Of a stretch of 64,000 nucleotides of DNA, positions 1 through 64,000 are shown piece after piece. Position 1 is the stretch's first letter. Every line of letters starts with the position of its first letter. The notes under the pieces are model-generated. The model was not told the origin of the DNA. It saw only the letters and a list, made by a program, of their open reading frames with translations, and ran no database searches. The stretch spans positions 6,626,501 to 6,690,500 of the forward strand of contig NZ_CP036298.1 of the NCBI RefSeq assembly GCF_007752135.1, given 5' to 3'. The position numbers were made by a program, and so were the translations under genes. This DNA comes from Aureliella helgolandensis (GTDB lineage Bacteria > Planctomycetota > Planctomycetia > Pirellulales > Pirellulaceae).

Positions 1-540
1 CGTCTTGTGTTGAACAATCGTGATCGTCTCTCCGACTTGGGCGGGCTCAAGCCGAAGGATGTCACCCGGCCGGATTCCAGCCTCGTAGCCAATCCAAATC
101 CAAGCGGTCAAGAGTTCCGAAGCTGGCACGCCGATCGCGAGCGAGCCCGGCACGAGCTCGGCCGCACACAGCAGCAGCCGCACATCGTCGACCGACCAAG
201 CGACCGGCGCCCGCTTACGTAATTTGATTTTACGGAGCCGGTTTGGGTTGTAATGTCGATGAAGACCGCATCCGGCGGCCCAATTCCAAACGGCAGTAAT
301 GCCGGCTTTACGAAGCCGCACCGTTTCTGGCGATTTGGTTTGCTCCAAGCTCAGGAGCCAACGATTGACCACCATTTCTTCCAAGTCGGCGAGAGTCGCC
401 GGAGCTCCCAGGAATTCGCCGAAGCATCGCGCGGCTTTCCTGTACTGATTTTGAGTGTCGCGACAGATAGACCGCTCGGCGATCAACGTTTCTAGGCATT
501 GCAAAAGGTTCAAGAAGTTAGCCTCCAGGAGTGAAGACAT
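1..540 (-). CDS. Tyrosine recombinase (phage-type integrase), 3' end outside window
   Basis: An uninterrupted minus-strand frame starts at an ATG (538-540) and runs off the left edge, so only the first 180 residues are visible. Residues 1-85 look like a SAM-like core-binding domain. After a basic linker (RLRKIKLRKRAPVAW) a catalytic domain begins. Around residues 150-165 it has GYEAGIRPGDILRL, which matches the 'tGmRigEll.L' box around the first catalytic Arg of tyrosine recombinases. The remaining catalytic residues (H-x-x-R, Y) would lie outside the window. The gene reads away from the tRNA-Leu fragment just to its right, the usual place for the integrase of an element inserted in a tRNA gene. 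What else the element carries cannot be seen. Confidence 0.8.
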   Translation of the reverse strand, partial: MSSLLEANFLNLLQCLETLIAERSICRDTQNQYRKAARCFGEFLGAPATLADLEEMVVNRWLLSLEQTKSPETVRLRKAGITAVWNWAAGCGLHRHYNPNRLRKIKLRKRAPVAWSVDDVRLLLCAAELVPGSLAIGVPASELLTAWIWIGYEAGIRPGDILRLEPAQVGETITIVQHKT

Positions 541-554
541 CCATGCTTATCAAA

Positions 555-570
555 GCTAGAAAAATCTAGC
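555..570. repeat. Perfect inverted repeat between integrase start and tRNA fragment
   Basis: GCTAGA-AAAA-TCTAGC is a perfect 6-bp inverted repeat with a 4-nt centre, 15 bp upstream of the integrase start. Its arm CTAGA/TCTAG is the same as the anticodon stem of the tRNA-Leu fragment at 617-633. On the minus strand it reads GCTAGATTT, the same as the tRNA sequence entering the anticodon loop. It could be an integrase binding or crossover site, or an operator; this is inference. Confidence 0.45.
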
Positions 571-612
571 ACGCCAATTCGAAAAGGGGGCAAATTCTTC
601 CCAAATTTTGGG

Positions 613-671
613 CGCGCTAGATTTAGGTTCTAGTACCGCAAGGTGTGCAGGTTCGATTCCTGTCAGCCCTA
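613..671 (+). pseudogene. 3' part of tRNA-Leu(UAG): attachment-site remnant
   Basis: The anticodon stem CTAGA (617-621), loop TTTAGGT with anticodon TAG, and closing stem TCTAG (629-633) are intact. A long class-II variable arm (ACC-GCAA-GGT) follows, then a T arm with TTCGATT loop (652-658) and an acceptor 3' strand CAGCCCT plus A73 at 671; no CCA is encoded. The matching 5' acceptor strand (AGGGCTG) and the D arm are missing upstream, so this is not a complete tRNA. A tRNA truncated near the anticodon stem next to an integrase is the classic trace of integration into a tRNA gene. The intact copy should be at the other end of the element, outside the window. Confidence 0.8.
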
Positions 672-706
672 CTTAGTGATGAAAATGCAAGATAAACTTG
701 CCTCAA

Positions 707-741
707 AGGGGCTTGCCGTACCATTCGGCGAGCCCTTTTTT
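707..741 (+). terminator. Rho-independent terminator of the tRNA-Leu locus
   Basis: A 12-bp stem (707-718 with 726-737, two G-U pairs) and a 7-nt loop are followed by six T (736-741). It lies 36 bp after the tRNA fragment, so it is probably the native terminator of the interrupted tRNA gene. That would place the chromosomal side to the right. Confidence 0.8.
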
Positions 742-1073
742 CGTGGCCTGATGCAACTCACTGCAAAGCGGACGACTACAGATTGCCGGAGTTTTTTTCG
801 CGGCAACTAGAAGGCGAAGAAAAGGTAGCGAGACTGATTCTTGCGAAGCTCAAGGGTTTCGGGGGCGTCCACTTCAACTTCCACTACAGAGCAGCAAGCA
901 CTTGGCGTGCTCCCCCGCGAATTGCCGTTCTTTAACAATCGCGTGCGCATCTCGATTGGCGGTCGGTACAATGCCCAATCATTGGATAGGCTGCAGGCGC
1001 CAACTGTGGCCCTCTCCTCTTAAAATCGTTTGGTTGTATTTGCTTGTTTACTGTTGACGGATAAGGACACTCC
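742..1073. other. Spacer without recognisable gene
   Basis: Only a short, low-quality frame (841-1023) occurs here. I see no gene, RNA or repeat that I can support. Confidence 0.5.
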
Positions 1074-1328
1074 ATGCGTGCTTTAATACTTTGTTCGCTT
1101 ATTACTGTTCTTGCATCAACAACTGGGTGCAATCCTAGTATTTCGCCTGGCCCAGATGTTAAGCATGCGACTGAGGTGACCTTCGATCAGCTGAAGTCGG
1201 TAGTCGAAGGAACCCCACTGTTCTACTGGACTGGCAGCGACGACAAGTACCACTATTTCAAGATGGACGACGGGTTTTATCGTTTGTCAACAGATTTTAA
1301 GATGCCTAACTTCGAAGGAATGATGTGA
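1074..1328 (+). CDS. Small putative lipoprotein
   Basis: This 84-residue protein has a short hydrophobic N-terminus ending in LASTTGC, a plausible lipobox with Cys19 as the lipidated residue. The mature part of about 65 residues is polar, with an aromatic stretch (FYWTGSDDKYHYF), and resembles the many small secreted planctomycete proteins. An AAGGA ribosome binding site sits about 8 nt before the ATG. It lies alone between the tRNA remnant and an IS21 remnant. I do not recognise a family. Lipoprotein export is inferred from the N-terminus only. Confidence 0.55.
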   Translation: MRALILCSLITVLASTTGCNPSISPGPDVKHATEVTFDQLKSVVEGTPLFYWTGSDDKYHYFKMDDGFYRLSTDFKMPNFEGMM

Positions 1329-1682
1329 GAAAATTGGAGCCTGGCTCCTTCCTAATAGATGTAGAAGTCGTGGATGGCGAAAGAATTTTATCTTACAGTC
1401 GCTTTGGTAAGAAATAGCGCACCGTTCACGAAAAAACCACATCAATTACGACGCAACACACTGTTCGTTTCACATTTGGTGTCAATATCTACCATGCAAT
1501 GAGGCGCCGGGGACTAACAGAGCCAACCGCTCCCCAGGGAAGACCATAAGCCGTCCGGAGTATCAGTTGGCGCTCAAAAGGGACCAGTGATTGGCAGTTG
1601 AAAATCCACCACCTACATGGAGGTGGAAGGGTCTGGTCTGATGATCTGCATATGACTTCAAAGGCACGATCAAGGGTCAGTC
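1329..1682. other. Spacer, nothing recognised
   Basis: No supported gene. A short GGAGCC-T-GGCTCC dyad follows the lipoprotein stop but lacks a T tract. Confidence 0.4.
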
Positions 1683-2158
1683 ATGTCCAATCGCTTGCGG
1701 ATGGATAAAGCACAGTCAATACAGCACTTACATGATTTGGGCTGGTCGCAACGAAGGATCGCAGCGTCCCCCAACGTCGATCGAAAGTCGGTTAGAAGGC
1801 AGCTGAAAGGGGCAGTTTCAAAAGGGACCGCGCGCCAACGGAGCATGCGCCAACGGCTCTTAGGGGTGCGTCCGATAATTCAAAAAGGCCCAGCGCGCCA
1901 ACGGGTCAGCCTCTGCCCGAATCCACCAGCCCTGAGCTGGAAACACTCTCAGTTCCACCTTCGTCGCGTGGCGTCTGTGTGGCCTACCACCAAGTGATCG
2001 TGGCAGTGCTTGAGCAGCGACTATCCGCGAAACGCATCTACCAAGACCTCGATACTGACCACGGTTTCGAGGGAAGCTACTGGAGCGTCAATCGCTATGC
2101 CAAGCGACTGCACAAGCTTCGTTCGCTCATTTCTATCCATCGATCGATCCTCATTTAG
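1683..2158 (+). pseudogene. IS21-family transposase (IstA-type) remnant, frameshifted
   Basis: The first frame (1683 to about 1800) encodes an N-terminal helix-turn-helix (MDKAQSIQHLHDLGWSQRRI followed by DRKSVRRQL), as found at the start of IS21-type IstA transposases. The frame then degenerates and stops at 1997. A second frame from about 1925 to the TAG at 2156-2158 continues the homologous part (AYHQVIVAVLEQRLSAKRIY, then DHGFEGSYWSVNRYAKRL). The catalytic DDE region and the istB partner are missing. It is a dead fragment, and I see no terminal repeats. The family call rests on motif recall, not a search. Confidence 0.7.
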
Positions 2159-2535
2159 GTAACATTTCCAATGAGGCAACGATAGCCGTTCGGTAACCAA
2201 AACCGTGAGTCAATGCGGCCGGCAGTTTTAGTTGTCGCTTTACAAACTCAATAGATATTGGTTCAGTTCTCCGGTTTTCAGCCTTTTCATCTTCCTTTGT
2301 ATCGCGCTCAATTCGATTTACCAATCAGGTTGGCAGGGAACCAATAAACGGTGAGCCGTGATTCGCAGCGGGCTCTTCATCGATCGCTTTACGCACATTC
2401 TCTAGGGCGACTGTTTGCAGCGGTTTCGGCGTCATCATTTAGTAAGCTCAGCGGCAAGGGTCGCATGTGAATAATATCCGGCTGAACGTAGTGATCGTGG
2501 GCTATCCGAGTGCGACTGATTTGGCCCAGGGACTG
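2159..2535. other. Spacer after IS21 remnant
   Basis: I found no supported gene or repeat here. Confidence 0.4.
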
Positions 2536-2559
2536 CGCGGCGGCTTCTAAGCCGCCGCG
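2536..2559. repeat. Perfect 11-bp hairpin at the end of the decayed agarase gene
   Basis: Positions 2536-2546 pair perfectly with 2549-2559, leaving a 2-nt centre. The second stop codon of the decayed gene lies at its centre. There is no T tract, so it is not a canonical terminator. Confidence 0.6.
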
Positions 2560-2981
2560 TCTAGCGACCGCCGGTCCATGTGCTTTCCGACGGTGTTAAA
2601 ACCAAGCTCTCGAGTGGTCTTTACTTGGGCGTCGATCCACCTTCTGGCAGCAGCACCGTTTGTATTGAAGTGCCCCTACGAAGCGACCATATTGCTACCG
2701 TACTTCTTCAGCGTCGCCGCTTTGTTGTACGGTGCTAGCCACAATTGTGGCTCGATGTGATTCACGCCAATGCTGACAAACTTCTCGCCATCTGCGTTGA
2801 TGAACCACCACTCGCCGTCGAGCTGTTTGAGATGAATGAACCCCGTCGCGTCATTGGCTCGCGCTGAGCTCGCAAGAAGAACCAGAACGAGAATTAAAGT
2901 CGTGGATCGCTCCGCGATCCAACGCTTCGTCAATCGCCGCTTGGCCGTGTCCGGAGTGTATACAACCATAGTGTCTTCCAA
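2547..2981 (-). pseudogene. Decayed agarase-like glycoside hydrolase (N-terminal fragment)
   Basis: The minus-strand frame begins at 2981 with a signal-peptide-like stretch (STTLILVLVLLASSARAND). The segment GFIHLKQLDGEWWFINADGE leading to SIGVNHIEPQLW resembles the start of beta-agarase-type catalytic domains in planctomycetes. An in-frame TAG interrupts it after residue 101. The same frame then continues recognisably (FNTNGAAARRWIDAQV, then TRELGFNTVGKH) to a second stop at 2547. The rest of a normal enzyme of several hundred residues is gone. A REP-like palindrome (2899-2923) lies inside the N-terminal coding part. The substrate assignment is tentative. Confidence 0.6.
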
Positions 2982-3040
2982 AATGGTTGATGCATCAAAG
3001 TGTAGATCATGAACGTTGGATCGGCGGAGCGATCCACGAC
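2899..3040. repeat. Palindrome pair (REP/BIME-like), left of the Y1 transposase
   Basis: Two palindromes lie in opposite orientation at 2899-2923 and 3015-3040. The second is a stem GGATCG/CGATCC around a GCGGAG loop. It is an exact 26-bp reverse complement of the palindrome at 3725-3750 on the other side of the transposase gene. The first is a 3-bp-shorter variant. Confidence 0.8.
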
Positions 3041-3041
3041 A

Positions 3042-3692
3042 CTAATCGACCCGTTGGTAGTAGTGAAACTCTCCCGGCTGTAGCTTTGCCTTCTGCGGAT
3101 TGTCGGCAATGTACTTACGCAAGTATTCGTATTGTTCGGGACTTCGTACGAGATGGTCGAAGGGTTCCTGTTGCCAGAAGTGCCCGGAATTTCCAATCAC
3201 CTGGTTAATTGCTCGGGCCGTGTAGTGCAACCACGAGCCGAACTGCTTCTCCATAGCCTGTTCAGTGCCGAATGCTGCGAGCAAGTGAACGTGGTTGGGC
3301 ATGACCACAAAGTCGCCCATTCGGTACCGATCTCTATCAAAGTGAACTAGGCTGTCGGCAACAATTCTTGATAACCTTGGCTGCTTCAAGACACAGGCAC
3401 CGTGGCACGAATCGAGATAATCTTCTCGCGAACGATTAAATTGCCGGTCAAAGTCGGCTCGCATTTTTCCGTCGAGGTAGCCGAGTACGTCTTTCCAAAA
3501 CTTTCCGTTTCGCAATGCCCGTTGATCGAGCCATTCGTTCTTCTCACGTTCCCAGCGTTGCAGGACCTCTCGCGGGATAGAGTCTTTCGTCCGAAAAGTC
3601 ACGAACACGATCGCTCCCGCCTGCGACCAGTGGGGCCGAAGCCGATGGTTGATGAAAAGCTCCGACTTTGGATCGAAAATCTCACCAAACAT
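3042..3692 (-). CDS. REP-associated Y1 (IS200-like, RAYT) transposase
   Basis: A 216-residue Y1/HUH transposase. The metal-binding HUH motif is in FVVMPNHVHLL (about residues 128-138). The nucleophile Tyr is expected in the helix SPEQYEYLRKYIADNP near the C-terminus, and the preceding FWQQEPFDHLVR fits RAYT-type proteins. I chose the ATG at 3690-3692, after a GGAAGGATGGG ribosome binding site. An upstream in-frame ATG at 3812 would read through two palindromes (SLSWIAPRSC and LDRRSDPRQS), so it is unlikely. Such enzymes nick single-stranded hairpins and are thought to spread REP sequences. The flanking palindromes fit that role. Confidence 0.85.
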   Translation of the reverse strand: MFGEIFDPKSELFINHRLRPHWSQAGAIVFVTFRTKDSIPREVLQRWEREKNEWLDQRALRNGKFWKDVLGYLDGKMRADFDRQFNRSREDYLDSCHGACVLKQPRLSRIVADSLVHFDRDRYRMGDFVVMPNHVHLLAAFGTEQAMEKQFGSWLHYTARAINQVIGNSGHFWQQEPFDHLVRSPEQYEYLRKYIADNPQKAKLQPGEFHYYQRVD

Positions 3693-3724
3693 TTCCCATC
3701 CTTCCCCAAATGCAGAACATGATT

Positions 3725-3792
3725 GTCGTGGATCGCTCCGCCGATCCAACGTCGACTTAATAATAACGCAGGATCGCGGAGCGATCCACGAC
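3725..3792. repeat. Palindrome pair (REP/BIME-like), right of the Y1 transposase
   Basis: Positions 3725-3750 are the exact reverse complement of 3015-3040. A second, shorter palindrome (3770-3792) follows in opposite orientation. Together with 2899-3040 they bracket the transposase gene symmetrically. Confidence 0.8.
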
Positions 3793-3812
3793 AATGAACT
3801 CGCCTGATTCAC

Positions 3813-4825
3813 GGGTGCACTAGAATGACATATCTGCGAACACAGCCGTCTTCTACCAACAGGTTCAATGCGGACCTGTGATTACACCGATAACACAAGG
3901 CATCATCGCAATTCATTGAATGCCTCCGAGTTGCCCATTCATCCCCTCAGCTGAAGGACCTATTGACCGGTCTTCGAATCGTGTCTTACTATGCTCACGG
4001 GGTCTAGCCCCCCGCATTCGTCCTGAATTCCCCTGCTCAAGGAAACGCATCGATTGTCTATTTTCTCGCGTGTTGACGTTCTGCGATACCCTTTATGGAA
4101 CCGCTATACTCTACCACGCGTTTCATGACACACTTGCAAAATGAGCAATACACTTCTTCCGCACCAGGATGGATCGGCCCTCACAATTGGAATCTCAGAC
4201 CGAATTTGCGACCAACGTCGACGCATCTGTGAAATGCTAGCAATCCATTTAACTGATGCACAGCGATGTTTTGTGTGGAATCTGATCCTCGTAAAGTACT
4301 GGGGCGTCATCGACGAACCCTCCGTGCGGATCGCAGCGTTTCCAACACTCTAAACGAGCAAAGAATTGCGTGGGGGCCTGACAGAATTCACGACTCGCAT
4401 CCCCGTCACTCTCCAACAGCAACACATTCGCGAGTGTGTACTCCCGATGCCTAGGGAATTGTGGCAGTGCCCCAGTGGTTTCCATTTGTTCGAAGATCGC
4501 ACGAGCCCCTAGAGACGTTTTAGAGCGATGGCAAACCGCGTGATGTTGAACCAGAACGAAGTTTCGACCAAGAACTGCCGTGAAGACCGCCAGCAGTCGT
4601 GATGCTTGCCCTGTGAACAACGGCCGGAAAGTCCAGCGAGCGGGGAGAAGGGGCGAGCTGGGGAAGAACGCCGATACGTGAGGAAAGCCGGCCAAGCCAC
4701 GTTGGGGTGGAAAAGTTAAGAGCCTACGCCAACATGAAACTCCTTGTCGGATATGCCGCTGAAAGGACGCATGTGAGCCACTCCACTGAGTGGCCCCTTG
4801 CGAAGTTGCTGGTTGCTCTCGCTAT
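3813..4825. other. 1-kb region without convincing gene
   Basis: The longest frame is 4249-4695 on the minus strand (148 codons). It has no clear ribosome binding site or recognised motif. A small frame at 4141-4353 is equally unsupported. The region may hold decayed coding sequence, but I cannot name any. Confidence 0.4.
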
Positions 4826-7453
4826 TTATTGCCCAAGATTACCCTTCTCGCCACCATCACGGGTGATAAGTCCTTGCCATACGCGAACGTCAATCTTCTC
4901 TGAGAGGAAATGGACGGATCCATCTCCGATCCCAACTAGGATTCCAGGCTCCGCCTCGCGAACGGTTCCTAGCGAAGGAGTTTGAGCGTCCGCAATTAAG
5001 TCAACTGGCTGGGTCCAGGGCACGAGCCGCTGTGTTTCCACAATCACCACGGTATTGGACAGACCGTCGATAAAGTCGCGGAATCCGGGTGCTTTGCCAT
5101 CTTTCGTGAGCGTAAGACCGCCACCTTCCGACACAACAGCTTGATACGGCGTAACTTGCGTATCCGTCGCACCAGCAACAGCGAAGACCTGGGGCATCTG
5201 CAACATGACTCTTTGATTTGCCGGACTATCCCACGGCTCATCTTTGCGGTACTGTTCATAGAGTTTGGCATGCTCCAGGAATGGCAGCAGTTCGACGCGC
5301 CAACTGCGTTCTTCACCCGAATCTCGGTCGATGACGATGGCCGGTGGAAGATGTCGATAGGCATCGTGGTAGTTATGCAGCGCCAGCATTATCTGCTTCA
5401 AATTGTTCATCGATTGTGCTCGCAAGGCCGCGGTACGCGCCGAGGCGATGGCTGGCATCGCAAATGCAATCATCGGATAAACGGATTCGGAAAGCGTGGC
5501 TTCGAGATTTACCTGTTGGCCATCTTCCTGGATCCTAAGATTATCCAGGAATTGACTACCTGCCGTAGCAGCCGCTGATGCCATTACCAGCTGGGCCGTA
5601 TCGTTCCGGCCTTGTTCATGCAGTGCCGCGGGCAAGCTTTCGAGATAGTTACGTGCGAGCCACTTAAGTGCGGTGAGCGTTTCGGTCACCCTCTTGGCAT
5701 CCGACGCATCCATTTGCATTTTCAGCTGCAGATCGTCTCCCAGTTCGATGCCAGCGGCCACTGTGCGGACATTCTTCCACAGCGGAGCGAGTGCCATCGT
5801 CGGGCCGCCTTGATCCCGAGCGGCAAGCGTTTGCAACCAAGTAGTGTTGCTCGCGATCCGGATACTGCAATTCGCGTTCTGCTCGAGAAGCGCTGCCCAT
5901 TTGGCTTCCCCACTGCCAAGTCCCAGCAACTGAAGGACTTCGGCATTGTCGTAAACAGCCAGTGTTCTTGAATCGAGCAAGCGAGTTTGTGGATTGGTTT
6001 TATTGCTCGCAAAGTCACTCTTGGAACGGACGATCAGGAGCGGGCTACGATTGTGCCGATTGGGCTGTAAGGTGGGCAGCGCCAGCAAGACTTGCTCGAC
6101 TTCGCTGACCACTACGGTCTGACCTGGCAATTTGAATTCGCTCGGCAGATCCGCTTGCTTCTGGATAGCCTGAACTCCAGGGGAACTCATTACGCCCTGT
6201 ACGTCGATCAGCACAACCGCTTCGCAAAGCCCTTCTGGTAAGTAACTAACCAGCGGATTGCTGTCTGGCTGAGGCGAGACAGACGCGCCGCCAGCCGGTG
6301 GCAACGGTTCTTGAGCAACCACCAAGTGTGGCCGCAAGCCCGTCGACAGAATAGCGATGCCCACAAGTGTGAGTATGGCGACGGTGGAATAACAGCGATT
6401 GAGCCACTGCCTACTTTGGGGGAGAGATCGTAACATTTCAAGCCTCCGAACAAACATGCGCCGGGGAGGTAAAAACGCCTGGCACGGCCCCGGAGTCCGT
6501 ACTTTCGGTTGTCTTAGTGCAAGCCCCGCAAGGAGCTCTACGTATCGTTGTTGTCCGCCGACGACCTGAGCCGCTAGCGAATCCGCTGCAAGCTCCTGAT
6601 CAAGCCGTAAACGTTGAAGAACAACGTGAGCGAGTGGATGGTAGAAGTTAAACGCCACGGCCAACTGCCCGATGGCGGTCGACAAAAAATCCCGACGTTT
6701 CACGTGAGCCAGTTCGTGGGCCAATATGGCGTGACGTTCGTCGACAGTCCATGCTCGCCAATTGGATGGTAAGAGCAGGAGCGGTTGCAGCCAGCCGATG
6801 ACTGCGGCCGATCCAAGCGTCTCGGTTTCCCCGATGGGAATGTTGCCAGAGATTCCGAGTCTCCGATTGCAGCTGGCTAGGTCCTGGTGCAATGCTGTGT
6901 CAGTAATCGGCTTGGCTGAATTGCGAAGACCACGAATCTGCCAATAGCCTGCAATCAGTCGTATCAAGCCAAATGCGATGCAGAGGAGAAGCGATAGTAG
7001 GACAAGTTGCGGCAACGAAGTGCTTTCTTTCTCCTGTTGGACCTGTACCGCCGAGTCGTTAACATCGTGCGGTTCGATCGGGCGTTCCATGAACACTGCG
7101 GACGTACTGACGAGCAATTTCTGCCATGCCGTGAGCGAGTTGGGCGCATTTTCCCGAGCCAAAATCTCGGCCTGTTCGGCATCCGCCGGTAGTGCCGCCG
7201 TTGGCTGGGCGGAGCCGGGCAAGAGTTGCCCCCAACTCCACCCGTGCACCTGCGTCAGGGCGGCTACTGGCATGCAAGCCATGAGCAGCAAGCCAAGCAA
7301 TGAAATGTAGACTCGCGATGCAGGGTTGATTCTTCTGGCAACGATGACGAGCAGGTAGGCCGTGATGGCTATTAACGAAGCCTGTGCCAGTGCCCACCAG
7401 ACGCGACTGTCCGACTGAATGAACGCAATGATTGATTCGATGACATTGTTCAT
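4826..7453 (-). CDS. BlaR1-like M56 metallopeptidase fused to a DUF1559 domain
   Basis: The 875-residue protein begins with membrane segments (about 20-40, 48-65 and 145-165) and an M56 peptidase domain with the zinc motif HELAHVKRRD (H246, E247, H250). A further hydrophobic segment lies near residue 355-375. A long region follows. The C-terminus (from about residue 660) is a DUF1559-type domain: a hydrophobic helix, MNNLKQIMLALHNYHDAY at 682, and the terminal motif GILVGIGDGSVHFLS. M56 proteins of the BlaR1/MecR1 type sense a signal and inactivate the BlaI repressor. Here the penicillin-binding sensor is absent and a pilin-like planctomycete domain takes its place. It follows blaI-like 7466-7870 after 12 nt, clearly one operon. 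The signal sensed is unknown. Confidence 0.85.
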   Translation of the reverse strand: MNNVIESIIAFIQSDSRVWWALAQASLIAITAYLLVIVARRINPASRVYISLLGLLLMACMPVAALTQVHGWSWGQLLPGSAQPTAALPADAEQAEILARENAPNSLTAWQKLLVSTSAVFMERPIEPHDVNDSAVQVQQEKESTSLPQLVLLSLLLCIAFGLIRLIAGYWQIRGLRNSAKPITDTALHQDLASCNRRLGISGNIPIGETETLGSAAVIGWLQPLLLLPSNWRAWTVDERHAILAHELAHVKRRDFLSTAIGQLAVAFNFYHPLAHVVLQRLRLDQELAADSLAAQVVGGQQRYVELLAGLALRQPKVRTPGPCQAFLPPRRMFVRRLEMLRSLPQSRQWLNRCYSTVAILTLVGIAILSTGLRPHLVVAQEPLPPAGGASVSPQPDSNPLVSYLPEGLCEAVVLIDVQGVMSSPGVQAIQKQADLPSEFKLPGQTVVVSEVEQVLLALPTLQPNRHNRSPLLIVRSKSDFASNKTNPQTRLLDSRTLAVYDNAEVLQLLGLGSGEAKWAALLEQNANCSIRIASNTTWLQTLAARDQGGPTMALAPLWKNVRTVAAGIELGDDLQLKMQMDASDAKRVTETLTALKWLARNYLESLPAALHEQGRNDTAQLVMASAAATAGSQFLDNLRIQEDGQQVNLEATLSESVYPMIAFAMPAIASARTAALRAQSMNNLKQIMLALHNYHDAYRHLPPAIVIDRDSGEERSWRVELLPFLEHAKLYEQYRKDEPWDSPANQRVMLQMPQVFAVAGATDTQVTPYQAVVSEGGGLTLTKDGKAPGFRDFIDGLSNTVVIVETQRLVPWTQPVDLIADAQTPSLGTVREAEPGILVGIGDGSVHFLSEKIDVRVWQGLITRDGGEKGNLGQ

Positions 7454-7465
7454 GTGGTTGCCCCT

Positions 7466-7870
7466 TTACCGCTTTGGATTTGATTTGGCGGATTTCTGAA
7501 CTAGAGCTTCCAGGCGTTTGCGTTCGCTGGCCGTTAATTCCTGGTCCTCCATCAGGCGCTGAAGCAGCGCTTCGGAAGACCCGCCAAACACGCGTTGCAC
7601 CAGATCCTTCAGCAGTCTTCCGGAAACTTCTTCGTGTGTTCGCGTGGGACTGAATTCATGCGGACGCCGATCTGTCGTCTGTTCCAGAAAACCTTTGTCC
7701 ACCAGAATGCGGACTAGCGTCGCGACAGTCGTGTAGGCCAATTCACGTTCTTCGTCGTTGAGTTTTTGTTGGACCTCAGCAATTGTGAGCGTGGTCTCAC
7801 GCTGCTGCCAAAACACCTGCATGATCTCCAGCTCACGTTCGGTCAGCTCAGTTGATTTCGGTCGAGCCAT
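7466..7870 (-). CDS. BlaI/MecI-family transcriptional repressor
   Basis: This 134-residue protein of normal family length begins MARPKSTELTERELEIMQVF, a typical BlaI winged-helix start. AYTTVATLVRILVDKGFLEQ is the recognition helix and wing region. The C-terminal half (residues about 80-130) is helical and would mediate dimerisation and contain the cleavage region. It lies 12 nt upstream of the M56 gene in the same direction, the standard repressor-protease pair. Three copies of a CTTTGGTTTYTTAG-like box lie upstream of its start and are the likely operator, implying autoregulation. Confidence 0.9.
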   Translation of the reverse strand: MARPKSTELTERELEIMQVFWQQRETTLTIAEVQQKLNDEERELAYTTVATLVRILVDKGFLEQTTDRRPHEFSPTRTHEEVSGRLLKDLVQRVFGGSSEALLQRLMEDQELTASERKRLEALVQKSAKSNPKR

Positions 7871-7887
7871 AGCGTTTTCACCCTAAA

Positions 7888-7969
7888 TTTGGTTTCTTAG
7901 TTTTCACTCTCTTTGGTTTTTTAGTAGATCGCAGGCTGAGTTGCAAGTGTTATTTCTAAAAAACCAAAG
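7888..7969. promoter_or_regulatory. Candidate BlaI-type operator boxes
   Basis: CTTTGGTTTTTTAG at 7911-7924 is repeated as its exact reverse complement at 7956-7969. A one-mismatch direct copy lies at 7888-7900, just upstream of the repressor gene. The position and dyad fit binding of the dimeric repressor. The box differs from the TACA/TGTA core of classical bla operators. Confidence 0.6.
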
Positions 7970-8420
7970 TAATGCCTCAATTTTAGGCCATTGAAGAGCC
8001 AAAGTGGTATCGAAATGCGCTGCATACTAGCCGCAGCAAGGCGGCGCATTGACCAGGATCTCCTGGTGGCCCGTGCAGGTAGAATGGGCCCCCGGCCCGT
8101 TGCCACCACAACGCTACCACCAAGAGCCACGCCTGCCATCGAACGCTGCATCACCAACGCGCCACACGACCTCCGCGCACCTCGCACTCTTGTGCGAAAA
8201 CAGCCTAGCCCCAGTGAGAGCGCCCCTAGCACTTGCATCCACAGGGAGACCGCGGAACGACAGTGTCAGCCTATATCAAACGGGAATCCTCGGACGTCTA
8301 CCGGCAGCCTCGATAAATCGTTCCAGTGTGACATGCTTGGAGTAGGTACACACTTGAGACACATGAATCTGCTAGATTAATGCTGCATTTCATCCAAGCT
8401 ACCGACCAAGAGGTTCCACT
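7970..8420. other. Divergent spacer between repressor and hydrolase genes
   Basis: About 450 bp with no credible gene; overlapping short frames show no motif. It must hold the promoter of the hydrolase gene, which I cannot place. An AAGAGG ribosome binding site lies at 8409-8414. Confidence 0.4.
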
Positions 8421-10583
8421 TTGTTCAACACCATTTTTTTGCTTCTACTACAGACTATTGTCGCGCCTCAGGCAGCTGAGGATTTGACCGTACTCGGCGG
8501 TGGGAACTCCAACGCCCCACGCTGGATTGACTGGAGCGATCCTGGGCTGATGCTGGTACATCACTTGAATGAATTAACGCGAGCCTGCCTCGCGTCACGC
8601 GAAGATGCAATTGAAAAATTGGACAGTGCCGAAGCTTGGGAAAAGCGTCAGGCGGACGTTCGGCAAACTCTCGATCAGATTCTTGGCCCCTGGCCAGCTC
8701 GCTCGCCGCTCAATCCACGCGTCACCGGTATCCTCCATAGGGACGGCTATCGCGTGGAAAAGATTATCTTCGAATCGATGCCCAATTTTCATGTGACGGG
8801 AGCTCTCTTCATTCCCGAGGGGCACACCGGTCGTGGGCCAGCCATCCTGAATGTTATCGGGCATTCTGCCCAGGCATTTCGGCGAGATATTTATCAGAAC
8901 GTGATGCTGAATCTAGTCCATAAGGGGTTCGTGGTGTTCACCATCGACCCGCTTGGACAAGGGGAGCGGTTGCAGTACTTCGATCCTCAGAATGGCAAGT
9001 CGACCGTCGGTTCGTCAACTCAGGAGCATTCGCACGCCGGGGTTCAATGTTTTCTGACCGGACGGTCCATTGCCCGCTACTTCACTTGGGACGGAATTCG
9101 CGCGATCGATTACTTGTTAACTCGTCCAGAGGTCGATCCCAAACGCATCGGCGTGACTGGCCTATCTGGAGGTGGGACGCAAAGCAGCTACGTCGGTGCC
9201 ATCGATCAGCGCGTCCTCGCAGCAGCCCCCACTGGATTCATCACCAGCACAAGTCGATTGTTGGGTTCCATTGGACCGCAGGATGCGGAGCAGCACTTTT
9301 ATCACGGTCCGCTGCTGGGCATCGATCATGCGGATTTACTGGAAGTGCGAGCGCCAAACCCCACACTTCAAGTGACCACGACACGAGATTTCTTCAGTAT
9401 CCAGGGCGCGCGTGAAACGGCTGCTGAAGTGCGACAGGTGTTTGACATCCTCGGCCATTCCGATCATTTTGACCAAATTGAGGACGATTACGAACACGGT
9501 TTTACGAAGAAGAACAACGAAGCCACCTACGCCTTCTTTCAAAAGTTTTTGGACCTGCCGGGCAGCGCCCAGGAAACCGAGTATCCCTATTTGACAGAAC
9601 AGGAATTAGCCGTCACCGAGACCGGACAGGTTTCGACCTCCCTGCAGAGTGAAACCGTTTTTAGCATCAATCGCCAAGAGGCAGAGCCGCTGCTAAACAA
9701 GCTGGCAGATGACCGCCAGGCACTATCCCAGCATCTGCCTCGGGCTCTGCGCGCCGCGAAACAGTTGTCCGGCTACCGCAGCCCCAAGCCGACAGCGGCG
9801 CCCGTATTTCGGGGGCAGTATCAGCGAGATGGTTACCGTGTGGAAAAATGGGGACTGCCCGGCGAGGGAAAAACAATCATTCCCATGCTGGTGTTCGCCC
9901 CGGATACTTCCTCCGAGCAAGGGACCACCTGGCCAGCCGTTATCTATGCACACGGCCAGGGGAAGGCTAACGACGCGGCTGTGGGCGGCATGATCGAGAC
10001 GATTGTGCGCAGCGGTTATATCGTCGTTGCGCCGGACCTACTCGGATACGGCGAAACGACGTATCAATTCAAGCAGGGACACGCTCCAGTACAACCGTTT
10101 TTCAATGCCATGATGTCCGGCCGCAGCGTGGCGGGCATTAACGCGGGAGATGCGGTCCGCGTGCTACGATTTTTGCAGGAACGAAACGATGTGAAGCCTG
10201 ACGAGATTGGAGTCGTCGCCTGCGGGGATGTCGCTCCTGCGCTGCTGCATGCGGCAGCATTTGAGCAACAGATTCAATGGCTGGTACTCGTTGACTCCTT
10301 ATTGGATTACCAAAGCATTGTCATGCAACCACTCTACGACGTGAACGCCAATTCGCTGGTGGCAGGGGCGTTATCGGCTTACGATCTGCCCGATTTACTG
10401 GCAAGCATCGCACCGCGGCGTGTTGCTCTGTTGCACCCCAGAACAGCGTTGGGAACCGCCGCCACCAGGGAGCAGATCACGACATCGCTAGGATTTGTCG
10501 AGCAGTACGCAAAGGACCAATTGCGAGTCGAAACACAGGAGTTTGACCTCGGACAACTCATCCAGTGGTGCGTTCAGCCCTAG
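8421..10583 (+). CDS. Secreted tandem alpha/beta hydrolase (acetyl xylan esterase/DLH-like)
   Basis: The protein has 720 residues and starts at a TTG after AAGAGG, with a hydrophobic export signal (FNTIFLLLLQTIVAPQAA). The first half (about 95-385) is an alpha/beta hydrolase with the nucleophile elbow GLSGGG. The second half (about 450-720) repeats the fold (VIYAHGQG, VVAPDLLGYGET), but the elbow is VVACGDVAP, without the G-x-S-x-G serine. The two halves each begin with a similar DGYRVEK strand, suggesting internal duplication with one inactive copy. It probably removes acyl groups from polysaccharides in the periplasm. The exact substrate is not visible. Confidence 0.75.
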   Translation: MFNTIFLLLLQTIVAPQAAEDLTVLGGGNSNAPRWIDWSDPGLMLVHHLNELTRACLASREDAIEKLDSAEAWEKRQADVRQTLDQILGPWPARSPLNPRVTGILHRDGYRVEKIIFESMPNFHVTGALFIPEGHTGRGPAILNVIGHSAQAFRRDIYQNVMLNLVHKGFVVFTIDPLGQGERLQYFDPQNGKSTVGSSTQEHSHAGVQCFLTGRSIARYFTWDGIRAIDYLLTRPEVDPKRIGVTGLSGGGTQSSYVGAIDQRVLAAAPTGFITSTSRLLGSIGPQDAEQHFYHGPLLGIDHADLLEVRAPNPTLQVTTTRDFFSIQGARETAAEVRQVFDILGHSDHFDQIEDDYEHGFTKKNNEATYAFFQKFLDLPGSAQETEYPYLTEQELAVTETGQVSTSLQSETVFSINRQEAEPLLNKLADDRQALSQHLPRALRAAKQLSGYRSPKPTAAPVFRGQYQRDGYRVEKWGLPGEGKTIIPMLVFAPDTSSEQGTTWPAVIYAHGQGKANDAAVGGMIETIVRSGYIVVAPDLLGYGETTYQFKQGHAPVQPFFNAMMSGRSVAGINAGDAVRVLRFLQERNDVKPDEIGVVACGDVAPALLHAAAFEQQIQWLVLVDSLLDYQSIVMQPLYDVNANSLVAGALSAYDLPDLLASIAPRRVALLHPRTALGTAATREQITTSLGFVEQYAKDQLRVETQEFDLGQLIQWCVQP

Positions 10584-10937
10584 GGCAGCATTCCATCCAC
10601 CGTGGGAAAGGATCTTGGGCGAGATTTCCGGAAGGCATGCCCAATTTTCTCGGTTGAACCTCCAGAGGTCGAATGCTGAAGTCGGACGGTTCGATCGAGC
10701 GTTTGTTTGCAGGTGCGACTGTTTTCCCAAGCGCACTTGCATTCGCCTTCGTGAGTAAAACTTCCGCTGCATAGCCCCAGCGCGAAGGCGTTCCAGTTTG
10801 CGACTATAATCAAGAGCATCGAGCGAGCAATTTTGCGGACTGCAAATCGATGTCCGGCGGTGCCCGCCCATTTCCTACCTGCGACTGGCTAACGAGCCGA
10901 TCGCAACAATTGCCTACCCAATTCGGAGAGTTTCTCA
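10584..10937. other. Spacer before phosphoesterase gene
   Basis: A 354-bp gap with no supported gene; only antisense or shadow frames occur. A weak TATAAT-like sequence (GACTATAATC) near 10801-10811 could be a -10 box. Confidence 0.35.
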
Positions 10938-11864
10938 ATGCCCATCCATCGCAATCCCACCTCACGCCGTGACTTCGTGAAGGTCACTGCCGCACTCGGC
11001 GGCGTGGCGACAATTTTAGCTTCCACTCCGGCAGCATTCGCCGCAGCGAGTCAGCCCACTCGCATCGCCTTGCTTTCGGACACCCACATTCCAAGCTCGC
11101 CAGACACCGCAGCACGCGGTGTAAATATGACCGACAATCTACGGCGCACGATTGCCGACATTTGTAAACTGAAAGCTCCGCCGTCGCATTTGATCATCAA
11201 TGGCGATTGCGCATACCTAAAGGGTTTGCCGGACGACTACGCAAATTTTGCCGCTTGCTTGGCACCACTGGATGAAACGCAGATTGCCCTACATGTAACG
11301 ATGGGCAACCACGATGATCGCCAGTCGTTGTATGGCGCGCTGTCGAACCAACGGCCGGCCGACAATCCCGCAGTACTGTCCAAGCACATCAGTGTCATCG
11401 AAACACCTCACGCCAACTTTTTCCTGCTCGATTCACTGTTCCGCGTCAACGTGGTGACAGGCGAACTGGGCGCCGAGCAAATCCGCTGGCTTGCACACGA
11501 GCTTGACACGCGCCAAGACAAACCCGCGGTCGTCATGACCCACCACAATCCCCAATTTACCGCACCGACAGATGGCAAACAGTGGACAGGCATTTCCGAC
11601 ACGCAGGAACTGTTCCAAGTGCTTGACGCACGTAAACACGTACGCGCGTTCTTGTATGGTCACTCGCACAACTGGACGTACAGCAGCCGCGGCCATTTTC
11701 AATTGATTAATCTGCCACCGGTGGCTTATGTCTTCAGCCCCGACCGCCCCAACGGCTGGGTAAGTGCGGAACTCACCGAGGATGCGATGTCGCTTGAACT
11801 GCACACCTTCGACTCCCAGCATCCGCAATCCGGCGAGCGACTGGAAGTACCGTTGAAGGCTTAA
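10938..11864 (+). CDS. Tat-exported calcineurin-like metallophosphoesterase
   Basis: This 308-residue protein has a twin-arginine signal (TSRRDFVKVTAALGG) ending near AFAAA. It carries the full metallophosphoesterase motif series: D-x-H in LLSDTHIP (about residue 47), NGDCAY, GNHDD, MTHHN and GHSHNW. These bind a dinuclear metal centre that hydrolyses phosphomono- or diesters. The arrangement resembles the CpdA/Icc-type phosphodiesterases. The Tat signal means it folds in the cytoplasm before export. It stands alone. A palindromic dispersed repeat begins directly after its stop codon. The substrate is unknown. Confidence 0.85.
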   Translation: MPIHRNPTSRRDFVKVTAALGGVATILASTPAAFAAASQPTRIALLSDTHIPSSPDTAARGVNMTDNLRRTIADICKLKAPPSHLIINGDCAYLKGLPDDYANFAACLAPLDETQIALHVTMGNHDDRQSLYGALSNQRPADNPAVLSKHISVIETPHANFFLLDSLFRVNVVTGELGAEQIRWLAHELDTRQDKPAVVMTHHNPQFTAPTDGKQWTGISDTQELFQVLDARKHVRAFLYGHSHNWTYSSRGHFQLINLPPVAYVFSPDRPNGWVSAELTEDAMSLELHTFDSQHPQSGERLEVPLKA

Positions 11865-11976
11865 AGAGCGTCGGGACAACAAGCGTCGCCAGCTCGCTCC
11901 GCCGATCGGCATTTTCCCAAACGAACCGGCGAAGCGGTTCGGCGACAATCCGCGAATGACTGCTCCGACGGTCCTA
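11865..11976. repeat. Palindromic dispersed repeat, copy 1 (MITE-like)
   Basis: About 110 bp matches 43512-43624. It contains two hairpins: a CTCCGC loop within TCGCTCCGCCGATC, and GAACCG-GCGAAG-CGGTTC. The outer ends are degenerate inverted repeats. It starts right after the stop codon of the phosphoesterase and may act as its transcriptional end. Confidence 0.7.
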
Positions 11977-12452
11977 AGCAAGCAACCAGTTGATGGCAGC
12001 CGAGTTGCATGCGCCGCGTCAAACCCAACGTTGACATTGAGGATCGCGAGCGTTGCCGGGTAGCCAAGGGCGTCTAACGCCCCAATCGAGCAAGGGCACG
12101 AAGACACGTGCGAGCACCCGCGCGCTGGTATACGCTGCATATCGAGCAAAGGAACAGAGCGAAAAATGGATGCGACCGGAACGGCTACTTGCAGAGCCCT
12201 GCAGTCGCCGGACCTGGTAGGGTTTCGTGTTCCATGGCCCCACATACAGCGATCGGACGGGAAGAGCCCAACGATGTCCTACTTTGGATTCGTGAGACTC
12301 TTGGATTGAACTTGTGACTCGCTGTGTGGCAAATTCGGAGTCGTTGATGATCTCCGGATGGATGTCATGCTGCGAGTTTGAGGATGGGAAGACTGCCGCT
12401 ATCCCCATGCCGGAAATTTCCCCAGCGCCGCGTGACGTTCCCGCCAGTTGGG
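11977..12452. other. Spacer, nothing recognised
   Basis: No convincing gene between the palindromic repeat and the convergent dienelactone hydrolase gene; frames here lack motifs and ribosome binding sites. Confidence 0.4.
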
Positions 12453-13193
12453 CTAGCGCAAAAGGCGTGAAAAGAGTTCTTCGATCATCGCGTAAACAAT
12501 TTTCGCGATGGCAGGGTCATACCGGTGCCCTTCATCGCGCATAAACGCGTGCTGTCCGTTGAACTCATGCCATGCAAAATTCCGATTCGCGGAGACCAGT
12601 GCTTGATAAATCATTTGACGGCCCTCCAACGGAATATGAGGGTCTTGTCTTCCCCAAACGAATAGCAACTCTCCTTGGATCTCACTGATTCGAGCGAGTG
12701 AGTCATCGTTCAGGCCGGCCCCGAGACTGTGCTGATGAATGTCGGTCGCATACAAACACGCTGTCGCAACGATCCGAGGGTCGAGTGCGGCGCGGTAAGC
12801 AAGATGGCCGCCAAGACAGATCCCCAAAGTGCCAAGGCGTCCGTTGCATTGTGCGTCTTGGCACAAAAAGTCGATCACCGCCGCTGCATCCTCATCGTAG
12901 CTCGCAAGTTGCTTGGTGGTTTTCAAATTGTTGCCACGCTGCGTCCCCTCGGTGTCGTAATTTAGCGAAGTCCCGGCCGGCTCAAACTCGTGATAGACCT
13001 CTGGAACCGCTACAAGGTAGCCCCACCCCGCAAGTAGAGCGGCAGTCCGCGCGATCGGGCCGGTCATTTGGTAGATTTCAGAATAAAGCACCACTGCGGG
13101 TACCAGTCGATCGCTGCTGGGGCGGAACAGATGTGTGCGCATCGGGCCAAACGACGTGTTAAGATCAACGTATTCCGGTGGTCGAATCAACAT
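12453..13193 (-). CDS. Dienelactone hydrolase family protein
   Basis: The protein has 246 residues, the normal length for the family, and no signal peptide, so it is cytoplasmic. The Cys nucleophile is in GICLGG (C126). The acid is Asp in WGRQDPH and the base is His in NGQHAFMRDEG. Glu in YSEIYQ (about residue 39) matches the Glu that activates the Cys in carboxymethylenebutenolidases. The enzyme hydrolyses dienelactone or related esters. It is transcribed divergently from the M14 peptidase gene, with a G-rich pentamer tract between them. The natural substrate is not evident. Confidence 0.85.
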   Translation of the reverse strand: MLIRPPEYVDLNTSFGPMRTHLFRPSSDRLVPAVVLYSEIYQMTGPIARTAALLAGWGYLVAVPEVYHEFEPAGTSLNYDTEGTQRGNNLKTTKQLASYDEDAAAVIDFLCQDAQCNGRLGTLGICLGGHLAYRAALDPRIVATACLYATDIHQHSLGAGLNDDSLARISEIQGELLFVWGRQDPHIPLEGRQMIYQALVSANRNFAWHEFNGQHAFMRDEGHRYDPAIAKIVYAMIEELFSRLLR

Positions 13194-13294
13194 CTTCAGT
13201 GCGCTTTCAAAACAAGAGTTGGCGAGCGAGTAGGTAAGTGTTCGCCTACTTTAACGTTTCTTGATCGCGAATGCAGATACAGTGTTTGTTGAAA

Positions 13295-13330
13295 GGGCAC
13301 AGGGTAGGGTAGGGTAGGGCAGGGCAGGGC
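13295..13330 (+). repeat. GGG-tract pentamer repeat, candidate G-quadruplex
   Basis: Seven GGG runs in 35 bp (starting at 13295, 13302, 13307, 13312, 13317, 13322 and 13327). Six lie in a tandem AGGGT/AGGGC pentamer. With 2-4 nt loops this meets the usual G-quadruplex pattern. It lies in the divergent spacer between the dienelactone hydrolase and M14 peptidase genes. Confidence 0.8.
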
Positions 13331-13520
13331 AAGTCCAGCGATTTGCCCATCGCTGCGTGACTCGCCGAGCAAAATGCAATCGCCGGTCGTCTGAGGTCAT
13401 GACGATTCGGTTATCCTGTGGGAAATCGTCTGCACCCGCCGCCAAGTTATCTCCATGCGATGATTGACCACCCGTAAGCCATTGTGCCGACGGCTGTTAC
13501 CTTTCGAACCGAGGATTCCC

Positions 13521-14783
13521 ATGATTTTTCGAGTGCTTGTTGCTCTACTGACAATCGCTTGTCTCTCGTATGCAGCTGGCAGATGCAATGCCCAAGAACC
13601 GCTGGCAATTGGCGCCGATTTCGAGGGAGCTTCCGTTCGTAACGTTGAAATTGACCAGCAAGCGCGAAGTGTTAGTTTCATGCCGGGAGGGGATCCCGAA
13701 CGTGGTTGGCCCTGTTGGTGGTATTTCCGCATTGACGGGGTCGGACTCGATGAAGAAATCACGTTGCGGTTGCGTGGATCGAGCGCCGCGGTCGAGAACC
13801 AAAAACCCTTAGCCGCATCATGGGCAATGCCGTCCCAAGCGACCTATTCAACTGACGGCGAATCATGGTTGCACACGTCCCAAGGGATGCGGCAGGGCAA
13901 ATGGATGGTCTACAAAGTCAAACCGAATGCGTCGTCACTATACGTCGCTTGGGGACCGCCCTACACACCACAAACCGCACAGAAAATGGTACGAGAAATC
14001 GGCAACCGTTCCGCTCATGCAACCGCCACCGAACTCTGTCGTTCACGCGCTGGTCGCGCGGTCCCCATGCTTCATGTACGTGAAGGCCTGCGAGAGTCCA
14101 AAGAGCGCTTCGGTGTCTGGGTCCAAGCTCGCCAACATGCATGGGAGAGCGGTTCGAGCTGGGTGGCACATGGATTTGCAGAATGGATCATTAGCGACGA
14201 TCCACCGGCAGCCTGGCTAAGGCAGCATGCCGACATTTTTGTCATTCCCATCATGGACGTGGACAACACAGCAACCGGCAACGGAGGCAAAAATGCACTT
14301 CCGCATGACCACAATCGCGACTGGTCACCAGAGCCTCATTGGAACGAGACCATGGCGGCACAGCGAATGGTCACGGACTTGATTGCTGAGGATCGGATGG
14401 ATGTCTTTTTAGACCTGCACAATCCAGCTCCCGGCGACCCCAGCTTCTTCTATATCCTTCCACGAGAGCTCATCGACGAACCCATGATTGGTCTGCGCGA
14501 TCGCTTCATTGATTTAGCCTATGCAAATATCAGTCAGATCAAACCTATGATCCCCATGAGCCGTAACCCCAAGGTGACCGGCGCCAGCTACCATCCACTC
14601 TGGCGACAGATTAGCGCCAATTGGGTCAGCATGAATGGAAACGCGGATACCGTGAGCTTGTGCTTGGAAACAATTTGGAACTCGCCCAATAGCACCGCAA
14701 CAGGGTACAGGGCGGTCGGTGCGAGCCTCGCCGCCACGGTACACGAGTATCTTTTCGAACGCACGGAGCAGCAACGGCGGTAG
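13521..14783 (+). CDS. Secreted M14-family zinc carboxypeptidase
   Basis: I chose the ATG at 13521 (GAGG upstream). It gives 420 residues with a clear signal peptide (MIFRVLVALLTIACLSYAAG, cleavage near NAQE). An N-terminal beta domain (about 25-145) precedes the peptidase domain, as in cytosolic-carboxypeptidase-like M14 proteins. Zinc ligands are H206 and E209 in QHAWESG and H300 in LDLHNP. The catalytic Glu is probably in LCLETIW (about 382). PIMDVDN plus HDHNRDW corresponds to the NPDG/R region. It would release C-terminal residues from peptides outside the cytoplasm. The amidohydrolase gene follows 156 bp downstream in the same direction. Confidence 0.8.
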   Translation: MIFRVLVALLTIACLSYAAGRCNAQEPLAIGADFEGASVRNVEIDQQARSVSFMPGGDPERGWPCWWYFRIDGVGLDEEITLRLRGSSAAVENQKPLAASWAMPSQATYSTDGESWLHTSQGMRQGKWMVYKVKPNASSLYVAWGPPYTPQTAQKMVREIGNRSAHATATELCRSRAGRAVPMLHVREGLRESKERFGVWVQARQHAWESGSSWVAHGFAEWIISDDPPAAWLRQHADIFVIPIMDVDNTATGNGGKNALPHDHNRDWSPEPHWNETMAAQRMVTDLIAEDRMDVFLDLHNPAPGDPSFFYILPRELIDEPMIGLRDRFIDLAYANISQIKPMIPMSRNPKVTGASYHPLWRQISANWVSMNGNADTVSLCLETIWNSPNSTATGYRAVGASLAATVHEYLFERTEQQRR

Positions 14784-14939
14784 ACGATGCGGGCTGAGAC
14801 CACCGATCCTTACCAGCGTCGATTCCAATTACAGCCCAGTAAACTTGAGCCCCTTTACTCTGCTTTAGTGATCAACGGATTTAGTAATCAACCGACTCAA
14901 TATTTCCAACGCCCCCACCGCGATGCAGAGAGCCCCAGC

Positions 14940-16661
14940 ATGAGACTTGCCGCTACGACCTTGTTACTCCTCATTTCCACCGGCGTGTTTGCTCAAGAGG
15001 CTGACCTTGTGCTGCGAGGTGGCAAGATCGTAACCGTTGATGCCGATTTCAATATCGTCGAAGCAATGGCCATTCATAATGGGCGTATTTTGGCTACCGG
15101 GACGGCTGCGGAAATTGAACCCAAGATCGGTCCTAAAACACGCATTGTCGAGCTAAAAGGTCGGATGGTATTGCCAGGATTGATTGACTCGCATGTCCAT
15201 CCAAGCAGTGCCAGCACGTATGAAGCCGATCATGAAATCCCGCAGATGGATTCGATTGCCGATGTCTTGGAGTATGTGCGGGGGCGGGCCAAAGTGGTCC
15301 CCAAGGGGGAATGGATACATTTATCACAGGTCTTCATCACGCGACTCCGCGAACAACGCTATCCAACCCGAGCGGAGCTGGATTCGGCAGCCCCCAAGCA
15401 TCCCGTCTCGTTCCGCACGGGTCCGGACGGGAGTACGAATTCGCTGGGGCTAAAGGAAAACAATATCGACAAATCCTTCGCGGCTATGCATCCCGACAAT
15501 GTCATGGTTGATCCGGGCACGGGCGAGCCGAGCGGCCTTTTGCGCCAAGCGTCGGAGGTCTTTAAATCAAGGCCCGATCCGTCCAGCAATAAGCTGACGG
15601 AGTCTGACCGAGACGATCGCCTTGTAACGCTGCTTGACGACTATAACCGCTGGGGCATCACCGGCATCATTGATCGCAATTGCAGCGATTCCGCGCGGTC
15701 GCAATATGCCCGGCTGCTGGCGTCGGATCGATTGCAAATCCGCGTACGGCTTTCACGCAGTTTGAGTCCGCGCGGAGACCTCACTGAAATTGAAGAGAGA
15801 CTGGATGCAATTGCCTCCGATCCCTATTTTACGGAGCCGGATCCGAGGCTGGGAGTGATTGGCGTAAAAGTGTTTGAAGACGGCGGCATGTTGACCGGCA
15901 GTGCCTACTTTAAAGAACCTTGGGGCATCAGCACGATCTATGGCATCGAAGACTCTCGGTACCGCGGTATGCAATTCATCGATGAGCAGCGAATCGAAGC
16001 CCTGGTAACCGCCTGTGTCAAACGCAATCTAGCCTTCACGGCGCATTGCCAAGGCGACGCGGCAGTCGAAACACTGGTAAGTGCATACGAGAAAGTGAAC
16101 CAGAAATTTCCAGCCGGCCTGGCGCGGTCAACACTGACTCATTCCAGCTTCATGAGCGAGAAGTCGATTGAGGCGGCAGCCAAGCTTGGGATTGGAGTTG
16201 ACCTACAACCTGCCTGGCTGTACTTGGACGCTCGGACTTTGGTCGCGCAGTTTGGCGAACAACGTCTAACACACTTTATTCCGCTACGCAGTCTGTTCGA
16301 TGCCGGTGTGAAGGCCGGTGGTGGTAGTGACCACATGCAAAAGATCGGCTCGCTCCGCAGCGTCAATCCTTACAATCCGTTTCTCGGCATGTGGATTGCC
16401 GCCACGCGGACGGCTCGGTGGTACGCTCAGCCTCTCCACCTTGAACAAGCGCTGACTCGCGAGCAAATGATCCGCTTTTATACGATCAACAATGCTTGGC
16501 TGATGCGAGCCGAACAGGAGATCGGCTCGCTCGAACCGGGCAAGCGTGCCGACTTCATCGTCATCGAGCAGGACTTGTTGGCGTGCAGCGATGACCAGAT
16601 CCGTGAAACACAAGTGCAATCCACATGGTTGGACGGCAAGCAGATTTTTGAGGCTCGCTAG
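14940..16661 (+). CDS. Secreted amidohydrolase family 3 protein (YtcJ-like)
   Basis: The ATG at 14940 gives 573 residues with a signal peptide (MRLAATTLLLLISTGVFAQE). An upstream in-frame ATG at 14787 would add a non-signal extension. The protein begins with the composite beta domain (ADLVLRGGKIVTVDADF). The metal-binding HVHPS of the amidohydrolase TIM barrel follows. Further ligands are likely in AHCQGD, THSSF and GGGSDH, and the C-terminus is typical (IGSLEPGKRADFIVIEQDLL). Family members cleave C-N bonds in amides or N-substituted compounds. Substrate unknown. A strong hairpin at 16851-16878 ends the unit. Confidence 0.85.
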   Translation: MRLAATTLLLLISTGVFAQEADLVLRGGKIVTVDADFNIVEAMAIHNGRILATGTAAEIEPKIGPKTRIVELKGRMVLPGLIDSHVHPSSASTYEADHEIPQMDSIADVLEYVRGRAKVVPKGEWIHLSQVFITRLREQRYPTRAELDSAAPKHPVSFRTGPDGSTNSLGLKENNIDKSFAAMHPDNVMVDPGTGEPSGLLRQASEVFKSRPDPSSNKLTESDRDDRLVTLLDDYNRWGITGIIDRNCSDSARSQYARLLASDRLQIRVRLSRSLSPRGDLTEIEERLDAIASDPYFTEPDPRLGVIGVKVFEDGGMLTGSAYFKEPWGISTIYGIEDSRYRGMQFIDEQRIEALVTACVKRNLAFTAHCQGDAAVETLVSAYEKVNQKFPAGLARSTLTHSSFMSEKSIEAAAKLGIGVDLQPAWLYLDARTLVAQFGEQRLTHFIPLRSLFDAGVKAGGGSDHMQKIGSLRSVNPYNPFLGMWIAATRTARWYAQPLHLEQALTREQMIRFYTINNAWLMRAEQEIGSLEPGKRADFIVIEQDLLACSDDQIRETQVQSTWLDGKQIFEAR

Positions 16662-16850
16662 AGTCCCCGTGCCGCAATGGCGCATTCCGCAACGAACGAA
16701 ATGAGGCCCGATAGTGGGCGATGGTTCAGGTGGCCAGAGGTGCCCCAACCAAGCGGCAGATTTTTGCTGGATGACGAAGATTCCGTCGCTTCTCTTGCGC
16801 CCAAAGTGTGCCACGTCTGTCTGCGATGTTCATGGCGACGGGGCCTCGCT

Positions 16851-16878
16851 GGGCAACCGATTCCATAATCGGTTGCCC
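16851..16878. terminator. Hairpin between convergent genes
   Basis: A perfect 12-bp stem (16851-16862 with 16867-16878) with a CCAT loop lies between the convergent amidohydrolase and DUF1080 genes. It has no long T tract, but the placement fits a bidirectional transcription end. Confidence 0.6.
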
Positions 16879-16903
16879 GTAACTAGCTAAAACTCTCCGC
16901 GAC

Positions 16904-18193
16904 TCACTTGCGCTCGATGAGTTTCATCATGTCGTCGGTGATGGGCATGACTTCGAAGTCTTTGAAGAACATTTCGCAGTCGGTGCCACCATGCATTTGC
17001 AAGCCCAGCTTGCCCGTCTTCTCGCAGGCTTCATCGACCAGATCCGATGTGCAGAATCCGTTAAGCGTCTGAACTAGGCGGTCGCCGTATGCAGCGGTAC
17101 TCGTTGTATTCCACTGGTCGTCCTTATTACGAACCTTCTCGATGAACTCGTCGTTGGTAGCGACCCATCCGCGGCCTGGAATTGTTTTGCCATCAACGAT
17201 GCCAGCGGTATGCCACAGGGCAGAGTCCTTGCCGTTGTTGGCAATTTCATTTTGGAAGCCGCGCAAGACCCACGGGGCGCTCGTTTCCTCGGCGCGGAAA
17301 TACAAGGCGCTGTTGCCGCCGTGCATCCGATACGTCACCCGCGCGATGAAGTTGTCGTAATTCTTGTTGGAGATGACTAGTCCATCTTTACCTTGGCTCT
17401 TGGAGTGGACACCGTGCAACACGCCCTCCTCGGTGAAAGACCATTCTTCTGGAAGCACGAACTTGGCATCCACCAACTGGTACTTCCCATCGTCAGCTTT
17501 GGCGAAAAAGGGTTCCCACTTGCTCTCCCCCAGATCTTTGACGCGGATATTCTTCCACGCGACGGATCCGGATTTCCCGGCATGAATCTGCAGTCCGAAA
17601 AAGCCCTTCATCGAGAAACTGTCGAACATATCGACAACCAGCTTGCCATTCAGCCAAGTCTTGATCGACGGTCCCACGCACTGAATCTCCACGTCATTCC
17701 ACTGACCTTCATTGCAGCTTGCTTGAGCGGCGTCGAGGCGATCCTGTGGAGTGTAAGCGTCGAGCCAAATGATGCCAAATTTGTGGCCGCGACGCCCCTC
17801 ATCATAGATGCGACCGGTCATGTCGCCGCCGGGGCGAATTTCGTACTGATAACCGTAGACCCGCTCGCCATCGCCTTCGGGACGAGCAGCGGAGCGGAAT
17901 TGGACCCCCGAGTTCCCGCCTTCTAGAAATTTGTATTGCAACTTCAGAACGAAATTTCCAAACTCCTGTTCGGGACACAAGAAAGTATTGCCCGGCGTAT
18001 TCGGAATGCATTTTCCGACGATCGCTCCGTCCTCAACCGCGTACTCGGCTGAGCCGCCGCGTTTGGTCCAGCCGTCCAGGTCAACGCCATTGAACAAGCT
18101 CGTATAACCATCCTCAGCCTCCGCCGCCAAGGCGGTCAGCCCGCAGGGCACCAACAGCCCGATGAATAGGGCCGCTACAAAAAAACTTCTCAT
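16904..18193 (-). CDS. Secreted protein with two DUF1080 (3-keto-disaccharide hydrolase) domains
   Basis: This 429-residue protein has a signal peptide (MRSFFVAALFIGLLVPCGLTALA) and a GGAGAGA ribosome binding site. Domain 1 (about 30-220) has the family signatures YTSLFNGVDLDGW, EGGNSGVQFRS and YGYQYEIRPGG. Domain 2 (about 235-425) repeats them in weaker form (HGGNSALYFRAEE, GFQNEIANNG, LGLQMHGGT). DUF1080 is a concanavalin-like fold, expanded in planctomycetes and linked to 3-keto-glycoside hydrolysis. The enzyme is likely periplasmic. It stands alone and converges on the amidohydrolase. Whether both domains are active cannot be told. Confidence 0.85.
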   Translation of the reverse strand: MRSFFVAALFIGLLVPCGLTALAAEAEDGYTSLFNGVDLDGWTKRGGSAEYAVEDGAIVGKCIPNTPGNTFLCPEQEFGNFVLKLQYKFLEGGNSGVQFRSAARPEGDGERVYGYQYEIRPGGDMTGRIYDEGRRGHKFGIIWLDAYTPQDRLDAAQASCNEGQWNDVEIQCVGPSIKTWLNGKLVVDMFDSFSMKGFFGLQIHAGKSGSVAWKNIRVKDLGESKWEPFFAKADDGKYQLVDAKFVLPEEWSFTEEGVLHGVHSKSQGKDGLVISNKNYDNFIARVTYRMHGGNSALYFRAEETSAPWVLRGFQNEIANNGKDSALWHTAGIVDGKTIPGRGWVATNDEFIEKVRNKDDQWNTTSTAAYGDRLVQTLNGFCTSDLVDEACEKTGKLGLQMHGGTDCEMFFKDFEVMPITDDMMKLIERK

Positions 18194-18702
18194 CGCTGTC
18201 TCTCCTAGAAGTGGTATTCGTGGATGGGGATGCTGCTTCTTCGTTCCGCAAATGTACGGCGCGCCGGCAAGAGCGAACTAGCGTCGGTTGCCAATTTCTC
18301 CCCAAGTACCTAGATATCATTGATGCCGGTAAAAGGCGAAAAGCCGAGGCCGCGTTTGCGTTCAGTTCTCGTTGACCATGCCCCAGCTCATTGGTCGCCC
18401 CCATTTTAACAGCCACAGTCTAGCTGCGGCTAGCCGCGAGGCCAATGGACTTGATTGACTTAGGCATTTGTCCCAGCCACCTTCTTAAGCTGGCCCTGCT
18501 GCATCCGACAATAGCCTTACCTCCGCTGGCTCACGTCGCCCGATCACGCGGCCATCACCGACGGCGATCTACGAATCAGAACCGATAGTTTGTGTGCTGA
18601 AGCCAGGAAATTGCTTGTGGGCACATGCTATGTTCAGTATTCTAACAGTGCTCAAATCGACATGCGCGACCAAGACTTTCCCCATTGAACGAATGCATCG
18701 GA
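18194..18702. other. Divergent spacer between DUF1080 and Nramp genes
   Basis: About 500 bp with no supported gene. A GCGGCTAGCCGC palindrome lies at 18426-18437. I looked for a manganese-type riboswitch and saw none. Confidence 0.4.
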
Positions 18703-20037
18703 ATGCCCGACGAAGCTAGTACTAACGTTGAGCAAACGGTTGCTTGGTATCGCCGCATCGGTCCTGGACTGATCACAGCGTGCGTGGTGATTGGCCCTGG
18801 CAGCATCCTGGTCAGTTCCACCATTGGTGCCAACAAGGGTTACACGATGCTATGGGTCGTCGTGGTCTCCGTCATCTTCATGCTTGTCTACATGACGATG
18901 TCAGCCAAACTGGGGGCGGTCTCAAGCGTTTCACCGGGCGACGTGGTTCGCCGTAAAGCGGGCCGACCGCTGGCAATCCTGCTGGGTTGCATCGTGTTCA
19001 TCATTGCTGCGGCGTTTCAGTCTGGCAACAACATTGGTGTGGCCGCCGCCTTTGAAGCCTTCATCGATTCCAAGCCAATAGTTGCTGCGTTGGTCGTGGT
19101 GTTCAATGCGATTGCAATTATGTTTTTGTTCCTGTTCAAAAACCTATACCGAATGATGGAACGGTTGATGATGTTTTTCGTCGCCATGATGCTGGTCAGC
19201 TTTGCGGTCAACCTATTCACGCTCAAGCCCGATCCGGTGGCGATGGCAAAGGGCCTGATCCCCACCACGAGCACGATCGACATCGAATTGCTCGGGTTGA
19301 TTGGAACGACGTTCGTGATCTCCGGTGCGTTCTATCAGGCATATCTCGTCCAACAGAAGGGCTGGGATGCGAAGCAGGTACGGAGCGGCATTATCGATGC
19401 ACGCGTGGGGGCCGTCATTATGGCGCTGATCACAATCATCCTCATGTCGACCGCCGCAGCGGGTCTTTACACCGGTTCGCCTGTCACGTTGGCTGATCCT
19501 GTCGCTGTCGCCGAGGCGCTTGAGCCTACATTTGGCAAGAGTGGAAAAATCATTTTCTGTGTCGGCATCTTCTGTGCTGCCTATTCATCGTTTTTGATCA
19601 ACTCGATGACGGGCGGCTTCATCGTCTCCGACGGCTTCGGCTTGGGCAGCGGTGCGCGAGACCGTTGGCCACGCATCATGACGACACTGGGGCTGCTGAC
19701 GGGTATGGTCGTGGCTCTGGCGGCCCTGGTACTGAACTTCGATCGAACTCCCACGATCATCGCAGCCCAAGCGGTCACGGTGGTAGGAGCCCCGTTGGTA
19801 GCGGGCGTTTTGCTGTGGCTGGCCAGCAGCAAAGACGTCATGGGCGAACACGTTAACGGTCCGGTGACAAAGGTGTTTGCCGGAATTGGACTGATTGTCT
19901 TACTGGCGATGGCCGCCAACACCGCATTCGTGACGCTTCCTGCAAAGATTCAACAGTATCGAGAATCGGCGCCGGATACCATTTCACCCAGCGAAGCAAT
20001 ACCTGCCGTCGCCACCGCAGCAGCCTGGGAAATCTAG
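18703..20037 (+). CDS. Nramp-family transporter with atypical metal-site motifs
   Basis: A 444-residue inner-membrane protein with about eleven hydrophobic helices and the overall Nramp layout. I prefer the ATG at 18703; a TTG at 18685 is an alternative. The TM1 motif that is DPGN in Mn/Fe transporters reads GPGS here (residues 31-34). The TM6 region, where canonical members have MPH, reads GAFYQAYLVQ (from about 208). The residues that bind the transition metal in known structures are therefore missing. The substrate may be Mg, another cation, or something not metallic. The GNAT gene starts 1 nt after the stop codon, so the two are co-transcribed. Confidence 0.8.
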   Translation: MPDEASTNVEQTVAWYRRIGPGLITACVVIGPGSILVSSTIGANKGYTMLWVVVVSVIFMLVYMTMSAKLGAVSSVSPGDVVRRKAGRPLAILLGCIVFIIAAAFQSGNNIGVAAAFEAFIDSKPIVAALVVVFNAIAIMFLFLFKNLYRMMERLMMFFVAMMLVSFAVNLFTLKPDPVAMAKGLIPTTSTIDIELLGLIGTTFVISGAFYQAYLVQQKGWDAKQVRSGIIDARVGAVIMALITIILMSTAAAGLYTGSPVTLADPVAVAEALEPTFGKSGKIIFCVGIFCAAYSSFLINSMTGGFIVSDGFGLGSGARDRWPRIMTTLGLLTGMVVALAALVLNFDRTPTIIAAQAVTVVGAPLVAGVLLWLASSKDVMGEHVNGPVTKVFAGIGLIVLLAMAANTAFVTLPAKIQQYRESAPDTISPSEAIPAVATAAAWEI

Positions 20038-20038
20038 C

Positions 20039-20857
20039 GTGTCAAGAATCAGAACGCTGACTCACGACGATCTCCCGTCCGCCCTTGCGATGTGTCGCGA
20101 GGCGGGATGGAACCAACAACCAGCCGACTGGTCGCGGCTGATTGCACACGAGCCCGGGGGCTGTTTTATTGCTGAAATTCAGGAGCAAATTGTTGGTACC
20201 GTCACCACGACTCGATACGGAACCGATTTGGCGTGGATCGGCATGATGTTGGTCGATGAACGATTTCGCAGGCGTGGTATCGCTACCGAATTAATGGAAG
20301 CCAGCCTAAGTTATCTGCGTGAGGCTGGCGTCAATTGCATTAAACTTGATGCAACGCCAGCGGGGCAACCCGTTTACGAGCGGCTTGGCTTTCAACCGGA
20401 AGGTTTATTCCATCGTTGGTCCCGTGACAGCGAAGCGTCGCCGAACTGGAGTTTATCGCGACCGTCCCAGCAACTTCAGAAATCTCATTGGCAGCTTGAT
20501 CAAGCGGCATTTGCAACAGACCGCATCGAGTGGTTGAACCGACTCGCCGAAGGTTCTCACGTCGTGACGTGCAAACGCAGTTTTGGAATGGCACGCCCGG
20601 GGTTTCTGGCCAACTATGTCGGTCCAGTCGTAGCAGAGAACGAAGACGAAGCGCAGCTGATCATTGATGATCTGCTGGGCCCAATCTCGGGACACACGTT
20701 TTGGGACATTCCACCAGGCAACCTCGCTGCATCCACTCTGGCTTGTTCACGTGGCTTTCAACCGGTCCGCAACCTAACCCGCATGCGAATCGGATCGATG
20801 CCTGTTCCGCCAACCATGCCGCTCCAGTTCGCGATCTCCGATCCCGGTACCGGATAG
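20039..20857 (+). CDS. Two-domain GNAT acetyltransferase
   Basis: The GTG start lies 1 nt after the Nramp stop, so translation is probably coupled. The first domain (residues 1-125) is a standard GNAT fold with the acetyl-CoA loop VDERFRRRGIATELM and the end motif ERLGFQPEG. The second (about 150-272) resembles the YitH/HolE-type acetyltransferase domain (RPGFLANYVGPVVAENEDEA, then TLACSRGF). It would transfer an acetyl group from acetyl-CoA to an amine; the acceptor is unknown. Its tight link to the transporter suggests the acceptor relates to the transported compound, but that is a guess. Confidence 0.8.
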   Translation: MSRIRTLTHDDLPSALAMCREAGWNQQPADWSRLIAHEPGGCFIAEIQEQIVGTVTTTRYGTDLAWIGMMLVDERFRRRGIATELMEASLSYLREAGVNCIKLDATPAGQPVYERLGFQPEGLFHRWSRDSEASPNWSLSRPSQQLQKSHWQLDQAAFATDRIEWLNRLAEGSHVVTCKRSFGMARPGFLANYVGPVVAENEDEAQLIIDDLLGPISGHTFWDIPPGNLAASTLACSRGFQPVRNLTRMRIGSMPVPPTMPLQFAISDPGTG

Positions 20858-21112
20858 CCGCCAACCCCATCAACCATCGTTCCTCCCGATCGCGTCGACG
20901 CATGTTTCAGACCGATTCGATACGATAAATTCAATCACGCGAACGGGCTTGCGATCTTGACCGGCCTATCCAACGACCTTCCGACCGGCTTATGGTACGC
21001 TGCCCATAACGGTCGAGGCGAAGCTCTACCTCAGGAATGAATGCAGCGGCAGTGCCTGCGCCCAGACGGCGAGGCCCCAGCGTCCACCGAACACGACAGA
21101 TAGGAAAAACCT

Positions 21113-23389
21113 GTGGTCTCCCTAAAACACCAAGAAATCATCCTGTTGCGCTGGTTAACGAGTATTTTCATTGCGTTATGGAGCCTCTGCTTACTGAGTG
21201 CTGCAGATGCATGTGCTGCCGATGCTTACACCGTCCACTCATCACACCCTCGTATCTTGCTAAATAGTGCAAGCGTCAAGGAACTAGCTAAACACTGCCA
21301 AGGCCCCCTCAAGGCGGAATATGCAGAACTAAAATCTAACGCCGACCGCGCTGTCAGTACTGGCCAAATAAAATTCATCGACAATAAATGGGCTACCCCC
21401 ACAGATCTCATGGCCTGCGGCATGTGTTATCTTGTCGAACGCGAGCTCGGCAATCCCCATGCTGACAAGTATGCCGTTCCGATCGTCCAGTGCTGGGGAG
21501 ATGGATCGCGAATAACCAACAAAGGGCATTCTGCATTTGGTTATCACGCGCTCGTCTACGACTGGATCTATGATGCGTTGTCGGAAGAAGAACGCAAGAC
21601 GTTCGGCAATGCACTTGGTCAATGGTTAACTTGGTACACCCACAAGCCCGAGATCACACTCATTGGAGGACATTGGGAATACAATCAAACCTGGGGTGTG
21701 TCCCACATGAATGTCATGCATGCGCGCGACGCGATTGTTCAAAAGCTTTTTATCTCGTTGGCGATTACTGGGGCTAGCACCTCCTACGAAGCAGACGCTA
21801 AGCGATTTTTGGATTCCTGGAACACGCGTATTCCGAGAGACTGTATCCCCGCCTTTGATGCCATGGGCGGTTCGTGGGCTGAGAGCCATGGGCATGGTTC
21901 CTATGGTCCAATTTCCATCGTGCCCTGGGCCTTTGAAGCTTGGCGCACGGCAACAGGCAAGGATTGGTTTCAGCTGGGCAACGACTCCACCTTTCTAAAG
22001 GAAATGTCGCGTTGGCTCACCTACTTAACGGTTCCACACACAGGGCGACATGCCTACATTGATGATGGCGGTGGCAGCCAACACTCTTCGTTCGATAGCA
22101 GCGCACCAATCATTGCCAAAGTCTACAACGATCCTCTCGCGCAAGCCGCTACCCACCAAGCTTTTACTGAGGGTAGCTATCGGTATGGCAGTGTTTGGCA
22201 ACGCTTACTAATGGATCCAGAAATTGGGACGCAGACGCCAGGGGAAATGCAACTCCCCTTGGGGTATCTGTTCAAAGGCGCTGGCCATGTTTTCATGCAA
22301 TCACACTGGGACGATCCTAATGCGACTTGGGCATTTTTTGGGGCCGGGCCCCATATTGCCGGGCATCAACATGACGATGAAGGGCATTTTCTGATCAGTC
22401 GGCAAGGCGGACTCGTCGGCAAGGGCGGTGGCAAAGGCACCGGCAATGACAGCGACCACTACTGGGGAGGATCCTTGTGCTTTAACATCCTCACCATCTA
22501 CGACCCCGATGAATCAATGCGTCGCCATAACGAGAATGAAAATGACGGCGGCCTACGACGCTTGGTTTACAACAACGACAAAGTCGAACGTGGAAACATT
22601 GCTGCATTTCAACATCACCCTGCATTTACTTACGCTGCAGCCAATCTGACTCAAGCTTATAACAGCAGCAAAGTAAGGGAAGTTACACGGCAATTTATTT
22701 ACTTGCGCAATCCTCAACTAGGTGGTGATGAATACTTCGTGGTGTTCGATCGCGTTCATTCCACCAAGGCAGCTTATGCCAAACATTTTGTTCTACACAT
22801 GCCCGAAGAACCACAATTTGAGGGAGATTCAATAGAAACGATTGCAGGACATGTCTACGAACATAAGGGCGCTGGCCTTATCAGCACTTGGTTAAGCTTG
22901 CCGCAAGATATGGGAGATGAAATCCCAGCCCTCTCCAGTGGAAAAAGTCGCATGTTTCTCAAAACCGTCCTACCCCAGGAGGCCAGCATTACAAAACGCG
23001 GTGGCGCTGGTCACAAAAACTGGGGACATCCTCTCAATCCAAACGCGCAATATGATCATCACAACGAAGGACGCGAACGAGGACCGGTTGCGAACTGGCG
23101 ACTCGAAGTCGCCGCCCCCCTAGCGGAGCGCAGCTACTTTCTGCACGTCTTTCAAGTCAGCCAAGAAGGCACCCAGGAGATGTCGAGTGTCGAATTACTG
23201 CGAGAGAGCGATACTGTTGGAGTAAGTATAGGCCAGCAGTGGGAAATCAGCTTTAACAAGGCTGGAACGCTTGGCGGAAGCATCAAGACCGACAACGGTG
23301 AAGCGGTGAATTTCAGCGAGTCGGTGGAGGTAGCCGAACAATATCGACAATGGAATGTCGCCCTCCAAGGGGAAACCCCTTCAAGCTGA
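21113..23389 (+). CDS. Secreted heparinase II/III-like polysaccharide lyase
   Basis: The protein has 758 residues and starts at a GTG preceded by TAGGAAAA. The N-terminus has a signal-like segment (WLTSIFIALWSLCLLSAADA). Residues about 45-370 form the helical toroid typical of alginate-lyase/heparinase folds. A beta-rich part follows, with GHQHDDEGHFLISRQGG (about residue 420), the conserved H-x-H-x-D block of heparinase II/III-like proteins. These enzymes cleave uronate-containing polysaccharides by beta-elimination. The substrate could be a sulfated marine glycan, but the sequence does not settle it. Repeat array 1 begins 300 bp downstream. Confidence 0.75.
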   Translation: MVSLKHQEIILLRWLTSIFIALWSLCLLSAADACAADAYTVHSSHPRILLNSASVKELAKHCQGPLKAEYAELKSNADRAVSTGQIKFIDNKWATPTDLMACGMCYLVERELGNPHADKYAVPIVQCWGDGSRITNKGHSAFGYHALVYDWIYDALSEEERKTFGNALGQWLTWYTHKPEITLIGGHWEYNQTWGVSHMNVMHARDAIVQKLFISLAITGASTSYEADAKRFLDSWNTRIPRDCIPAFDAMGGSWAESHGHGSYGPISIVPWAFEAWRTATGKDWFQLGNDSTFLKEMSRWLTYLTVPHTGRHAYIDDGGGSQHSSFDSSAPIIAKVYNDPLAQAATHQAFTEGSYRYGSVWQRLLMDPEIGTQTPGEMQLPLGYLFKGAGHVFMQSHWDDPNATWAFFGAGPHIAGHQHDDEGHFLISRQGGLVGKGGGKGTGNDSDHYWGGSLCFNILTIYDPDESMRRHNENENDGGLRRLVYNNDKVERGNIAAFQHHPAFTYAAANLTQAYNSSKVREVTRQFIYLRNPQLGGDEYFVVFDRVHSTKAAYAKHFVLHMPEEPQFEGDSIETIAGHVYEHKGAGLISTWLSLPQDMGDEIPALSSGKSRMFLKTVLPQEASITKRGGAGHKNWGHPLNPNAQYDHHNEGRERGPVANWRLEVAAPLAERSYFLHVFQVSQEGTQEMSSVELLRESDTVGVSIGQQWEISFNKAGTLGGSIKTDNGEAVNFSESVEVAEQYRQWNVALQGETPSS

Positions 23390-23687
23390 GTCGCATGCCG
23401 GCAATTGCTTCGGCATATAATTCAATCGGTCCCTCGCACTACGCATCGGTGCCTCAGCGACACCCCATGCACATACTTTCGCCCCCACATTTCCTTACGC
23501 CGCAGCAAGTAACGAAAAGCGATTCTCCGTCTCGTCGACCCGAGACAAAGTTGCGTGTCGGCAAACGACCGATCACGAATATCCAGCCTCCCTTTTGTCC
23601 GGAGATTGATCTCAGTCGGACTCACGGTCAGCGGCAACCGAGGTAAATGGAGGCAGGAGAGGGGCACTTCTTTGCACTTCGGGAGAC

Positions 23688-25241
23688 CACTGCTGCGACT
23701 TGTCGTAGCTTTCTTGCCCCGCAACCAAACGCCTTCAGCCCAGACAAAGTAACTCCCCTGGCCGCCTGCTTCTCAGTAAGTCTCAGTAAGAAAGAGCCCG
23801 AAAGAAAACTCTCGGCTGCACCCAAACACCTGCTCGGTGGACTAACCACACCAGCCCCAATCACCACTCCAAAGCGACGACCAGTCATCGCACTCCACAT
23901 ATGGACTGCTGCGACTCGTCGTAGCTTTCTTGCCCGGCAACCAAACGCCTTCAGCCCAGACAAAGTAACTCCCCTGGCCGCCCGATTCTCAGTAAGTCTC
24001 AGCCAGAAAGAGCTCGGAAGAAAACTCTCGGCCGCACAAAACACCAGCTCGGTGGACTACCCCCACCAGCCCTAATCACCACTCCAAAGCGACGACAAGT
24101 CGTCGCACTCCACATATGGACTGCTGCGACTCGTCGTAGCTTTCTTGCCCGGCAACCAAACGCCTTCAGCCCAGACAAAGTAACTCCCCTGGCCGCCCGA
24201 TTCTCAGTAAGTCTCAGTCAGAAAGAGCACGGAAGAAAACTCTCGGCTGCACAAAAGCAGCTGCTCGGTGGACTAACCACACCAGCCCCAACCACCACTC
24301 CAAAGCGACGACAAGTCGTCGCACTCCACATATGGACTGCTGCGACTCGTCGCAGCTTTCTTGCCCGGCAACCAAACGCCTTCAGCTCGAACCCAATGCC
24401 TCCCCAGGCCGCCCGATTCTCAGTAAATCTCAGCCAGAAAGAGCTCGGAAGAAAACTCTCCGCTGCACAAAAACAGCTGCTCGGTGGACTACCCCCATCA
24501 GCCCCAATCACCAATCCAAAGCGACGACAAGTCATCGCACTCCACATATGGACTGCTGCGACTTGTCGTAGCTTTCTTGCCCCGCAACCAAACGCCTTCT
24601 GCCCAGACAAAGTAACTCCCCTGGCCACCTGATTCTCAGTAAATCTCAGCCAGAAAGAGCTCGGAAGAAAACTCTCGGCTGCACAAAAGCAGCTGCTCGG
24701 TGGACTAACCACACCAGCCCCAATCACCAATCCAAAGCGACGACAAGTCATCGCACTCCACATATGGACTGCTGCGACTCGTCGCAGCTTTCTTGCCCCG
24801 CAACCAAACGCCTTCAGCCCAGACAAAGTAACTCCCCTGGCCGCCCGATTCTCAGTAAGTCTCAGCCAGAAAGAGCTCGGAAGAAAACTCTCGGCTACAC
24901 AAAAGCAGCTGCTCGGTGGACTAACCACACCAGCCCCAACCACCACTCCAAAGCGACGACCAGTCGTCGCACTCCACATATGGACTGCTGCGACTCGTCG
25001 TAGCTTTCTTGCCCCGCAACCAAACGCCTTCAGCTCGAACCCAATGCCTCCCCAGGCCGCCCGATTCTCAAGAAGTCTCAGTAAGAAAGAGCCCGAAAGA
25101 AAACTCTCGGCTGCACAAAAGCAGCTGCTCGGTGGACTAACCACACCAGCCCCAATCACCACTCCAAAGCGACGACAAGTCATCGCACTCCACATATGGA
25201 CTGCTGCGACTCGTCGTAGCTTTCTTGCCCCGCAACCAAAC
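23688..25241 (+). repeat. Tandem repeat array 1: seven 215-216 bp units plus a partial unit
   Basis: Units begin GGACTGCTGCGACTYGTCG at 23903, 24118, 24334, 24550, 24766, 24982 and 25198. A slightly different first unit begins at 23688. Each unit carries hairpin H2 (GCTGCGAC-TY-GTCGYAGC), a small TTGC/GCAA hairpin, about 100 bp of more variable sequence, a GCTCGGTGG block and hairpin H1 (GCGACGAC-NA-GTCRTCGC). The period is a multiple of three, so long minus-strand frames (for example 24218-25195) run through it. They look like by-products of the repeat. The array lies between the convergent lyase and LEPR-XLL genes. Confidence 0.9.
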
Positions 25242-25436
25242 AGTTGAACTCCCTGGTTGCACCTTCAGATTAGGGCATTCCATGCAAACGTTTGCGACGA
25301 TCTTGTCGGCGACAGTACACCAGGGCAGTCGGCACGTTACCAGGACCATCGATTCGCAAACTCGACGAGCTTGCGAAAGGTTGCTGGAAGTGGAGTCAGG
25401 TCAGCGGCTCGCATGACGTACCGGTCGTGGGAGCCG

Positions 25437-28400
25437 TTAAGCACTCAATTGGTCGCCGGCTAGCAGCGCGAGCACCTCTTCGAGTTCTAGGCTCGATTCA
25501 ATCGTGTCTGCAGAATCGCCCAGACTGGGACCATTCACTTTGGAACGGCTCATGCGTGTGAAGAACGAATCGACCGTTGCGCTTTTGAATTCCGATTCGC
25601 TGCTTCCCTCAACTGCTTGCACGCGAGACTCTAGCGGCACTTCCGGAACTAGTTCCACGTCCGCTTGCGAGCTGGCGATGCTCATCATGGGCACTGCCAT
25701 CAAGCTAGCTGTAGCGGCAGATCCGACGATACGAACGTTATCGACGTTAGCATCTTCGCTCGAGCTGCTGACATAGCTGCGGAAGCGAATCTTCAATTCC
25801 GATGAATTGTACGGCCCCAAGTCAACGCTCTCGGAGTGCCAGGAATTCTCAGCATCGACGTTGCCACGCAATTGCCTGACGTTCTGGGTCCAGCTCGCTC
25901 CGCCGTTGGTGGATACGTCGAGCGACAGATACTCCCCCCTGTCAAAGCCGCGTTCGATCAGCCAGTCGAAAGTCAGCTCCGCAGATGCGTATCCACTGAT
26001 ATCGATCGGCGCTGATGTCGTGAGTGTCGCATTGGTAGCTCGACCATCGACTTCCGCACTGCGAACGCCAGCGGTCGATCGCTGGGTGGAACGGAAGAAA
26101 TCGTTTTGGGAATCCTCGCCCCATTTGCCGTTCCAGTCGTTGCTGTTGCTGCCGACCTCGAACGAGTCTTCAAACAGCACTGCTTCAGTGGGAGCTTCTA
26201 GGACCGTCACCAAGATCGTGTCGCTGGCCGTCGCTCCACCGTTGTCGGTCACGGTCAATGTCAGCATGTGGGTACCGATCGACAGGTTGGGAGAAATCGT
26301 CGCCGTGTTGCCCAGCGTGGTTGTTCCTTCGGTCCATTGGTAGGCAGCGATCGTTCCATCGTTGTCATTACCAGAGCCAACAAGCGTCACCGCTTGACTG
26401 CCTGAGTTGTCGGCATCGAAGACGTTTTGATCGCCCCCCGCGTTGGCAGTGGGGCCTTGATTCGCATGGATGGTGACCACCAAGCTATCGCTGGCGGTGG
26501 CCCCATCATTGTCGGTCACGATGAGAGTCAACGTGTGGACTCCCACACTCAGATTCGGCGTAATGCTCGCTGCGTTCCCCAGGACTGTGGTACCTTCTCT
26601 CCACTGGTAGCTGACGATCGAGCCGTCACTGTCCGAGCCGCTGCCATTGAGGTTCACGGATTGGTCGCTGGTGTTGTCACCGTCACTGATGGTTTGATCG
26701 ATCCCCGCACTGGCGGTAGGCAGTACGTTGGCAAAGTCATTGTCCACAATCGTGCCGATCCCCGTGCCATCGGTGATTGTCGAGCCAACAGCATTGCTGA
26801 GCGTAACGGCAAACGTCTCGTCGCCTTCGACATCGGAATCATTTAGCGTCGAGACGATAATCGTCCGAGACGTGGAACCGGGCTCGAAAGTAAGAGTACC
26901 ACTGGTTGCAGCATAATCGTTGCCGGCTGTCGCCGTGGCATTGGCTGTGGAGAAGGCGACGGAAACGGGGCTCGCGGAAGGAGACGACAGGCTGACGGTG
27001 AAGACCGCCTGGGAGGCCGCGCCATAACGCAACACTTCGTCGGTATTTCGGCTACTTACGTAAAGGTTGCCGTCGGCATCGAAAAGCAAGCCGAGCGGGT
27101 AATCAAGGCCACCACTGCCGCCGCTTACATAGGATTCGATGAGTGCTCCACTCGTTCCGTCATAGCGAAGGACACTGTCGCCACCGGCTCTACCTACATA
27201 GAGGTCTCCACCAGGCCCAAACACCAAGCCGATGGCATCATTGATGCCTCCTGTTTCGTGGCCGGCGGTCACGAATACGTCGATAAACGCGCCAGTCGTA
27301 CCGTCGTAGCGCAACACCAATCCGTCTTCAAGCGGGTCTGTGTTCGGGCTAGTGACATAGAGGTTTCCGTCGGGGCCGAAAACCAATCCGTGTGGATTAT
27401 CCAGACCACCACTGCCAGGCAAGACAAACGTGTCCCTGAATGCCCCGGTTGTCCCGTCATAACGCAAAACTTGATCGGTGTCGCGACTGGACACGTAGAG
27501 CTCGCCATCAGGACCGAAGGCTAAATCAATCGGATTGACCATGCCACCGCTGCCGGCGGTCACGAACGAATCGATGAACGCCCCGGTCGCGCCGTTGTAG
27601 CGGAGCACTTCATCGGTCAGACGACTGGTCACATAGAGGTTGCCATCGGGACCGAAAACTAATCCATGTGGATTAGCCAAGCCACCGCTGCCAGACAGGA
27701 CGAACGCATTGCCGAACTCCCCAGTCGCGACGTCGTAACGCAGAATGGAATCCGAAATTTTGCTAGCTACGTATAGGTTGCCATCGGGACCGAACACCAT
27801 GCCGCCTGGAGTATCCAGGCCGGCATTGCCTGCCGAGACGACGGCATCGATCAACTGGATGCTCTCGTCACCTTCCACCACACTTACGGCGTCGATCGAG
27901 ATGAAACTCTCGTCGTTGAGGATCGTCCCCTGCCCCCTGTCATCCACTATCGTTGCCCCCACCGCACCGGAAAGGTTGACGAACAGACTCTCATGGGCCT
28001 CGACAACCGTATCGCCGTTGACGGCAATCGCAATCGTCTGCAGTGTGTCCCCAGGACCAAAGGCTATTTGACCGGCGCTGCCCAGAAAATCGCTACCGGC
28101 CGTTGCCGTGCCGTTCGCAGTGGCCCAGTCTACCGTCGTCGTGCCGGAGGTATCGCCCTGCCGCATCACTGTAAACACCAGATCTACCGGACCAGCGTTT
28201 CCTTCGATCACTTCAGTATTGCCAACTGCAATGGTCGTGCTCGTATCAGCAAGAGCGCGATAATCCCAATTGAGGATATCATGACTTTGTGCTCCTCCTC
28301 CTGAAACTCCTGTAAATCCAACCCATGCCGTACCAACATTTAAGTCCAACGAATGCGCAAGATCGACCGCCACCGTCAGTGCCGGAGTACTAAGGTCGTC

Positions 28401-30590
28401 CAGAAAGACCGACATCGTGCCAGGCTGGTAGACGACCTTCACCTGATGAACATTTCCGTCATTGATGTCAAAGGCTGGAGTTACCGTACCGAGCGAAGCC
28501 GACTCCAGATTGCTGTTGGGTGCGATGCCCAGCGTATGGATCCCGACATGGTTATTGTTGGGATCATTCGTTTCGCTGTTTTGAAAGGTATCAAACTCGA
28601 TAGCCAGACTGTTGGGAACGCCCTTGTAACCGAGGCCACTGCCAGCACCACCCAGTGCGTCAACACCGGAATTTTGAATTACAAACGCAAATCCATCGGA
28701 GCCGCTACCGTTAGTTTGAAACTCAAAAGTTGTCTCAAAACCCACTGCAACCAGCTGAGGCGTGGCGTACCAACCGGCCCCCTGTTGGCTGGTCAGCTGC
28801 GGTGTCAGGCGCAGAGAATTGTATGCGCCAACGGGAGCGGCCGCGGCGCCCACGAGATTCAAACCGACCGGGGCGCTGAAGTCGAGATAGGCAATGGTCG
28901 GCGTATTGTCGTCGTCCTGGATCGTGCCTTGACCGATTCCATCGACGATGGTGGCGTCCGTCGCATTCGAGAGATTGACCACAAACAATTCGTCGGACTC
29001 AATCGTCGTGTCACCGTTGACCGGCACCGTGATCGTCTTGGAAAGCTCACCAGGGGCGAACGTAATTGTTCCGCTTGTCACCCCATAATCGCTGCTGGAA
29101 TTCGCCGTAACGTCGGCCGTGGAGAACTCGACTGTGGAGGTTCCTGACGTATTACCACTGCGGGCGACGGTGAACACAAGTCCGCTGGTCCCGCTATCTC
29201 CCTCCGCTAGCTGCACATCGTTGATGGCCAGTTCCGAACTGGCTAGCATGCCTTCCATCTTAACATTGTCGACGAAACCGTCTTCGCGGCTGCTGCTGAC
29301 TTTGGAACGAAAACGCAACTGAAAATCGGAAACGAGGTAGCTGCCGTCGATGGAGACCGTTTCGTTGTGCCAGCTATTTTCCTGATCGACGTTTCCCTTG
29401 AGCGACGCCACTTCGTTCCAGCTGTTGCCGTCATACAGATCCAACGCGATGTATTCGCCACGATCAAAGCTGCTTTCGATGTACCACGAAAACGTCAGTT
29501 CGGCGCTGCCATAACCAGTCAGGTCCAGCGGGTTGGCCTGGCTCAGCGTAGCGTTGGAAGCGGAGCCGTCGATTTCGGCGGCATACAATCCATCAGCGGC
29601 GCGCTGTGTAGTGCGAGCCCAATCGTTCTGACTGTCTTCGACCCAGTTTCCGTTCCACTCGCCCTGTTCAAAGCTGTCGCCGAAAAGGGTTACCGGATCG
29701 CCTGGCATGCGTGGACCAAGGCTGAGTACAAACGCGTCCGCGAATCCTGGATTGGTGTGGTTGGCCGTGTTGATCGGATCGGGGGCGAAGTCGCTCGTGG
29801 TGCTACTGCTGGTCCCAATCACCAGCAGATTGCCGTTGGAGTCCGTTTGAACATCCGGAGACAGTTCGTTTCCAGTTCCTCCAATTAGCAGCGCAGAAAA
29901 TGGTGTGCCACTGTTGTCCGTTGGGCCACTGACCAAAAATTCACCTACGCCAGGATCAAGATCGATGTCGCCACGGAATCCGCCCGACACAACCAACTCG
30001 CCTGTCGCCGTGCTTGAGACTCTCGCGTTGCTGTACGCGTCACCTGGAAGCAAATGCGACCAAAGTTCGCTTCCCGCAGAGTCAAACTGTCTGATATCAG
30101 TCCCCATGGACTGAGGCAGTGTTGATTCGGAATTCAACTTGGCAGCGCCGGTGACGAAAGCTTGGCCCTGCTCACTGACGACTAAGCCACTTGAGCTAGT
30201 TTCTTCAACTCCTTCACAGGATTGGCCCCACTGGAAGGTTCCGCTCGAATCCAGCTTGGCTACGAATCCATCACTTGCCCCCTGGCTGTAAACGGTGAAC
30301 GGACCGAAGTCAGCTTGATCATTGAATCCACCGGGGATGGCGTTGTCCAAATCAAAGTCCGTTTCCCCCAACATGGAGCCAACCCTATACGTGTTCCCTG
30401 CCGCGTCAACAGCTGCGGACTGTGGAAAAACGCTATGGTCGTCGCCTCCAGCCAATACCACGGAATCGAAAAGGAGTCCCGCCAACAACCGTCGATCTTC
30501 CAGCGACTCCAGGCGAAGCCGCAGACGAGCTCGTAACTTATTTCGGCGCGGTGACTTCTTTTTGCGGCTAACGCGGCTCGACTGGGACAT
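25437..30590 (-). CDS. Giant LEPR-XLL secreted protein with Calx-beta, lectin, propeller and PKD domains
   Basis: This 1717-residue surface or secreted protein has a basic N-terminus and LESLEDRRLLAG (residues 27-38), the LEPR-XLL motif of large planctomycete extracellular proteins. By position: SBBP-like propeller repeats (about 40-295), a MAM-like beta domain (302-455), Calx-beta 1 (457-567), an L-type lectin domain (571-784), Calx-beta 2 (786-896), a third Calx-beta interrupted by six NHL-type repeats of about 46 residues (914-1192), two PKD domains (1288-1464), a second MAM-like domain (1468-1619) and an acidic tail. AGGA precedes the start. Adhesion or glycan binding is inferred from the domains. 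It shares an upstream element with the kinase gene. Confidence 0.85.
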   Translation of the reverse strand: MSQSSRVSRKKKSPRRNKLRARLRLRLESLEDRRLLAGLLFDSVVLAGGDDHSVFPQSAAVDAAGNTYRVGSMLGETDFDLDNAIPGGFNDQADFGPFTVYSQGASDGFVAKLDSSGTFQWGQSCEGVEETSSSGLVVSEQGQAFVTGAAKLNSESTLPQSMGTDIRQFDSAGSELWSHLLPGDAYSNARVSSTATGELVVSGGFRGDIDLDPGVGEFLVSGPTDNSGTPFSALLIGGTGNELSPDVQTDSNGNLLVIGTSSSTTSDFAPDPINTANHTNPGFADAFVLSLGPRMPGDPVTLFGDSFEQGEWNGNWVEDSQNDWARTTQRAADGLYAAEIDGSASNATLSQANPLDLTGYGSAELTFSWYIESSFDRGEYIALDLYDGNSWNEVASLKGNVDQENSWHNETVSIDGSYLVSDFQLRFRSKVSSSREDGFVDNVKMEGMLASSELAINDVQLAEGDSGTSGLVFTVARSGNTSGTSTVEFSTADVTANSSSDYGVTSGTITFAPGELSKTITVPVNGDTTIESDELFVVNLSNATDATIVDGIGQGTIQDDDNTPTIAYLDFSAPVGLNLVGAAAAPVGAYNSLRLTPQLTSQQGAGWYATPQLVAVGFETTFEFQTNGSGSDGFAFVIQNSGVDALGGAGSGLGYKGVPNSLAIEFDTFQNSETNDPNNNHVGIHTLGIAPNSNLESASLGTVTPAFDINDGNVHQVKVVYQPGTMSVFLDDLSTPALTVAVDLAHSLDLNVGTAWVGFTGVSGGGAQSHDILNWDYRALADTSTTIAVGNTEVIEGNAGPVDLVFTVMRQGDTSGTTTVDWATANGTATAGSDFLGSAGQIAFGPGDTLQTIAIAVNGDTVVEAHESLFVNLSGAVGATIVDDRGQGTILNDESFISIDAVSVVEGDESIQLIDAVVSAGNAGLDTPGGMVFGPDGNLYVASKISDSILRYDVATGEFGNAFVLSGSGGLANPHGLVFGPDGNLYVTSRLTDEVLRYNGATGAFIDSFVTAGSGGMVNPIDLAFGPDGELYVSSRDTDQVLRYDGTTGAFRDTFVLPGSGGLDNPHGLVFGPDGNLYVTSPNTDPLEDGLVLRYDGTTGAFIDVFVTAGHETGGINDAIGLVFGPGGDLYVGRAGGDSVLRYDGTSGALIESYVSGGSGGLDYPLGLLFDADGNLYVSSRNTDEVLRYGAASQAVFTVSLSSPSASPVSVAFSTANATATAGNDYAATSGTLTFEPGSTSRTIIVSTLNDSDVEGDETFAVTLSNAVGSTITDGTGIGTIVDNDFANVLPTASAGIDQTISDGDNTSDQSVNLNGSGSDSDGSIVSYQWREGTTVLGNAASITPNLSVGVHTLTLIVTDNDGATASDSLVVTIHANQGPTANAGGDQNVFDADNSGSQAVTLVGSGNDNDGTIAAYQWTEGTTTLGNTATISPNLSIGTHMLTLTVTDNGGATASDTILVTVLEAPTEAVLFEDSFEVGSNSNDWNGKWGEDSQNDFFRSTQRSTAGVRSAEVDGRATNATLTTSAPIDISGYASAELTFDWLIERGFDRGEYLSLDVSTNGGASWTQNVRQLRGNVDAENSWHSESVDLGPYNSSELKIRFRSYVSSSSEDANVDNVRIVGSAATASLMAVPMMSIASSQADVELVPEVPLESRVQAVEGSSESEFKSATVDSFFTRMSRSKVNGPSLGDSADTIESSLELEEVLALLAGDQLSA

Positions 30591-30650
30591 GGCTGAGTTC
30601 CTAAATTCAGTGAGAGGGGCAGTTGGGAAGCCCAGCGGAGGGCCTGGGCT

Positions 30651-30694
30651 CTACTCATCAATGCGAGAGTTAACCTGCGAACCTCTAACGAAAT
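30651..30694 (-). promoter_or_regulatory. Shared upstream element, copy A (before LEPR-XLL gene)
   Basis: A 22-bp block (TACTCATCAATGCGAGAGTTA in its core) is followed by a 9-nt spacer and CCTCTAACGAA. The same arrangement occurs at 34290-34331 with one mismatch in the blocks. It lies 61-104 bp upstream of the LEPR-XLL start. It may be a promoter or operator, perhaps for the ECF sigma factor nearby. Confidence 0.55.
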
Positions 30695-30833
30695 GGTAGA
30701 ATTCTGGAATAAGTCCCAATCAAGCTCATGCGCTTGAGCGCGAGTTCGGCTAGGGCAGTGTGAGCGAAATAGCGTAGTTACGCTCAACTGAGAGTGGGAA
30801 TACCACCGTCTGGCGACAGTAGCTACAGTGCAC

Positions 30834-33800
30834 TTAGTTCGAATCGGCACGCTGAACATGCAGCAGGACGACGCCTTCCAAGCTAACTACCGCAGCCAGG
30901 GTCGTGCCGTCCGGTGAGAAATGCAGCCAGCGCACCTTGCGTTGGCCAACCTTAGTATCGAACAGAAATTGGCCGGTCGCGACGTGTGAAAAAGCAATCG
31001 TTCCCTCTCCACCCCCGCTGGCGATCGTGCGACCATCGGGAGAAAACGCCAGCGAATAGATTTTATCTTTGTGAGCGCTTATGACGTGAAGTATCTTGCC
31101 GGTATCGACGCTCCAAATGCGGATCGTCCGATCTGCGCTGCCCGTGGCCAGCAATTTTCCATCGGGAGAAAATGCAAGACAGTTCGCGGAATTCTTGTGG
31201 CCACGAAGCCGATGCAGGCGTTTTCCGGAGGTGACATCGAAAAGCATCGCTTCATCTAAGGCCGAACACGCCAGCAAACCACCATTAGGTGAAACGGCCA
31301 CGTCGTCGCAATGCGGTGGCATCTCAAAAACGGCGACCTGCTCGCCCGTAGCGAAATTCCAGAGTTTGGCTGTACCATCCCAACTCCCTGTAGCCAGAAG
31401 AAGTCCATCGGGCGAAAATGAAATATGGTCTACATCGTCCTCGTGTCCAATCAGCCTCCTTAGAAGTTCCCCCGTCTCGCGGCTCCAGAAGCAAATAACT
31501 CCTGCATCATGACCGGTAACATACGTGTCGCCATCAGGTGAAATAGCCACACCAAATGCACCTTCCCCCTTCGCGAAGTCTTGGCCGAAGGAACGGAGTT
31601 CATCAGACTTCCGATTCCAAATTTGTATGTTCTTCTCTCCGGCGATGAGCAATTCGCTTCCGTGGGAGACAAATGCGACAGAGCTGGCATCGGCCGCTCC
31701 AACAAGGTTCTGTCGAACTTGCTCTCGTCCGCCCCAGGAACAAACATTACCATCCTTGCTGGCCGATACCAGTCGGGTGCCGTCGGGTGAAAAATCAATG
31801 GACCAGGCACGGGCGGAGTGTGCTTGGAAATAGGGAGGCCATTGATCCGTTGGGCTGGAGTCGTGCTCAACCAATGCGACAGCGGAAGAGAGTGGCCAAG
31901 TGCGGATCACGCCGGCCATGTCGCTCGAGGCCAGTAGGCGGCCGCTGGGGTGAAAGGTGACCGCCTGAATATCGTCTTCATGTCCAGTAAAGGTCTCAAT
32001 CTGCTCCCCCGTCTGCGCATTGCAAAGCCGAATTGCATTCTGATTTGTGCCCACGGCCACCAGCTGCCCATCCGGAGAAAAGCAAGCGCAGCGGGCCCAA
32101 CATCCGACACCGTCACGATGGCCGAGATCGAGCCTGCAAATCCGTTTGTTTGTCTGCCCATCCCACATATAAGCGACGGAATCTAATTCGCCAAACACGC
32201 ACAATCGGCCATCGGGCGAACAACTCATCACTTCCAGTTCTACTGCTTTGGCATCGCCTTCAAGATTGCCGAGCGATTCTCCCGTGGTGGCATCCCAGAG
32301 CCTCACCACGGAATCCTCCCCACTCGAAGCCAACACCCGACCGTCCATCACAAAGCACACAAAATAGCCGTGGTCGGCATGGGCATGGAAGCTGCGGATT
32401 TGACTGTGTCCAGCCAGATCCCACAAGCGGATCATGCCGTCATCGCCAATCGAGGCCATGCGATTGCCATCAGGTGCGAAATCGATGCCGCGAGCCATCC
32501 CTTCATGACCGCGTCGCGTGGCAAGATGTTCATCGCTCTGACCATCCCAGAAACACAGGCTTCCGTCGTGTCGACCAGTGACCAAGTACTTTCCATCCGG
32601 AGAGAAGCGGATCACAGAACTGCCAACGGTCTGGCTCGCGATGCTGCGAAAATTGGCCCTTCCGAATTGTCGCAGATAGCTCCACTCGAAGCCTCGGTGA
32701 TCGGTTTTGTCCGCGACTTGCGCATACCGATCGAGCAAATTGGTAAAGCGGCTGACGTCGCCCGTCTGCCATGCATTGGCGGCCAGTTTGATGTCAGCAG
32801 CGTAGACCAGCTGTTGAGAGTATTCTTCGTTTTGTTGAGCCAGTTGTGCAGCGTACACGGCGATTTGTCGCTGGTTGTCCGCTTCGAAAAATCGCTGATC
32901 CGCCAGCTCCCTTGCCGAATTCGCTTCGCGGGCCTGCCAGATGCTAACCGTTGTGCCAATGACGAGTGAGGCTGCAACCAGGACCGTTGTCACGATGGTG
33001 GGAGTGTTTCTGCTGGCGAACTTTCTGAGTCGATAAGTGGCCGACGGCGGGAAAGCTTCGACCGGCTCGTCGTTGAGATACCGCCGGATATCCTGTGCCA
33101 ACGCACTAGCCGATTCGTAGCGACGCTCACGATCCTTTTCCAACGCCTTGAGCACAATCCAATCGAGTTCTCGCTCGACCTGGCGTTCCAACTGGGGCGC
33201 TGCCGTCGGTGGCCGCTCGACGAGCGTTGAACCTTGCTCGGCTTTAAGCGTACTGATGCGATGGCTGGGCCGAGGAGGCTCCTCCTCTTGAATGATGCGA
33301 CGCATTTCGTCGTAACCCGCTGTAGCCAGAGACTCTTGGAAGGGCGTGCTGCCCGTTAGCAGTTCGTACATCACGACGCCCAACGAATACACATCGCTGC
33401 GAGTATCGATATCCAACCCACTCTGCTGAGCCTGCTCCGGACTCATGTATTGAGGTGTGCCAATCATCTGGGAAAATCGCGTGTAAATCGTTTGATGCGT
33501 GAGGCGTTGATGGGTGGCTTTGGCAACTCCAAAATCGATCACCTTGGGCATCGCCGTGACGTCGTGCAGTTCGACCAGAATGTTCGATGGTTTCAAGTCG
33601 CGGTGGATGATTCCTTTCAGATGCGCATGCTGGACCGCCTGACAGACCGTCACGAAGAGCTCTAAACGCTCCCGCAAGTTTAATTTTTGTTGGTCGCAGA
33701 ACTTGGTGATCGCAACGCCTTTGACCAATTCCATTACGAAAAAGGGACGCCCAGCCTCCGTGGCTCCTCCGTCAAGGATTTTGGCGATATTGGGATGCGA

Positions 33801-34235
33801 CATCATTGCCAACGCTTGCCGTTCTGCGTCGAATCGCGCCAGTATTTCTCTCGAGTCCATGCCCGGTTTGATGATTTTCAAAGCGACATGGCGGCGAACG
33901 GGCTCTTGCTGCTCGGCGACATAGACGACTCCCATGCCGCCCTCCCCCAGTTGCTCACGAACGATGTAGAGACCGATCTGCGCGCCGGGTCGTTCGAGTT
34001 TCGGGGAAGTAAGCGAGTGGGCCGTGGGCACGTCGCCGGTCCGCAGCAAACCAGACGCCGGTGATTCCAAGAACCGGCTATTCTTACCGAACCCCGCTAG
34101 CAGAGCCGTGACGCGTTCGAACTGCTCACCGTCAGAACCACATGCTTCGTGCAAATACGCAAGGCGAGCGTCCTCGGAACCGATCTCACGCGCAGCATTG
34201 AAAATCGATTTATCATTCAGCCGACTACCGGGCAT
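30834..34235 (-). CDS. Membrane Ser/Thr protein kinase with C-terminal WD40 repeats
   Basis: A 1133-residue protein from the preferred ATG at 34235; an in-frame ATG at 34277 would add 14 residues. The kinase domain (about 75-360) has a glycine loop (LGEGGMGVVYVAEQ), catalytic HRDLKPSNI (about 210), VIDFGVAKA and SPEQAQQSGLDIDTRSDVYS, all typical of active Hanks-type kinases. A transmembrane helix follows (TPTIVTTVLVAASLVIGTTV, about 415-435). A helical linker and roughly a dozen WD40 repeats (about 535-1125, many with FSPDG and a terminal W) make up the C-terminal half. It lies 134 bp downstream of an ECF sigma gene, a common planctomycete pairing for signal relay. Confidence 0.9.
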   Translation of the reverse strand: MPGSRLNDKSIFNAAREIGSEDARLAYLHEACGSDGEQFERVTALLAGFGKNSRFLESPASGLLRTGDVPTAHSLTSPKLERPGAQIGLYIVREQLGEGGMGVVYVAEQQEPVRRHVALKIIKPGMDSREILARFDAERQALAMMSHPNIAKILDGGATEAGRPFFVMELVKGVAITKFCDQQKLNLRERLELFVTVCQAVQHAHLKGIIHRDLKPSNILVELHDVTAMPKVIDFGVAKATHQRLTHQTIYTRFSQMIGTPQYMSPEQAQQSGLDIDTRSDVYSLGVVMYELLTGSTPFQESLATAGYDEMRRIIQEEEPPRPSHRISTLKAEQGSTLVERPPTAAPQLERQVERELDWIVLKALEKDRERRYESASALAQDIRRYLNDEPVEAFPPSATYRLRKFASRNTPTIVTTVLVAASLVIGTTVSIWQAREANSARELADQRFFEADNQRQIAVYAAQLAQQNEEYSQQLVYAADIKLAANAWQTGDVSRFTNLLDRYAQVADKTDHRGFEWSYLRQFGRANFRSIASQTVGSSVIRFSPDGKYLVTGRHDGSLCFWDGQSDEHLATRRGHEGMARGIDFAPDGNRMASIGDDGMIRLWDLAGHSQIRSFHAHADHGYFVCFVMDGRVLASSGEDSVVRLWDATTGESLGNLEGDAKAVELEVMSCSPDGRLCVFGELDSVAYMWDGQTNKRICRLDLGHRDGVGCWARCACFSPDGQLVAVGTNQNAIRLCNAQTGEQIETFTGHEDDIQAVTFHPSGRLLASSDMAGVIRTWPLSSAVALVEHDSSPTDQWPPYFQAHSARAWSIDFSPDGTRLVSASKDGNVCSWGGREQVRQNLVGAADASSVAFVSHGSELLIAGEKNIQIWNRKSDELRSFGQDFAKGEGAFGVAISPDGDTYVTGHDAGVICFWSRETGELLRRLIGHEDDVDHISFSPDGLLLATGSWDGTAKLWNFATGEQVAVFEMPPHCDDVAVSPNGGLLACSALDEAMLFDVTSGKRLHRLRGHKNSANCLAFSPDGKLLATGSADRTIRIWSVDTGKILHVISAHKDKIYSLAFSPDGRTIASGGGEGTIAFSHVATGQFLFDTKVGQRKVRWLHFSPDGTTLAAVVSLEGVVLLHVQRADSN

Positions 34236-34289
34236 GATCCCATGCTCCTTGGTTTGAACAATGCAAGCTCGACGCACAGTGGGCGGCGT

Positions 34290-34332
34290 CTACGCATCAA
34301 TGCGAGAGTTAGTGCCCAAGCCTCTAACGAAC
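34290..34332 (-). promoter_or_regulatory. Shared upstream element, copy B (before kinase gene)
   Basis: This is the same two-block element as 30651-30694 (one mismatch in the blocks, same 9-nt spacer). It lies 55-97 bp upstream of the preferred kinase start, in the same orientation and nearly the same distance as in copy A. Confidence 0.55.
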
Positions 34333-34369
34333 TAGGGATTTTTTTCTGAAGGATTTTCCAGCGTTGCAG

Positions 34370-34942
34370 TCAGTCTTCCGAATCGATGACGTTGTCCAGC
34401 TGAACCTGCAGCCACCCCTTGGCATAAGCCCAGTCATTGTCAGCAGTTGCAATCGAGATGCCGAGTGCTTGAGCAGATTCCTGACGCGTGAGGCCGGCGA
34501 AGAAACGCAATTTCACCACCTGCGCCGCTCGGGGATCTTCGGTTTCTAAGCGAACCAGCGCTTCATCCAAATCGAGTAGATCCCAGTCGGGGGCTTCACC
34601 CGCATCAGCGAATTCCGTTACCTCGATGCGACGATGGTTACCGCCCGCCTTCGGCCCAGCCTTTCGCCGCGCCTGCTCAATCAAGATGCGGCGAATCGCT
34701 TCAGCCGCAGCAGCGAAAAAATGCCCCCGCGAGTCCCAGCTTTGAAGATGCTGCACATTCACGAGCCGCAGGTATGCCTCATGAACCAGCGCCGTCGCCT
34801 GCAGGGTCTGCCCCGGTTTTTCGTTAGCTAACTTGGCAGCGGCCAACTTTCGCAACTCTTGATAAACCAGAGGCAATAGTTGAGCTGCAGCCGAAGAATC
34901 GCCGGACTCGATTTGCGAAAGGATGTAGGTAACGTCATGCAT
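34370..34942 (-). CDS. ECF-family sigma factor (planctomycete TIGR02999-like)
   Basis: The ATG at 34942 gives 190 residues starting MHDVTYILSQIESGDSSAAA, the usual start of this group. An in-frame upstream ATG at 34999 gives an unlikely hydrophobic extension. Region 2 contains LLPLVYQELRKLAAAKLANE and ATALVHEAYLRLV. Region 4 (about 120-185) has AAQVVKLRFFAGLTRQESAQ, a helix-turn-helix for the -35 element. No anti-sigma gene is adjacent. The downstream kinase may control its activity, as proposed for such pairs. Repeat array 2 lies upstream of it. Confidence 0.9.
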   Translation of the reverse strand: MHDVTYILSQIESGDSSAAAQLLPLVYQELRKLAAAKLANEKPGQTLQATALVHEAYLRLVNVQHLQSWDSRGHFFAAAAEAIRRILIEQARRKAGPKAGGNHRRIEVTEFADAGEAPDWDLLDLDEALVRLETEDPRAAQVVKLRFFAGLTRQESAQALGISIATADNDWAYAKGWLQVQLDNVIDSED

Positions 34943-35065
34943 CGCCGCATTGTAGCCCACCCAGGCCGAGATTGCTCCCCATAAAAGGGAACCCAGCAAT
35001 TAACGCATGCCAGCACGAGGTAACCTCCTCCGACTCCTCCCAAGATGCATCGATTTCCCCACACC

Positions 35066-35758
35066 GCCATCACCACTCCAAAGCGACGACGAGTCATCGC
35101 ACTCCACATATGGACTGCTGCGACTCGTCGTAGCTTACTTGCCCCGCAACCAAATGCCTACTGCTCGAACCAAATGACTCCCCTGGCCACCTGATTCTCA
35201 GTAAATCTCAGCCAGAAAGAGCACGGAAGAAAACTCTTGGCTGCATAAAAACACCTGCTCGGTGGACTAACCACACCAGCCCCAATCACCACTCCAAAGC
35301 GACGACAAGTCGTCGCACTCCCAATATGGACTGCTGCGACTCGTCGTAGCTTTCTTGCCCCGCAACCCAATGCCTACTGCTCGAACCCAATGCCTCCCCT
35401 GGCCGCCTGATTCTCAGTAAATCTCAGCCAGAAAGAGCTCGGAAGAAAACTCCCAGCTGCCCCCAAACACCAGCTCGGTGGACTAACCACACCAGCCCCA
35501 ATCACCACTCCAAAGCGACGACAAGTAGTCGCACTCCAAATATGGACTGCTGCGACTTGTCGTAGCTTTCTTGCCCCGCAACCAAATGCCTACTGCTCAG
35601 ACCAAATGACTCCCCTGGCCGCTTGCTTCTCAATCAGTCTCAGCCAGAAAGAGCCCGGAAGAAAACTCTCGGCTGCCCCCAAGCACCCGCTCGGTGGCCT
35701 AACCACCCCCCACCAAATCACCACTCCAAAGCGACAACGAGTCATCACTTTCCCAAGT
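35066..35758 (+). repeat. Tandem repeat array 2: three 216-bp units
   Basis: H2 units begin at 35112, 35328 and 35544, preceded and followed by H1 hairpins (last one GCGACAAC-GA-GTCATCAC near 35731-35748). The sequence is close to array 1 and has the same orientation. The right edge lies 42 bp from the 3' end of the SDR gene and the left edge about 120 bp upstream of the sigma factor start. Confidence 0.9.
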
Positions 35759-35799
35759 GAATCCTACGATGGATTGAGGTGGTGCTGAACCAAGGTGGA

Positions 35800-36606
35800 T
35801 CAACTGTGCATTACCTGCCCACCATCGACGTTGATGGTTTGTCCCGTAACTTGCATTGCCCGATCGGACGAAAGAAAGACGATCATGGAAGCGATATCCT
35901 CGCACGCTTGCCAGCGTCCCAATGGAACCACACTCTGCAACTTCCTCGCCGCCCATTCCTCGTAGCTCTGCTTGTCACCCTCAAGTGCGGTATTGTGCCA
36001 AGCCTGCCATACCGCGCGATTAAGTGCGGTCTGCACCATGCCCGGACAAACGGTATTGACTCGAATACCGTAACAGGCCAAGTCTTTGGCCATGCACTGC
36101 GCAAAATTGATGTTAGCTGCTTTGCTGGCACTGTAGGGAGGATCGGTTTGCGAACCAATTTGTCCAGCGACCGATGCAACGAACACAAACGTCCCGACCT
36201 GTTGTTCGGTCAGGTAATGCGTTAGCACATGTGCAATGTTGGTCATCCCCAAAATATTGACCTCTACAGGTTTGCGCCAATCCTCGGGATTTAGTTTGGT
36301 AAAGGGAAACCCAAACTTTCCGGAACCAACTGCAGCGCAATGCACCACATGCTGAATCGATCTTCCGCTACCGATAAACTCCGCAAGTTGGCTTTGACAT
36401 TGATTAAAGTTTGCGACATCGACTTGCTGCGATTGCACATCGACGCCGAACTCGTCTGCCAACTCCTCAGCGACTGCAACACTTGTGGCAAGATCCCATA
36501 ACAACAGCCGGCACCCCTCAGCTGCGAAAGCTTTGGCGGTGGCCAGTCCAATGCCATTGGCGCCTCCCGTAATCAATGCCGTATGGCCAGCCAATCCTAA
36601 ATCCAT
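35800..36606 (-). CDS. SDR-family NAD(P)-dependent oxidoreductase
   Basis: The protein has 268 residues, normal for classical short-chain dehydrogenases, after a GGAG ribosome binding site. The Rossmann loop TGGANGIG starts at about residue 14. HCAAVG corresponds to the NNAG structural motif. VASVAG holds the catalytic Ser, and PPYSASKAA holds the Tyr-x-x-x-Lys pair. VCPGMVQT and the end TGQTINVDGG are typical. It reduces or oxidises a carbonyl/alcohol with NAD(P)(H); the substrate is unknown. It is cytoplasmic and leads towards array 2 at its 3' end. The upstream BNR gene ends 66 bp before its start. Confidence 0.9.
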   Translation of the reverse strand: MDLGLAGHTALITGGANGIGLATAKAFAAEGCRLLLWDLATSVAVAEELADEFGVDVQSQQVDVANFNQCQSQLAEFIGSGRSIQHVVHCAAVGSGKFGFPFTKLNPEDWRKPVEVNILGMTNIAHVLTHYLTEQQVGTFVFVASVAGQIGSQTDPPYSASKAANINFAQCMAKDLACYGIRVNTVCPGMVQTALNRAVWQAWHNTALEGDKQSYEEWAARKLQSVVPLGRWQACEDIASMIVFLSSDRAMQVTGQTINVDGGQVMHS

Positions 36607-36671
36607 CTCGGCTCCGATTTTGAGTTCAAACTACCACCATGCTAGATACCCACGGAAATGCCCCGGCATTG

Positions 36672-38126
36672 CTACTTGATCTGCTTGGGACGTGCCATGG
36701 CAGTTGGCATTGCGGTGGGCAATTGAAAGACGTCGCCATCAACATTGGAAAAATAGAGATGAGAATTCGACGGCTGGCGGCCGTGTCCATCTGCCCAAAT
36801 TGCTACGAAATCGGGGTGTGCATTGAGCACACGTCGAACATAAGTGTGATTCATCGAACTGTCCCGGGTTAGCTGACGCATTTGACTCCAATTCGCTCCC
36901 TGATCGCGACTCTGCCACATCACCACTTCGCCGCCCGGATTGAAAGGCTGTGCTCCCACGGCAGTAGGTCCAATCACTCGCCAATCGTCCTCCGATTGCA
37001 TCCACAACTCTCCCATGTCGTAGTTATTATCCGATGTGGTGATGGGGGAAATTTGCCAAACCTCACCTGTCCAGCGAGCTAGGGTCCAGGTACGAGGATT
37101 ATTCTGTGGCCCCGATTCGTACCCTTTGCTGGTGATATACAGCAACACCGGTCGGTCATGGTTGTCAAATCGAAGATCCTTCAGGTAGACGTTCAGCCCC
37201 TCTGCTTCATAGTCATGCACCAAAGCCGCGTTGGCGACTTCGGTCAAGGGAAGCGAGAGTGGCTCTCCCGCAACGCTCTTCCAGCTTGCGCCGTTATCTT
37301 CAGTTTGGACATAGTACAAATTGGTTCGCCAGTTGAGGCCCTTGCCCTGAGGATGGTAATTGAACATCGATCCCAATTTCGACTTGCCAATCCCAGTAAC
37401 CTGATAGTGTCCTTCACCGATGGCTGCAATCCGCTGCCATTGACTCCACTCGCGACCATCTCGGCTGTTCATGAAACAAATCGTTCTGGCCGCCGGATAG
37501 TTGTAGCGGGTGAAGAACGCGTGGAACCCCAATTCGGCAGACTGCCAGACCTGCAGGTAGGAGAAATTCGTCATTGGGACCTGCGTTTCGCCCTCGGCTC
37601 GCGTCGCCTCCACGAGTTCAAATTCATTGATATCGTAGGGTTGCTTGCTGCGATGAATGTAGGAGGGACGCGAGCGGCCATGCGAGGTCGAGAAAATCCA
37701 GATATACCCTTCATTGTCCACAGAGATCACGGGGTTGTCGTGCGCATCATTGGTTTTCTTGTCCAGCAGAATCGTTGGATGAGGAACTGTGCCAGTTGCA
37801 TGATCTAGATAGGAAACCATGTGCAAGAGTTGGCGACTATCCGTCGGCGTCGCACCACCGTAGCAGAAGAATGTTTTATTCACCTGTTTGCAATACAACG
37901 CAAAGGGCTTGTGCTTGGCACAATACGTCCCTAGGCCACCGCTATACTTGTACACATATTCATCGTTGGAGGGCTGGTTCATGTACCAAATCCCGTGATA
38001 CCCATCCGCCTTTTGATTCAATGTGAGCGGTTCGTCCTGAGCAGAAGTGCGGGCGACTCCCAGGCCGATGCACACGAGCAGCGCCAGTTGGATTTGAGGC
38101 AAGTGCATTCTAAAATTCAAATTCAT
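36672..38126 (-). CDS. Secreted BNR-repeat protein (BNR_4 type)
   Basis: This 484-residue protein has a signal peptide (MHLPQIQLALLVCIGLGVAR, cleavage near TSAQD) and an AGAGGG ribosome binding site. GYHGIWYMNQPSNDEY and AHDNPVISVDNEGYIWIF are typical of the BNR_4 group. Asp-box-like repeats are visible (SRDGREWSQW, TEDNGASWKS, SRDQGANWSQ), so the fold is a multi-bladed propeller. Members occur next to polysaccharide-degradation genes, and some may act as lyases or glycosidases. The neighbouring sialidase-like gene supports glycan processing. Catalytic residues cannot be assigned. Confidence 0.8.
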   Translation of the reverse strand: MNLNFRMHLPQIQLALLVCIGLGVARTSAQDEPLTLNQKADGYHGIWYMNQPSNDEYVYKYSGGLGTYCAKHKPFALYCKQVNKTFFCYGGATPTDSRQLLHMVSYLDHATGTVPHPTILLDKKTNDAHDNPVISVDNEGYIWIFSTSHGRSRPSYIHRSKQPYDINEFELVEATRAEGETQVPMTNFSYLQVWQSAELGFHAFFTRYNYPAARTICFMNSRDGREWSQWQRIAAIGEGHYQVTGIGKSKLGSMFNYHPQGKGLNWRTNLYYVQTEDNGASWKSVAGEPLSLPLTEVANAALVHDYEAEGLNVYLKDLRFDNHDRPVLLYITSKGYESGPQNNPRTWTLARWTGEVWQISPITTSDNNYDMGELWMQSEDDWRVIGPTAVGAQPFNPGGEVVMWQSRDQGANWSQMRQLTRDSSMNHTYVRRVLNAHPDFVAIWADGHGRQPSNSHLYFSNVDGDVFQLPTAMPTAMARPKQIK

Positions 38127-38214
38127 GGTTCATCCCTCTGAAGATTCATACAGCTAAAGGTAGCCTGTTGCCGTCGGAGCAAGCCAGCACGACGGCCTCC
38201 TGCAAGCCACTCGT

Positions 38215-39606
38215 TTACTCGATCGTCGACGGCCATTTAATCTTGGCGATATGAATGCTGTTGTCCGCCCCATACACGTTGTCGACAGGCATGATGTAGG
38301 TCGGCCGGTTCCAGGTCTGCATCCATTCCGTGACGACAACCCAAGTTTCATTGGGTGTTACTTTGGAAACCCCGAAATTGCCAAGCCGGGCGCCCCGCTC
38401 GGGTACAAGTACCTGCTCGGTGTCGCGCAGGACATGCAGTTTGTCGGGATCAACTCGCGCAATAAACAACGGTGCACGATGCCGAAAAACATGATCGTTG
38501 TTCGCCCCTTTGCGAGTGTAGACCAGATACAGTCCGCTGGGATGCGTTACCCAATGTTGTTGTGTGTTGTAGTTGCCAAGGTCCGAACCATCATCAAAGG
38601 TCCAACGACGCGGTGGTTCATAGTTCAAACCATCGGAACTTGTCGTCACGTACCCGTGCTCATCGTTGCGGAGTGTCAGGTAGTAGCGATCCTTGAAGGC
38701 AGTGATTGAGGGTTCAGCAAACCCACGTTGAACATCTACAGTCAGCTCGTTTCCGTGCCGCACATACGTGACGGTTTCGCCATCAAACTTACACAAACAG
38801 ACCGTCACAGAGTATTGAGTCTCTTCCGGCGATTTAAAGTAGACCGGTAGCAACAGATCACCATTGGGCAAATCGTAGCGTTGGACGCTGCCCGCTCCGC
38901 TACTGCGGAAACGGAGCTCATCCGGCATCTCGAGTTGCTTGGGCTTCGCCCAGGAATGCGTTTCAGGTTCATAGACCGAATACCCCGTGAACTTGGGCCG
39001 TACGTGCATGACCTTGTTATCGAAGTAGCGGACCGACTGGCCGAATCCAAGGAGTTTGCCAGATTTCCCATGCCACATGGGCGAAAAATCGCAAATGGTT
39101 TCCTCGGTGCGATCCGCGATCTTCCAACGCTCGAACCCAGCCTGCGGAACCAGCGGGGACCATGTCTCGCCCAAATCTGCACTGAAAGCTGAATGCAATG
39201 CATGGAACACATCCGACCCGGTAATGTCCAGACGCTGTGTGGTCAAAACGATGGTGGGGGCGGATTGCGGATCGTCCGTAGGAACAACTCCTGCTCGCGC
39301 ATGCACCCAACACTGTTTTCCGTCGTATCCCTTGGTCATCACCGAGCGTTCGATCACCAAGGGCTCGACAGTTTGAGACTCAGTATCGGCGACGAGCACG
39401 ACCTGGGAACCAGTATGCTGCTGGGCAGGTGAAGGCTCTTCCGCCGTCGACAGCGCAGCTGGCGAAAAGCAAGCAACCAGACTGAAATAGCAGGCCGTCA
39501 TCCCGCTTGACAGCAGGCCTCGCCGCCGACGGCTGCACCCACGCGTGGAACACGCGGTAGATGAAGCGGTAGCCCACCAATCCATACGAAAGAAGTTATG
39601 TTTCAT
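38215..39606 (-). CDS. Secreted sialidase-like BNR propeller protein
   Basis: The protein has 463 residues. The N-terminus is long and partly arginine-rich; the hydrophobic stretch MTACYFSLVACFSPAALSTA (from about 36) is the probable export signal, so the true start may be that Met. Residues about 70-455 form an exo-sialidase-like propeller with an Asp box SADLGETW. EPSITAFKDRYYLTLRND and TSSDGLNY also fit. It would release terminal sugars or bind glycans outside the cytoplasm. It lies 88 bp upstream of the BNR_4 gene on the same strand, so they may be one transcript. Real sialidase activity is uncertain. Confidence 0.75.
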   Translation of the reverse strand: MKHNFFRMDWWATASSTACSTRGCSRRRRGLLSSGMTACYFSLVACFSPAALSTAEEPSPAQQHTGSQVVLVADTESQTVEPLVIERSVMTKGYDGKQCWVHARAGVVPTDDPQSAPTIVLTTQRLDITGSDVFHALHSAFSADLGETWSPLVPQAGFERWKIADRTEETICDFSPMWHGKSGKLLGFGQSVRYFDNKVMHVRPKFTGYSVYEPETHSWAKPKQLEMPDELRFRSSGAGSVQRYDLPNGDLLLPVYFKSPEETQYSVTVCLCKFDGETVTYVRHGNELTVDVQRGFAEPSITAFKDRYYLTLRNDEHGYVTTSSDGLNYEPPRRWTFDDGSDLGNYNTQQHWVTHPSGLYLVYTRKGANNDHVFRHRAPLFIARVDPDKLHVLRDTEQVLVPERGARLGNFGVSKVTPNETWVVVTEWMQTWNRPTYIMPVDNVYGADNSIHIAKIKWPSTIE

Positions 39607-39765
39607 TAGGTAGCTCTACGTTCTTGAGATACGGTATTTAAAAACAAATTGGATTAAGTTAAGTATCGTTCATTGCGACAATGAGCTTCGCAGCATAGGC
39701 GCATGCCAAAGCCCTCTGCCCAATGCCAGCGACGACATGAGCAGCCCAGCAACCGGCAGACGGAG

Positions 39766-40500
39766 TTCCGCAAAAAGTCATTCCGCTACCCCCTCAACAC
39801 CTGCTCGGTGGATTAACCACACGCCCCCATACCACGACTCCAAAGCGATAACGAGTTATCGCACTCCATATAGGGACTGCTGCGACTTGTCGTAGCTTTT
39901 TTGTTCGGCAACCAAACGACTCTTGCACCCACCGACAGTCGACCCACCAAGCCTACGGCCCTGCAATTCAGAGGCCTGGAAAAAGTCATTCCGCTGCCCC
40001 CAAACACCTGCTCGGTGGATTAACCACACGCCCCCATACCACGACTCCAAAGCGATAACGAGTTATCGCACTCCATATGTGGACTGCTGCGACTTGTCGT
40101 AGCTTTCTTGCCCCGCAACCAAACGACTCTTGCACCCACCGACAGTCGACCCACCACGTCTACGGCCCTGCAAGGCAGAGCCCGCAAAAAGTCATTCCGC
40201 TACCCCCAAGCACCTGCTCGGTGGATTAACCACACTCCCCCATACCACGACTCCAAAGCGATAACGAGTTATCGCACTCCATATGTGGACTGCTGCGACT
40301 TGTCGTAGCTTTTTTGTTCGGCAACCAAACGACTCTTGCACCCACCGCCAGTCGACCCACCACGCCTACGGCCCTGCAACTCAGAGCCCCGGAAAAAGTC
40401 ATTCCGCTGTCCCAAACACCTGCTCGGTGGATTAACCACTCTTCTCCCAAACATCACTCCAAAGCGACAACGCGTTATCGCACTCCACATAGGGACTGTA
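39766..40500 (+). repeat. Tandem repeat array 3: about three 206-bp units
   Basis: H2 blocks begin at 39874, 40081 and 40287, with a broken one at 40493. H1 here reads GCGATAAC-GA-GTTATCGC, still a perfect 8-bp stem but with two base pairs changed on both sides relative to array 1. The region between the hairpins differs in sequence from array 1. The right edge lies 18 bp from the 3' end of the deacylase gene. Confidence 0.9.
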
Positions 40501-40517
40501 CTCCATGGGCACCGGAC

Positions 40518-43367
40518 TCAGGGCCAGTCACTAACTTCGTTGGCGGCGCGGTGGAGCAGTTGGTCAATGGCACTTCCCAAATGCGCGGAAGTGGGACTCA
40601 CACGGGCATTGAGAAGAGCTGCAAAGTTCTTGCCGTCATGCCGGCGAATGAGGATGGTAGCCGTCCCATCTAACGAACCGGTGTGCCAATGGTTGACTTG
40701 GCCATCTCCAACAGGACGATTGTTCCAGCCTAGCGAGTAATACGTCTTCTTCTCCTCCCCTTCAGCTTCGTAGCCAGCAAGTCCGGGTGGCCGAGCATAC
40801 ATTCGCTCGATGGACTCTCGGCTGAGCAGCGGACAATGGTCGGGATCGTCAAACGCGGCAGCAAACTTGACTAAGTCCGACGCAGAGGCAATCCATCCTC
40901 CGTGGGAATCCATCGCTTCCAAATTCCAGGCGCCATAGGGCTTGGGCACCTCGTCTCGTAAATCCGCAGAGAAAACAGATCGCCCCGTTCCTGGTTGGTA
41001 GTATCGAACTTCGTGCTCCGCTCTTCCCTGCAATCTTGTGGCACCGATCCGCATCTGCGTAATCCCCAGTGGCAGCAAGACGTGCTCCTTCACATACTCC
41101 TCGTAGGACTGCCCACTCAGATGCTCGATTACACGTCCCAACAAGCAATAGCCGAAATTGGAGTAGGCGTAGCGTTCGCCTGGATCAAAATCGAGTGGTT
41201 GAGAAAACATGGCCTGGATCACCGTGGCCTGATTTGCAGGCGGTGTGACGCCAAGTTGCTCAGCAAACCGGACCGATTGGAACATCGCGTCGAACGACTC
41301 ATTGCGATCCCAGCCGCCGCGATGCTCTAGCAGATGGCGGAGCGTGATCTCCCGCAATCGTGGGTCCGAGTCCTTGACGGACTGAATTGCATCCTGCTTA
41401 TCCAGAACTTCAAAGACTTTGGAGTCCAGTTCAATCTGCCCACGTTCGATCAACTGCAAAATGGCAACCGCAGTGATCGGTTTCGAAAGACTGGCAATGC
41501 GGAACAAGCTGCTGGAGTCCACCTGTTCGCCAGTAGCCACGTCGGCGTACCCGTATCCTCGAGCGAAGGCGAGCTTGCCGTGATTCGTAACGGCAATGGA
41601 TACGCCGGGAACTTGGTGCTCTTGCATGAACGCATGCACGAGACGGTCGTAGCTAGCGAATCGTTGATCGGGCTCTCCGGAAGCAACTTCCGCGGCTGCC
41701 TTCGACGCTTGGTAGCCTGGACCGCGGAGTACACGTCCGGGGCGAGCATCGGTCATTTCCCCATCTCTCAAGACGGGGACACCACCCACAATCACATGTT
41801 TCATTCCTTCAGACAGCGCGCTTGGATTGGAGAAATCGGCGTGGTCCACGAGGTCTTCGTAATTGAACACGATCACATCTGCAGCTAGGCCCTGACTGAT
41901 TCTGCCACGATCAAACGCAAGCACATTGTTAGTCGCGGCAGCACTGGCTTGTGCGACTGCTTGCTCCAGTGAAATGGCGCCCAAATCTCGCACGTAGCGT
42001 GACAACAGGCGCGGGAAAGCTCCGAATGCTCGCGGATGGGACGCAGAACGGCTCCCACCCGCAGGTCCAACGTCAGTGCAGAATGAGACGAAATTTTGCT
42101 GCATTGCTAAAATTTTGTTGGCATCCGACATCGTCTGTGGCAAGGCAAAGGCACCGCTGCGAACTAGATTGAAGAACGTGTCCCAGGGCTCTTCCTCCAT
42201 CGCCGTAGCGATCTCTTGGACCGTTTTGCCATCGTGCTTTGTGTAGCGAGCATCATTGCTGCTTCCGATAACAATGCGATTCCAGTCGTGGTTGGCGTGG
42301 CGAAACCAATTCTCCCAGCCTTCGGTGGTCTCCATTTCCTGCCGAATCTCCGCTCGCAGTTGCACGTCGTCCAAGCGGCGAACCAGCTGTTCATGCCCCT
42401 TGGAAAAATGGCGCGGATGAATCAACGCTGCGATACCTAACCCATTATTCATATAGGGGTAAATATCAGCCGTCACCTGTTGCCCAGCCGCCCGCGCCGC
42501 CTTGATCTTAGCGATGGCAAGTTGCATCTTCCCCCAATTCTGTTGCCCCGCTGCCTTGAGGTGGAAGATATGAACGGGCGTATTACCTTCGCGGCCAATA
42601 TCGAGAGCTTCGTCGATCGCCTCCAACAGACGGTCCCCCTCGTTGCGCATGTGGGTGAAGTAGCGGCCACCGTATTCGCCAGCAGTTGCCGCCAGCATGG
42701 CAATCTCTTTCGTCTGCGCGTAGATCGCGGGTGGGTAGATCAGGGCGGTGGAAACACCGATCGCCCCAGCTTCCATTGCCTCGCGCACCAGCTCCTGCAT
42801 CTCCTTCATCTCTGCATCGCTGGGGCGTCGATCAACTTCACCAATTACCAATCGACGCACCTGAGTGTGACCGATAGTCTGAACCACATTGACCGGCAAG
42901 CCCTTCAACTCGACCAACGCAAAATACTCCGCCATCGTGGTGTACCCCTGGCGCGCCTCCTCCTCTTTGCCGAGAGGTGCCGCGGAGCTCCCCTCTCCTG
43001 CATTGATCGTCGTAATCCCCTGGGTCAGCAGGTTCAGGGCCGTCTTGGGGTCTTCCAGCATAGGAGTAGCGGTCTGCCCCATCATGTCCACGAAACCAGG
43101 AGCAACCACCAGCCCGCGAGCATCAATCACCTCTTTAGCGTCCTCAGCTGGGATATGTCCAATCCGAACAATCTTGCCCCCGCTGATTCCAATGTCCGCG
43201 ATGTACCAGGGCGCACCAGTCCCATCGACCACTTTGCCACCTTGAATCACGATGTCGAGCGTTTTCTCTGCACTTCGTGCGATGGACTCTCCGGATCCCC
43301 AGAGACCAAGCGTTAATATCGCAACCCAAGCCAGAGAGCGACCACAGACGGAAGAATAGAGCTGCAT
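40518..43367 (-). CDS. Secreted D-aminoacylase-like amidohydrolase fused to a beta-lactamase-fold hydrolase
   Basis: The ATG at 43367 gives 949 residues with a signal peptide (SLAWVAILTLGLWGSGESIA). An upstream ATG at 43433 would bury it. The N-terminal domain (about 35-555) resembles N-acyl-D-amino-acid deacylases: FTHMRNEGDRLLEAIDEAL, HIFHLKAAG and FCTDVGPAG are present. The HxH after PGF is replaced by MMGQ, and the usual metal-bridging Cys region reads NAGEGSS. The C-terminal domain (about 570-945) is a serine beta-lactamase/esterase fold with ASLSK (S-x-x-K, about 625) and YSNFGY. It may process D-amino-acid peptides or peptidoglycan fragments; this is inference from the two domains. Confidence 0.8.
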   Translation of the reverse strand: MQLYSSVCGRSLAWVAILTLGLWGSGESIARSAEKTLDIVIQGGKVVDGTGAPWYIADIGISGGKIVRIGHIPAEDAKEVIDARGLVVAPGFVDMMGQTATPMLEDPKTALNLLTQGITTINAGEGSSAAPLGKEEEARQGYTTMAEYFALVELKGLPVNVVQTIGHTQVRRLVIGEVDRRPSDAEMKEMQELVREAMEAGAIGVSTALIYPPAIYAQTKEIAMLAATAGEYGGRYFTHMRNEGDRLLEAIDEALDIGREGNTPVHIFHLKAAGQQNWGKMQLAIAKIKAARAAGQQVTADIYPYMNNGLGIAALIHPRHFSKGHEQLVRRLDDVQLRAEIRQEMETTEGWENWFRHANHDWNRIVIGSSNDARYTKHDGKTVQEIATAMEEEPWDTFFNLVRSGAFALPQTMSDANKILAMQQNFVSFCTDVGPAGGSRSASHPRAFGAFPRLLSRYVRDLGAISLEQAVAQASAAATNNVLAFDRGRISQGLAADVIVFNYEDLVDHADFSNPSALSEGMKHVIVGGVPVLRDGEMTDARPGRVLRGPGYQASKAAAEVASGEPDQRFASYDRLVHAFMQEHQVPGVSIAVTNHGKLAFARGYGYADVATGEQVDSSSLFRIASLSKPITAVAILQLIERGQIELDSKVFEVLDKQDAIQSVKDSDPRLREITLRHLLEHRGGWDRNESFDAMFQSVRFAEQLGVTPPANQATVIQAMFSQPLDFDPGERYAYSNFGYCLLGRVIEHLSGQSYEEYVKEHVLLPLGITQMRIGATRLQGRAEHEVRYYQPGTGRSVFSADLRDEVPKPYGAWNLEAMDSHGGWIASASDLVKFAAAFDDPDHCPLLSRESIERMYARPPGLAGYEAEGEEKKTYYSLGWNNRPVGDGQVNHWHTGSLDGTATILIRRHDGKNFAALLNARVSPTSAHLGSAIDQLLHRAANEVSDWP

Positions 43368-43511
43368 CGTAGAATTCCCAACGGAAGGATCAAAAGAGGC
43401 GAAAGGGCAGGGGGATGACAGGGGACAAGCCACGGGAAACAGGCATATTTTGCAAGCCAGTCACGTCGATGAGGCAGGACGAACGATTCGGTCACACAGG
43501 TGCACGGACTT

Positions 43512-43624
43512 AGGACCTTCGGAACAATAAGTGTCGCCAGATCGCTCCGCCGATCGGCCTTTTCCCCAACGAACCGGCGGAGCGGTTCGGCGACTATCCG
43601 CCATTAATTGTTCCGACGGTCCTT
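43512..43624. repeat. Palindromic dispersed repeat, copy 2 (MITE-like, 113 bp)
   Basis: The ends are near-perfect 17-bp inverted repeats (AGGACCTTCGGAACAAT at the left, one mismatch at the right). Inside are two hairpins with loops CTCCGC and GCGGAG, the second being GAACCG-GCGGAG-CGGTTC. It matches 11865-11976 and encodes nothing. Confidence 0.75.
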
Positions 43625-43636
43625 AGCATGCACGAT

Positions 43637-44779
43637 TCAGTCGAGTCCCAACAACTGGCTGGCGTTGGTTCTATAGATTTTCTCCAACACGGGGTCCGGC
43701 AGAAAAATCCCATAGATCATCCAAAACCCTTGACGGTGATGCGACTCGGCGGTGTCGAAATATTCGTCATCTGTCTCCAGAAAACGATAGTACAAGCGAT
43801 AGGCTTCGGCATCGGGCGTCGTGTCGGTCCCGAACATAATACGATCTTGATACTTGATCAAAAAACGTCGACTGCTGTAGGGTTGCCGTCCCAACTCGGA
43901 AATGCGTGCATCAATGTCCACATAGAAATTGGGATAAGTATCCAGCCACCGCCCGACGGCTTCGAGATCCTCGGGATTGTTGCCAAAATGCGCCCCAATG
44001 AACGTTGTCGCAGGATGCTTGGCAATCACGCGATTGCGTTGTTCCAGCAGCTCATCTCGGGATGGAAATTTTTCACCATGGAAGAGCCAGCCGGGATGAT
44101 CGTTAAGTTCATGCCAACGCTCGTTGTACCGATCCAGCGGGGTGAAGAACGCAGCGGGATCCGAGGTATGGATCATCACCGGACGCTCCATCTCCCCACA
44201 CAATTGCCAGATTGGATCCAAGCGGGCGTCATCAATCCCTAACAAATTGCCTTCTTCATCGCGGTACGACAGTCCGAGAGACTTGTGAAACTTCAACCCT
44301 TTCGCTCCCGCTTCGAAACTCTGCCGCAAACGCTCCGTCTCGCGTTCAGACCAACCTGGTTGATCGAAGCCGTTGAAGTTAAGGAGAGTGAAAGTCAGGA
44401 AACGCCCCGGGTGGGCTGTATCGAGTGCAGCCAACGTTTCTCGCAATTTGGTATCCCATCCACCATCCAGGTTAACGACTGTCCGCACGCCTGCAGCATC
44501 CATCTCTCGAAGGTACTTGGCAACCCGTTCCGAAGTCAGCGTAGCCGCTCCACCACCCAAATGATTGTGCACATCGATGACTGGCGCCTTGGGTAACTGA
44601 ACTCGTGTCACCTTGGTTTTCATCATCGATGAGGGCTGCCAATCGCGCAGCTTCAAGTCGCGAATATCATCGGCTGGCACAGACTCTACTTCGGAAGGGG
44701 TCTGCGCACTCCCATGGCTCAGCAAGGGAACAAGTAGGAGAACAAGGGAGAGGATTGCCGGGATTTTGGAGGAATGCAT
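43637..44779 (-). CDS. Secreted amidohydrolase 2 family (TIM-barrel) protein
   Basis: The preferred ATG at 44779 gives 380 residues with a signal peptide (IPAILSLVLLLVPLLSHGSA). The metal-dependent barrel shows VIDVHNHLGGG near the N-terminus, VMIHTSDP, FIGAHFGNN and MFGTDTTPDAEAY, the expected His and Asp ligand positions of the amidohydrolase_2 family. Members are decarboxylases or hydrolases of aromatic or lactone compounds. The signal peptide makes this a periplasmic enzyme. The palindromic repeat copy 2 ends 12 bp after its stop. It follows the CBM9 gene on the same strand, with an 87-bp gap. Confidence 0.8.
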   Translation of the reverse strand: MHSSKIPAILSLVLLLVPLLSHGSAQTPSEVESVPADDIRDLKLRDWQPSSMMKTKVTRVQLPKAPVIDVHNHLGGGAATLTSERVAKYLREMDAAGVRTVVNLDGGWDTKLRETLAALDTAHPGRFLTFTLLNFNGFDQPGWSERETERLRQSFEAGAKGLKFHKSLGLSYRDEEGNLLGIDDARLDPIWQLCGEMERPVMIHTSDPAAFFTPLDRYNERWHELNDHPGWLFHGEKFPSRDELLEQRNRVIAKHPATTFIGAHFGNNPEDLEAVGRWLDTYPNFYVDIDARISELGRQPYSSRRFLIKYQDRIMFGTDTTPDAEAYRLYYRFLETDDEYFDTAESHHRQGFWMIYGIFLPDPVLEKIYRTNASQLLGLD

Positions 44780-44866
44780 GGGAATTCCGATCATGAAAAA
44801 AGGCGTAGTTGAATTCCGCGTGGGACGGCGCGCGTGGGAAGGCGAGAGTTGTCTCCAGGGCGAGGG

Positions 44867-45628
44867 CTAGTCAAAAACCAGCGTACCGAACTTTTTGAAT
44901 TCGTGAAAACTTGGCCCAACACGTGCCCAATCCCAGGCAGTTTCCTGGTCGTTATCATAATCAACGCGATAGAAGTTTGCGCGCCAGCGGGTTCCAGCGA
45001 CCGGCGGAACGTTGTCGAGTGGTTCGAGCAATGCGTAGGGAATGAAAACCTCCGCGCGCCAACCGCTTACTTTCGCCATTGATTCATTGCTACCGCCACT
45101 AGCCGAAACCTTTTTTTGAATCTTGCGATCTCCCTCGTAATGCCAAGGACGCCAGCCCAGGAAGCGTCCTTCCAAGTTGGGGATCAGGATGGGCAACTCG
45201 AATCCAAGTGGCGAGATTTCATATTCGAAGTAGACCGAGTGTTTTTCGCTGGTCCAAAAGAAGCATTCGAATACGTCTTCGTTCCACAAATCAAGAAAAT
45301 CCTCCTGCATCGTGGCCGTCAGTTTCTGGTCACTCCCATCAAAGAGAACGTAGACTCCCGTGGAGGAATACAGCATTTTAAAACGCGCCGAGTAGTCATG
45401 CTTGCCTCCAGGCCGACGCCGCAGGTCGACCCAATCAGCAGCCTGCCAAGCCGTCGCATCTCCTTTGCCCGTTATGGAAAAATCCTCGCAGCTTTTAACT
45501 TTCAAACTTGGCGAAGCCTCATCGGCTGCCCCCGCAACATTGCTCAGCAGGCCGGCAGTTAGGAGACATGCGCACATCCCCAATCGATAAAAACTCGAGT
45601 TCTTTTTCGTCGACTTGGTTTGACTCAT
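44867..45628 (-). CDS. Secreted CBM9-like carbohydrate-binding protein
   Basis: This 253-residue protein has a signal peptide (LGMCACLLTAGLLSNVAGAA) and a GGGAGC ribosome binding site. The single beta-sandwich domain fits family 9-like carbohydrate-binding modules: GDATAWQAADWVDL, RFKMLYSSTGVYVLFDGSD, LWNEDVFECFFW, YFEYEISP and WRAEVFIPYALL. Such stand-alone modules are common in planctomycetes and probably bind sugars outside the cell. With the amidohydrolase downstream and the symporter gene divergent on the other side, it may serve uptake or processing of a sugar-containing compound. No enzyme activity is expected. Confidence 0.8.
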   Translation of the reverse strand: MSQTKSTKKNSSFYRLGMCACLLTAGLLSNVAGAADEASPSLKVKSCEDFSITGKGDATAWQAADWVDLRRRPGGKHDYSARFKMLYSSTGVYVLFDGSDQKLTATMQEDFLDLWNEDVFECFFWTSEKHSVYFEYEISPLGFELPILIPNLEGRFLGWRPWHYEGDRKIQKKVSASGGSNESMAKVSGWRAEVFIPYALLEPLDNVPPVAGTRWRANFYRVDYDNDQETAWDWARVGPSFHEFKKFGTLVFD

Positions 45629-45958
45629 GCGAGTGCTCCCTAGCTGTATCTAATTGGTTGAAAGTGATCTTAGGTTTTGATAGAAGTGCAACTTGGGCAT
45701 GGGCCTACTGGTCCAAACACAAGGGGCGATAGGCAGACTCCCTCGCAGTCATTGCCAGGAAGCGCGGTGGTCGCATTGCGTCGTGGGTCCCCGTCCGATG
45801 CATGGACTGCCACGCGAATTGACGACTGCGTAGAGCTTACCCAAGAAGTTTGTGCCAATGGGGCACCGGTCCAGTGGAAGCCCAGCATTTCTGGTATTCT
45901 GTTCCAACCTGCCCACAATTCTCTGCATTCTCAACTCCCCGTTTAAAAATATTTGAAG
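45629..45958. other. Divergent spacer between CBM9 and symporter genes
   Basis: About 330 bp with no supported gene. It should contain two divergent promoters, which I cannot place with confidence. Confidence 0.4.
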
Positions 45959-47626
45959 ATGCTCGTTGCTGCCAGCCTACTGACGATTCCCGACTACATT
46001 GTGATCGGGCTGTATTTGCTCGGCACCGTTCTTTTTGGCTTCGCCATTGGCATGCGTCTCAAGACCGGTACAGACTTTTTTCTGGGAGGGCGGCAGCTAC
46101 CATGGTGGGCGATCGGCATGTCCTTAGTGGCCACCGATATCGGCGGTACAGACATCATCGGGGTAGGGGGAGCCGCCTACACCTATGGCTTGGCAGTCTC
46201 CAATTTCGAATGGATCGGATGTGTTCCGGCCATGATTCTCGGGGCCTTTATCTTCATCCCCTTCCTGTACCGCACGGGTGTGAACACAATCCCCGAATTC
46301 TTGGAGCGACGCTACAACGCCGGGGTGCGCTCGGTAATTGCAATCTGCTGGTTGCTGTTCATGGCTTGCAACTTAGGCATCATGCTGCTCGCTTCGGCGA
46401 AAATGATGTCAGCGGTTTTTGGTTGGGATGAAACGGTCTGCATCCTCGTCACCGCAGTCCTCGTGGGAGGCTACACCCTGGTGGGCGGCCTAGCTGCGGT
46501 CGTGTACACAGACATGGTTCAGTGTGCTGTGATGATTCTTGGGTGCTTGACCATCCTAGTTTTAGGATTGATTGAAGTGGGTGGAATCGGCGAGCTGCAG
46601 TCGAGGCTACGAGATGCACGCGAGCGGCAAGCAAGTGAAGCAAGTAGCCCGTTGGCAGTGGAATCAGCGCAAGTGGAGCAGACGAGCGACGACCAGTCGC
46701 AAGACGATCCGATGAAGCTGATTTTACCGGTCGACACGCGCACGCCATTTCCATGGCCGGGCATCTATTTTGGCTTGGCGTTGATCCTCAGTCCCGCCTA
46801 CTGGATTGGCAATCAAGCGATCGTGCAGCGGGCTCTGGGGGCGCGGAGCGAATTTGAAGCCAAAGCGTCCTATGTCTGGGGAGCTGTCCTCAAGAACGTG
46901 ATTCCTTTGATCGTCGCCGTTCCAGGGCTGATCGCAATTGCCCTATTGCCCGATCTTCCAGACGGCGATTCCGCCATCCCCAGTCTAGTTGGAGTCCTGT
47001 TGCCGGTTGGCGTGCGGGGATTGTTCGTCGCGGCATTCTTAGCCGCCCTGATGTCAAGTATCGATTCGTACCTCAACTCGGCCGCGACCATCGTCTCGTA
47101 CGATCTCTACAAACGATTCCTCCACCCGCAGGTCACCGACGAAAGATTGCTGTTCGTGGGACGAGCAACCACGCTGGCCTTAGTGATGTGGGCCGTCGCT
47201 TTTGCCTTCCTGCTGACCACGATGAGCGAGAACTCGGGGATCTACGGCATCTTCCAAACCTTGATGGCATTTTTCCAAGGTCCCGCGTTCGCCGTTTTAC
47301 TGCTCGGCATCCTATGGCGGCGGGCAACCGGCATGGCTGCCCTGGTGGGACTCCTCTGCGGCATCCTCACCTCGATCACCCTCTATGCCCTGAACCAACC
47401 GCTGGTCTACCAGGCACTTGGCTGGGAACCACTCTTCAAAATCCAGGAACCGTTCCTGTACTTCTCAATTTGGGCATTCCTGGTAACCGCCCTGGTCCTG
47501 GCCGTACTCAGTCTGCTCGGTCGCCCCAACACGGCCGCACAACTCGCTTGCGTAGTGCAATGGCGTTCCTCCCCCGAACGTCCGGCCAAAGGCGATCGAT
47601 CCCCTCAGGAAGGAGTTGCCCAATGA
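45959..47626 (+). CDS. Sodium:solute symporter (SSS family)
   Basis: The ATG at 45959 gives 555 residues; a TTG two codons upstream is possible. There are about 13 hydrophobic helices. DFFLGGRQLPWWAIGMSLVA and TDIIGVGGAAYTYG match the first helices of sodium/solute symporters. GGLAAVVYTDMVQ (helix 5) and FVAAFLAALMSSIDSYLNSA (the helix 8 sodium-site serines) are also typical. A hydrophilic Gln/Ser-rich loop (about 215-265) is an insertion. It imports a solute, probably a sugar or organic acid, with Na+. The stop codon overlaps the start of the following small gene (ATGA). Confidence 0.9.
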   Translation: MLVAASLLTIPDYIVIGLYLLGTVLFGFAIGMRLKTGTDFFLGGRQLPWWAIGMSLVATDIGGTDIIGVGGAAYTYGLAVSNFEWIGCVPAMILGAFIFIPFLYRTGVNTIPEFLERRYNAGVRSVIAICWLLFMACNLGIMLLASAKMMSAVFGWDETVCILVTAVLVGGYTLVGGLAAVVYTDMVQCAVMILGCLTILVLGLIEVGGIGELQSRLRDARERQASEASSPLAVESAQVEQTSDDQSQDDPMKLILPVDTRTPFPWPGIYFGLALILSPAYWIGNQAIVQRALGARSEFEAKASYVWGAVLKNVIPLIVAVPGLIAIALLPDLPDGDSAIPSLVGVLLPVGVRGLFVAAFLAALMSSIDSYLNSAATIVSYDLYKRFLHPQVTDERLLFVGRATTLALVMWAVAFAFLLTTMSENSGIYGIFQTLMAFFQGPAFAVLLLGILWRRATGMAALVGLLCGILTSITLYALNQPLVYQALGWEPLFKIQEPFLYFSIWAFLVTALVLAVLSLLGRPNTAAQLACVVQWRSSPERPAKGDRSPQEGVAQ

Positions 47627-47856
47627 CACCTTTGCATTCCTTCGGAGAGTTCCTGCGTCAGACACTGATGCTCGTTCCGCTGTCTTGGGTCCGAGTTCTG
47701 TTCGTGGGGAGCCTAATTCTGTTGCTAATCTGGGTTCTGTGTTTGCCGAAATCGGTAACAACTCCCCCCGAAGGCACCCAGCGTTGGGATGCAAACCTCA
47801 AACTGAGTGCCGCGCTGGCACTTGTTATTCAAATATTGATCTATGCCATGTTGTAG
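47623..47856 (+). CDS. 77-residue membrane protein overlapping the symporter gene
   Basis: This small gene starts at ATG 47623, within the ATGA overlap with the symporter stop, after AGGAAGGAG. The product has two hydrophobic helices (VRVLFVGSLILLLIWVLCLP and AALALVIQILIYAML) separated by a polar loop with Pro and Trp. No family is recognised. The overlap and strong ribosome binding site show translational coupling, so it may be a small accessory subunit or stabiliser of the symporter. That role is inferred from position only. Confidence 0.7.
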   Translation: MTPLHSFGEFLRQTLMLVPLSWVRVLFVGSLILLLIWVLCLPKSVTTPPEGTQRWDANLKLSAALALVIQILIYAML

Positions 47857-47931
47857 AGCGTTACGGTTTTGGACGGGATGCACTAAGATTGCAGGTGCCT
47901 TACGTCATTCCGTCCTAGAAGCTCACGAAGC

Positions 47932-49728
47932 ATGAAACATATCCGTAATTTCTGTATTATTGCACACATTGACCACGGTAAGTCAACGTTGGCAGATCGT
48001 CTGATCCAGGCTTGCGGCGGAGTTACGCAGCGGGATTTCCACGATCAAATGCTCGATTCTATGGATATCGAGCGTGAACGTGGAATCACGATTAAGAGCA
48101 ATACCGTTACGCTAGCGTATAAGACCGCCGACGGGCAGGAATACCTGCTGAATCTGATCGACACACCCGGTCACGTCGATTTTTCCCACGAAGTGCGCCG
48201 CTCGCTGATGGCCTGCGAAGGTGCCTTGATCGTGGTCGATGCGTCGCAGGGAGTCGAGGCGCAGACGGTTGCCAACCTCTACCTAGCCCTCGAATACGAC
48301 CTGACCCTGCTGCCAGTCATCAATAAAATTGACCTGCCTGCCGCCGATGTTGATCGTGTGCGCGAGGAAATCGACTCCGACCTCGGCCTCGATCCGTTTG
48401 CCGCCATCCCGGTCTCCGCCAAAACAGGTGTGGGCATCGACAAAGTGCTCGCCGGCATCGTCGACCACTTGCCGCCTCCCAAGGGGGATCCCAACGCACC
48501 GCTCAAAGCCCTCGTGTTCGACGCGCACTTCGACAAATTCCGAGGGGTGATTTTGCAGTGCCGGGTTATGGAGGGTACCCTCAAGCCGCGCGATGTCATC
48601 CACTTCATGCACTCCGACCATGACTACAAAGTCGATGAATTGGGATACAACCAATTCAAGCTGGTCCCCAAACCCCAACTCAGCGCGGGTGAAGTGGGCT
48701 ACATCGTCGCCGGGGTCAAGAGTGTTCAAGACATCGAGATCGGCGATACGATCACACTCCTAGACAACCCAGCTAGCGAGCCGATTCCCGGTTACCAAGA
48801 AGCCAAGCAAGTGGTCTTCTCCTCGGTCTATCCGATGAGTACCGATGAGTACCCGGATCTGGCCAAAGCGCTCGACAAACTGGCGATCAACGACGCGGCA
48901 CTGACGTACGAGAAAGACAGCTCCGCCGCTCTTGGATTCGGGTTCCGCTGCGGCTTCTTAGGCCTGCTCCACCTGGATGTGGTCCAAGAGCGTCTCCAGC
49001 GTGAATTCAACCTCGGCTTGGTCATCTCCGCCCCCTCGGTCCAGTACTGCCTCACGTTGAAAGACGAGTCCACGCTCAACGTCGACAATCCCAGCAATTG
49101 GCCCGACCCGTCCAATATTGAATCCGCAACCGAACCGTACATCAAAGCGACGATTATCATCCCCGAAGAGTTCGTGGGCCCGGTCATGGAGCTCTGTCGC
49201 GAACATCGTTCGGAGAGTCAAACGATGAACTACCTCACCGCGGATCGTGTGGAGATTACGAGCGAAATGCCGCTCGGCGAAGTCTTGTTCGAGTTCTACG
49301 GCAAGCTGAAGATGATTACTCGCGGTTACGGCTCGTTCGATTATACGCCGATCGAATACCGGCCAACCGATGTGGTGAAAGTCGACATTTTGGTCAACAA
49401 GGAACCGGTGGATGCATTTTCCTATCTAGTCCATCGCGACAAGGCTCGCACGCGGGCCTTGCACTACTGCGAGCAACTCGCGGAAGCCATCCCGCGTCAC
49501 CAATTTAAGATCCCCATTCAGGGAGCCATTGGTGGTTCAATCATTGCCCGTGCCACCATCCAGCCCTACCGCAAGGATGTGACCGCCAAACTCTACGGTG
49601 GAGACGTCACGCGGAAGAAAAAGCTGCTGGAGAAGCAGAAGAAGGGCAAGGCTAAGATGAAGCAGTTCGGCAGCGTAAACATCCCTCAAGAAGCGTTCGT
49701 CTCTGTCCTGCGAGCAGAAAAAGACTAG
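47932..49728 (+). CDS. lepA: Elongation factor 4 (LepA), back-translocating ribosomal GTPase
   Basis: A 598-residue protein of standard LepA length. The GTPase domain has IIAHIDHGKSTLADRL (G1), RERGITIKSNTV (G2), LIDTPGHVDF (G3), NKIDLP (G4) and VSAKTGVG (G5). LepA hallmarks are RCGFLGLLHLDVVQERL and the C-terminal end KLYGGDVTRKKKLLEKQKKG followed by MKQFGSVNIPQEAF. It binds stalled ribosomes and promotes correct translocation or assembly under stress. The stop codon TAG lies inside the target-site sequence of the IS1380 insertion, and the gene remains intact. Confidence 0.97.
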   Translation: MKHIRNFCIIAHIDHGKSTLADRLIQACGGVTQRDFHDQMLDSMDIERERGITIKSNTVTLAYKTADGQEYLLNLIDTPGHVDFSHEVRRSLMACEGALIVVDASQGVEAQTVANLYLALEYDLTLLPVINKIDLPAADVDRVREEIDSDLGLDPFAAIPVSAKTGVGIDKVLAGIVDHLPPPKGDPNAPLKALVFDAHFDKFRGVILQCRVMEGTLKPRDVIHFMHSDHDYKVDELGYNQFKLVPKPQLSAGEVGYIVAGVKSVQDIEIGDTITLLDNPASEPIPGYQEAKQVVFSSVYPMSTDEYPDLAKALDKLAINDAALTYEKDSSAALGFGFRCGFLGLLHLDVVQERLQREFNLGLVISAPSVQYCLTLKDESTLNVDNPSNWPDPSNIESATEPYIKATIIIPEEFVGPVMELCREHRSESQTMNYLTADRVEITSEMPLGEVLFEFYGKLKMITRGYGSFDYTPIEYRPTDVVKVDILVNKEPVDAFSYLVHRDKARTRALHYCEQLAEAIPRHQFKIPIQGAIGGSIIARATIQPYRKDVTAKLYGGDVTRKKKLLEKQKKGKAKMKQFGSVNIPQEAFVSVLRAEKD

Positions 49729-49729
49729 T

Positions 49730-51570
49730 CCTTAAATAAGTATATGCCGGATGTGTTTTGGGCAGTTGGTGGAGGCGCAGCGGCGATCTGCTGGCGGGAC
49801 CAGCGGGGGATTTTTCGGTCGTGAATTTCAGGCATCGGTCGGTCAGGTGCCCTGCGGGCGGTTTGAGGCTGGCGGCGGTACTGAGGCTTACATACCTCAG
49901 CTTCGTGATTTCGGCACTCACTCAAGCGCGAAGCGAACCCAGCGATTGAACACATGCAGAGATTCGCTCCATGACAACAGACGGACCACCAACTGCCGTC
50001 CACTGCGAACGATCTGTGCCGGAAGTCGCACGAACTGTTCTACGAATTGTTTGAACTCCATGCGGATCACAGCCCGACCTTCTTGCTTGTGTTGCTCACG
50101 CCAGCGTCCGTTTATCGGAACGCTCAATCCGATCCACGCTTTCAAGTTCCACGACAGGGCCGTCATCACCATGTAAGCCCAATTCGATTCCAGGTTGTCC
50201 ACCGGCGCGTGGAGCGCCCGGCACTGATTTAACTGAGCCAAGATGTTCTCTTGGTCACAGCGATCGTTGCTGGCATACACAACGTCATTGGTGCTGAGCA
50301 CATCGCCCGCTTCGTTGGTCAGGTAGAAGAAGTACAGACAGTCGTCGAACAATCGACCCTGCTTGGTGACTTCTAGTTCTTTGCAAAGGATCACTAAGCG
50401 GTAGGTCTCTTTGCAATCGGTGGGGCTGTAAGGAACCTCGGTGACCCACTCTGAAGTCAGACGCTTGTTGGGGTAGCCACGCAGCTGGACAATCTGTTCT
50501 TTCACGTTCTCAGGACGGTCTCGGTCAGGTGTATTCGGGGCGTATTTGGGCGAGCGAGGCAACTGCTTCCAAGCGTCAATTTGCACGTTTTCCGCGATAT
50601 CGACGAGTCCCGGGTAGGCCTTCATGCCAAAGGTGAACTTCACGCCTGCCCGGTGCCAGCGGTCCAGATGAATCGTTTGAGTGAACGCGGTGTCGCCTCG
50701 CAGAACGATTCGGCGAAAGCCTGCCTGGCGACAAAGCGAGATCGCCGTGTCGGCTTGCTCGGCTGCGCCTTCTTGGCTGGGACGATTGCCGCTACGGTTG
50801 ACCAGGCGTAAAGCTTCGCCCGTTTCGGCCAACGTTATCACCAACGGATGGTAACCCCAGATGCCTTTGTAGCTGATGTCCATTCCCTCTTTGCACTGAC
50901 CGGTTGTTTCGACGATCGTGCCATCCATCTCGATGGTCGCTTGATCGAAGAACGCATTGTCTTGTTGTTGCCAGATATCCAAGCGAACTTGATCGAAGGC
51001 ATCTTGCAAACGATTAATATGATAGGGATCGAATCGGCGACAGAAGTCTCCTGCGGTGGTTGGATCGGGGATCCTTTCGGCTCCGATCGAATCGAGAAAT
51101 GACTCATCGTTGCGGCGCAGTTCAATGTCCTCCAAGCAAGTTCCTCCGCAGAGCGCGTTATAAGCCAAATTCAAAACATGATCGGATTCATGATAGGGGC
51201 GATGGATTTTGAACAAGTGCAAGGCATCGTCGATCCGTTTCGGCAGTCCGATCTTCTTTGCGAATCGATGGATGGCGGCGACGCCCCCGTAGGCGGTCCC
51301 GCCTGCTTTTTGTGCCAGCTCATACGCAATCTTGTCCCCTTTGAGCATGGGGTGTCCGCGATCGTGAGCAGCCGAATTCTGTAACCTGTTCTTGATACGT
51401 CGTTTGCGTTTTCGAATCAAATCTGCTTTAATCGTCTTCACTCGAAATCTCCATCGTGGTTAGCGAGCGGCTTGTTGGGCTGGTGAAAAAAGACCAACAA
51501 ACTGCAGGATATTTCGAGTTTTTTTATGCGCAAATGCTCCGCCAAGCAAGTGGAGTACGCTTGTTTAAGG
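49730..51570. mobile_element. IS1380-family insertion sequence, complete
   Basis: The ends are inverted repeats CCTTAAATAAG (49730-49740) and CTTGTTTAAGG (51560-51570), with one mismatch. They are flanked by ACTAGT on both sides (49724-49729 and 51571-51576). Because ACTAGT is palindromic, the true duplication could instead be the inner 4-bp CTAG with the ends one base longer. The element is about 1.84 kb and carries one intact transposase gene. Insertion happened at the lepA stop codon, which the duplication preserves. Confidence 0.85.
49918..51441 (-). CDS. IS1380-family DDE transposase
   Basis: The 507-residue protein is full length for IS1380. The first 70 residues are basic and helical. 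FFDQATIEMDGTIVE (about 168-182) carries the first catalytic Asp, RRIVLRGDTAFTQ (about 243-255) the second, and the Glu is expected in the ESNWAYMVMTALSWNLKAWI region, matching the Y-(2)-R-(3)-E-(6)-K-like area of DDE_Tnp_1. No frameshift is seen, and the terminal repeats and target duplication are intact, so it may be active. It is transcribed towards lepA. Confidence 0.9.
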   Translation of the reverse strand: MKTIKADLIRKRKRRIKNRLQNSAAHDRGHPMLKGDKIAYELAQKAGGTAYGGVAAIHRFAKKIGLPKRIDDALHLFKIHRPYHESDHVLNLAYNALCGGTCLEDIELRRNDESFLDSIGAERIPDPTTAGDFCRRFDPYHINRLQDAFDQVRLDIWQQQDNAFFDQATIEMDGTIVETTGQCKEGMDISYKGIWGYHPLVITLAETGEALRLVNRSGNRPSQEGAAEQADTAISLCRQAGFRRIVLRGDTAFTQTIHLDRWHRAGVKFTFGMKAYPGLVDIAENVQIDAWKQLPRSPKYAPNTPDRDRPENVKEQIVQLRGYPNKRLTSEWVTEVPYSPTDCKETYRLVILCKELEVTKQGRLFDDCLYFFYLTNEAGDVLSTNDVVYASNDRCDQENILAQLNQCRALHAPVDNLESNWAYMVMTALSWNLKAWIGLSVPINGRWREQHKQEGRAVIRMEFKQFVEQFVRLPAQIVRSGRQLVVRLLSWSESLHVFNRWVRFALE

Positions 51571-51588
51571 ACTAGTGCAACGCTTCGT

Positions 51589-52285
51589 GGACTGCTGCGA
51601 CTCGTCGCAGCTTTCTTGCCCCGCAACCAAACGACTGCAGACCAAAGCAAGCGACTCCCCAGCCCTCTAGCCTCCCAGCACTCCCAAGCCCGGAAGAACA
51701 CTACCAGCTGCCCCCAAGCACCCGCTCGGTGGCCTAACAACCCCCCACCAAATCACCACTCCAAAGCGACGACAAGTCATCGCACTCCACATTTGGACTG
51801 CTGCGACTCGTCGTAGCTTTCTTGCCCCGCAACCAAACGACTGCAGACCAGACAAAGTGACTCCCCAGCCCTCTAGCTTCCCAGCACTCCCAAGCCCGGA
51901 AAAACACTACCAGCTGCCCCCAAGCACCCGCTCGGTGGCCTAACAACCCCCACCACATCACCACTCCAAAGCGACGACAAGTCATCGCACTCCACATATG
52001 GACTGCTGCGACTCGTCGTAGCTTTCTTGCCCCGCAACCAAACGTATTCTGCCCAGACCCAAACGTATTCTGCCCAGACAAAGTGACTCCCCTGGCCGCC
52101 TGATTCTCAGTAAGTCTTAGTGAGAAAGAGCCCGGAAGAAAACTCTCGGCAGCTCCCAAGCACCCGCTCGGTGGCCTAACAACCCCCACCACATCACCAC
52201 TCCAAAGCGACGACAAGTCATCGCACTCCACATTTGGACTGCTGCGACTTGTCGCAGCTTTCTTGCCCGGCAACCAAACGGCTCC
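51589..52285 (+). repeat. Tandem repeat array 4: three units of 205-236 bp plus a partial unit
   Basis: H2 blocks begin at 51589, 51795, 52000 and 52236. The third unit is longer because a short block around 52042-52078 is duplicated in tandem. H1 is GCGACGAC-AA-GTCATCGC in all units. Before the IS1380 insertion the array lay about 12 bp after the lepA stop, and it ends about 20 bp from the convergent DUF808 stop. Confidence 0.9.
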
Positions 52286-52306
52286 AGACCAGACGACAAT
52301 CTTTAT

Positions 52307-53290
52307 TCACTGCCCCGATGCCTTGGCAGTAGTATCCTTCGGCTTGCGAAAGTACTGGATAAGGTTGAACACCGACAAACAAGCGGCTCCACCGGCGAGC
52401 CCCACGAGTCCATTGAGTACCATGCCTACTAAACCAGACAACAAGCCCCCCAGCGATTCCATTTCCGCCAGCGGATGCAGAATTGCCTCTACGGCATGAT
52501 GCAGTGCGGGAACTCCGTGGACGAGAATCCCACCTCCCACCAAAAACATGGCGGTCGTTCCGGCGATCGATAGGAATTTCATCAGGTAGGGTGCAGAGAC
52601 TAGGATGCCATATCCCACTCGCTGTTGCAGCGTTAGCTTGGCAGGTGACGTCGAGTCTGTGGAAGAATTTGGAGAGCGAATTAGCCGTGCGCCCAAGTCA
52701 TCCAACTTGACGATTCCAGCCACCAAACCATAAACACCGACGGTCATCAGCAGTGAGATGGCGACCAACACCGCCAAGCGTGTGTAGAAGGGGGAGTCCG
52801 CCACGGTACCTAGGGTAATTACGACGATTTCTGCCGAGAGAATAAAATCCGTTCGGATTGCTCCACGGATCTTCCCTTTCTCCAAGGCGACCATGTCGAC
52901 ATTCGGATCGGACAGGGCGTTCAGCACCTCTTGATGGTGAGCTTCATCCTCCTTGCGGTGCAAGCATTTGTGCGCCAGTTTCTCACACCCCTCAAAGCAC
53001 AAGAACAACCCGCCGATAATCAATAGCGGAGTAATGGACCAAGGGGCCAAGGCGCTGAGAGCTAGGGCAATGGGGACGAGGATGCATTTGTTGAGCAACG
53101 ATCCTTTCGCTACGCCCCACACCACGGGCAACTCACGACTCGCGTCGACTCCCGTCACCTGCTGCGCATTGAGCGCGAGATCATCTCCCAACACTCCGGC
53201 TGTCTTCTTGGCGGCGACTTTCGTCAACAGAGCGATATCATCGAGAATGGTAGCAATGTCGTCGAGCAACATTAGAAGACCACTGGCCAT
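52307..53290 (-). CDS. DUF808-family inner-membrane protein
   Basis: A 327-residue protein starting [20 protein letters not shown], the conserved DUF808 N-terminus. [33 protein letters not shown] and [17 protein letters not shown] are also family signatures. About six hydrophobic helices are visible. Functions of this family (YedI in E. coli) are not known. The 3' end lies against array 4 and the 5' end faces a long repeat-filled spacer. The C-terminal tail after residue 315 is polar. Confidence 0.9.
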
Positions 53291-53486
53291 ATGCTTTTGA
53301 TCCTAAAAGCGTGTTGTAGTGCAATGTAAAGCAGTGGTCTTTATACCTAAGATCTCCCCGCGTGACATGACCGTTATCGAACGTGGAGCCAAGGGGTTGC
53401 GACGACCGCAAGTCTGCAACTCGCAGATGGATCGGCTCTTGCAACCACGGATTGTCCGACCCGACAGCAGACGATGCTGTGAAGAA

Positions 53487-53835
53487 TTACAACCGCGAAA
53501 TATGCGAAAGACGCGACAGAAAGAGAGGGCAGGGGCGTTCCTGCGGCAGCACTTGTCCGCATCCACTTTCGCGTATCCAGCGTCTTTCGCGGTTATCCTC
53601 CCCCCGTTTCTAGAAACCACGATTCAGCTGCCCAGGAATATCTCACGGTGAATCACGGAGCCCCCAACGCTAGCTGCCTGTTTGAACGTCGAACCAAGGG
53701 CATTTTAGCCCGACTGCGACGGTAGTACCCTAAATCACTCGGCAGCAGGAACACCCAGCCTTGCTCACGCAGCGGGTTACGATTTGAGAGCAGGGACCAA
53801 AGCAGGAACACTCATTCCTTGCACTCGCAGGAGGG
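53487..53835. repeat. Dispersed repeat family B, copy 1
   Basis: A stretch of about 350 bp recurs from 53957 onwards with clear similarity. It begins with a long imperfect hairpin: AACCGCGAAA at 53491-53500 is the reverse complement of 53585-53594, with further pairing inside. The rest has GAACGTCGAACCAAGGG-like and GCTCACGCAGCGGGTTACG blocks. No credible coding sequence. Positions 53291-53486 before it show a weaker related stretch. Confidence 0.8.
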
Positions 53836-54242
53836 GTGCGATGGGTGTGCTTACTGCGGCACCCAGGCTGCCCGACGAAGTCGTGTCTGAGCCTCGGAAC
53901 GCCAAGCCTGCAATACTCCCAAGAGGCACCGACACTAGCCCTCGGCAGAATAAGAGTTACAACCGCGAAATATGCGAAAGACACGAAAGGAAGAGAGGGC
54001 AGCGTCGTTCGAGCAGTAGCATTCGACCCCATCCACTTTCGCGTATTTTGCGTCTTTCGCGGTTATCCTTCCCCCGTTTCTAGATGCAACCTTCAGCTGC
54101 CCAGGAATACCCACGGTGAATCGCGGAGTACCCAACGCTAGCTGCCTGTTGAACATCGAACCAAGGGAGCTTTCGGCCCCTACTGCAAAGGTAGCACCCT
54201 CAACCGCTCGGCAGCGGGAACACCCATCCTTGCTCACGCAGC

Positions 54243-55774
54243 TAGGCTGTGAAGTTTTTTCACCAACGGACTCTTTGGGTATTCCAACCACGAAATTTTT
54301 TCGAATTGGCGGCTGAAAGTCTTACTGGGTCGGATTGTTGGCCAGCAAGTTAGCTCGTGTCCATCATGCTCATCTCTTCGAGTTGTGTTATTTCTCAACC
54401 AAGCGGTTGCCTTGCAACTGCTTAGATTGCCAAGGCCCCCAGGTTTACCATGCGTGTGAAGTTAAAGGCCACGGCATGCCATAACGCTACCGCTTTGACC
54501 TTCACCAGTCCTCGAACTTTGAATTGCCGAAGGTTCCGATTGCGGCAGTCCGCATTGGGAAACTCGGCAACCGACGGGCGCGTCTTGTAAAGCTCTTTGT
54601 ATTCCTCTTTGGCCATTCTCGCGCGAAACGCTGTGTATTCGTCGCTTTCGCCAGGTTGCTGCGCGTGAGGATCTTTGCCTTTGCTTTCCAATACCGATCC
54701 ACGGGGGATCGTGGAGACGACTTCGGTCCCTTTAGACTCCACGGTCTTAACATCGCCCTTGGTTGCGTAAGCGGAATCGACCAATTGCGCCTTTGGTGTC
54801 TTGTCGTAAGTTGAGCACACTTTCTCGTGCATTGGTGCCATTTGGCCACTGTCAGTTCCCGAGTTGATAACATCGACAGCGACTATTACTCGCGAGTCAG
54901 CATCGGTTGCGAACTGGACGTTGAAGGCCGGATCGAAGCCACCATTGGCCATCTTCATATTACGGGCGTCAGGGTCCGTAGTGCTCACGCGAGTCTTTTC
55001 GCCGTCACCTTTTCTCCGAGACTCGCGCTGCTTACTAAGCTCCTCAAACTGTCGCAAAGCCTCATCTAATCGCTCTTGACGCTCACGCGATGCTCGTTCG
55101 ACTGCCGCTTGGCGACGTGCGTCTCCATCGGAACGATCGCATTCGTTCTCGGATTCTTTCTTCAATCTATCTACGTGAGCCTGAGCCTGCTGCTGCAATG
55201 ACTCAAGCGTCGGCTTGCGGCGAAACGAACTACTGCCTGCACTAGCCCGAACGCGCATTCCGTCTTGGGCAATGGTCTCCAGGGGCACCAGACCTTGGGC
55301 GACCAACGAGGCAACCGTGTCAACGAGCGTCTTCTCCAAGAATGCTCCGTTCTCCACTCGAAAGTCGCTCAACGTGTGATAATTGACCGTGACATTTCCG
55401 AGCGTCCATAAATAGGCTATGTCCGTCTCGCATCGGCGACCAAGTTCTCGGGCTGTGCCGATGCCATCCAAGGTTGCCAGAAGCCACAGTGAAACCAGTA
55501 TCTCCGGCGCAATACTATTGCGACCAACGGTGCTCTTGGTGACAACGATCTTTTCATACAGAGGTTCTAGGTCCAACGTTTTGACAAACGACCAGACAAT
55601 GCGAGCACGATGGTCGCGCGGAAGCATATCTTCAAGTGAAAGCATGTGCATTTCCACTTGAATACGATGGGGGCGGGAAACACGAGCAAGCTGCGATGGT
55701 TTTTGAGTATTCATGCTATAGTTGTAGCGCCCAAAATTAATTTGCAAACCACTTGGCTAAAAATTCACAGCCTA
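54243..55774. mobile_element. IS1182-family insertion sequence in repeat B
   Basis: Terminal inverted repeats TAGGCTGTGAA (54243-54253) and TTCACAGCCTA (55764-55774) bound a 1.53-kb element with one transposase gene. Comparison with the uninterrupted repeat copy 1 shows a duplicated AGC (54240-54242 and 55775-55777), implying a 3-bp target duplication. Confidence 0.85.
54422..55714 (-). CDS. IS1182-family transposase
   Basis: The ATG at 55714 gives 430 residues; an in-frame ATG at 55747 adds 11. RPHRIQVEMHMLSLEDMLPRDHRARIVW and YHTLSDFRVENGAFLEKTLV match the N-terminal part of IS1182/IS1380-like DDE transposases of the DUF772 type. ETIAQDGMRVRASAGSSSF carries the first Asp. NVQFATDADSRVIVAVDVIN, AQLVDSAYATKGDV and the C-terminal RGLVKVKAVALWHAVAFNFT fit the remaining catalytic core. 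A charged coiled-coil insert (about 185-245) is typical of the family. The frame is intact. Confidence 0.85.
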   Translation of the reverse strand: MNTQKPSQLARVSRPHRIQVEMHMLSLEDMLPRDHRARIVWSFVKTLDLEPLYEKIVVTKSTVGRNSIAPEILVSLWLLATLDGIGTARELGRRCETDIAYLWTLGNVTVNYHTLSDFRVENGAFLEKTLVDTVASLVAQGLVPLETIAQDGMRVRASAGSSSFRRKPTLESLQQQAQAHVDRLKKESENECDRSDGDARRQAAVERASRERQERLDEALRQFEELSKQRESRRKGDGEKTRVSTTDPDARNMKMANGGFDPAFNVQFATDADSRVIVAVDVINSGTDSGQMAPMHEKVCSTYDKTPKAQLVDSAYATKGDVKTVESKGTEVVSTIPRGSVLESKGKDPHAQQPGESDEYTAFRARMAKEEYKELYKTRPSVAEFPNADCRNRNLRQFKVRGLVKVKAVALWHAVAFNFTRMVNLGALAI

Positions 55775-55881
55775 AGCGGGTTACGATTTGAGAGCAGGGA
55801 CCAAAGCAGGAACAGTCATTGCTTGCTCTCGCAGTGGGTACGATTAGGACAAGCTGCAGATAAAGGCAACTCAGCCGAGGG

Positions 55882-56133
55882 CTACCAATGCACCTTGCCT
55901 ATGAATGCGGACAAGCCCCAGCGCGTGCTGGATTTAGCCACGTGGGGGGCTCTCACGTCCTTGGCTGCTGCGGTTTGGCTACACGCTTCCAGGCGGTCCA
56001 ACATCTCGGTAATAAGCACTACCGACACACCCGCTTGCAGCGCTTCGAGGACCACACGCTCACGCGATGCACCTGGGCTCGAACTGGCCAGTCTGGCAAA
56101 AAGCTGATCGTGCTGTTCGTTAGTGAAGTTCAT
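55882..56133 (-). CDS. Small hypothetical protein
   Basis: A frame of 83 codons with a good ribosome binding site (GGAAGGGG about 9 nt before the ATG). The sequence MNFTNEQHDQLFARLASSSP followed by RERVVLEALQAGVSVVLITE is polar and helical with no signal peptide. I do not recognise a family. It sits at the edge of repeat B copy 2. It could be spurious, but the ribosome binding site and protein-like composition favour a gene. Confidence 0.4.
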   Translation of the reverse strand: MNFTNEQHDQLFARLASSSPGASRERVVLEALQAGVSVVLITEMLDRLEACSQTAAAKDVRAPHVAKSSTRWGLSAFIGKVHW

Positions 56134-56468
56134 CGTTTCGCCCCTTCCGACAGGCTTGGTCGCTTCAGGTGACTCTGCGCATTCGACGCATCAGTTCGGA
56201 GCCTGCACGACAATAGGCTATCGGCAGAAAAGAGCCTTTGGGAAAGCATTTTTGACTGCGATAACTCAACTCTAGTTCATGTGCAATTGCTGTACCATGC
56301 TGACCAGCTACCGGGGGGCATGTTTGGCGGAAAACCGCCAATCAAGGGCCTACAGAACCACTTCAGCGGCTCGCAACCAAAGATATGCATCGACGCGCGA
56401 TGACAAACCAGAAGTCTAGAAACTTCCGTAGCCAGGGTATGAATAGGTAAGGCTAAAAGAATCGCGTC
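56134..56468. other. Spacer, nothing recognised
   Basis: No supported gene or repeat in this stretch upstream of the 83-codon gene. Confidence 0.4.
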
Positions 56469-56496
56469 TCATTTTGAGAACAAATTCTCAAAATGA
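56469..56496. repeat. Perfect 12-bp inverted repeat
   Basis: 56469-56480 (TCATTTTGAGAA) pairs exactly with 56485-56496 around CAAA. It lies 130 bp after the 3' end of the FHA-like gene. It may be an operator or a transcription end; there is no T tract. Confidence 0.6.
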
Positions 56497-56626
56497 TGCG
56501 CTTTGGCGAACTATGCGGGACGATTTGCGAGCAGCTTTAAAACACCTCGAATGGAGGTTTCGAACGGAAAAACTAGGGTACTTTCGATTGGCGACCAACG
56601 CGGCGAACCAGGCGTCTGTGCTGGCA

Positions 56627-57583
56627 TCAACTCGGAAAAAGGTAGGGACCGACCCCATGGAACAACTGCCACGCAAAAACAGTGCCAAAGGCGACGGCCA
56701 CTAGAGCACAAAACGTCGCTATGCCCCAGCGAGTCCGCAGCGAGCGAACGCGCCGATCTTGAAATTCATCGCGAATCCGCTCCGATAGCAACTCGCACCG
56801 CTGCTGCTGCACCAACTCTCCGGCCGAAGTTTCGAGCGTCAGCGACTGCGGCAGAACCAAGGGAGAGTCGCCGCGCACCATGCGTGGAGCCCGAACACCG
56901 ATAAAGGCGAGTCGGACGTCTCTAAACTTGATCTCCTCGCCCATTGGCAAATTCGCAACTTGCAGGGTCGCCCGGCTACCCCGATTGGGAATCAACGTAA
57001 CGCTCAATTGATCGTCATGCCACACGAGGATCAACTGGGCATCGGACAACTGAGTCCCAGGCAAGCGTAAAGAGCTGGGAAAACCAGCTCCGACCGTGGA
57101 AACCACCGCGTTGACAAAGACGCTAATCCGCTTATCCAGGAACTCGAAATCGATGACCGGCCAGACTTTCGGCTGCTTCCAAGGCTTGCTTGGAGCCTCG
57201 AACTGGATTTTGATTTTCCCTCCCAAACACTCCATCTGAGTGCCACTCAGCAAGCAGCCGCAGTAGGCCTTGGGAAACTGGGCGAGGGGCCACACCTCAA
57301 CCGAGTTTTCGGTTCGAAACAGAAAGTAGGCAACCCAGGGAATCCCTTTCCCATCGAGTCTAATGTCGCAAAACGGGGCCGACCCTACCAATGCAAACGA
57401 ATGTAGGGGTTGGCAAACTTTATTTATTGCGGAGCTGCGATAGCTGACCTTCCATCCACATGGCCCGCTGGAGCGTGCCGCACTCCCCCCCACCGGCTCA
57501 CCAATGGACGAGATAGTCCCGCTAAGTGGCGGCAAGGATGGTTGATCCTCCACATCCTTCAAAATACGAAGTTTAGGTAGCAT
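56627..57583 (-). CDS. FHA-like protein with C-terminal membrane anchor
   Basis: This 318-residue protein has no signal peptide. FALVGSAPFCDIRLDGKGIP (about 64-83) looks like the start of an FHA phosphopeptide-binding domain, but the key Arg is Ser. A second possible FHA-like half is at about 155-245. A single transmembrane helix near the C-terminus (WGIATFCALVAVAFGTVFAW, about 288-307) leaves the bulk in the cytoplasm. It is transcribed divergently from the exosortase gene with about 120 bp between. A role in signalling to the exosortase/polysaccharide cluster is possible. The domain call is weak. Confidence 0.55.
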   Translation of the reverse strand: MLPKLRILKDVEDQPSLPPLSGTISSIGEPVGGSAARSSGPCGWKVSYRSSAINKVCQPLHSFALVGSAPFCDIRLDGKGIPWVAYFLFRTENSVEVWPLAQFPKAYCGCLLSGTQMECLGGKIKIQFEAPSKPWKQPKVWPVIDFEFLDKRISVFVNAVVSTVGAGFPSSLRLPGTQLSDAQLILVWHDDQLSVTLIPNRGSRATLQVANLPMGEEIKFRDVRLAFIGVRAPRMVRGDSPLVLPQSLTLETSAGELVQQQRCELLSERIRDEFQDRRVRSLRTRWGIATFCALVAVAFGTVFAWQLFHGVGPYLFPS

Positions 57584-57646
57584 TCAACCAGATCCTTGAC
57601 TAAAAAACCCACTCTTACTGGGTAATCCAATTAACAAACCAATCTC

Positions 57647-57668
57647 TTGACTGACAGGTCTTAGTCAA
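57647..57668. promoter_or_regulatory. Dyad upstream of the exosortase gene
   Basis: TTGACT (57647-57652) and AGTCAA (57663-57668) form an inverted repeat with a 10-nt spacer. A further TTGACT lies at 57596-57601. Either could be a -35 box or a regulator site in the divergent spacer; no good -10 box is seen. Confidence 0.4.
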
Positions 57669-57704
57669 TGAAACTAGCTCAGGCGTGCACAATTGGCAAC
57701 TAAT

Positions 57705-58781
57705 ATGGACAAACAATTCCACCCAGAGGAACGAAGTGCGCGCACTCTGGAGTTATTAGCCTGCCTCGAAATCCCACCAAGGGTAGTTAAATCCGTGTCG
57801 AAAAAGAAACGTAGCGGCAACAAACGCAAAGTCGCCCTGGCAGCTCAAGCCATCAAGGCAGCAGAGCCTGTGAAGCCAGCCAAAGCCCCCAAGCCGGCCG
57901 CTCAGAACGCCCGTGTCTCTACACAGGCCTGGTCAATAGTGGCAGCACTGTTAACCATCCTGACGCTGTGGGCCTACTGGCCGACCTTCGTCTGGATGGA
58001 GGACCAGTGGCGGAACGAGCCCGATTATTCGCACGGTTACTTGGTTATTCCACTGGCACTGGCCATGCTTTATCTCCGCCGCGACTCCATGCCGCACCGC
58101 AGCCTGATCAAGATCGGCTGGGGAGGCCTGCTGCTACTGCTGGTAGCGATTGGACTGCGGGTTTTGGGTAGATTGGCTTACATGGATTTCCTAGATGGTT
58201 GGACACTGGTCCCCTGGGTTGCTGGATTAGTCTGGCTATTCGCAGGCCGCCGGCTCTGCTGGTGGGCGCTTCCGGCCATCGTGTTCTTAGCCCTACTGAC
58301 CCCCATGCCATTCCGGGCCGAATCGCTATTGAGCTTCAAGCTACAAGGGCTCGCAACGGTGCTAAGCACAGGCGTCTTGCAAACGATGGGGTTCACCGCC
58401 GTACCGGAGGGCAACACGATTTGGCTCGGCGAGCAACAGCTCATGGTCGAAGAAGCGTGCTCGGGCTTGCGGATTTTCATGGGCATGGCTGCCCTCGGCT
58501 ACTTCTTTGCCGTGCTTTCGGATCGATCATGGATCGACCGAGTGGTGATTCTGGTGAGTTGCCTTCCCATCGCCATTTTCGTAAATGTATTAAGGGTCAC
58601 TGGGACCGGTTTAGCCTACCAGTGGTTCCCCCCCGCTCTGGCGCACCACATCCACGATTTCCTGGGAATCGCCATGATCGTGGCTGGTGCGACCTGTCTG
58701 TTCGGGGTGAAACAGTACTGGGAACACCTCTACCGCCCTGTAACCATCCCAATGCTTCAAAAGCAACTATCGATCCAGTAA
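57705..58781 (+). CDS. Exosortase (planctomycete type)
   Basis: The ATG at 57705 gives 358 residues; a TTG at 57693 is possible. A basic, Ala/Lys/Pro-rich cytoplasmic tail of about 65 residues precedes about eight membrane helices. The catalytic set of the exosortase/archaeosortase family is present: C252 in EEACSGLRI, R297 in NVLRV and H317 in HIHDF. Exosortases cleave C-terminal PEP-CTERM-like sorting tails and usually sit in exopolysaccharide clusters. Here a Wzz/BY-kinase gene follows by 128 bp. No PEP-CTERM substrate is visible in the window. The long basic tail is unusual compared with EpsH-type enzymes. Confidence 0.9.
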   Translation: MDKQFHPEERSARTLELLACLEIPPRVVKSVSKKKRSGNKRKVALAAQAIKAAEPVKPAKAPKPAAQNARVSTQAWSIVAALLTILTLWAYWPTFVWMEDQWRNEPDYSHGYLVIPLALAMLYLRRDSMPHRSLIKIGWGGLLLLLVAIGLRVLGRLAYMDFLDGWTLVPWVAGLVWLFAGRRLCWWALPAIVFLALLTPMPFRAESLLSFKLQGLATVLSTGVLQTMGFTAVPEGNTIWLGEQQLMVEEACSGLRIFMGMAALGYFFAVLSDRSWIDRVVILVSCLPIAIFVNVLRVTGTGLAYQWFPPALAHHIHDFLGIAMIVAGATCLFGVKQYWEHLYRPVTIPMLQKQLSIQ

Positions 58782-58909
58782 ATCCGCTGGAATTTTCGTT
58801 GCAGAACGGGCATTTTACGCGCTTGCCACTACAATGGGCGGACAGTAACTTGAAATTACGTTCGCTGGGATTTCTTTGAGTTTTAAGTCAACTACCGACC
58901 GAGCCAACC

Positions 58910-61054
58910 ATGCAAAATCCTGCCACCGCTAAGAATGCGTCTCCGCCAGCGTTTGATCCCTGGTTGTTGTGGATTGCTTTTCGCAAACACTGGGGCTGGG
59001 TGCTGCCGATGGGCTTCCTCTTCGCCTCCGCGGCTGGATTGGCAGTTTGGTCTCAATTTGTGCCTGAATTCGAAGCCACGCACATCATGGAGGCCAATCG
59101 CGACTATGTACTGGCTCAAAGCCTGCACAACACCTCGCGAGACCTAGCCCGCAGCGAACGGCAGCTGATCACCAATGCGTTGGTTCTCGATCCCGTTTTA
59201 GCCGATCCGGCACTTAAGAAAGCCCCGAGTCTTTCCAATCCCCTCACCGCCGAGCGGCAGATTCGCAAGCGGTTATCGATTGGAAATGCGGGCACCGACA
59301 ATTTACTGACCATCTCCTACCGCGATACCGACAAGGTGATGGCAGCCGCCGTGTGCAATGCAGTGGCGGAATCCTATCTCCAGGTTCGCCGCCGTTTCGA
59401 TGACGAGCGGATGGGCAACGTTGAAGCCTGGCTGGTTCAGCCGATCGAACAGTGGAAGCGAAATGTAGAGAGCTTGCGTGCCAACTTGGCGGAATTGACC
59501 AAATCGGCCAACGGCTATGATCCCTTTAAAGAGTCTAGTCCTCGCGAACGCGATGCCTCCCAGATGGTGCAAGTGCGTAGCGAACTCTCAAACATCGAAG
59601 CAGAAAAGACGGTCACGCGGGGACGCATCAACGCCCTGCAAAGTCAGGCAGACAATCCTTCCGAGGAGAAACTACCTCCGCTAAACCCGCGTGATATCGA
59701 TTATCTCGTTGCGGAAGATTCGCAAGTTCAAAAGGCGAAGTTAGCCCTTGAGGATGTAAAAACCAAGATTCGCAACATTGAGCGCGAAGAGCGGCAGGAA
59801 CTTTTTGCCGACCGTTACGCTCGTCTCAAGGAAGATGTGCCCCGTTTAGAAGAAGATATTAGGAACGCCGAAGTAGCCGCTCGGCCGCAAGTGATCAGTA
59901 CGCTTCAAGGCTTAGTCGCAGAGCGTGAAGCTCTGAAGCGAGCGGAGCAGATCGAAGAATTCCAATTGCAGCTGGACGAACTGGATATCAGACAGGCAGC
60001 CTTGCAGAAGGAGTACGAAGTCGAAAAATCTCGACTGGAGAAGCAAGGGGGGGAGACTGCAGAAATATTTTTTGCTCGCGAAGATTACGAGCAAGCTGCC
60101 GAAATCCTGAGCCAATTGAACAATCGCTTGGCAACCCTTCGCACTGAGCGCGGCAGAGGCAGCAGCGTAAGCACGATGGCTGCCGCCAAAGTCCCCTCCT
60201 GGCCCATCGAAGAGATTCCGTTCAAAAAGGTGATCATGGCTGGCGGCGCCGCCTTCCTCCTCCCCTTTGCCCTCGCCCTATTGCTGGAATTCCGCATGAA
60301 GCGGCTGACCCACGTCGGCGGCATCGAAGCCCAGAATCTCGCTCCAGTATTGGGTGAAATCGCCAGAATTCCCGGAGGTGCCCGTTCCACTCAAGGACAC
60401 CGATTGTTTGAGGAGAGTATTGACGCACTGCGAGCCAACCTCCTGTTCAAATTGGAAGGGGCGCGAACCATTGCGGTCACCAGCGCGATGTCCTCGGAAG
60501 GGAAGAGTAGCGTTGCCTCGCAACTCGCGATCTCCCTCGCTAAAACGAGTCAAACGACGGTGTTGCTGATCGATGCCGATCTTCGCAGTCCCGACCAACA
60601 CGATCTGTTTGGCCTGCCCAACGAGCCCGGATTGTGCAAACTGCTGGGCGGACAGAGCAAGCTTTCCGACTGTATTGATAAGAGCTTGGGAGATCTAGTG
60701 CATGTCATCCCGGCCGGACGCTTGCATGCCAATCCCCACAATTTGTTGACCAAAAGCAAAATGGAAAAATTGTTCGCGGATCTGGAATCGGAATACCGCT
60801 ATATTGTGGTGGACACCGCCCCAGTCCTCCCCGCGTCCGAGACGCTCGCAGCCACCTCAGCCTGTGATGCAACCCTGCTGTGCGCGATGCGTGATATCAG
60901 TCGCACCGACCACGTCAAACGCACCCAAAATCGCCTGCTGGCCAGTGGTACAAATGTGATAGGCGTCGTCTTCAGCGGAGTTCCGTCAAGCGACTATGCA
61001 TACCGCTACGGCGACTACCATTACACGACTGCCAACCTGCCGCCCCCCCATTAA
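58910..61054 (+). CDS. Polysaccharide co-polymerase with bacterial tyrosine kinase (Wzz/BY-kinase)
   Basis: A 714-residue inner-membrane protein. The Wzz part has a first transmembrane helix (WVLPMGFLFASAAGLAVW, about 30-47), a long periplasmic coiled coil (about 150-400) and a second helix (VIMAGGAAFLLPFALALLLE, about 443-462). The cytoplasmic kinase (about 500-714) has Walker A SAMSSEGKSSVASQ (about 524), Walker A' LLIDADLRSP and Walker B YIVVDTAPV. The C-terminus is a Tyr cluster (YAYRYGDYHY), the usual autophosphorylation site. It controls chain length and export of an exopolysaccharide by phosphorylation cycling. It lies downstream of the exosortase gene. Confidence 0.92.
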   Translation: MQNPATAKNASPPAFDPWLLWIAFRKHWGWVLPMGFLFASAAGLAVWSQFVPEFEATHIMEANRDYVLAQSLHNTSRDLARSERQLITNALVLDPVLADPALKKAPSLSNPLTAERQIRKRLSIGNAGTDNLLTISYRDTDKVMAAAVCNAVAESYLQVRRRFDDERMGNVEAWLVQPIEQWKRNVESLRANLAELTKSANGYDPFKESSPRERDASQMVQVRSELSNIEAEKTVTRGRINALQSQADNPSEEKLPPLNPRDIDYLVAEDSQVQKAKLALEDVKTKIRNIEREERQELFADRYARLKEDVPRLEEDIRNAEVAARPQVISTLQGLVAEREALKRAEQIEEFQLQLDELDIRQAALQKEYEVEKSRLEKQGGETAEIFFAREDYEQAAEILSQLNNRLATLRTERGRGSSVSTMAAAKVPSWPIEEIPFKKVIMAGGAAFLLPFALALLLEFRMKRLTHVGGIEAQNLAPVLGEIARIPGGARSTQGHRLFEESIDALRANLLFKLEGARTIAVTSAMSSEGKSSVASQLAISLAKTSQTTVLLIDADLRSPDQHDLFGLPNEPGLCKLLGGQSKLSDCIDKSLGDLVHVIPAGRLHANPHNLLTKSKMEKLFADLESEYRYIVVDTAPVLPASETLAATSACDATLLCAMRDISRTDHVKRTQNRLLASGTNVIGVVFSGVPSSDYAYRYGDYHYTTANLPPPH

Positions 61055-61287
61055 TTCATCACTGAATTGCCCATACCGATAGGCTCCTGAATCCGCTTGG
61101 CGTAGTAAATGCTGTGCCACACTGTCAGCCAGCATAGTGGGGGGCACTCCTTCAGCGCGCACCGCCCCCCCTAAGACAATTCCCGCCAAGACAAAAGAAG
61201 CAAATTCTTTGGATACATCTCCAGCTTGAATTCGCTTTAATATAGATGTCCGTGCCCCCCGGCTCTTTTCCCCATGCTGCTAGCAAG
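61055..61287. other. Spacer between BY-kinase and TPR genes
   Basis: 233 bp with no gene; the following gene is probably in the same operon or has its own promoter here. Confidence 0.35.
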
Positions 61288-64000
61288 ATGCCCTCACCCA
61301 GCCTAGACAACAACAGTCCCGCAACTCGGGAAACAACGACCGGATCAGCTGCAGCACGACTGTCGACCGGATTTGAAGCGCATCCACGCCCCGATCGACG
61401 CGTTCGCTGGGAGTGGAATATTCCTCTGTTGATCCAATCAGTAATCGGATTGGTGGCAGCCATCGCGATCGGTGGCGGCCTCTACTACTGGCAATCGACC
61501 CGGATCACGGCGGGCTTGCTCCAACGCGCCGCCGCCGCCGAAGTGGAGGGCGATACCGAACAACAGATTCAGTGGCTAACGCGGTATATAGGGTTGGCTC
61601 CGCATGACACCTTGGCCCTGATCGATTTGGCCCTGGCCGTCGACGCATCGGTCTCCACTCCCGCCGATCTCGACAATGCGCGTCGTCGCTTGTCAGTCGC
61701 CTTGGCCGCCAGTGGTGAACTGGGCACGCTCGACACGCAGCGCGATCTCTTGCGGCAAAAATTGATCCAACGATTGATTCAGTTGGGGCCACAGTGGGCA
61801 CAAGAAATCGAGAAGCAAGTCCTTGTCTTGTCCCCCCCCGAGGGAGACCCGCAAGCGACTCGGTGGCTGGCTCAGTCCCTGATGTTGCAACGCAGCAATT
61901 CCGAGTATCAAAAGCGTGATCCCACCGAATTCGATCGACAACAACAGTACTGGCAATGGCTGGCTTCCCAACCCGCCGGAGACGTCCTCCAACTGGCTCT
62001 GGAACTCAATCCGGACAACGTCGACCTAGCTGCCAGCTACCTAGCCGCCAGCCAGGAAATCCCGAAGTACTTTGAGGCATTCGGGCATACGGCCGACGAG
62101 GCCGAGATTTCTGCGTTCGCGACCCGCACGCTTGAGAGACTTAGCCAGAATTTGGACGATGGTCGCTCTCAAGTCATCGTGTACGCCAGCACTCTTGAGA
62201 CCAACCGAGCGGCGGCTGAGGCTTTATTGGAGCTCGGAGTGAATCCAGCCTTGGAACGCTTGACCCAGCATCACGCAGAGGTTCAGGCTCAAGCCGATTC
62301 CGACACTGCTGCCAAACAAGACGTAACCGGCGAAGCAGCCTTGGCGGCCCTCAGTACCGGAGCCCCACTCACTCCAGCGGGAGAAGATAGCTACCAACCC
62401 TACTGGGATTGGCAGATCGCCTTGGAAGGCGCCCGGGTCATGCTGGCGGCAGGCAACTTCGCACGTGCTGACGAGATCTATTCGCAGCTATTGGCGGTAG
62501 ATTCCGATTCAGCAAACCCTCAGCAACGCGAAACGGCTTATTACAGCTCAGGCTTGTCGCTGCTAAATTCGGAAGGAATCGAAACCGCCCTCAAGCGATG
62601 GCTTGAGGGAATCGAAAAACTCCCCGAGAGTCTTGAACTGTCCAGCGCCCTGGCGTCCGGCTACACATCCCAGCGCCAACTCGAACCAGCTCGGGAATGG
62701 ATTCAAAAATTCGAACAACTCGTCGAATCCCAGCTCGATCGGCTTGACGGCACCTTTGGCTCGCGCTTAACGACGGCTTCTAAGCGAACTATCCGTGACC
62801 GGCTGGAAGAAGCCCAATGGAACCACCTATTGCTGAGCGCGCAGCTGGCCCTTGAAAGCGGTGATCCTCAATCCGCTGCGCAGCTAGCACATAAGGCATT
62901 CAACACCCCTCTCCTACTCGACGACGAAAAACGAGTGCGAGCCGGTGTCTTTTTGGCAAGCTGCTATGAACGGCAACAACTGTGGGATATGGCCGGGCAG
63001 GTGCTGGACCGCTGCGTGAGCATCTCTCCCAACGAGCCAGGCCTCCGCTTGGCCGCAGCCACCGCCTGGAAAAACATGGGAGCCACGGAGCGAGCAACCA
63101 ACCAATTGTCTGCGGTCGACAATGGTTCCTACGAATCGGCCCTGGAAATGGCGCGGCTGACCGTGTTTGCCGAGGGCGCCAAGCCTGAAGGGCAGGCGGA
63201 CTCCGCAGCGATTAAGAACGCAATCGAATTGGCTCGCCAACGCTTCAATCAATTGCCTAGCGAGGCCCAAGCCCAAGCAACTCCCTGGCAGCTAGAATTG
63301 CTCGAACTGAGCTACCTTCCCACCAACGCAGAAACTCCTGAAGAAGTAGAAACCGAGCGTCTAAATCGCTTGGAAGAAATAGCCCAAAAATACCCTACCG
63401 CCGCCGAGCTGCAGGTCTTGTTGGTTTCAAGCATGACGCGAGCCGGTCGCGAGGCAGCTGCGGGATCGGCGCTTGAGCGACTCAGCACCCAAGCCAAGGC
63501 AACCGGTTCAGCCGTCGACCAAGCGAACCTAGGGATGGCTCAAGCCAGTTTGTTGGCTGCCCAGGAAAACCTTGATGCGGCACTCGCGACCATCCGAGAG
63601 ACCATGGCAGCCAATCCCACACAACAACTGCGATTGGCCAAGGCTGGAGCCGACTTTGCACTCCGCGCCAATCGTCCCCAAGATGCCTATGCTCTACTCC
63701 AGTCGGTCACCGCATCAGAATTGGATACAAGCGCTCTGATGAGCTTGGCATCCATCGGCAATTCCCTACGCTCCGTGGCTGAGGTCGACCAAGCCAAACT
63801 CGAAACGGATATCGCGCGTTGGACTCAAGTCTTGAAGGATCAGGAGGGGCCGGAAGGAACTCACTGGAGATACTTGGCGGCTCAACAACTGCTGGGTAAA
63901 GCTCAGAGCCGACCCAATGAGCGCGAACGTTCTCTGGCCGATGCACGCCGGTTGTTCAACGAGATCGATGCGCGCCGTCCTCGATGGGGAAAGGCGGCCG
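61288..64000 (+). CDS. Large membrane-anchored TPR protein, 3' end outside window
   Basis: One frame stays open from the ATG at 61288 to the right edge (904 codons visible), although no ribosome binding site is strong. A polar N-terminus of about 45 residues leads to one transmembrane helix (PLLIQSVIGLVAAIAIGGGLYYW, about 47-69). The rest is Ala/Leu/Gln-rich helix pairs typical of tetratricopeptide repeats (for example ARADEIYSQLLAVDSDSANP, WDMAGQVLDRCVSISPNEPG). Such proteins accompany exosortase clusters (PEP-CTERM system TPR proteins) and scaffold polymer export. The position after exosortase and BY-kinase supports this. Repeat number cannot be given because the end is missing. Confidence 0.8.
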   Translation, partial: MPSPSLDNNSPATRETTTGSAAARLSTGFEAHPRPDRRVRWEWNIPLLIQSVIGLVAAIAIGGGLYYWQSTRITAGLLQRAAAAEVEGDTEQQIQWLTRYIGLAPHDTLALIDLALAVDASVSTPADLDNARRRLSVALAASGELGTLDTQRDLLRQKLIQRLIQLGPQWAQEIEKQVLVLSPPEGDPQATRWLAQSLMLQRSNSEYQKRDPTEFDRQQQYWQWLASQPAGDVLQLALELNPDNVDLAASYLAASQEIPKYFEAFGHTADEAEISAFATRTLERLSQNLDDGRSQVIVYASTLETNRAAAEALLELGVNPALERLTQHHAEVQAQADSDTAAKQDVTGEAALAALSTGAPLTPAGEDSYQPYWDWQIALEGARVMLAAGNFARADEIYSQLLAVDSDSANPQQRETAYYSSGLSLLNSEGIETALKRWLEGIEKLPESLELSSALASGYTSQRQLEPAREWIQKFEQLVESQLDRLDGTFGSRLTTASKRTIRDRLEEAQWNHLLLSAQLALESGDPQSAAQLAHKAFNTPLLLDDEKRVRAGVFLASCYERQQLWDMAGQVLDRCVSISPNEPGLRLAAATAWKNMGATERATNQLSAVDNGSYESALEMARLTVFAEGAKPEGQADSAAIKNAIELARQRFNQLPSEAQAQATPWQLELLELSYLPTNAETPEEVETERLNRLEEIAQKYPTAAELQVLLVSSMTRAGREAAAGSALERLSTQAKATGSAVDQANLGMAQASLLAAQENLDAALATIRETMAANPTQQLRLAKAGADFALRANRPQDAYALLQSVTASELDTSALMSLASIGNSLRSVAEVDQAKLETDIARWTQVLKDQEGPEGTHWRYLAAQQLLGKAQSRPNERERSLADARRLFNEIDARRPRWGKAA

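Follow-up and report, generated by a model that had tools for sequence, protein, structure and literature searches.

Tandem REPIN arrays with GGAG/GGAC-tagged hairpins in Aureliella helgolandensis and a cognate RAYT gene split by an IS1380 element

Four arrays in the window, the whole 64,000-nt stretch of the Aureliella helgolandensis chromosome that we analysed, consist of tandemly repeated REPINs, which are taken to be non-autonomous elements with a REP hairpin at either end in inverted orientation, each hairpin having a GGAG or GGAC tag 5' of it on its own strand. Our preferred reading, to which we give a probability of about 0.86, is that these REPINs were mobilised by a REP-associated tyrosine transposase (RAYT, an HUH nuclease with a single catalytic tyrosine) and then multiplied in place, and that the cognate RAYT gene has been split by an IS1380 element. 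The arrays are of a known kind (REP, REPIN and BIME-2), and what is new is the GGAG/GGAC tag instead of GTAG/GTGG.

Anatomy of the arrays

Tandem repeats were called with Tandem Repeats Finder and the array sequences were also read by eye (Table 1). Both bear out an earlier note on this DNA, which described four arrays with a period of 206-216 bp sharing the blocks H1, H2, TTGC/GCAA and GCTCGGTGG. All four are intergenic. The window holds 18 copies of H2, against 0 in 100 shuffles, and reading gives 16 H1-H2 junctions (7, 3, 3 and 3 in arrays 1-4) where 15-16 cores had been claimed. The array ends land in differing parts of the unit. The stretch between the blocks had been described as uniform within an array and different between arrays, and this is so: in the stretches examined, which hold 46 units in 13 arrays, mean middle-segment identity is 0.88 within arrays (78 pairs) and 0.56 between arrays (957 pairs). 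Two clusters close to the transposase depart from this, with identities of 0.51 and 0.35.

Table 1. Positions of arrays, repeat units and neighbouring features in the window (TRF, Tandem Repeats Finder)
Feature	Position	Strand	Remarks
Array 1	23688-25241	+	8 H2 and 7 H1; TRF 23689-25241, 216 bp x 7.2, 92% match; left end a degenerate unit, right end a partial unit (H2 and TTGC hairpin)
Array 1 units passing strict scan	23903-24111, 24118-24327, 24334-24543, 24550-24759, 24766-24975, 24982-25191	+	
Example junction	24112-24117	.	6 bp, ACATAT, between head-to-tail REPINs; centre of the 52-bp core
Example H2 REP	24118-24144	+	tag strand GGAC-T-GCTGCGACTCGTCGTAGC-TTTC
Example H1 REP	24301-24327	-	tag on minus strand, GGAG-T-GCGACGACTTGTCGTCGC-TTTG
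Array 2	35066-35758	+	H1, then 3 H2-middle-H1 units; TRF 35069-35743, 216 bp x 3.1; 1 unit passes strict scan (35328-35537), outer units with degenerate REPs
Array 3	39766-40500	+	partial unit, then REPIN units 39874-40074, 40081-40280, 40287-40486; TRF 39768-40498, 206 bp x 3.5
IS1380-family element	49729-51571	-	transposase 49918-51441; ends placed by reading; CTAG on both sides (49725-49728, 51572-51575)
Array 4	51589-52285	+	REPIN units 51589-51788, 51795-51993, 52000-52229 (the last with a 21-bp internal duplication); right end a partial unit; TRF 51588-52044, 206 bp x 2.2, with a further unit by reading, to 52285

Each unit reads H2-middle-H1, a pair of REP hairpins in inverted orientation with their tags outward; it spans from the tag of H2 to that of the next H1, its terminal hairpins being oppositely oriented. 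Of the pairs of neighbouring REPs that lie within 400 bp of each other, 54 stand tag to tag at 4, 6 or 32 bp and 46 have tags outward at 115-351 bp, and only 3 point the same way. REPIN length is mostly 167-230 bp, with a few of 287-403 bp. The 52-bp core is the place where neighbouring REPINs meet head to tail, over a joint of 4-6 bp, and the repeating unit is the REPIN.

This bears on two proposals of the earlier note. The near-symmetrical 52-bp dyad that it described exists, but we reject it as a constrained structure: across 33 distinct copies the single long hairpin is paired in 84.3% of cells, against 94.6% for a four-helix structure (H1, H2, spacer and mini-hairpin), and its covariation score is equalled by 500/500 shuffles. 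It is thus the separate hairpins that look constrained, rather than the long dyad. Covariation within the own genome is weak: four-helix pairing is reached by 312/500 shuffles, and only the covariation score, reached by 3/500, stands out. The note's amplification around a conserved structured core stands as to local amplification and conserved structured pieces, but the core is a joint of neighbouring units.

Own-genome copies beyond the window bring H2 to 79 matches at 22 loci (3-kb clustering), with 0 for a reversed-pattern control; 215 REPs occur in the related genome G052, where the control gives 1. The loci are unevenly spread: 21 of the 22 fall in about 42% of the chromosome, leaving gaps of 2.66 and 2.26 Mb. 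Each of the four arrays follows the stop codon of a minus-strand ORF at a distance of 18-196 bp. Of 20 places inspected, 19 have one or more gene 3' ends pointing towards them, in 13 cases within 50 bp (crude ORF calls).

The REP hairpin and its tag

In each REP one unpaired base separates the tag, which is GGAC on the H2 copies of the window, from the stem. Stems vary with pairing retained; in the H1 stem of array 3, GCGATAACGAGTTATCGC, both sides have changed. A search pattern blind to pairing, GGAGTGC-N14-GCTTT, yields 103 matches (0.05 expected) with 37 distinct interiors in 80 loci fetched by protein, and 96.2% of cells at the five inner pairs are able to pair, compared with 68.7% when shuffled. 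Adding own and related loci, which had been fetched for their REPs, gives 268 matches and 76 interiors, with pairing of 95.5% against 65.4% (maximum of 1000 shuffles, 70.0%). The frame GGAGTGC-hairpin-GCTTT, the TTT after the stem included, also occurs with compensated stems in other planctomycetes, Verrucomicrobia and Hydrogenedentes. No Rfam family reaches its gathering score on the repeats, and neither tRNA nor tmRNA identity was detected.

Stem wobbles are biased towards one strand. As locus-level events, G.T falls on the tag strand 21 times and A.C once (6:1 in H1, 15:0 in H2), and over distinct stems the ratio is 10:1 in favour of the tag strand; these events are not independent, an H2 wobble at pair 4 being common to many arrays. 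Counting all copies in the own genome gives 59 to 1, and the 80 relatives' loci give 12 to 3 over distinct stems, while G052 (1 to 0) and other relatives (3 to 1) have too few wobbles to judge. The bias fits a RAYT reading one strand and would also suit terminators. E. coli TnpAREP, as described in PMC8266576, reads the single-stranded REP and not its complement, and the wobbles suggest likewise here.

A split RAYT and REPs beside its relatives

The cognate RAYT of the own genome lies at 7.2925-7.2951 Mb, amid REPs like those of the arrays; an IS1380 element now separates its HUH portion from the portion with the tyrosine, leaving two ORFs. A second copy of this element stands in the window 17 bp from array 4; the copy that splits the RAYT, 0.6 Mb away, is 506/507-identical and matches the window copy over 1,856 bp at 99.8%. 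Against NF047646 (REP_Tyr_transpos, cut-off 80) the two RAYT halves score 36.7 and 29.1 bits, below the cut-off, over model positions 8-88 and 108-146. The homologues in G052 (83.0 bits) and G004 (82.4 bits) are above it, and that of G030 gave 79.9 and 80.3 bits in two runs. HYH and Y-x-H-x-N are invariant in 17 aligned homologues (alignment A4). The best sequence-profile and fold match is E. coli TnpAREP with its REP hairpin, PDB 4er8 (profile 2.6e-9, fold 1.8e-9), at 23% identity in the structural match; the E. coli REP differs in having GTAG and a bulge in its stem. The own genome's remaining Y1 transposases were rejected as mobilisers, their 7 loci having no such REP within 1.5 kb.

REP loci crowd around the own RAYT: 6 of the 21 other loci are within 150 kb (0.75 expected, P 7e-5), 7 within 300 kb (P 4e-4) and 7 within 500 kb (P 0.008). 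The association extends to intact relatives. REPs flank the RAYT homologues of G030 and G004, and in G052 the one Y1_Tnp gene detected lies between such REPs. Among 80 named RAYT relatives, 38 have strict REPs within 400 bp, where these are 22.7 times as dense as at greater distance, and 44 have some GGAG/GGAC hairpin within 300 bp; strict REPs are absent at 42 of the 80, at all 6 acidobacterial relatives and at 29 other Y1_Tnp loci. Among hairpins (stems of 6 or more) that lie no more than 300 bp from the 80 genes, GGAG is enriched at the foot above every other tetranucleotide (90/196 near versus 20/596 far, Fisher 1.8e-43). GGAC is likewise enriched (47/196 versus 15/596), and GTAG and GTGG are not (3 and 0 of 196 near versus 10 and 9 of 596 far). 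A stricter scan (perfect stems of 8 or more) leaves 25 near hairpins, of which 11 carry GGAG, against 8/79 far. The nearest flanking REPs lack a fixed orientation: of 24 cases, 11 have the tags outward and 4 inward, and in 9 both point the same way.

Across 60 related genomes, many of them fragmented assemblies, the REP model detects REPs in 10 and a RAYT hit at 1e-8 occurs in 9, with both in 3 (own, G030 and G052). REPs without a RAYT hit are found in G007, G009, G010, G013, G021, G023 and G058, and a RAYT hit without model-detected REPs in G001, G004, G020, G025, G027 and G042; G004 does have REPs, with another stem that the model missed. This limited co-occurrence counts against the RAYT reading, as do the relatives lacking strict REPs, the mixed orientation of the REPs beside them, the two heterogeneous clusters, the weak covariation in the own genome and the terminator-like tails described below.

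Origin of the arrays and comparison with known systems

The earlier note knew of no named family that fits, yet the REP hairpins and REPINs associated with RAYTs, with their tandem clusters of BIME-2 type, do fit. In kind, the repeats are the known, characterised element that the note had thought would undo its reading; none of the papers searched described this GGAG/GGAC-tagged family as such. As described in PMC3116915, the REPINs of Pseudomonas fluorescens SBW25 are likewise two inverted REPs forming one mobile unit, with ordered clusters of near-identical tandem REPINs, flanking sequence included, that adjoin RAYT genes. REP sequence and tag are different here, arrays reach 8 H2, the cognate RAYT is split, and units measure 167-403 bp, against SBW25 doublet peaks of 71 and 110 bp between neighbours. 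The E. coli BIME-2 and Stenotrophomonas BIMEs presented with RAYTs in PMC2817692 share regularly spaced alternating REPs, tandem modules, a RAYT gene adjoining a BIME and REP copies near the RAYT, whereas the present units have the GGAG/GGAC tag, a different phylum and a tag-to-tag junction of 4-6 bp. Tagged short hairpins, dimer partners with differing stems and sites between or behind genes also characterise the GTAG and CGTC super-families as set out in PMC3733652. We place the repeats in neither: the variants given there for GTAG are GYAG, GYRG, GTRG, GTMG and GTGG, whereas the second tag base is G here and GTAG/GTGG lack enrichment near RAYT genes, and the CGTC family has that tag and no associated transposase. 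The aligned homologues share HYH and Y-x-H-x-N with TnpAREP subclass 2.8 and mostly have H or Y after the conserved W, as in that subclass, but also F, Q or W. In PMC6006769 the subclass is described from Cyanobacteria, with long REPs tagged GT[AG]G, whereas here the hosts are planctomycetes, Verrucomicrobia and others and the tags GGAG/GGAC. CRISPR and integron attC arrays would fit poorly with uniform middle segments and alternating REPs.

If this RAYT behaves as studied ones do, it would recognise the single-stranded REP hairpin through its 5' tag, cut beside it and copy or move the unit, insertion often being just 3' of a gene's stop codon. According to PMC8266576, altering the tag at its fourth base stopped one studied RAYT from cleaving and made another cut at a different site; that the H2 copies of the window carry GGAC therefore counts against the reading. 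After insertion, single units would have multiplied in situ into head-to-tail arrays, by rolling-circle or recombinational amplification, and each array would therefore carry its own middle sequence.

As to how the units multiplied, REPs borne by the RAYT could have been built into arrays by the host, through unequal crossing-over or replication slippage with the transposase uninvolved in amplification, and we put this at a little under even odds. The units include middle sequence that is not hairpin, the middles are near identical within arrays (1.00 in L012), ends fall in differing parts of the unit, the own RAYT is now split, and four stretches from REP-bearing relatives (L050, L055, L056 and L057) lack any tandem array with REPIN-sized units. 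Some ends nevertheless coincide with a tag or junction (51589, about 40500 and 23688), where a RAYT would cut, and a proposal made for other species is that RAYTs generate BIMEs by a rolling-circle route (PMC2817692). We regard as unlikely that selection acts on the transcript, the hairpins being terminators that work in either direction when read on the tag strand, or 3'-UTR elements protecting the preceding gene's mRNA, although RAYT-borne REPs could have such a role as a second function. Position behind gene 3' ends agrees with it, as do the conserved TTT and the wobble bias, which would suit terminators working on both strands. Terminator-like on the tag strand are all 8 H2 (with a TTTCTT tail) and 2 H1 of array 1 (15 sites in its region where 3.0 are expected) and all 4 H2 of array 4 (5 sites, 1.0 expected). 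But the T tail is short and interrupted, most H1 of these two arrays, which would face the minus-strand genes, are not called, Rfam offers no match, and REPs are usually located behind genes anyway in the account of PMC3733652. Terminators would also leave unexplained the GGAG/GGAC foot, the crowding near RAYT genes and up to eight copies in a row.

We hold it more improbable still that the arrays are chromosomal binding sites for gyrase or a nucleoid protein, homogenised by selection rather than left-over repeats. E. coli BIME-2 is reported to bind gyrase (PMC2817692), and the arrays are large, homogeneous and restricted to part of the chromosome. Against this, middle sequence, unit length and copy number vary between arrays, and in five relatives the gene matching that beside array 4 has no strict REP near it, although with best-match loci of putative orthology and gene order this is a weak empty-site comparison. 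Scarcely credible, finally, is a repetitive protein encoded by the ORF at 24218-25195 (325 aa) across array 1. Its frame stays open throughout because 216 bp is a multiple of three, but the periods of other arrays (206, 193, 191 and 176) are not, the ORF has no NCBIfam match, and what is conserved is palindromic and shows compensatory changes.

Returning to RAYT-mobilised REPINs, we suggest tentatively, and lean somewhat against, a wider proposal: that a RAYT lineage of Planctomycetes, Verrucomicrobia, Hydrogenedentes and Lentisphaerae is guided by GGAG/GGAC and not GTAG, was overlooked by searches keyed to GTAG/GTGG, and in the own genome built unusually long arrays by rolling circle before the IS1380 split stranded them. 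Should no other RAYT serve these REPs, the family would be stranded and presently immobile. On the RAYT reading, large regular arrays that resemble unexplained structured DNA would receive a named mechanism. The putative REP guide tag lies outside the GTAG/GTGG set by which the cited accounts define REPs, and the named relatives are available as test cases. Moreover, a genome that has kept its REPs while the matching transposase is split allows one to ask whether the arrays still change without it.

Inverted REP pairs as the repeating unit

We recovered all four arrays of the earlier note in a repeat search of the window, which spans G000:C1:6626501-6690500 in a genome of 8.44 Mb on one contig. 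Their unit comprises H1, a 6-bp junction, H2, a TTGC/GCAA mini-hairpin, a variable stretch and the GCTCGGTGG block, with H2 occurring 18 times in the window and 0 times in 100 shuffles. H1 and H2 are the same REP hairpin, inverted relative to each other and sharing on the tag strand the form GGA(G/C)-T-GC[stem-loop-stem]GC-TTT, where the tag is the tetranucleotide 5' of the hairpin foot. Among REPs at most 400 bp apart in the window plus nine other stretches of this genome, neighbouring tags face each other across 4 bp (38 pairs), 6 bp (15) or 32 bp (1), 46 pairs with tags outward are 115–351 bp apart, and 3 neighbours run in the same direction. Given this pattern, the repeating unit is H2–middle–H1 with outward tags, that is, a REPIN, and units follow head to tail. 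The 52-bp core, previously taken as the structured centre of the repeat, is instead the joint of two REPIN units, and as a long dyad it pairs worse than the separate hairpins in own-genome copies.

Array periods in this genome are 176, 191, 193, 201, 206 and 216 bp. The uniformity of middles within an array, and their divergence between arrays, was borne out by mean identities of 0.88 (78 pairs) versus 0.56 (957 pairs); those in stretch L012 are identical to two decimals, and two clusters near the genome's own REP-associated tyrosine transposase (RAYT) gene are exceptions with mixed middles. The window also holds a 138-bp repeat (2.8 copies) within a gene for a 1717-aa lectin/NHL/Calx-beta protein.

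Features and their coordinates
Feature	Reference	Coordinates	Strand
Array 1	window	23688-25241	
Array 2	window	35066-35758	
Array 3	window	39766-40500	
Array 4	window	51589-52285	
138-bp repeat	window	27355-27742	
IS1380 transposase	window	49918-51441	
Second RAYT-like gene	window	3042-3812	-
GTGG-tagged hairpins	window	2902-2922; 3772-3789	
Own RAYT pieces (G052 RAYT protein search)	genome	7292699-7292983; 7294810-7295082	
IS200-type genes (L002, L003)	G000:C1	478356-482869	

A covariance model of the core, run with filters stricter than usual, matched 10 of 60 related genomes, own included. G052, from another family of the same order, has 215 REPs (control 1), whose stems differ from those of the own genome but are compensated. 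Stems of precisely the own class are rare: across 294 genomes of the phylum, the own-type fixed pattern occurs in 7, own included. Beyond the REP pair, several G052 elements (L019, L029, L036, L044, L051, L052) have additional hairpins, CCCGGGACTTCAGTCCCGGG-like and GTGAAGGCTTTAGCCTTCAC, and so form four-hairpin composites.

Within the own genome (33 distinct copies) 94.6% of cells are paired in the separate-hairpin structure and both bases have changed at three pairs, but this is little better than shuffles. Across genomes we searched for the frame GGAGTGC-N14-GCTTT, which demands no inner pairing. At 80 RAYT loci fetched by protein (the best of 275) it matched 103 times versus 0.05 expected, and in the 37 distinct interiors 96.2% of cells at five inner pairs are formed, versus 68.7% when shuffled. 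Adding own and related loci, fetched for their REPs and partly overlapping, gave 268 matches and 76 interiors, with 95.5% versus 65.4% (largest of 1000 shuffles, 70.0%). The case for a hairpin conserved across genomes is strong.

A split transposase gene and the tag at its relatives

In G052 a single Y1_Tnp gene was found, lying between REPs of this kind. At 1e-8 its protein had matches in 9 of the 60 genomes; apart from G052, the best were in G030 (55%) and G004 (42%), where hairpins with GGAG or GGAC tags flank the RAYT genes. The own RAYT is in two pieces, ORFs of 173 aa (with HYH) and 79 aa (with Y-x-H-x-N), separated by a 507-aa IS1380 transposase (NF033539, 258 bits). The latter is identical at 506/507 residues to one in the window; the two IS copies have 1,856 bp in common at 99.8%, and CTAG flanks both. 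Intact relatives are REP-associated tyrosine transposases by NCBIfam (G030 at threshold), and a 17-sequence profile matches PDB 4er8, TnpArep (2.6e-9), also the best fold match of an AlphaFold model (pLDDT 87.5, pTM 0.84). NF047646 exceeds its cut-off in 57 of 149 genomes of the family; the own genome has none above it and 15 weaker matches (best 1.3e-12). Model-detected REPs and a RAYT match coincide in only 3 of 60 genomes (own, G030, G052); fragmentation of assemblies, stems of another type (G004) and loss of RAYTs could each play a part in this.

A second RAYT-like gene of this genome lies in the window; it scores 50.8 bits against NF047646, under the cut-off, and GTGG-tagged hairpins GTGGATCGCTCCGCGATCC with no relation to the arrays flank it. 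Many repeated hairpins of type TCGCGAAGCGA, a separate repeat family, surround a tandem pair of similar IS200-type transposase genes. L171, a 3.6-kb locus on a Planctomycetaceae bacterium CSSed11_97R1 contig, has at least 14 REPs around a RAYT-like frame with a stop codon within the matched range.

At the best 80 of 275 RAYT loci, named and not mutually independent, we listed hairpins (perfect stems of at least 6, loops 2–6) irrespective of surroundings. GGAG was the strongest foot tetranucleotide, at 90 of 196 near (<300 bp) versus 20 of 596 far (>600 bp) hairpins, and GGAC stood at 47 versus 15; GTAG (3 versus 10) and GTGG (0 versus 9) were not enriched near RAYTs. At distances of up to 400 bp from the RAYT, strict REPs reach 22.7 times their density farther out (98 in 61.9 kb versus 24 in 343.6 kb, 12 of these 24 in L171). 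They occur at 38 of the 80 loci and at none of 29 other Y1_Tnp loci or 7 other own ones; by record title, they are at 27/58 verrucomicrobial, 4/4 hydrogenedentes, 3/4 planctomycete, 1/2 lentisphaeral, 0/6 acidobacterial and 3/6 other loci.

Known systems include tandem REPIN clusters next to RAYTs in P. fluorescens (PMC3116915) and BIME-2 in E. coli (PMC2817692). The array-type tags GGAG/GGAC differ from the GT[AG]G of a survey of TnpAREP classes (PMC6006769, Table 1) and from the GTAG or CGTC of another (PMC3733652). The literature searched, mainly the text of openly available papers, yielded no GGAG-tagged REPs, and provisionally we regard this tag as new for REPs.

Strand preference and spread

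For E. coli TnpAREP, PMC8266576 reports recognition of the REP strand alone and an influence of the tag bases on cleavage. If a RAYT reads the REP single-stranded, tag 5', imperfect pairs on the tag strand are expected to be G.T rather than A.C. By locus we counted 21 G.T and 1 A.C (H1 6:1, H2 15:0; distinct stems 10:1), independent events being limited since the H2 wobble is shared, and in both wobble copies tested the tag strand folds better than its complement. One transcript alone would leave this bias unexplained, because H1 and H2 tag strands are opposite chromosome strands. Terminators read from both sides would, and a TTTCTT tail with a terminator-like score lies on the tag strand of 8/8 H2 in array 1 and 4/4 in array 4.

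Allowing two mismatches, H2 occurs at 79 places (reversed control 0). Clustering at 3 kb groups these into 22 loci, of which 7 have just one match in this search; the single copy at 8.204 Mb, with two mismatches, may be a chance match. Arrays tend to sit directly behind genes: by simple ORF calls, small overlaps included, 19 of 20 REP places have one or more gene 3' ends facing them, and for 13 the distance to such an end is at most 50 bp. Six of 21 other loci lie within 150 kb of the own RAYT (0.75 expected; P 7e-5), an excess weaker at 500 kb (P 0.008). On a larger scale, 21 of 22 loci fall at 5.80–8.20 and 0.11–0.88 Mb, ~42% of the chromosome, with a single copy at 3.54 Mb parting two REP-free gaps of 2.66 and 2.26 Mb. 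G052 matches, among those listed, also seem to crowd in one chromosome part.

On the most likely reading, a RAYT would recognize GGAG/GGAC hairpins and then move or copy REPINs, preferentially close to its own gene, as the excess within 150 kb suggests. Each array would grow from a single founder, by RAYT rolling-circle copying, proposed as an array origin in PMC2817692, or by host recombination. With the own RAYT gene split, the family seems to be stranded at present, barring the action of another transposase. Given a terminator-like tail, a REP may be harmless, or even useful, where it settles behind a gene.
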